DNA from: Eimeria necatrix
Lineage: Eukaryota; Apicomplexa; Conoidasida; Eucoccidiorida; Eimeriidae
Direction of reading: 5' to 3'
Assembly: GCF_000499385.1 (NCBI RefSeq)
Contig: NW_013654421.1
Coordinates: 1-22,224, forward strand
DNA: 22,224 nt
In this document: positions 1 through 22,224 of the stretch, in pieces
Layout of the letters: every line of letters starts with the position of its first letter
Position numbering within the stretch: the first letter of the stretch is position 1
Translations under genes and position numbers: made by a program
Notes under the pieces: model-generated
The model's input: the letters and a program-made list of their open reading frames with translations, nothing else
What the model was told of the DNA's origin: nothing
Database searches by the model: none

Positions 1-190
1 TTCAGGGGATTTTGCTGCATGATCAGGCTGTTTGTGTTGCAGGAACAGATCAGTGTTGCACATTGTGTTTGTGGCGAGACAGCCGTTAGATTGAACTTGT
101 TGACCTATAAATATGCACTCCAGTGAAACAACAGGCTGCACACGTTTGAAGAAGTCCACTAGTATTGCACAGCAGCAGTGAGCTAGGCTG
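1..190 (+). repeat. Direct repeat A, copy 1 (cut by window edge)
   Basis: This block matches 1241-1432 with a few substitutions and small indels, about 1240 bp apart. It contains a TATA-like run at 106-115 and ends at agctaggctg in both copies. The first 40 bases occur twice more, at 964-1006 and 1010-1049. The left end is outside the window, so the full unit length is unknown. A duplicated promoter-plus-leader is one reading; an intron fragment of an amplified gene is another. Confidence 0.8.
106..115 (+). promoter_or_regulatory. TATA-like site in repeat A
   Basis: The sequence tataaatatg follows ttgttgacc and is perfectly kept in the second copy of the repeat at 1351-1360. Its conservation shows only that the copies are recent. 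Promoter activity is a guess. Confidence 0.25.
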
Positions 191-359
191 CCGCTACTTT
201 GCAGTGCCACATTTGTAGCACGCACTAATGACAACATGAGCGAGCCATTGTCATCATACCGGTGATCTAGACAGCATAGCAGCACTTTGAAGGGAACAAG
301 GAGGCGAATTGCTTTCGAAAGTGTGTGCAACTGTGTGGAAAGCTGTTCGAATGGTCACC

Positions 360-483
360 CTGTGTGGAAAGCTGCTGGAATGGTCACCAAATGTCTGCAG
401 GTCGTTGAGGAAGTGCGTCAAGTTCGTCACTGTGACTCAGAGGCGTTTGCATCAGGAGAACAAAAGCTGAAGAGGAGCAGACT
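360..483 (+). repeat. 130-bp tandem duplication, copy 1
   Basis: This stretch repeats at 490-613 with an offset of exactly 130 bases and almost no differences. A third partial copy of its first 28 bases lies at 331-358. Each full copy carries one acceptor-GAA-donor module. Confidence 0.85.
410..412 (+). CDS. Candidate 3-nt microexon, GAA (Glu)
   Basis: The acceptor gtcgttgag is poor in pyrimidines. The donor is GTGCGTCAA. The module is inside the 130-bp tandem duplication, so it has a twin at 540-542. Confidence 0.35.
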
Positions 484-489
484 GTGCAA

Positions 490-613
490 CTGTGTGGAAA
501 GCTGCTGGAATGGTCACCAAATGTCTGCAGGTCGTTGAGGAAGTGCGTCAAGTTCGTCACTGTGACTCAGAGGCGTTTGCATCAGGAGAACAAAAGCTGA
601 AGAGGAGCAGACT
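490..613 (+). repeat. 130-bp tandem duplication, copy 2
   Basis: Second copy of 360-483. Its right part, from about 576 on (tttgcatcagg), also restarts at 1432, so it overlaps a larger repeat family in this region. Confidence 0.85.
540..542 (+). CDS. Candidate 3-nt microexon, GAA (Glu), duplicated
   Basis: Same signals as 410-412 (gtcgttgag before, GTGCGTCAA after), 130 bases downstream. If both are used the product gains one extra Glu. Confidence 0.35.
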
Positions 614-653
614 ACATTATGGCATGCATGGGGCTTGAATATGATTTCTTTAG

Positions 654-656
654 GTG
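654..656 (+). CDS. Candidate 3-nt microexon, GTG (Val)
   Basis: The acceptor is atttctttag and the donor GTGCGTTGAGC. Read on in phase, the third intron codon is TGA. A diverged relative at 1521-1523 has donor GTGCAT, and another at about 1917 has lost its acceptor AG (TTTAC). Confidence 0.45.
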
Positions 657-773
657 GTGCGTTGAGCAAAAAGGCTGCACTGAAGGCACAAAAAGTGCTG
701 CTGTGTGCACCTGCTGCTCTACAGGCAGGGAAAAATGCCACTTGGATGCTGCAGCACACAGGATAAGCATGGT

Positions 774-1005
774 GCTTTGGAAATTCCAAGCATTAGAGTC
801 CGCGGTGAACCTTGGGAAGCTCATTAAAGGTTGTAAGTTTCCATAGTCGCGGGGGCAAGTGTTTCGCGGTGGTTGGCGCTTGTTGCAGCATGCTGTTTCG
901 AAACTAAGTCGAACGGTGAAGCATGCCCTATTGTGGACACTGTTGCTGCTAATAAGAAAGGATTTCAGGGGATTTTGCTGCATGATCAGGCTGTTTGTGT
1001 TGCAG
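774..1005 (+). repeat. 277-bp-offset direct repeat, copy 1
   Basis: Starting at gctttggaaattcc, this block recurs at 1051-1282 with scattered substitutions. The pair shares an acceptor-like aaag followed by GTT and GTAAGT. Confidence 0.8.
830..832 (+). CDS. Weak candidate 3-nt microexon, GTT (Val)
   Basis: The acceptor is cattaaag, with no pyrimidine tract. The donor GTAAGT is close to canonical. It is duplicated at 1107-1109. Confidence 0.2.
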
Positions 1006-1050
1006 GAATTTCAGGGGATTTTGCTGCATGATCAGGCTGTTTGTGTTGCT

Positions 1051-1282
1051 GCTTTGGAAATTCCAAGCATTAAAGTCCGCGGTGAACCTTGGGAAGCTCA
1101 TTAAAGGTTGTAAGTTTCCATAATCGCGGGGGCGAGTGTTTCCCGGTGGCTGGCGCTAGTTGCAGCATGCTGTTTCGAAACTAAGTCGAACGGTGAATTA
1201 TGCCATATTGTGGACACTGTTACTGCTAATAAGAAAAGATTTCAGAGGATTTAGCTGCATGATCAGGCTGTTTATGTTGCAG
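1051..1282 (+). repeat. 277-bp-offset direct repeat, copy 2
   Basis: Second copy of 774-1005. It runs into the second copy of repeat A at 1241, so the amplification units overlap and were probably produced in several steps. Confidence 0.8.
1107..1109 (+). CDS. Weak candidate 3-nt microexon, GTT (Val)
   Basis: Copy of 830-832, with the same aaag acceptor and GTAAGT donor. Confidence 0.2.
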
Positions 1283-1432
1283 GAACAGATCAGTGTTGCA
1301 AATTGTATTTGTGGCGAGACAGGCGTTAGGTTGAATTGAACTTGTTGACCTATAAATATGCACGCCAGTGAAACAACAGGCTGCACACGTTTGAAGAAGT
1401 CTAGTATTGCACAGCAGCAGTGAGCTAGGCTG
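1241..1432 (+). repeat. Direct repeat A, copy 2
   Basis: Matches bases 1-190. It differs by a short insertion near 1335 (ttgaattgaac for ttgaac) and a short deletion near 1400. The copy contains the TATA-like site at 1351-1360. Confidence 0.8.
1351..1360 (+). promoter_or_regulatory. TATA-like site in repeat A, copy 2
   Basis: Identical tataaatatg run in the second copy of repeat A. It has the same weak status as the site at 106. Confidence 0.25.
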
Positions 1433-1520
1433 TTTGCATCAGGAGAACAAAAGCTGAAGAGGAGCAGACTACATTATGGCATGCATGGGGCTTGAATATG
1501 ACTTCATATGACGTCTTTAG

Positions 1521-1523
1521 GTG
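1521..1523 (+). CDS. Candidate 3-nt microexon, GTG (Val), variant donor
   Basis: The acceptor is gacgtctttag. The donor GTGCATTGA differs from the 654 copy by G to A at intron position 5, which usually weakens a donor. It may be a decayed copy. Confidence 0.3.
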
Positions 1524-1562
1524 GTGCATTGAGCAAAGAGGCTGCACTGAAGGCACAAGAAG

Positions 1563-1915
1563 TGCTGCTGTGTGCACCTGCTGCTCCACTGGCACGCAAA
1601 AATGCCACTCGGGTGCTGCAGCACACAAGATACGCGTGGTGCTTTGGAAATGCCAAACATAAAAGTCCACGGTGAAAAAGCGAGAGAAGCATTGAATATC
1701 TCTGTTCCCATAAGGCAGCGTCGGAGTAGATGGCTGTGGAAAACTCAAAAACTGCGTGCCACTTTGGTGCCGCGAGTGTGGCGAAGGCGACAATACTTCC
1801 AGGTTGTGCGTTTGGGTAAACACAGAGGGAATTACATGTGCGGGAAAATGTTGATTCTGGTGGGCTCTTTGCCAAGGCTGAGCAGTTCTATGTTGAAGGT
1901 TTGCAGAAGATTTAC
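1563..1915 (+). repeat. 395-bp tandem duplication, copy 1
   Basis: From tgctgctgtgtgc onward this block repeats at 1958-2310 with a constant offset of 395 and few differences. Long open frames on both strands here (up to 281 codons on the minus strand) arise because the repeat lacks stops. None looks like a known protein. Confidence 0.9.
1803..1805 (+). CDS. Candidate 3-nt microexon, GTT (Val)
   Basis: The acceptor is caatacttccag and the donor GTGCGTTTG. It is duplicated exactly 395 bases on, at 2198-2200. Confidence 0.45.
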
Positions 1916-1957
1916 TTGGTGCGTTGGGCAAAAAGACTGCCTTATATGCACAAAAAA

Positions 1958-2310
1958 TGCTGCTGTGTGCACCTGCTGCTCCACTGGCAGGCAAAAATGC
2001 CACTCGGATGCTGCAGCACACAAGATACGCGTGGTACTTTGGAAATGCCAAACGTTGAAGTCCACAGTGAAAAAGCGAGAGAAGCATTGAATATCTCTGT
2101 TCCCATAAGGCAGCGTCGGAGTAGATGGCTGTGGAAAACTCAAAAACTGCGTGCCACTTTGGTGCCGCGAGTGTGGCGAAGGCGACAATACTTCCAGGTT
2201 GTGCGTTTGGGTAAACACAGAGGGAATTACATGTGCGGGAAAATGTTGATTCTGGTGGGCTCTTTGCCAAGGCTGAGCAGTTCTATGTTGAAGGTTTGCA
2301 GAAGATTTAC
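1958..2310 (+). repeat. 395-bp tandem duplication, copy 2
   Basis: Second copy of 1563-1915. After gaagatttac at 2310 the sequence changes to single-copy DNA, which marks the right edge of the amplified region. Confidence 0.9.
2198..2200 (+). CDS. Candidate 3-nt microexon, GTT (Val), duplicated
   Basis: Twin of 1803-1805, with the same acceptor cttccag and donor GTGCGTTTG. Confidence 0.45.
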
Positions 2311-2323
2311 GTGCTGCTTTCAG

Positions 2324-2448
2324 GGCACGCAGGAACAAGCTTTCAAGGGAAGGCGAAACTGGCAGACTGCACTTGCGCCGCCGACTTCAAGCATGCAGCT
2401 GCTAAGATGAAGTTTCTGGCCAGCGCATTAGATGAACTGGCTGCTTAG
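2324..2448 (+). CDS. Possible terminal exon of the gene in the amplified region
   Basis: An acceptor-like gtgctgctttcag ends at 2323. One downstream frame runs to a TAG at 2446-2448 and reads like a helical, alanine-rich C-terminus (KLADCTCAADFKHAAAKMK and on to DELAA). The phase-0 frame from the acceptor instead stops near 2410 with a less protein-like sequence. This conflict is the main reason for low confidence. No family is recognised. Confidence 0.15.
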
Positions 2449-2742
2449 GAAATAGACTAAACATGCCACTGCGCCCCGACTTACTGCTTCTATTGTGGGA
2501 TCGTGTAAAAATAGACTGTAAGCCACGTGTTATTTGGCTTCTCCGTAAATGTGCCACGAGGTAGACGAACTTTACTGAGCCTTGCGCTGTGACAGCATGC
2601 ACACTAGCCACTCATGCTGACAAGCTCTGTGATCAAGTGGCACTGAGGTTTGCTGCAGTAAAACCACCGGGCTTAGGGAGCAAGCTGAGCGGCTTCAGGT
2701 ACATGGGGTGCGTTGCTGACGTTGGGGTGAGGGCTTTTCCAG

Positions 2743-2745
2743 GAA
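2743..2745 (+). CDS. Candidate 3-nt microexon, GAA (Glu), isolated
   Basis: The acceptor ggcttttccag is strong and the donor is GTGCGTCAG. It has no partner within about 500 bases on either side, so its gene is unknown. Confidence 0.4.
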
Positions 2746-2916
2746 GTGCGTCAGCCAAACCCTCAGAAGATAGAACTGAGGCAGAACCTTCAGGCCTAAG
2801 TAACTAAAGTGTATTGGGTCACATTGGTCGCTAATTGCTGCCTGTGGAAGATGGACAGGGCGAAAGCGGGCAGCTTTTGTTGAAATACTTGCCTTATCAG
2901 CTGCGAGCGTTCAAGA

Positions 2917-2924
2917 TGCATGCA
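2917..2924. promoter_or_regulatory. TGCATGCA palindrome
   Basis: One of seven copies of this 8-mer in the window. This one lies about 670 bases upstream of the ATG at 3589. The related TGCATGC motif is known from apicomplexan promoters; use here is a guess. Confidence 0.25.
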
Positions 2925-3472
2925 ATGGGCTCCAAAAGAGGGCGTTCAGTAAACGCAGATAAATTGGGCGCCTGCTGAATGCAGCTTCTCCGAGAAGTGA
3001 GTCTGCATCAAGTGCTTTGAAACTGCATATGAATACGTGAACTACGAGAAGTCTTTACCTGTTTTCGCGCTGACCTTGCAAGGCACTCCCAGCCAAGTCT
3101 GGAAGCTTTGCATGCCAGCATCTCAGCGCCGTGTGTTTACTGCCTCGGCGGGAACAGCGCGCGGCATAGACCTAATTGCACATTCTTTATTGACAGCATG
3201 CGTGTTGTTTAGCCGTTGATTCAGGCCCTTTTGCCGGCCCCCAGTTGGGTGGGCAGGATGCTCTGAATGGGGCTCAGGAGTGTCGAATAGTGTAGGGGTG
3301 CGCCTGTGCATGTTTCGTAAAGCGTACGCTATGGGAAACCAGTGGAAAGGCCATTTAGTTGCGTCTCGAATGACTATTCCACGGACTGCGGTGATTTGAA
3401 AAAGTGGAGGCAGCGTACTCGTGGACTGACAGGGATCTAAATCGTGCAGGTAGAGACGTTCGACAAACAGTT

Positions 3473-3509
3473 TATGTTTCTCGAACTTCTTTAAAGTTCG
3501 AGAAACATA
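3473..3509. repeat. Perfect 16-bp inverted repeat, 5-nt loop
   Basis: The arms at 3473-3488 and 3494-3509 (tatgtttctcgaactt and its reverse complement) pair perfectly around cttta. It is the longest perfect hairpin I saw. It sits about 80 bases before the ATG of the 3589-3996 candidate. No T-run follows, so a bacterial-type terminator is not implied. A miniature element, an operator or an RNA hairpin are open options. Confidence 0.8.
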
Positions 3510-3588
3510 GACATTTTCCCTTCGGCGGGGGTGAGATTGTTCTTGTTGCTGCTTCGGATGAGCAGGCTATCCAAAGTTGAAAGACCGC

Positions 3589-3996
3589 ATGCTATTGCAA
3601 GCTGTGTTGCAAACGCCAAACGCGAACAGGAACTTTGATGACTCAAACGTCACTGGCAAATGGGCCAAATGGTGTGCATTCCAGGGGAAAGAAGTGACTG
3701 CGCAACCTGCTGGATTGCAGACTGTGCGTTGCATCGCAGAGCAATTCAACTTGCTGCAGCTTGTAGATAGACTCTTTGCTCATCTCTTTCTTCTTCAGGC
3801 TTGCAGCGACCGTTCCTGGATTGGACCTGAAGACTGGGCAGACTGTATTGAAAGCTCAAAAGATCCCTTTCAGAATATCCTTTTAATGACTAGAGATGTG
3901 ATGATGTGCAAAAGGATGCAGCGAGGGGAACAGCAACAACGCTTGTGGCGCGCCTCTATTTTGCCTTCATTAGATATCAGCAGCGAGACTATATAA
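3589..3996 (+). CDS. Hypothetical protein, 135-codon frame with possible 75-nt intron
   Basis: This is the longest open frame from an ATG outside the repeats, and I do not recognise a family. It starts MLLQAVLQTPNANRNFDD and stops at TAA 3994-3996. Inside it, ACT at 3721-3723 is followed by GTGCGTTGC. A textbook pyrimidine tract (tctctttcttcttcag) ends at 3798. Both boundaries fall between codons, so removing 3724-3798 gives exons of 45 and 65 codons in the same frame. The second exon is acidic and tryptophan-rich at its start (ACSDRSWIGPEDWADCIESS) and has no obvious membrane segment. The part removed is the hydrophobic one (FNLLQLVDRLFAHLFLLQ), which supports its being intron. It could also be a terminal piece of a longer gene. 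Confidence 0.35.
   Translation: MLLQAVLQTPNANRNFDDSNVTGKWAKWCAFQGKEVTAQPAGLQTVRCIAEQFNLLQLVDRLFAHLFLLQACSDRSWIGPEDWADCIESSKDPFQNILLMTRDVMMCKRMQRGEQQQRLWRASILPSLDISSETI
3721..3723 (+). other. Acceptor-ACT-donor module inside the 3589 frame
   Basis: The acceptor-like tggattgcag precedes ACT and the donor is GTGCGTTGC. If the upstream AG is not used, ACT is simply the last codon of a 45-codon exon. If it is used, ACT is a one-codon exon as in the rest of the window. Confidence 0.4.
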
Positions 3997-4706
3997 CTGT
4001 GAGCCAAACTAAGCCTGGATAACATGCATGCAACTGTTTTAGCTTGCAGAAGGACTGGTGGGGAGTCCTACAGTGCGAGATTGCGCCCACTGCAGGGTGT
4101 CGAAATGTTGTGCAATTCGGCTAGCTCTAGCTTTCCGCGGTGCCTGTTGCAAGATAAAGCATTATGCAGGCGTTGGCATGGCGGCTTACGGTGGTATGTC
4201 TTCCCGAAAGGAAGATAGCTCCTTTAGACTGCCTCATCTTGGACCTTTCCATTTCTAGGGAATTGAAGTGTTCTATGGCATTCCAATAGTTGAGCGGCTG
4301 CTAGCATTCAGTTTCGATGCTGCGCTTTCTCCAGACGAGGGATACGCTAAATGCTACTTTCTGCATTGAGATGCATGCTATTAAAGTGCCTGAATGCCTT
4401 GAATATAAGCTACAAACAGACATTGAACGCATTTTTTTGGCCAGAAAACTGACGATTTGAACATTGTTGAAGTCCATCTTACGTTTTCTGTGCTGGCACA
4501 TACGCGCCGGCAGCAGGCTCGTTAAAACATGCTGCCTAGTTTTTTGGTCTGCCTTGGCCTACTCCTGAAAGTGATAGCCTTTTGAATTGCTATATTGGAA
4601 GCACTTAGTGCTTCGCGAGACTTCCTGTTTAGAGAAAGATTCTTAGCCAAGATCACCACGGATCATCGTGAAGAATTTGCAGACCATTGATTTTTGATGC
4701 AATCAG
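3997..4706. other. Intergenic or intronic stretch
   Basis: TGCATGCA occurs at 4025 and TGCATGC at 4372. Apart from the possible first exon at 4164-4193 I found no good module. The nearest is tgcag GGT GTCGAA at 4096, whose donor is poor. Confidence 0.4.
4164..4193 (+). CDS. Possible first exon, 10 codons, of a small gene
   Basis: ATG at 4164 follows an in-frame TAA at 4155-4157. The frame reads MQALAWRLTV and meets the donor GTATGT at 4194 in phase 0, as the array exons do. It is very short, so this could easily be chance. TGCATGCA at 4025 lies 139 bases upstream. It would join to GAA at 4707. Confidence 0.15.
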
Positions 4707-4709
4707 GAA
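4707..4709 (+). CDS. Candidate 3-nt microexon, GAA (Glu)
   Basis: The acceptor is gatgcaatcag and the donor GTGAGCTGAATGA. The third intron codon is TGA. Confidence 0.45.
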
Positions 4710-4896
4710 GTGAGCTGAATGATCAGTGCTGAGTGGCCAGTCTAAAATAACAGGAAACGTAGTTTTTCATAGCGTCTCCATATAAGATGATCAGTGCTAG
4801 GCCCCCGAGCAGTTATTCATACACATTCCTTCACATTGGCCGCCAATGTCCAAGTACTAAGTAGATAGAATCTCAGCAGAAACGTTGAATGAACAG

Positions 4897-4899
4897 TTT
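4897..4899 (+). CDS. Weak candidate 3-nt microexon, TTT (Phe)
   Basis: The acceptor gaatgaacag is purine-rich. The donor is GTAAGATAA, with TAA as third intron codon. It lies 190 bases after GAA at 4707. Confidence 0.25.
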
Positions 4900-5445
4900 G
4901 TAAGATAAAAGAACAGGGTGACTTGGCTTATGGCTTCGCATTTGAGTGTTTGACTTTACGAATAATGACAACATCTCACGGGCAAGGAGTGTGCGGCCCT
5001 TTGCAACTGTTGCGGGCATGAGATCTGGCCCCTGGCTATAGGCACTGCGATTCCCAGACGCCCCACCAGGGCTTGTTAAAGAGACAAGAACGCGAAGTAT
5101 CACATGTCATATTGATGGCATGAATTTCTATACCCGCTGACTGAAGCATTCTCTCGATACAGGCTGGTAATGGCGTTGGATATCATTGGGCATTGCTTTT
5201 AGGTACGGAAACTGACAGTTCAGCCGTTTCTTACAAAAGCTGATAGTACTGCCTGCAGCAAAACAGCAACACGCTCTTAAAAGCGTGTCGTGTATTTTGT
5301 GTAGCGTCTTGGGCCAGCATCAATGCTGATGAACGACTTGAGAACTTTGCTGGAGGCATAGCTCGCCATGTGTAATTTTGTGAATTAAAGATTGCCACGC
5401 CTTTCAGTTGAAAATCCGCTTACTATTGGTTTTGAGATACCTCAG

Positions 5446-5448
5446 GAA
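5446..5448 (+). CDS. Candidate 3-nt microexon, GAA (Glu)
   Basis: The acceptor is gatacctcag and the donor GTGCGTACT. It lies inside an unspliced 61-codon frame at 5392-5577 that reads fairly protein-like (IPQEVRTFLGI around this site), so a longer exon here is an alternative. Confidence 0.4.
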
Positions 5449-5720
5449 GTGCGTACTTTCTTGGGTATTCATTGTCCTTCACTCTCATTTGGCAAGGAGT
5501 ATGTGGAGGCGGGATTCACTCCTGAATCAAGTGTGCCCAGTGAGCGTTCAATTGCACCTTATGCGCCACTTCTTTGAGTGCACAACTTTTTTGTGCGTGG
5601 TATTTTTTTCAGAACACTTGATTACATCAAACGTAAATAGCTAAATTCCGCCGCAGCACTGCAGAGGGCCTGACGGGAAAGGCTGAAAGGCGAACAATTC
5701 GGCTGCCACGTCCTTTGTTT

Positions 5721-5749
5721 TATCCGTATCTGAAAGTGAAATACGGATA
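5721..5749. repeat. 9-bp inverted repeat, 11-nt loop
   Basis: The arms tatccgtat (5721-5729) and atacggata (5741-5749) pair perfectly. The hairpin sits just before the acceptor of the 5757 site. Confidence 0.6.
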
Positions 5750-5756
5750 TTTGCAG

Positions 5757-5759
5757 GAA
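5757..5759 (+). other. Module with AT instead of GT: GAA
   Basis: The acceptor atttgcag is followed by GAA and then ATGCTGAGC. The spacing fits (311 bases after the previous module), but the donor begins AT. It may be a decayed site or chance. Confidence 0.2.
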
Positions 5760-5804
5760 ATGCTGAGCAACGCGGCACTTGTGTTTTTATCTTTTATCTT
5801 TTAG

Positions 5805-5894
5805 AAGGCTAGACGGGATCCTGGACATCTGAAGCTCTCGAAAAGTGAAAAAAAACATGCAAAGCCGCGGTTCGCTGAGTACTATCTAATTTGA
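5805..5894 (+). CDS. Possible terminal exon, 29 codons, basic protein end
   Basis: The strongest pyrimidine tract of the window (gtttttatcttttatctttt) ends in AG at 5804. The phase-0 frame that follows encodes a very basic tail, starting KARRDPGHLKLSKSEKK and ending AEYYLI, before TGA at 5892-5894. The phase agrees with the one-codon exons upstream (4707, 5446). The start of the gene would be 4164 or unknown. The lysine and arginine content would suit an RNA- or ribosome-binding tail, but I do not recognise it. The AAG followed by GCTAGA could alternatively be read as a GC-donor module. Confidence 0.3.
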   Translation, partial: KARRDPGHLKLSKSEKKHAKPRFAEYYLI

Positions 5895-5971
5895 TCTTCA
5901 TGCGAGCAGTATTGGGAAGTCGAACAGGTGACCATAGTAAATCACACACGGATAAATGCTGCGATTAGCAG

Positions 5972-5974
5972 ACA
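5972..5974 (+). other. Isolated acceptor-ACA-donor module
   Basis: The acceptor is gcgattagcag and the donor GTGCGTGCT. It falls between the proposed end at 5894 and the proposed start at 6331. It is either chance, or evidence that one of those gene boundaries is wrong. Confidence 0.3.
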
Positions 5975-6018
5975 GTGCGTGCTATTAGTAGAGCATTTAT
6001 GAAGCTGTTTTTCTAGCT

Positions 6019-6026
6019 TGCATGCA
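6019..6026. promoter_or_regulatory. TGCATGCA palindrome upstream of 6331
   Basis: This copy is 305 bases upstream of the proposed start of the array gene and 109 bases before the TATAAAA run. Confidence 0.3.
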
Positions 6027-6134
6027 CGTGCCTGTAGCACTTCCAGAGAAGCTTTTGCTCGGCGTAAGGGAAGAAAGGGGTTAAGCGTCTTTCTATAGTG
6101 GTCTTGTGCTGCGTTGCGAAGCCCCGTAGGCAGT

Positions 6135-6141
6135 TATAAAA
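6135..6141 (+). promoter_or_regulatory. TATA-like site
   Basis: TATAAAA lies about 190 bases before ATG 6331. There is no independent support for transcription initiation here. Confidence 0.2.
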
Positions 6142-6330
6142 CACAAACGTATCTCTTGCGAAGCAAAAAGCGTCGGAAAAAGAGGCGGGCAGCAGAGGCA
6201 ACGCTTCAAGTTCGACGGAAATGCTGATATGTAAACCTATACCATTTCCATCGCGAGCGTTGCAGGTCACATGCTACTCTTCTGGGTCTTTCTTTTTGTC
6301 GCAAGCGTTTTAGCATAGACATCTGCATTA

Positions 6331-6456
6331 ATGGATGCATATAAACCGTTTTTACATGGGCCAGGAAAAAAGCCAGCAAAAGAAACGCAGGCATACTTGA
6401 AGTCTTCTTTTGCGGGTGTAACCAGATCGAAAGCGAGTCGGCATCTCTCTAGAGAA
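6331..6456 (+). CDS. First exon of the microexon-array gene, 42 codons
   Basis: ATG 6331 is the first start after an in-frame TAG at 6316. The frame reads MDAYKPFLHGPGKKPAKETQ and continues to SRHLSRE, a basic, lysine-rich N-terminus with no clear signal peptide or membrane segment. It ends in GAA directly before the donor GTGTGTCAC at 6457. The boundary is in phase 0, which matches all downstream triplets, and the next module (GAT, 6697) is 240 bases on. Without splicing, the frame would run on to 6636 through a hydrophobic stretch. Alternatively, the pyrimidine-rich tctctctag at 6452 makes AGAA a 4-nt exon, which would break the phase. Confidence 0.4.
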
Positions 6457-6696
6457 GTGTGTCACGGGATTAGCGAAGGAGCGTGGTTGGCCTTCATTGT
6501 GCTTGCTGTTAATATGGGAAAGGGTGCAGGAAGAATGTTGGTGCTTTGGGCTTCTGACTTTGTGAAAAACGCACGACGTTTGTTCGCCGCTAGTTTTCGA
6601 AGTTTTTGGAACCAGTGGGACAATAAGGTGCCTTAGTTCGCAAGTACCCGACTTTCACAAAAAGCATGCATGGAGGCGACACAATTGGGCCTACAG

Positions 6697-6699
6697 GAT
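6697..6699 (+). CDS. Microexon 1 of the array: GAT (Asp)
   Basis: Acceptor gggcctacag, donor GTGCGTAGG. It is the first of three GAT codons in a row. Confidence 0.55.
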
Positions 6700-7013
6700 G
6701 TGCGTAGGATGGGTTCCGCTTGGAAACGGGAAGTGGAGAGACGCATTACTTAGTACTGCTTTCGATGGGGGTGTGATGGCGAGAAGCCAGCCAGTCAAAT
6801 TCGTTATGCTTGCTGTGCAGGGTGGAATGTTATTACGTTTTAGATACAAGTTGCGAAGTAAAGTGGCTGTCGCAACGCTGAGGTGGCCTTAACAAACAGT
6901 GTACGGAAATAATTGAGTTTAGGCCGCAGGAGGCATTCCTGCTGAAAAGATACAGCTCAGTCAAACGCGTCCTAGTGATGGCATGTTTAAACAGTGGGGA
7001 ACTGGGTGTTAAG

Positions 7014-7016
7014 GAT
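7014..7016 (+). CDS. Microexon 2: GAT (Asp)
   Basis: Acceptor ggtgttaag (AAG rather than CAG or TAG), donor GTGCGTTGA with TGA as third intron codon. 317 bases after the previous site. Confidence 0.5.
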
Positions 7017-7333
7017 GTGCGTTGAGATAGCATACATGCAAGCGGGCAGACTGGGAAGGCTTTTGTGTGACTTTAGATGTCACGTCTTCGCCGATCCCAA
7101 AGCAAAGGAGTGCTTGTCCTCTTGTTTTGTTTGTTGCCATTATTAATTGAGTGGAAGACGTCTCGCATCCAACAACGGAAGGAAGGCATTCACAGTGAAC
7201 TCACCAAGAATGCTACCTTGTGAGAGCATCGGGCCAGTATAAAACGGCGACGTATACTTATCGGAGTGTGTTTGAAGAAGTAGACGGCGCATCAAGATCC
7301 TCAAGACGGAAATTTGTTAGAAAGCATGGCGAG

Positions 7334-7336
7334 GAT
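7334..7336 (+). CDS. Microexon 3: GAT (Asp), weak acceptor
   Basis: The acceptor gcatggcgag lacks a pyrimidine tract; the donor is GTATGC. It is kept because the spacing (320 and 422) fits and a gap of 742 would otherwise remain. Confidence 0.3.
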
Positions 7337-7755
7337 GTATGCAGCTGAGATCATCTGGATTCCAAGGAGTGCTTCGGCTATCGAGGGTATATATAAAGAG
7401 ATGAGTACAACTTCAGTTCCCAAGCACTTAACTTAGCAGTGCTGTGGCCTGAATAACAAGTTAATGTGTTTGCGCCTTTGCTAGTGTTTGTGCTTCTCTT
7501 GGCGAACAAACACCTCTAGCATTTCGTGTTGCTTGACGAGGCTGCCAGCGCCAGTGAGCACACATGGAGTTTTCCGAGGTGCAAAGCGTGGGTCTCGAAC
7601 ATCTCTTTCTTTCACGAAAACGCCACTAGGGGCCCGACCATTTGCAATAAAGGTTTCAAAATTCGTTACAGGAGGCTGTACGGCGCAGCAAAACAATGTG
7701 GGCTCCAGGCGCTATATCGAGTCCGTGGAGGTAGATGAAATAGACGGATTTTCAG

Positions 7756-7758
7756 GAA
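7756..7758 (+). CDS. Microexon 4: GAA (Glu)
   Basis: Acceptor gacggattttcag with GAC as a likely branch site, donor GTGCGTTAG (in-frame TAG). A model example of the module. Confidence 0.6.
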
Positions 7759-8112
7759 GTGCGTTAGATGCTTGGATTGCGCATTTCGCTGACTGCATAT
7801 GTAATGGCACGTTGTCTAAATGCTATTTGAGTTAGAGGCAAATGAAGAGAAAGAGAAACGCCTATAGTGGCTTGTTCCCTAGGGTGAGCAACCAATTTAC
7901 CTTTTGGTTCATCCGGAGAAGCTTGACGCAGACGCAACTGCTTCGACCGTCGCTCAAGGAGAATCTGCAAATTCAGTCTGATGAGCCCTACAACATTTGT
8001 GTTCCGACTGCCTTAATAAGTGGATGCACGCACTGTGTTAGTGAAAGAAGCTTACGTGGCATGTACCGCCTTGGTGCAGGCGTCTTGTTTGGAGGAAAAA
8101 CGAATCTTTTAG

Positions 8113-8115
8113 ATA
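8113..8115 (+). CDS. Microexon 5: ATA (Ile)
   Basis: Acceptor cgaatcttttag, donor GTAAGTCGA. An overlapping reading, GATAG-TAA-GTCGAA, would insert a stop but has much poorer signals. Confidence 0.5.
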
Positions 8116-8390
8116 GTAAGTCGAATGAGAAGGCTGCCGGGGATCTGGAGAGCTAAACGTGTGTACACCATTTGCTGGATAGACATTAATGAGGGTAGGG
8201 CACTCTCGATTCCGTTGTCCCCAGCGACCGCGGATGTGGCTCATGCATTTGTCGTTTTAACATGGGACCGCACAGAAAACACACGTGCTGAAGATATTCA
8301 GCTTTCTAAATTCTTCGAGTCAGCTTTTTCCGGCAGCTTGTAGAAAAAATTCTCAGTTCAAAAGGTGATTGTAAGCATGAGGACTTCCAG

Positions 8391-8393
8391 TTG
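8391..8393 (+). CDS. Microexon 6: TTG (Leu)
   Basis: Acceptor gaggacttccag, donor GTGCGTCCA. Confidence 0.55.
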
Positions 8394-8479
8394 GTGCGTC
8401 CAATGAGCGGCCAACCTCATCTGTTGCGTAGAGATGCTGTCGCATGCGTTTGTGCAACTATTACACAAACAGTAGCTGG

Positions 8480-8498
8480 CTGAGCGATCTTCGCTCAG
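8480..8498. repeat. 8-bp inverted repeat, 3-nt loop
   Basis: ctgagcga and tcgctcag flank tct. It lies within the intron after TTG 8391. Confidence 0.55.
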
Positions 8499-8735
8499 AA
8501 CACTGCTTCACTAGGCGTTTTAATCTGGTCAGAAATATAAGATAGCATAGACTCAGGCCTGCAAGCAGCATTTGTTTCATGGGGATGTTCAGGCCAAGTT
8601 CGCGCGTTGATCAAATGCCGTAAGCTCGTCTTTGAGGTCTTGTACCTTACTACATTAGGACTTGCACGACATTGGAAGTTGAGCGCGCACAGTAGTCTAT
8701 TTTGACCACACATGAATCAAGGAGTGGAACAACAG

Positions 8736-8738
8736 GAA
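8736..8738 (+). CDS. Microexon 7: GAA (Glu)
   Basis: Acceptor ggaacaacag (few pyrimidines), donor GTGCGCTGG. Spacing 345. Confidence 0.5.
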
Positions 8739-9083
8739 GTGCGCTGGATAAGCAGACTACTCACAGAATGTCGTCGGGAAGTGCCGCTGCATGTTGTTGA
8801 CCGCTGTTTGGGTGGTATAGTACTGGCGATTTTATGCAGTCGTTACTACAGATCGGAAAAATGAGAACTGTGCATCTGTTATGCTTCACACCGAAGGCAC
8901 CTCAGAAGATTGGTGACCAGAAGCACTTCCCGTCAGTTCATGCGGGAACCATTACGCGGCGCATTATGTGCAGATCATGAAGGACGTACGTTTCACCTGT
9001 CAGCCATGGCTGCAGCAGATTGTACTGAAAAAAACAAAATGTGGTCGGAACTTTCTTTATGCAGCGTTCCCGTGCACTTCCAG

Positions 9084-9086
9084 GTG
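9084..9086 (+). CDS. Microexon 8: GTG (Val)
   Basis: Acceptor cgtgcacttccag, donor GTGCGTCAT. First of the duplicated pair. Confidence 0.55.
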
Positions 9087-9125
9087 GTGCGTCATATAAG
9101 CTGGCTGATGCCCGTCCACTTCCAG

Positions 9126-9128
9126 GTG
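9126..9128 (+). CDS. Microexon 9: GTG (Val), from local duplication
   Basis: Acceptor cgtccacttccag, donor GTGCGCCAT. The intron between it and microexon 8 would be only 39 nt (9087-9125), with ctgat as a possible branch site. One of the two copies may be unused. Confidence 0.45.
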
Positions 9129-9461
9129 GTGCGCCATAAACGTAGGGCGTGTTGGAATCCTTTTCAATCTTACTGAGATCCGGAGAGGGAGAAATTAAAG
9201 TGTTCTTGCTCTGAATGTTGCATAAGTGCATGAAATGCATTTTGTCTCGACCGTAGACGAGGCATAACGTGCAACGTGCATCAAGCGATGAATTGTACGA
9301 TTGTGACTTTCCAGGGTCAGCTCCAGCATAGCCATAGTCTGGGGTGCATGAATTGCATAGGGAGAATTCCGTTTTAGCATATCTTGAAGGGGGGGTTCTT
9401 CATTGAAGAGCAGATGCAAACTCTTTACATCGGCGACGCGTCTCGGGAACTGGCTGTCTAG

Positions 9462-9464
9462 GAT
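9462..9464 (+). CDS. Microexon 10: GAT (Asp)
   Basis: Acceptor ctggctgtctag, donor GTGAGCGCA. Confidence 0.55.
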
Positions 9465-9808
9465 GTGAGCGCATTAAGCTCCTGCAAATTTGATACGTCT
9501 GCAAGGCCGACCATTGAGAAAAAAGCTGGTCTAACAATTTCCAGTTGTGCTCGAAAAACTCATTCTCAGCATTCTCCATGTGCTGTTTGTAGTGCTGTGC
9601 CGGCTGGGAACAAACGCAAGTTGCCTAGATATCTGCCAAGACGCAGGTTTGCGAAATTGAAATGGAATATAACATTTTGAGGATTATTAGACGATTACTT
9701 TGCTCGTCTCGACATTGAGCTTCGACCAGCAAAGAGTCCTGTTGGGAAGGCTCATGGCGGCATGCTGCGGGCAGTCTAGTTGTTATTGAGACGAGATGCT
9801 CTTGCCAG

Positions 9809-9811
9809 AAA
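9809..9811 (+). CDS. Microexon 11: AAA (Lys)
   Basis: Acceptor gctcttgccag, donor GTAAGATGA with TGA as third intron codon. It lies 347 bases after microexon 10 and fills an otherwise long gap. Confidence 0.5.
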
Positions 9812-10034
9812 GTAAGATGAATCAATAAGCTGTCCTAAACCTGCGTAGGGATTTCGGAAACGGAGTGCTTAGCAATCTTGAGGTCGAAATGCAAAACCTA
9901 AACCGTCATATGCGATGCGGGCTTTCAAACTGCACTTTGCAGTTCTTGATGCTGGTAAATGCAGGCTAAGCTCTCACGGTGAAACAGCATGAACACGCTT
10001 GCTTGCAAAAAACGAATTTTTTCAGGCTGTCAAG

Positions 10035-10037
10035 GAA
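10035..10037 (+). CDS. Microexon 12: GAA (Glu), or 12-nt exon from 10026
   Basis: The nearest acceptor is ggctgtcaag; the donor is GTGCGCTTTGA. A far better acceptor, gaattttttcag, ends at 10025, nine bases upstream. Using it would give the in-phase exon GCT GTC AAG GAA (Ala-Val-Lys-Glu). Both keep the frame. Confidence 0.45.
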
Positions 10038-10152
10038 GTGCGCTTTGATCACTTTATATCTTCGTGCGGCATGAGCTGTAGAAGGTGGAAGAAGTTAAGA
10101 ATCTCATGCTGGATCAAAGGCATATGTCCTGCTGGAAAAAGGCATTCTTTAG

Positions 10153-10155
10153 GCA
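10153..10155 (+). CDS. Microexon 13: GCA (Ala)
   Basis: Acceptor ggcattctttag, donor GTACGCTTA. The intron before it is short (about 115 nt). Confidence 0.5.
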
Positions 10156-10467
10156 GTACGCTTATGCTCTAAATGTGAACGGTCAGCGCCTCTAATTTTT
10201 CTTCCGTGTTCTTCTTGCCAAGGAACAGTGGCGAGATTCTATAAATCAATGTCTTGATTCAGCTAATCTCATTAAAAATTCTCAGAGTCACATGAATACG
10301 TTGCATTATTCAGGGGGGTATGATGAGGAAGCTGCGTATAAACAGAAACGCGTCCAATGATTTTGAAGTCTTCGGTTCTAGAGTGAAGAGATATTGGCCC
10401 TTGAAACTGTGCTTCGCGTGCTGAAATTCAGTCATGCCTTTTTACTAGAACAGCAAGCAACATGTAG

Positions 10468-10470
10468 TAC
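10468..10470 (+). CDS. Microexon 14: TAC (Tyr), weak
   Basis: Acceptor gcaacatgtag, donor GTGCTTCGT. The donor lacks G at intron position 5. An alternative donor, GTACGT at 10467, would pair with the acceptor tttttactag further upstream. Confidence 0.25.
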
Positions 10471-10747
10471 GTGCTTCGTCAAGGGCGTTTTCGTCATTGC
10501 CACGGCACGCTCCCCAGACTGTGTGTTTAATAAGAAGCTATATGAGAAATACACATGCCATTGTGTGTCTTTGTGCATTGCATTTGCAACCTACGCACGG
10601 CACGCATGAACAGTTGTGGTTGGAGCATATACGCCATTATTTGCGCATTTGACTTGTGCATGCAACGTGCTATGCAGTTCGCTATTTTGTTCGCGGAAAG
10701 TATCGCGTGCACCTTTGAACTCACTCAGTTTGCTGTTGTGGGGCAGT

Positions 10748-10768
10748 CTAGATCGATCTCCGATCTAG
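10748..10768. repeat. 8-bp inverted repeat, 5-nt loop
   Basis: ctagatcg (10748-10755) and cgatctag (10761-10768) pair around atctc, within the intron before microexon 15. Confidence 0.55.
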
Positions 10769-10892
10769 TGAGCGACGAGTGAGCTCTGGGTGATTCAGTG
10801 CCTGCCGTTAGGCGCCTCTGAAGCACGTTTAGATGCAGCGGCAGCGATGTAGTTTCGAGACCTGCGTGATTTTGATCTGAGAGAACTCTTAG

Positions 10893-10895
10893 GAT
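10893..10895 (+). CDS. Microexon 15: GAT (Asp)
   Basis: Acceptor gagaactcttag, donor GTGCGTTAA (in-frame TAA). Confidence 0.6.
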
Positions 10896-11065
10896 GTGCG
10901 TTAAGCAAAGAAGCTACTTGAGCTGCGACCTGGCCCGTAACCGCTATTGTTCACAATACACTGCTACCGAGGTCATGCAATCTTCTCCTATGATTTCACG
11001 AATGGAAGCACGGAGCACAACGCGTTAAGCTTTTGCCGTACGTGAAGTGGAGACAAGATGTTCAG

Positions 11066-11068
11066 GCA
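11066..11068 (+). CDS. Microexon 16: GCA (Ala)
   Basis: Acceptor caagatgttcag, donor GTGGGTTTGATGAGC. The donor tail is nearly the same as at 18524. Confidence 0.45.
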
Positions 11069-11394
11069 GTGGGTTTGATGAGCATTTCTTTTGCGAATTG
11101 AGCACAAGTTGCCGCCGTGCCTTGATCGTTATTGCTCCTATGGCACCCAGCAGTTGAGACTCGGGCACTTGTGCTGCTCTTGGAAACAATTCACACTGCA
11201 GTTGTTCGGACGGAGTATAACGGCAACACATTCGTGGCTTTTCAACAGTTTTCAATTCAGGCGACCTTGCTGACGGATCGTCAGAGTAAAGCATGACGGA
11301 AGCCGACAGTCGCTGCAATTCCTCTTCCTAAAATCCTAAGATTTCCATGCTATCGCCAAAACATAGGACGAGCATGCGATTAATGAGCTCGCAG

Positions 11395-11397
11395 AAA
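11395..11397 (+). CDS. Microexon 17: AAA (Lys)
   Basis: Acceptor tgagctcgcag, donor GTGCGTTGG. Confidence 0.55.
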
Positions 11398-11617
11398 GTG
11401 CGTTGGATGCGCTTGCTGGGGACTGGGGTGCCTCTGAGTGTCCGTTGGAGTTGCTTCTTTGGAACATTTTAAGCCAACAGATCACATTCTCGGCGCTCCT
11501 ATCCTAGATATTCGTTCGCACGGCATTAAACCACAAAGGACTATGTTAGTAAAAAAGCGATATGAGCGGCTTGTGCTGTCTTGATTGCCTACGCGGTAAA
11601 TGCAAAGCTTTTTTCAG

Positions 11618-11620
11618 AAT
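11618..11620 (+). CDS. Microexon 18: AAT (Asn)
   Basis: Acceptor gcttttttcag, one of the best in the array; donor GTGTGTTTC. Confidence 0.6.
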
Positions 11621-11951
11621 GTGTGTTTCGAAGGCACACCGGCTAGAATGCAAAGAAGAAGCCATACTGCACGTGGCTGACTCTTGCATTCATCATTGTT
11701 ACACATGCATTGTTGGCTTCGCTATCATCAACTAATTGAGCTCAGGTGCCGAGCCTTGTACAGTCTCCCACAGCAAACAGAGTTGCTCTGCATTGGAGTA
11801 CTTGGAAGTGTGACAGAATGATACAGATGATTTCGCCGTATTTGACTTCACGTTTTTGAAATTTGCGGGGCACGAGTTCAAGGAGATGCACGCATAGCCT
11901 TCCATGCTAGGTATGTTGGGCATGGTTGGAGCTAAGATGGTCGCGTTATAG

Positions 11952-11954
11952 GAA
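11952..11954 (+). CDS. Microexon 19: GAA (Glu)
   Basis: Acceptor gtcgcgttatag, donor GTGCGTTAA (in-frame TAA). An AG directly abutting GTATGT at about 11911 is a zero-length neighbour that could compete. Confidence 0.55.
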
Positions 11955-12311
11955 GTGCGTTAAATTAATAATTGTACCAAAAAGTGAGCAAGGAGAGCGC
12001 TTCTTCTCTGCTAACCTCTCCAATATGGAGTGAACGTGCGGGCACGGGACAGCGAGGCTTGAATTGTATGCAGCCAAAGTTTATTATGCACCTGATTTGT
12101 TGACCAAAGGTGCCGGCAGTATATATGACTCGTGTCAACGCACGTAATGTGGCTTTATTGACGCGTCGGGACACGCAGTCCACGTTTTTCTTGGCCAATA
12201 AGATTTCAAGAAGAAAACTGCAAATATTCTGTACAAATGTGATGCACTGTAATGCTCGGCACTCGATCAAAGACTGGACTCTTAATAAAATTGTAATAAT
12301 TTGACTTCCAG

Positions 12312-12314
12312 ATT
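12312..12314 (+). CDS. Microexon 20: ATT (Ile)
   Basis: Acceptor aatttgacttccag, donor GTGCGCTGA (in-frame TGA). Confidence 0.6.
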
Positions 12315-12645
12315 GTGCGCTGAACGTGGACGCAACCCACGTTGGAGGCTAAAGTTGTCATTGTGAAGACATCATGTGTTTATAATGAGCCACCTACCAA
12401 ACGAAGTGACAGCGCCGACTTAAAAGTTTGAATCATAGCTTGCAGTTGCAAGGGGGGTCCTCTGCTGTGCCCCACACGGAATTGGCCTGTAAGCACAACG
12501 TTAACCATTGGAGCCGCATGCGCTGTAACATTACAGTTCGGCTGGTACTACGTGATGATAGCTTGGGTTGGTATTTCAGGGAGAAAGGCTTAATGCTGGT
12601 TGCTTTTATAAGGACATATGCAATGCTAAGGTGGTGAAATTTTAG

Positions 12646-12648
12646 GAA
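12646..12648 (+). CDS. Microexon 21: GAA (Glu)
   Basis: Acceptor gtgaaattttag, donor GTGCGTCGG. A weaker module (ctaag GTG GTGAAA) lies 15 bases upstream. Confidence 0.55.
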
Positions 12649-12953
12649 GTGCGTCGGTTCAGCTAGCTCTCTTGGGTACGGCAAGGGATTGCTGCTCCAT
12701 CGCATTGGACACTGCTGTTGTGGAACACTGGTGTTGTTTCAGTTCTCTTAGTGTAAGCTGCTGTGGTGTTGCAAAAATGGCAAGGGGCGGAGGTTGCCTG
12801 GGCACACACCGTTCGGCGCCTAGAAGATTTGGAAAACGCAGATAAGCTCGTCAGGAAACATGGAGTTGACTAGCGTTTCGCGTTCCTACGCACTGCCAAG
12901 TTGCACTGGCTTCACCGAATTGCTGCACCAAAGGGTGGCGCGACATTTCTCAG

Positions 12954-12956
12954 GAT
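12954..12956 (+). CDS. Microexon 22: GAT (Asp)
   Basis: Acceptor gcgacatttctcag, donor GTGTGTCAA. Confidence 0.6.
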
Positions 12957-13316
12957 GTGTGTCAAAGGGATAACACTGCCGGCAGCGCGGGATGGACAGT
13001 TTTCGCACCTGTGCAAATGCCTCCACTGACAGATAGCGCTGGCTTCAGTATTTGCCTTGTCTTGCGTCGCAACAGAAGCTACGAGCGTGCACTCTGGGCA
13101 GCCTGTGCTGACCATGAAGGCGAGGCCCAAAAGTCACCTTGTTTGACCGTGTGTAGCGTTCGAGAACGTCTGATCCCCTCAGAATTATTGGTTTCTTCTC
13201 AGGCATGTTCATGCTCAACGCTGACCATCACTGCAGCAGGCCTAGAAGGAAGGGGACAGACTATAGCACGACCATCAGTAATTCTTTTAATAGTCTGGAG
13301 GAAGGAGAACCTCTAG

Positions 13317-13319
13317 AGA
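13317..13319 (+). CDS. Microexon 23: AGA (Arg)
   Basis: Acceptor gagaacctctag, donor GTGCGTTGA (in-frame TGA). The exon begins with AG itself, so a one-base exon is formally possible. Confidence 0.5.
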
Positions 13320-13560
13320 GTGCGTTGACTGCCGAGAGAAATGCAGCTGCAGTATGTTCCGTGGGAACAAACATCAGTGATGCCCTGCTCATCTGTTAAA
13401 GAAACCCACTGCAAGCTAACTAACAACGGCGGAGGATGTACTGCTTTGTAGAAGCTTTCGGGTTCAAAATAATCATACGCAAAACGCTGTGTTAGTTTTG
13501 ACCTGATTCATGCTATGTGAACAAATTGTCGCGGGTATGAGCGCCATCTTTTCAAATGCG

Positions 13561-13568
13561 TGCATGCA
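13561..13568. promoter_or_regulatory. TGCATGCA palindrome inside an intron
   Basis: It lies 21 bases upstream of the microexon 24 module. Further intronic copies are at 15346, 15704 and 19243, so the motif is not confined to likely promoters. Confidence 0.2.
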
Positions 13569-13588
13569 TCTAGAAGTTATGTCGGCAG

Positions 13589-13591
13589 GTG
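13589..13591 (+). CDS. Microexon 24: GTG (Val)
   Basis: Acceptor ttatgtcggcag, donor GTGCGTTTGATTA. Joined to the next AAA, the +1 frame would read TGA here, so this junction closes that alternative frame. Confidence 0.5.
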
Positions 13592-13981
13592 GTGCGTTTG
13601 ATTAGGAAAGAGCTGTAGTATGCATCTTGCGCTTCGGCGTTGCTTCGGTGTGACAAACGTAGCAAACGTGGTCAGTCCTAACTCATGTACTCGTATATGC
13701 GGGCCGTGGCTATATATTGGTTCTGTACTTTTATTTCGAGAGCGGGCAACAGCAGATACAACTTGGCTGTTTGCTGCCTCTTCTACGTCCAGCTTGACTG
13801 GGCGTAGACGAGACAGCATGCGACCTTTTAGGAACTTTCAAACCCAGCACAGGGCCTGATTTATTCCGCTGGTAATGCTCCTCAAGCGAGTGTTGACTTG
13901 CTTCTGCAGCGGAAAACGGGAGCGAAGGCAGCCCTGGAGTTTCCGTGGATCTGCGCATTTTTGAGGCGAGGGGAATCCCAG

Positions 13982-13984
13982 AAA
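13982..13984 (+). CDS. Microexon 25: AAA (Lys)
   Basis: Acceptor ggggaatcccag, donor GTGCGCTTT. Confidence 0.55.
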
Positions 13985-14328
13985 GTGCGCTTTTTGGCGA
14001 AGTCAATGGAAGCTTGATTTAGAGTGCCTGTGGCCTCGAATGTTGCTGCTGTCTCACTGAATTGCTCATTTTGAGTCACCTGCGACAGTGCTAGGAATAT
14101 TGGATTTAATGTTCTCCTATTAGCACAGCACAGACGCGATTAGTGCACCGCATCAGCCAGCAACGCTGCCGAGTGCAGTACGGTGAAAAATAGGCTCATC
14201 GGCTGAGCATTCACAAGAATATTTGCAGTTACCGATGTCCGCTGCTCCATGTCTTGCAGAGAAAGGTGGAAGGCCATCTGCCATGCACAGGTTCTAATCA
14301 TATCTGTTAATGAAATAATGATGCTTAG

Positions 14329-14331
14329 CGA
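14329..14331 (+). CDS. Microexon 26: CGA (Arg)
   Basis: Acceptor taatgatgcttag, donor GTACGTTTG. Found by searching the expected spacing; 347 bases after microexon 25. Confidence 0.5.
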
Positions 14332-14603
14332 GTACGTTTGCCAATCATACTGGTAGCACGCACATTCTGCAACCCGAAGCTTATGTTCGCCTCCCTTGGG
14401 CATCAGCTCTTGTGACTTATGATTGAGCTGCCAACTGTTAGGGGCGGTAATGCAAGAAGTGCTTGCTTGGCGTCCCGAAGTTTGTTCGCGCAGCACTTAG
14501 CAAGCATTGGTTTTATGCAAGTGATCCAAAGGGGTGGTTCCAATCGTGCTAAACTACTCGTAACTCACGGAGCGTGACCATGTGGCCGAACAAGGGCTTC
14601 CAG

Positions 14604-14606
14604 CGA
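14604..14606 (+). CDS. Microexon 27: CGA (Arg)
   Basis: Acceptor agggcttccag, donor GTAGGTCGA. An overlapping TAG triplet (CGAG-TAG-GTCGAA) has weaker signals on both sides. Confidence 0.5.
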
Positions 14607-14899
14607 GTAGGTCGAATAAGCGCTCTGCGAACGATGCAGACAAATGCGGCACTTAATTATGGCCTGATGCACTCACTGTAAGGAAAATCCGTTAAGCGTG
14701 GGTATTTTTGACAAACTGTGTTCTGCTGTGTGTGCGTGTGGCGCGGCTTTGTGTCATTGTTGGGGTGGTCCGCGCAACACAAATAGTGCGAAGAAACGAC
14801 ATGATTTGACGTGTATTTAGTTTCTCTCAGCAATGACACGCTCAGGATGAAGGTTGAAACACGAGAGCACACGCTTTGTCAAGACGACGGAATTTTCAG

Positions 14900-14902
14900 T
14901 CG
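14900..14902 (+). CDS. Microexon 28: TCG (Ser)
   Basis: Acceptor gacggaattttcag, donor GTACGTTAG (in-frame TAG). Confidence 0.6.
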
Positions 14903-15180
14903 GTACGTTAGAGCTGGATGCTGCATAAAATAAAATGTTGACACGCTTCATCATTTATGGCTATTTATTACTCGATAACGCCGTCTCACTTGGTTCTGAC
15001 ACAAGCTACATAATGCATTGAATTTACAGGCTGCCTTAATGAAAGGGCGGTGATAATGCTGAGTGGTGTCAAATGCAATTTTTGGTAGAAGCGGCATGCT
15101 GCTTGCACACAGCTACAACTGACGGGACTGCAATATGGGTTTCAAATGATCGATGCACATTAACTGCTGCGAATACCTAG

Positions 15181-15183
15181 GGA
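15181..15183 (+). CDS. Microexon 29 (doubtful): GGA (Gly), AT donor
   Basis: The acceptor gcgaatacctag is good and the spacing fits (281 and 226), but the donor reads ATGCGC instead of GTGCGC. It may be a dead site, skipped without breaking the frame, or a non-canonical donor. Confidence 0.25.
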
Positions 15184-15406
15184 ATGCGCAACGCCTTGGT
15201 CGGATCCATATGGTTTGGCCATAGGAAGACGTTTTGGCCCTGCAGAAGCGTTAGGAAAATTCTTACTAAGCGCATAAAATACAATGGATTCGCTACAGAA
15301 AAGGTTTCAGGGAGGAACATTAAAGTAACGCAGTGCGCCTCCAGATGCATGCATGACGCTGACACCAATCACATTAGAAATAAACTTCAGCCTTGATTGC
15401 TTCCAG

Positions 15407-15409
15407 GAT
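15407..15409 (+). CDS. Microexon 30: GAT (Asp)
   Basis: Acceptor ttgattgcttccag, donor GTGCGTTGAATTA (in-frame TGA). Confidence 0.6.
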
Positions 15410-15736
15410 GTGCGTTGAATTAATTGAATGAACACATCGCTTGCCTTAGCACTGCAGTTGAGCGCGATTCAATTGTGCTTCTTTGGGACGCCATTTAGTA
15501 GAGGATGCCCCCCAGGGGGTGCCTAGTGCATCGCTGCTTTCTCGTGTTAGTTAACGTAACAGTGCTTGAAAGTAACGAGTCTTAGTGTACAAATTCAGTG
15601 ACACAGACACAGCCGAAAGGCTGCTACATCAACTTCCTCAAAGTAAATGTCATACGCTCCACAATGTAATTAAAAACGCCAGCCCCCTGATATATTGCTC
15701 CATTGCATGCAAAGCAGGCATGGGAGATTTTTTTAG

Positions 15737-15739
15737 AGA
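15737..15739 (+). CDS. Microexon 31: AGA (Arg)
   Basis: Acceptor gagatttttttag, donor GTGAGCTGA (in-frame TGA). Confidence 0.55.
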
Positions 15740-16106
15740 GTGAGCTGAACAAACGGCCTATTAATGACGCTATTTCGGTGTGTGACTGCGTTTGCGGTGC
15801 TTCAAATCACCCCTGTAAATCACTGCTGATAAACTAGACAGCCAAGAACGAAACAGCTGAAAAAGTGCTGTGGACTTATAAATGAACGAAAAAAAGATAT
15901 GCCGTACGCAGAATGGCCAGTTCTTTAAGTCTAAAGCTTACGGCTTGAAACTTTGACTGCCTGCTAGCAAATCATGCACTCAGATCGACTCAACCATCAC
16001 AAACGCGCTGTTCAGGCTTTTAACCCTGCCGCGGGGCTTGCAATACAAAGTTGTGATGCTGTGTTTGCTGAGGATGCTAATCGAACTGAGGTTGTTTTGT
16101 TTGCAG

Positions 16107-16109
16107 AAA
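16107..16109 (+). CDS. Microexon 32: AAA (Lys)
   Basis: Acceptor ttgttttgtttgcag, a full pyrimidine-rich tract; donor GTGCGTTGT. Confidence 0.6.
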
Positions 16110-16547
16110 GTGCGTTGTTGCGGAGCATATCTTGCTGGGCTGAGTAGCGAAGAAAAAAGCAGGCAACAAACATTGTAGAGTTTTACATGGTATATGCGCC
16201 AAACTGATTGAAACACGCAACTGAAAAGCTGCTTCCTGATACGCCCTGAGAATCCCCTGCACTTCATTGGCTTCAACTGTGGAATAATAATGGAGAAATC
16301 ACGCAGTTGCTACACCGAAGGCAATCCACTCGTCTGCCTTATTGCCACACGCACCAGTCATAGGAGCGGAGACTCTTCAAGGCATGGGATGTGGCAACAC
16401 GGGATAGTAGTGTAATAGCCCGAGCACCGACGAAATTCTGGTCAACTGTGCTGGCATCCTGAATGTGACATGATGCCGCAAAGGCAACAAGCTTGACCTC
16501 GCCAGATGTACTATCATGTATGTTCTTTTAGAGAATACGACTTTCAG

Positions 16548-16550
16548 GAA
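16548..16550 (+). CDS. Microexon 33: GAA (Glu)
   Basis: Acceptor atacgactttcag, donor GTGTGTTGA (in-frame TGA). The intron before it is 432 nt. Confidence 0.6.
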
Positions 16551-16817
16551 GTGTGTTGATGCGCTCCGGTCAATTCATTTTTGACTCGTCAATAGACCAC
16601 GTTGTCTTTTAACTGCAGTACACGCCTATTTTCCAGCAGAGGCCCAGCGAGCCTGCGTGCCATGTACACAGCGAAGTTGTCACGAATCCAATACGTGGAC
16701 TAAAACACAGTAGGCGGCTATAATGTATTCCGACGATGCTGTAGTAATGGGCAAATCGGTCTGAGCGGAAACACTTTCTGATGAGGGTGTGCATGCTGCT
16801 GAAGCGAGAGACCTCAG

Positions 16818-16820
16818 CAA
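16818..16820 (+). CDS. Microexon 34: CAA (Gln)
   Basis: Acceptor gagagacctcag, donor GTGAGTTGAATAA (in-frame TGA). Confidence 0.55.
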
Positions 16821-17165
16821 GTGAGTTGAATAAATGCTCTCTAGCCCATCTGTTGGGCATGCCGCTTTGTGCCGCTATATCGCCTGCTTGCAAAAAAGGA
16901 ATGAAAATGTTAAACAATATTCGTATCCATATGGCGTCTCCGTAACGATCATACACTTGCTCTCCTAAACGGAAGAATGGGCAGCGCGCGCGACATCCCT
17001 AGAAGCAGACACACGGCTTCGTAGAGACGCGGGCACTCATTAATTTTAAAAGTATTACATAACAGACATGAAGGCCCACCATCGCAGCTTGACTTCAATG
17101 GGCCAGCTACGAGTTCCTGGTGTTCCGTTGAGGGGTGTATGGAGGTAAGATGAGACGGCTACCAG

Positions 17166-17168
17166 TTT
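17166..17168 (+). CDS. Microexon 35: TTT (Phe)
   Basis: Acceptor gacggctaccag, donor GTATGTTTGACA. Found at the expected spacing (348 and 330). Confidence 0.5.
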
Positions 17169-17495
17169 GTATGTTTGACAAACGCGCCCGCATGGGTATG
17201 AGCTGAAACGCCAATATATGGTTTTGGACGTGCTGCAGCAAAGCAATTTTTCGACGGTCGGAAAGGCTTGCTTTTGTTGTCTATGCTAACATGTAAGAGG
17301 TCGTTTATCATTTCTCTGTTGGCGTGGCACAGAACTTTAGGATTTTCTCACAATTCGTTGTTGTCTTCAGATTATCTTGGGTAAACTACAATCTCGGTGT
17401 TGAGTGTGCGCACAATAGTTTGCTTAGTGGACAGGAAACGCGGAAACATCTGTGTAGTTCATTGCCTTCACAGCTCGATTCCACTGGCTGGCCAG

Positions 17496-17498
17496 AAA
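17496..17498 (+). CDS. Microexon 36: AAA (Lys)
   Basis: Acceptor actggctggccag, donor GTGTGTTGA (in-frame TGA). Confidence 0.55.
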
Positions 17499-17851
17499 GT
17501 GTGTTGAAAAGTGTGAAGTATAACTGCCACTGCTTTTCTTTGAACGCTGAGTTCGAAACTTGGTGATGATGCGCTTAGGCAGTGTCAACTCAAATATTAA
17601 AGCTGTGTTTCAAAGTAACGACATGAAGTGCCTGCTGTGCTGAAAAGAGAGGAAGCCATGGAAGTAGCATGGCCGGATTTACTTTGTGGGGTTTTTTCAG
17701 TACGGGACTCTGCACTCCCGCTTTAAAGGACTCAAATGTGTTTGGTGATGTGTTGGTCAGATTAAATGCATCCTGAAGACTGTAGCTTTAGTTTCAGAGC
17801 AGCGTTTTTTATAGAAACTGTGCATAGTCTTTGATATACATGAATTCCCAG

Positions 17852-17854
17852 ACG
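17852..17854 (+). CDS. Microexon 37: ACG (Thr)
   Basis: Acceptor catgaattcccag, donor GTGCGGTGA. The last base of the donor hexamer departs from the consensus. Confidence 0.45.
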
Positions 17855-18115
17855 GTGCGGTGACTCACTATCCTGCTGGGAATGTGCAGATTACTGCACA
17901 ACGATCTGACGAAAGATATTTGCAGAGTTTGCTAGCCTGAGCGGGTGGAATGCTCTTCTGTGGAAAGATTCATGCGCAAACCCAGCATCAGGGAAGTTGT
18001 TGGGCAATTGCCCTTGCAAATTTCAGCTTTTGCGAAGGCTTGTGCAGAGGAGTAAAAATGGAAACGATGCAGTTTACACGGCAGGACCGTGCATATTTTG
18101 AACACGAGATCACAG

Positions 18116-18118
18116 ATT
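18116..18118 (+). CDS. Microexon 38: ATT (Ile)
   Basis: Acceptor cgagatcacag, donor GTGGGTTGG. Confidence 0.4.
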
Positions 18119-18345
18119 GTGGGTTGGACAGATAAAATATGCTTGATTCGAACGAAGGACCCTGTTGCACGTCTTTGAACAGCACCTCAATCGGAACGTA
18201 AACATCAAACATATACAATGTTGAGAGAGTTTCTTGCGACGCGGACTGCGGAGAGTACTGTGTACGTGCTCCATGACAAGGCAGGCCTCACTATCCATTA
18301 CGGGCCTTGAAGCGTCAAGACAGCATCGAGCTGCGCTTGCAACAG

Positions 18346-18348
18346 GAT
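18346..18348 (+). CDS. Microexon 39 (weak): GAT (Asp)
   Basis: Acceptor gcgcttgcaacag, donor GTACACGCA, which lacks G at position 5. Leaving it out keeps the frame. Confidence 0.25.
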
Positions 18349-18520
18349 GTACACGCAGCTCTGTTGGGACTTCAAGGCCAATTTTGGACGCAAGGGCGAT
18401 TCCTGTGAAATGTGCTGCGGGCTAGGCGGATGCTTTTGGCCTTCTATGCGGGCTTTAAAAAACAGTGGAGTGATGTGCTGCATCGAGCCAACACATTTAT
18501 ATAAAAAAGACGCTTCCTAG

Positions 18521-18523
18521 AAA
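18521..18523 (+). CDS. Microexon 40: AAA (Lys)
   Basis: Acceptor agacgcttcctag, donor GTGTGTTTGATGAGC. Confidence 0.6.
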
Positions 18524-18863
18524 GTGTGTTTGATGAGCATGCTCGTGAGCACCAGTGCTCAGGCGTTCGCATGTTTTTATGCGTTATGGATGTGAGGTAC
18601 CGGTGAAAATAGTGGACAGCTTGCAGGGAAAAGCTGCGGCTTGCGTACTCTAAGGCTGTTAATGTTTATTCTCCAGATATCATGTTGGCGGATCGACATA
18701 TCTAAAAAATAGCTGAATGCCCATGCAACATACGTCCAACTATATGCGTGTGCATGCGTTGCCGTGAAGTATTCTGTAGAGCCACATGAAATCAGTTTGT
18801 GTGCATATTTTGTTGGGCGTCATGCTGTGCGAAAGCACCAAATTGGAACTGGAGGCCTTCCAG

Positions 18864-18866
18864 AAA
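18864..18866 (+). CDS. Microexon 41: AAA (Lys)
   Basis: Acceptor ggaggccttccag, donor GTCAGTTGG. This is the only donor in the array with C at position 3. Confidence 0.45.
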
Positions 18867-19210
18867 GTCAGTTGGTTGAGCATACCGTCTACGATTGGAG
18901 ACGTCTGATTATTGTTGAGCGCCTCTAGGCATTGCGTTCAAAACGATTAAGAGAAGCACCAGAATTACTGGGGCAGAAGTGAGCAGCGAAGTGTTTTCGT
19001 GTTGGCATCAAATGAGATCAGCGCTCCCAGGAATTCTTGATTTTCGCATTCCTGCTGCATGCCAAGGTCTAACGGCCGGTAACATGCTCTTCAAGTAGAC
19101 AAAAAAGGTTAGATGCTACTGCAGGCTTTTCAAGAGATAAACTGGAAAGCAATATACGTCGCCTCATCACCCTGTTCCACGTTCCCTCATGGTGACTTGA
19201 CGGTTCACAG

Positions 19211-19213
19211 GAA
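19211..19213 (+). CDS. Microexon 42: GAA (Glu)
   Basis: Acceptor ttgacggttcacag, donor GTGAGCTGA (in-frame TGA). Confidence 0.6.
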
Positions 19214-19518
19214 GTGAGCTGATTGAATGGAAATTCTGGGCTTGCATGCAAGCAAATACTATTTTGATTGGAAACCAATAGCCCTACCGAGGGAATGCAC
19301 TCTGCTTTGATTCGTGGGAAGGCGCGGTATGCGTGTAACGCCAGTAGTAGTAGCGGCCTGGAAACGCATTATTTCTGGCTGTTCCCAAAAGAGCCTGATA
19401 CAACTGTCAAGACAATTTATAGCCATGGGAATCCTTTTAAACAAACATTATATGAAAGAGGCACAGATATAGAGCATGATATAGGGGGGCGCCTCAGGAT
19501 AAGACAACAACGTTCCAG

Positions 19519-19521
19519 GTG
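19519..19521 (+). CDS. Microexon 43: GTG (Val)
   Basis: Acceptor caacaacgttccag, donor GTGCGCTTA. Confidence 0.6.
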
Positions 19522-19764
19522 GTGCGCTTAATCAAAGAAGAGTTTTCTGGGATGTTGAGCCTTGGACTGGGCAGCTTTGACTTAGTCGGCTCCTTCAGAG
19601 ACTGCGAACGTATTTTTCTCGTCTCCGTGTTCTTTCACAAGGTTCCCTGGCTAATATGACAAAGGCGCGCGATTCCTAGCATTTCAGGGTCATTCAGATA
19701 TAATATGAACATGAAAGATATGTACGCAAGCCGTTTATGGGACAAAGACAACTTCACATTTTAG

Positions 19765-19767
19765 GAA
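19765..19767 (+). CDS. Microexon 44: GAA (Glu)
   Basis: Acceptor cttcacattttag, donor GTATGTTAG (in-frame TAG). Confidence 0.6.
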
Positions 19768-20151
19768 GTATGTTAGATGAGGATATTGCCAGTGACTCGG
19801 ACTGGGAGTACTAGTGTGCTTGCTCGCATGTACTTTATGTGAGAGGCCAGTAGCCATACGTAGTCAATTTGAGATGCCAACGGTGCACCTACTTCCCTGT
19901 GATTCAAACTTTTACAAGGCCATTTTAGACAAAATATGGCAGATGTAACAAATGAGCTGGATTTGCAACTGAGTTGCATCGAAGTTCCATAACTTGTCAG
20001 GATGTCCAAACCCAGCGTAGGCTTCAACGAGCCGCAACGAAGGGCTGAAATTTCAGGGCAGCATGGTGCGTGGGAAAGAAATAAAGGCCAAGTATCATCT
20101 AATCCACCGAGAGTCGACTTAGTCATGCCGCTTTGCCGACTGGTCTACCAG

Positions 20152-20154
20152 GCG
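20152..20154 (+). CDS. Microexon 45: GCG (Ala)
   Basis: Acceptor gactggtctaccag, donor GTGAGCTGA (in-frame TGA). Confidence 0.6.
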
Positions 20155-20335
20155 GTGAGCTGAATATTCACGCTGTCTGGGCTAATGCGCAGATGTGCTA
20201 TGCGACGTGCGAATAGTGCGCCGAGGAGCTATTGAGTTAACGACACCAGAACTCGCATCATTCTTCCAAGACTTATACAAGTTTTGTGCGCTCGGCAGAT
20301 TGGCAGCACTCATGAAGCAAAGGCAAATAACGCAG

Positions 20336-20338
20336 GTG
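20336..20338 (+). CDS. Microexon 46: GTG (Val), weak acceptor
   Basis: Acceptor caaataacgcag, donor GTATGCTTG. It fills a 514-base gap at spacings of 184 and 330. Confidence 0.4.
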
Positions 20339-20665
20339 GTATGCTTGAACGGCATGCTGATGAGAAGGCGGACTCACTGCTCACCTGCGTCATTTGAGCT
20401 GCTGCATTTGTTGCATCCAAGTCTCACAGTAAGTCGTGGAGGCGTCACACAGGCCGAGAAGATACGTTTTAAGTCAGCGCTGCTCCAAAAGCGCCGCTTT
20501 TGCAAACTCACCGTCCTTAATGTCCTGGCTGAATCAGTTTGCTCACGTGCATGCTCTCCACACTACGTGTGCACTGTCAAAAACGGTGCTGTACCTAATT
20601 ACATAAAATAGGCGATATATGCTTCTGTGAAGGCGTACTTGAACCTGCGATGAGGCTCGCGTTAG

Positions 20666-20668
20666 CAA
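20666..20668 (+). CDS. Microexon 47: CAA (Gln)
   Basis: Acceptor ggctcgcgttag, donor GTGCGTCGG. Confidence 0.5.
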
Positions 20669-20812
20669 GTGCGTCGGGTTGCTGACACATTCATTTTCCA
20701 AAGACAGATGCTTCAGAAGTGCAAGAATGGCAGACAAGGCAATTGAGATTCAAATGCTTTTGTTCTTGTCTAGACAACAGTTTTGTTTGTAGACCGAGTT
20801 TTGGACAAGATT

Positions 20813-20931
20813 AGCACGTACAAGGTATTGACTTGCATTTGAGGAGCTTGGCTTTAGCGGGGCAAATTGGCCAGCACGTACAAGGTATTGACTTGTGTTT
20901 GAGGAGCTTGGCTTTAGCGGGGCAAATTGGC
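20813..20931 (+). repeat. 60-bp tandem duplication in an intron
   Basis: Copies at 20813-20871 and 20873-20931 differ at two positions. Both begin AG CAC GTACAA, a weak module that would encode His. The duplicated unit starts exactly at the AG. Confidence 0.85.
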
Positions 20932-21078
20932 ATGTTGCGAGCTAAGGTTTGACTTAAAAGAATTTCTGAAAATTTCTGACGACAACGAACCTCAACATTT
21001 CGTGTGATGAGAAAATCTTTACTGACTTGTGTAGTATTTTAGAAGTTCCTGAAGTTATCCAGATGACCTGCCTCCTAG

Positions 21079-21081
21079 AAA
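21079..21081 (+). CDS. Microexon 48: AAA (Lys)
   Basis: Acceptor gacctgcctcctag, donor GTGCGTTCC. Confidence 0.6.
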
Positions 21082-21418
21082 GTGCGTTCCTGGTGCAGAC
21101 TGTCGAGCATAATGAGTGGCATCGCACAGGTTTGCCATTGGATGATATTAAAGTAGATTACGCCGCCTGAAATCACCTCAGCATTCTGCCGTTGCACATG
21201 AATTTCGCATTAGTTGCGTTTGCGAGGCTGCCAGGATCTGGAGTTCTTGAATTGGAGATGCCACAAGCACTTCTAAAGCGGTCTTGGAAAACAGCATATG
21301 CCATGCATGGTTGCTCTTTGGTCATGGTGAAAACGTTGCGTCTGACTGTTTCAATGTGTGAGGTAGGGTAAAACTGTTCAGTCTCGGTGCTTCAGGGTTA
21401 AGCCGAATGAGCTCCCAG

Positions 21419-21421
21419 AAG
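21419..21421 (+). CDS. Microexon 49: AAG (Lys)
   Basis: Acceptor atgagctcccag, donor GTGCGTTGA (in-frame TGA). It is the only exon in the array that itself ends in AG, which puts a second AG directly against the donor. Confidence 0.55.
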
Positions 21422-21673
21422 GTGCGTTGAACGCGTTTGCCTTCCCAGCGGCGTTACGTACAAAGAAATTTGCTTTTAGACGGCACCAGAAGCGGCGGCA
21501 TCTGCAACACAAGGTACTATCGTGTATGCATGATTTGCTGAATTACTGCACGCAATGTGCTTGAACAGAAGTGCACTGCACGCAACTGGTGCCTCAGCAG
21601 GTTAATCATGCAGAAAGTAGAGGCACGGCGCCACATTGGGGCACTGATGCCATGCAGCTAGGTGGTTTCTCAG

Positions 21674-21676
21674 CGA
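21674..21676 (+). CDS. Microexon 50: CGA (Arg)
   Basis: Acceptor ggtggtttctcag, donor GTAAGCTGA (in-frame TGA). Confidence 0.6.
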
Positions 21677-22021
21677 GTAAGCTGAAAAATGGTCGGGATA
21701 GCAATTGCGCGTATTGTCTCCTGCCTATGGACATCATTTTTGTGGTGCGCTGACAGAAAACCTGAGCAGAAGGCACTTGCTACTGCTGAACTTTCCTTCA
21801 CGAAGTTTATTTCTGATGGCGAAGGATAATTAATTGGCCTAGATGCATCGCTAGTTGCTTTCTAGGGATTTCCAGGCTCGCCTTTGTCTTTGGCAGACCC
21901 TTTCCCGAGTCATTGACAGTGTTTCACGTTCTGTGCAGCAGTGCATGCCTCAAAAGCAGTTTTAAATAGTCAAACATTTCATATCCCTATTGTGGGTAAT
22001 TTCGAATGGGATGGTTTACAG

Positions 22022-22024
22022 AGT
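22022..22024 (+). CDS. Microexon 51: AGT (Ser)
   Basis: Acceptor gggatggtttacag, donor GTGCGTCGG. It is the last site seen; the next acceptor would lie beyond the window. Confidence 0.55.
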
Positions 22025-22224
22025 GTGCGTCGGCGGTGAAGTACACACACTGGAATTGCGAGGAGGGAGCGCGGAGCGCATGCGTTTGAGTGCACACCAT
22101 ACAATACACATCGTCAAGGTTTAGCTTCATGTAAAAGATACCAAGCGAAGGTTTCTATCGTGAAGTGCCTAACGTGTGCAGTAACTTTACGACGTTTGGG
22201 CGCTATGCGTGCTGGATCAAAGGG

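Follow-up and report, generated by a model that had tools for sequence, protein, structure and literature searches.

Introners are mobile introns that share sequence, many of similar length occurring within a gene; the bicycle genes of aphids, a fast-evolving family of secreted proteins, carry many micro-exons of one phase; and in recursive-splicing ratchet points zero bases separate the AG from the GT. The micro-exon genes (MEGs) of Schistosoma mansoni have exons of at most 36 bp, according to part of a published account (PMC8293314), and 1-nt exons of plants have been confirmed by RT-PCR and RNA-seq, as part of another describes (PMC8831610). In this study, we analysed a 22,224-nt stretch of DNA from Eimeria necatrix, a parasite of chickens (the window), and we consider, with a probability of roughly 0.9, that it would be the middle of a gene with one-codon exons, ordinary GT-AG splicing, stepwise order and growth by duplication.

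It had originally been predicted that the same module, recurring about every 340 bases on one strand, is a 3-nt exon between splice sites. The strict pattern YAG-NNN-GTRNGY occurs 53 times on the plus strand of the whole window and 44 times at 6331-22224, where the median spacing is indeed 340 bases and 34 of the 43 intervals lie within 240-420 bases (mean 8.8 under random placement); the minus strand has 4 strict modules and the reversed window 6. First-order Markov shuffles (n=200) gave a mean of 3.3 for the whole window and 2.2 for 6331-22224, with a maximum of 9 each, and neither shuffled sequence nor the minus strand comes near the density of the array (2.2 and 4 vs 44). The prediction of about 45 strict modules in 51, with some four expected by chance, therefore holds for the excess and less exactly for the total, which is near 51 at 48 when four near-strict modules at 7011, 9806, 17849 and 18861 (first base of YAG) are included. 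With the spacer varied from k=0 to 30 on the plus strand, k=3 gave 53 matches and every other k 9 or fewer; four control stretches around tubulin matches had no k=3 excess. A weight matrix built without the triplet, and trained on these same sites, found 54 sites of at least 10 bits on the plus strand, 5 on the minus strand and 1.85 per shuffle. Across the window, the modules have a pyrimidine before AG, a purine at +3, any letter at +4, G at +5, a pyrimidine at +6 and a short T-rich tract; some of these letters are dictated by the strict pattern. This positional variation around a free triplet is splice-site-like, as had been proposed.

Table 1. Candidate units of the window. Coordinates of 3-nt exons cover the triplet only; strict, fits YAG-NNN-GTRNGY; C969, copy of the array.
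Feature	Coordinates	Strand	Remarks
Tandem duplication, period 130; each copy with one near-strict GAA module, acceptor GAG	360..613	+	
Sparser left part of array	651..5980	+	strict modules at 651, 1800, 2195, 2512, 2740, 3718, 4704, 5443, 5969 (first base of YAG)
Tandem duplication, period 395	1516..2317	+	each copy with one strict (1800/2195) and one near-strict (1518/1913) module
3-nt exon GAT	6697..6699	+	strict
3-nt exon GAT, acceptor AAG	7014..7016	+	near-strict
3-nt exon GAA	7756..7758	+	strict
3-nt exon ATA	8113..8115	+	strict
3-nt exon TTG	8391..8393	+	strict
3-nt exon GAA	8736..8738	+	strict
3-nt exon GTG	9084..9086	+	strict
Second GTG module, 42 bases after first; local duplication, separate exon improbable	9126..9128	+	strict
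3-nt exon GAT	9462..9464	+	strict
3-nt exon AAA, donor GTAAGA	9809..9811	+	near-strict
3-nt exon GCA	10153..10155	+	strict
3-nt exon ACT	10518..10520	+	strict
3-nt exon GAT	10893..10895	+	strict
3-nt exon GCA	11066..11068	+	strict
3-nt exon AAA	11395..11397	+	strict
3-nt exon AAT	11618..11620	+	strict
3-nt exon GAA	11952..11954	+	strict
3-nt exon ATT	12312..12314	+	strict
3-nt exon GAA	12646..12648	+	strict
3-nt exon GAT	12954..12956	+	strict
3-nt exon AGA	13317..13319	+	strict
3-nt exon GTG	13589..13591	+	strict
3-nt exon AAA	13982..13984	+	strict
3-nt exon CGA	14329..14331	+	strict
3-nt exon CGA	14604..14606	+	strict
3-nt exon TCG	14900..14902	+	strict
3-nt exon GAT	15407..15409	+	strict; highest score, 25 bits
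3-nt exon AGA	15737..15739	+	strict
3-nt exon AAA	16107..16109	+	strict
3-nt exon GAA	16548..16550	+	strict
3-nt exon CAA	16818..16820	+	strict
3-nt exon TTT	17166..17168	+	strict
3-nt exon AAA	17496..17498	+	strict
3-nt exon ACG, donor GTGCGG	17852..17854	+	near-strict; C969 triplet identical
3-nt exon ATT	18116..18118	+	strict; C969 triplet identical
3-nt exon AAA	18521..18523	+	strict; C969 triplet identical
Doubtful TTT module, next one 68 bases on	18796..18798	+	strict letters, weak score 8.1
3-nt exon AAA, donor GTCAGT	18864..18866	+	near-strict; C969 triplet identical
3-nt exon GAA	19211..19213	+	strict; C969 triplet identical
3-nt exon GTG	19519..19521	+	strict; C969 triplet identical
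3-nt exon GAA	19765..19767	+	strict; C969 triplet identical
3-nt exon GCG	20152..20154	+	strict; C969 triplet GAG
3-nt exon GTG	20336..20338	+	strict; C969 triplet identical
3-nt exon CAA	20666..20668	+	strict; C969 triplet identical
3-nt exon AAA	21079..21081	+	strict; C969 triplet AGA
3-nt exon AAG	21419..21421	+	strict; C969 triplet identical
3-nt exon CGA	21674..21676	+	strict; C969 triplet identical
3-nt exon AGT	22022..22024	+	strict; C969 triplet identical

In two respects the original prediction had to be corrected. The array does not start at 6331, as nine strict modules lie further to the left (Table 1), in about 6 kb of irregular and partly duplicated sequence with several intervals far above the usual 340 bases. 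Nor is every module a consecutive exon, since those at 9081 and 9123 lie 42 bases apart and those at 18793 and 18861 68 bases apart, and some matches therefore cannot be exons.

The 53 strict triplets of the window contain no stop codon, and in a set of 46 modules from 6694 on, from which weak and crowded units were dropped, frames 0, 1 and 2 contain 0, 1 and 10 stops; as triplet-column shuffles of this set predict 1.4 frame-0 stops (P of none 0.13), the stop-free frame proves little when taken alone. In-frame stops are found in 64 of 66 introns of the window and C969 and in 169 of 202 introns of the related contig C485 described below, and intron lengths are evenly spread modulo 3, which practically excludes read-through. 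For the joined peptide (51 codons from the window and 25 from C969) no relative was found in a search that could reveal relatives of up to about 133 residues; the 51 window residues matched neither the E. necatrix antigen NPmz19 (E 0.52) nor its E. tenella relative (E 93), and a 55-residue version matched no Pfam family. At seven of eight loci examined, a first exon with a hydrophobic N-terminus and a membrane helix ends in a phase-0 donor; that of the window would lie off the contig. What the window encodes would probably be a charged stretch within a protein that starts with an ordinary exon beyond the contig.

Contig C485 of the same genome carries 166 strict modules on one strand and 1 on the other, with a median spacing of 115 bases and introns of about 113 bases. 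A first chain of 212 triplets, joined without any reference protein, has 0, 9 and 16 stops in frames 0, 1 and 2, as against 5.2 predicted for frame 0 by triplet-column shuffles (P=0.002), and 199 residues of this reference-free chain match NPmz19 (E=1e-112); a TGA triplet occurs in one of the 166 strict matches, which starts 4 bases after another and was skipped in the chain. Of the 211 exons in the final model, the first is an ordinary one and the other 210 are micro-exons, 207 with 3 nt and three with 12, 9 and 6 nt; the placement of these three drew on the NPmz19 protein. The model aligns with NPmz19 over 311 residues, 291 of them identical, with 0 internal gaps (2 with the E. tenella protein). 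Residues 1-95 come from the first exon, at the end of which stands a GTAAGT donor, and the micro-exons hold 216 of the 311 codons. All 210 are bounded by AG and GT; 208 donors read GTRNG, 34 depart from GTRNGY, and 198 acceptors read YAG and 12 do not, with a T-rich stretch upstream, where a branch-point search found no single k-mer that stands out. At the protein level, this alignment shows C485 to encode the NPmz19 antigen, joined, beyond the first exon, one codon per exon almost throughout. Judging from their names, the deposited NPmz19 records would derive from cDNA; in the literature searched, we found no published account of the gene structure. A profile search of 5.8 billion proteins, with 7996 candidates scored, returned only three deposited Eimeria proteins as relatives of the C485 product, and the 17 matches that NPmz19 has in its own genome at E<=1 all end at or before residue 120. 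Locus C582, which has a different long exon and aligns locally to residues 54-179 at 28% identity, was rejected as an NPmz19 copy.

The claim of an mRNA put together codon by codon thus stands for C485 at the level of the protein, whose deposited sequence the micro-exons reproduce without an internal gap; for the window, the same anatomy and the conservation of splice letters in C969 argue for it, and we infer the last step. Between the window and C969, 0 of 84 splice letters changed as compared with 216 of 4216 intron letters (5.1%, P=0.02), and between two further copies, C1133 and C713, 0 of 78 as compared with 1971 of 13087 (P=7e-6), though with modules picked in C713 4 of 102 splice letters differ in this pair. 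Triplet letters changed at about the intron rate (2 of 42 between the window and C969; 6 of 39 and 7 of 51 between C1133 and C713), and therefore do not demonstrate constraint on the residues that they encode. Copies keep their splice letters, whereas their introns and triplets drift; one TGA occurs in the weak tail of the C969 chain. This drift, the irregular, duplicated left part and the want of a homologue for the window product would be expected of a relic, that is, a once-working codon-per-exon gene that has lost its expression or its correct splicing. However, the splice letters have been kept in C969 and the strict triplets are free of stops, though few were expected, and we regard a relic as unlikely.

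It is much less probable still that the units are recursive-splicing ratchet points in one huge intron, with triplets absent from the mRNA. Such points do have an acceptor followed at once by a donor, but in the window the strict pattern occurs once with k=0, as against 53 times with k=3, and the C485 triplets are present in the protein. We give scarcely any credence to a protein-binding site or chromatin element that recurs at regular intervals: the very regular spacing on one strand would suit it, but the letters vary in the form of splice sites, the spacing differs by array (median 115 in C485 vs about 330-340 in the window), and for C485 it is refuted, as variable triplets spell a known protein. 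Removal of the intervening DNA from the genome, or RNA editing, has nothing in its favour beyond how strange it is that over 200 such small exons should be spliced, and is equally far-fetched given that all C485 micro-exons lie between AG and GT of ordinary donor and acceptor forms.

In the codon-per-exon gene that we favour, each unit of the window would contribute a single codon as a phase-0 exon, flanked by introns of about 320-340 bases. Going by known sizes, one spliceosome could not hold an acceptor and the next donor only three bases away, which makes a stepwise order likely: an intron would be removed, its codon joined to the growing upstream exon, and the longer exon would then serve the next donor. 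It is likely that an array lengthens through tandem duplications, each of an intron together with one codon, and that the copies then diverge; recent copies are seen, from which we extend this origin to the whole array. Apart from a few recent duplicates, neighbouring and distant intron interiors have equal median similarity; an introner origin was rejected, as the introns do not share sequence in this way.

Genome-wide, YCAG-NNN-GTGCGTT has 204 matches (25 in the reversed control), whereas the same pattern with 4 or 6 Ns has 24 and 29 (reversed controls 31 and 31). It is conceivable, though we would put it at somewhat under even odds, that in this parasite single codons form exons of their own by the thousand and that the arrays act as a mechanism that builds and diversifies surface or exported antigens codon by codon, in which the unit of intron and codon could be duplicated, lost or mutated without a break of frame and the spliceosome would pass more than 200 exons in strict order. 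About 200 one-codon exons in a row defy the idea that an exon needs a minimum size to be recognized as a unit; the arrays make strict stepwise splicing directly testable and suggest that new protein length may arise one codon at a time. A full-length cDNA study of E. tenella placed cDNAs on chromosome 1 under the requirement that every aligned exon in a multi-exon alignment be longer than 10 bp (PMC3315734). Lower limits on exon size are frequent in mapping rules, and genes of one-codon exons are therefore likely to be missing from Eimeria annotations.

Compared with known systems, the arrays share with introners the many introns of similar length per gene but differ from them in that neighbouring introns are no more alike than distant ones (median), and the exons of aphid bicycle genes, from an unrelated organism, are longer than one codon. 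MEGs are alike in their mostly short, frame-keeping exons and host-exposed proteins, as partly described (PMC8293314), but belong to another phylum, whereas the C485 micro-exons are nearly all exactly one codon, 210 in a row; the comparison is one of anatomy, not homology. In plants and animals, isolated microexons of 1 and 3 nt demonstrate that exons this small can be spliced, but those described occur singly or as adjacent pairs amid ordinary exons, no array being described in the relevant part of that account (PMC8831610). C485 encodes the nearest known protein, NPmz19 of E. necatrix, the E. tenella relative of which is H9BA71, and the window peptide is without a match to either. In the literature searched we found no earlier description of codon-per-exon arrays, and to our knowledge about 200 consecutive one-codon exons are far beyond known micro-exons.

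A module of the form YAG-NNN-GTRNGY, in which acceptor letters, three variable bases (the candidate 3-nt exon) and donor letters follow one another, had been described as recurring about every 340 bases on one strand, and this description was confirmed here. Between positions 6331 and 22224, 44 strict modules are present on the plus strand compared with 4 on the opposite strand and 2.2 in shuffled sequence, so that neither control reaches an equal density, and the median module spacing is 340 bases. The plus strand of the window, which is the complete contig C779, carries 53 modules in all, and no other spacer length between 0 and 30 has more than 9 matches. Modules do run from 6331, the start named in the original prediction, but the array already begins, less regularly, at 651. 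The aligned sites are splice-site-like, with CAG more common than TAG, a short T-rich tract before it, and a donor side with a purine at +3, any of the four bases at +4 (most commonly C), G at +5 and a pyrimidine at +6, although part of these preferences is fixed by the search pattern itself. A lone strong module on the minus strand at 8290 (CAG CAC GTGTGT, 15.1 bits) is probably due to chance. Positions 20813-20931, within an array intron, hold a 60-bp tandem duplication (96%). TGCATGC, a promoter motif of related parasites, appears by eye to be frequent in positions 1-22224.

The coding potential of such an array could be followed in C485, a sister array contig from the same genome, whose minus strand has 166 strict modules between 25.7 kb and the contig end, against 1 on the other strand. 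A chain was made from splice letters and spacing, with the triplets unscored and no protein used. Its 212 units lie a median of 115 bases apart, and one strict module, which overlaps its neighbour and reads TGA, is not among them. Once joined, the chain is free of stops in frame 0, although 5.2 are expected after independent shuffling of the three triplet columns (P=0.002); the other two frames hold 9 and 16. Of the 212 residues, the last 199 were used to search 5.8 billion proteins, which gave three matches, all from Eimeria. The best was the Eimeria necatrix antigen NPmz19 (E=1e-112, 89% identical over 99%), ahead of another NPmz19 record (84%) and of H9BA71, a protein from E. tenella (70%). 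In Pfam and among PDB sequences the C485 peptide had no match above the level of chance (lowest E 0.31 and 0.96, respectively).

The final C485 model comprises 211 exons, 210 of which are micro-exons (3-12 nt), 207 of them 3 nt long, each preceded by AG and followed by GT. Three units were extended with guidance from the protein, giving exons of 12, 9 and 6 nt, and two weak chain units at 44431 and 45973 (gene-strand coordinates) were left out. The gene extends over 26.2 kb, and intron makes up 97.5% of it after exon 1. Its product shares 291 identities over 311 residues with the first NPmz19 record and 280 with the second, in both cases with no internal gaps, and is identical to the E. tenella protein at 239 of 310 residues with 2 internal gaps. 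The proposal that the mature mRNA is assembled one codon at a time is right, at the protein level, for the sister gene, where the joined exons give NPmz19, and is the most likely reading for the window. In its own genome NPmz19 has 17 matches at E<=1 and none extends past residue 120, so that the C485 array is the sole source of the remaining protein seen within the assembly, which is possibly incomplete. In a local search C582 aligns up to residue 179 at 28% identity, and represents a different protein.

Compared with the two E. necatrix variants on record, the C485 gene has 19 and 31 differing residues among the 216 encoded by the array and 1 and 0 among the 95 of exon 1, and therefore the array-coded part is the variable part of the protein. 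The full agreement of these 95 exon 1 residues with an E. necatrix record also points to that species as the source of the genome. The use of alternative 3-nt exons in C485 as the source of the two variants was set aside, since there is little room for extra units, as judged informally by the spacing at a few varying positions. A profile search built on the three NPmz19 proteins recovered these three alone, and an AlphaFold model of P0001 (three sequences) was poor (mean pLDDT 39.4).

The joined peptide of the window is rich in charged residues; a search with it found no homologue, nor does it match NPmz19 or its E. tenella relative. A Pfam search with the first joined peptide and 8 of the 17 window ORFs of at least 100 aa gave one match far under the cut-off (E 0.11); by our own estimate, 17 such ORFs could well be due to chance, given six frames of 22 kb. 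Neither an Rfam family at gathering scores nor a tRNA was found in the window, and viral_contigs, where the genome itself may be missing, does not contain an exact 30-mer from it.

Copies of the arrays allowed splice letters and introns to be compared. The last 4.5 kb of the window are repeated at 93-95% identity in C969, where the array runs on to about 11-13 kb and one weak last unit is TGA. None of 84 constrained splice letters has changed between the two, compared with 216 changes in 4216 intron letters (P=0.02). C713 and C1133 form a second paralogous pair (L026-L030), 81-87% alike over about 13.7 kb. Here 0 of 78 splice letters differ, these being the letters of the 13 modules scoring at least 11 among the 35 in the C1133 chain, compared with 15.1% of intron letters (P=7e-6); when modules were picked in C713 instead (17), 4 of 102 differ (P=7e-4). 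The triplets change between copies at about the intron rate (2/42, 6/39 and 7/51). Selection therefore maintains the splice letters; the comparison gives no sign of constraint on the encoded residues, and their fast change is possible.

Within the genome (44.0 Mb, 1148 contigs), a strict module form is matched at 8 places, 6 of them in contigs where modules are clearly in excess on one strand (C485, C969, C713, C1133 and, twice, C779). The excess is weaker in C363 and at the end of C494 (10 and 6 modules in 10 kb). In four 10-kb control stretches around tubulin matches (L033-L036), the 3-nt spacer gives 3 matches with both strands summed and is no commoner than other spacers. The short pattern YCAG-NNN-GTGCGTT has 204 matches genome-wide and 25 when reversed; with 4 or 6 Ns the matches number 24 and 29, and 31 in each reversed control. 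As this pattern recovers 14 of the 296 strict modules in four array contigs, a rough extrapolation makes some thousands of 3-nt exons likely in the genome. Among three further contigs sampled for holding short-pattern matches, C12 and C425 have a one-strand excess at the 3-nt spacer (7 modules each) and C275 has just two modules in 2 kb. No peptides are claimed from C713, C1133, C363 and C494, as their chains contain many weak modules and those of the last two a stop.

Most of the 17 own-genome matches of NPmz19 correspond to its first exon. At seven of the eight best-matching loci (L037-L044, on C485, C200, C798, C482, C411, C896, C925 and C582), a hydrophobic N-terminus can be seen by eye, together with a membrane helix and a cysteine that lies just before a phase-0 GT donor, and the eighth, C582, continues as a single long proline-rich exon. 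In the 3-4 kb inspected at five loci, six strict 3-nt units occur in C200 and six in C798, the latter having units with other spacers as well; C482 has one together with a run of 9-nt candidates, C896 has one and C411 none.

The interiors of neighbouring introns are mostly dissimilar, and introner insertion was rejected on this ground. The arrays as wholes would instead grow by tandem duplication of an intron with its codon, followed by divergence, which would account for introns that are alike in length inside an array and differ in length from one array to another, and for the constant phase and single strand of the arrays. Several recent copies are found (see table). In tandem units of 146/289 bp in C200 (L045, 559-1870), the 3-nt exon candidates have five codons, of which four differ, and 4- and 14-nt candidates are present too. 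C482 (L047, 692-1623) has 5.9 copies of a 158-bp unit whose minus strand carries 9-nt exon candidates, with 13-nt ones beside them, and this run looks like a young array in the course of growth.

Coordinates of the first exon of the C485 gene and of recent intron and codon copies
Feature	Contig	Position	Remark
Exon 1 (ordinary)	C485	26280-25996	NPmz19 residues 1-95; then donor GTAAGT
Recent intron + codon copies	C779 (window)	1516-2317	
Recent intron + codon copies	C779 (window)	360-613	
Recent intron + codon copies	C485		tail
Recent intron + codon copies	C485	59236-59471	gene-strand coordinates
Recent intron + codon copies	C969	4326-5862	

Among the matches listed, the Eimeria necatrix literature does not name NPmz19, and searches for Eimeria with micro-exons or short exons, with most subscription papers and all preprints outside their coverage, found no such gene. 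Exon passages in the genome papers of E. tenella and E. falciformis, in an apicomplexan splicing review and in the E. necatrix Iso-Seq paper are without codon-per-exon genes, and the papers listed for 3-nt or one-codon exons concern other organisms. As for the first exons, the helix is followed by an RRL motif at six of the eight loci (RGL in C200 and RKL in C582), which may recall export signals of related parasites.
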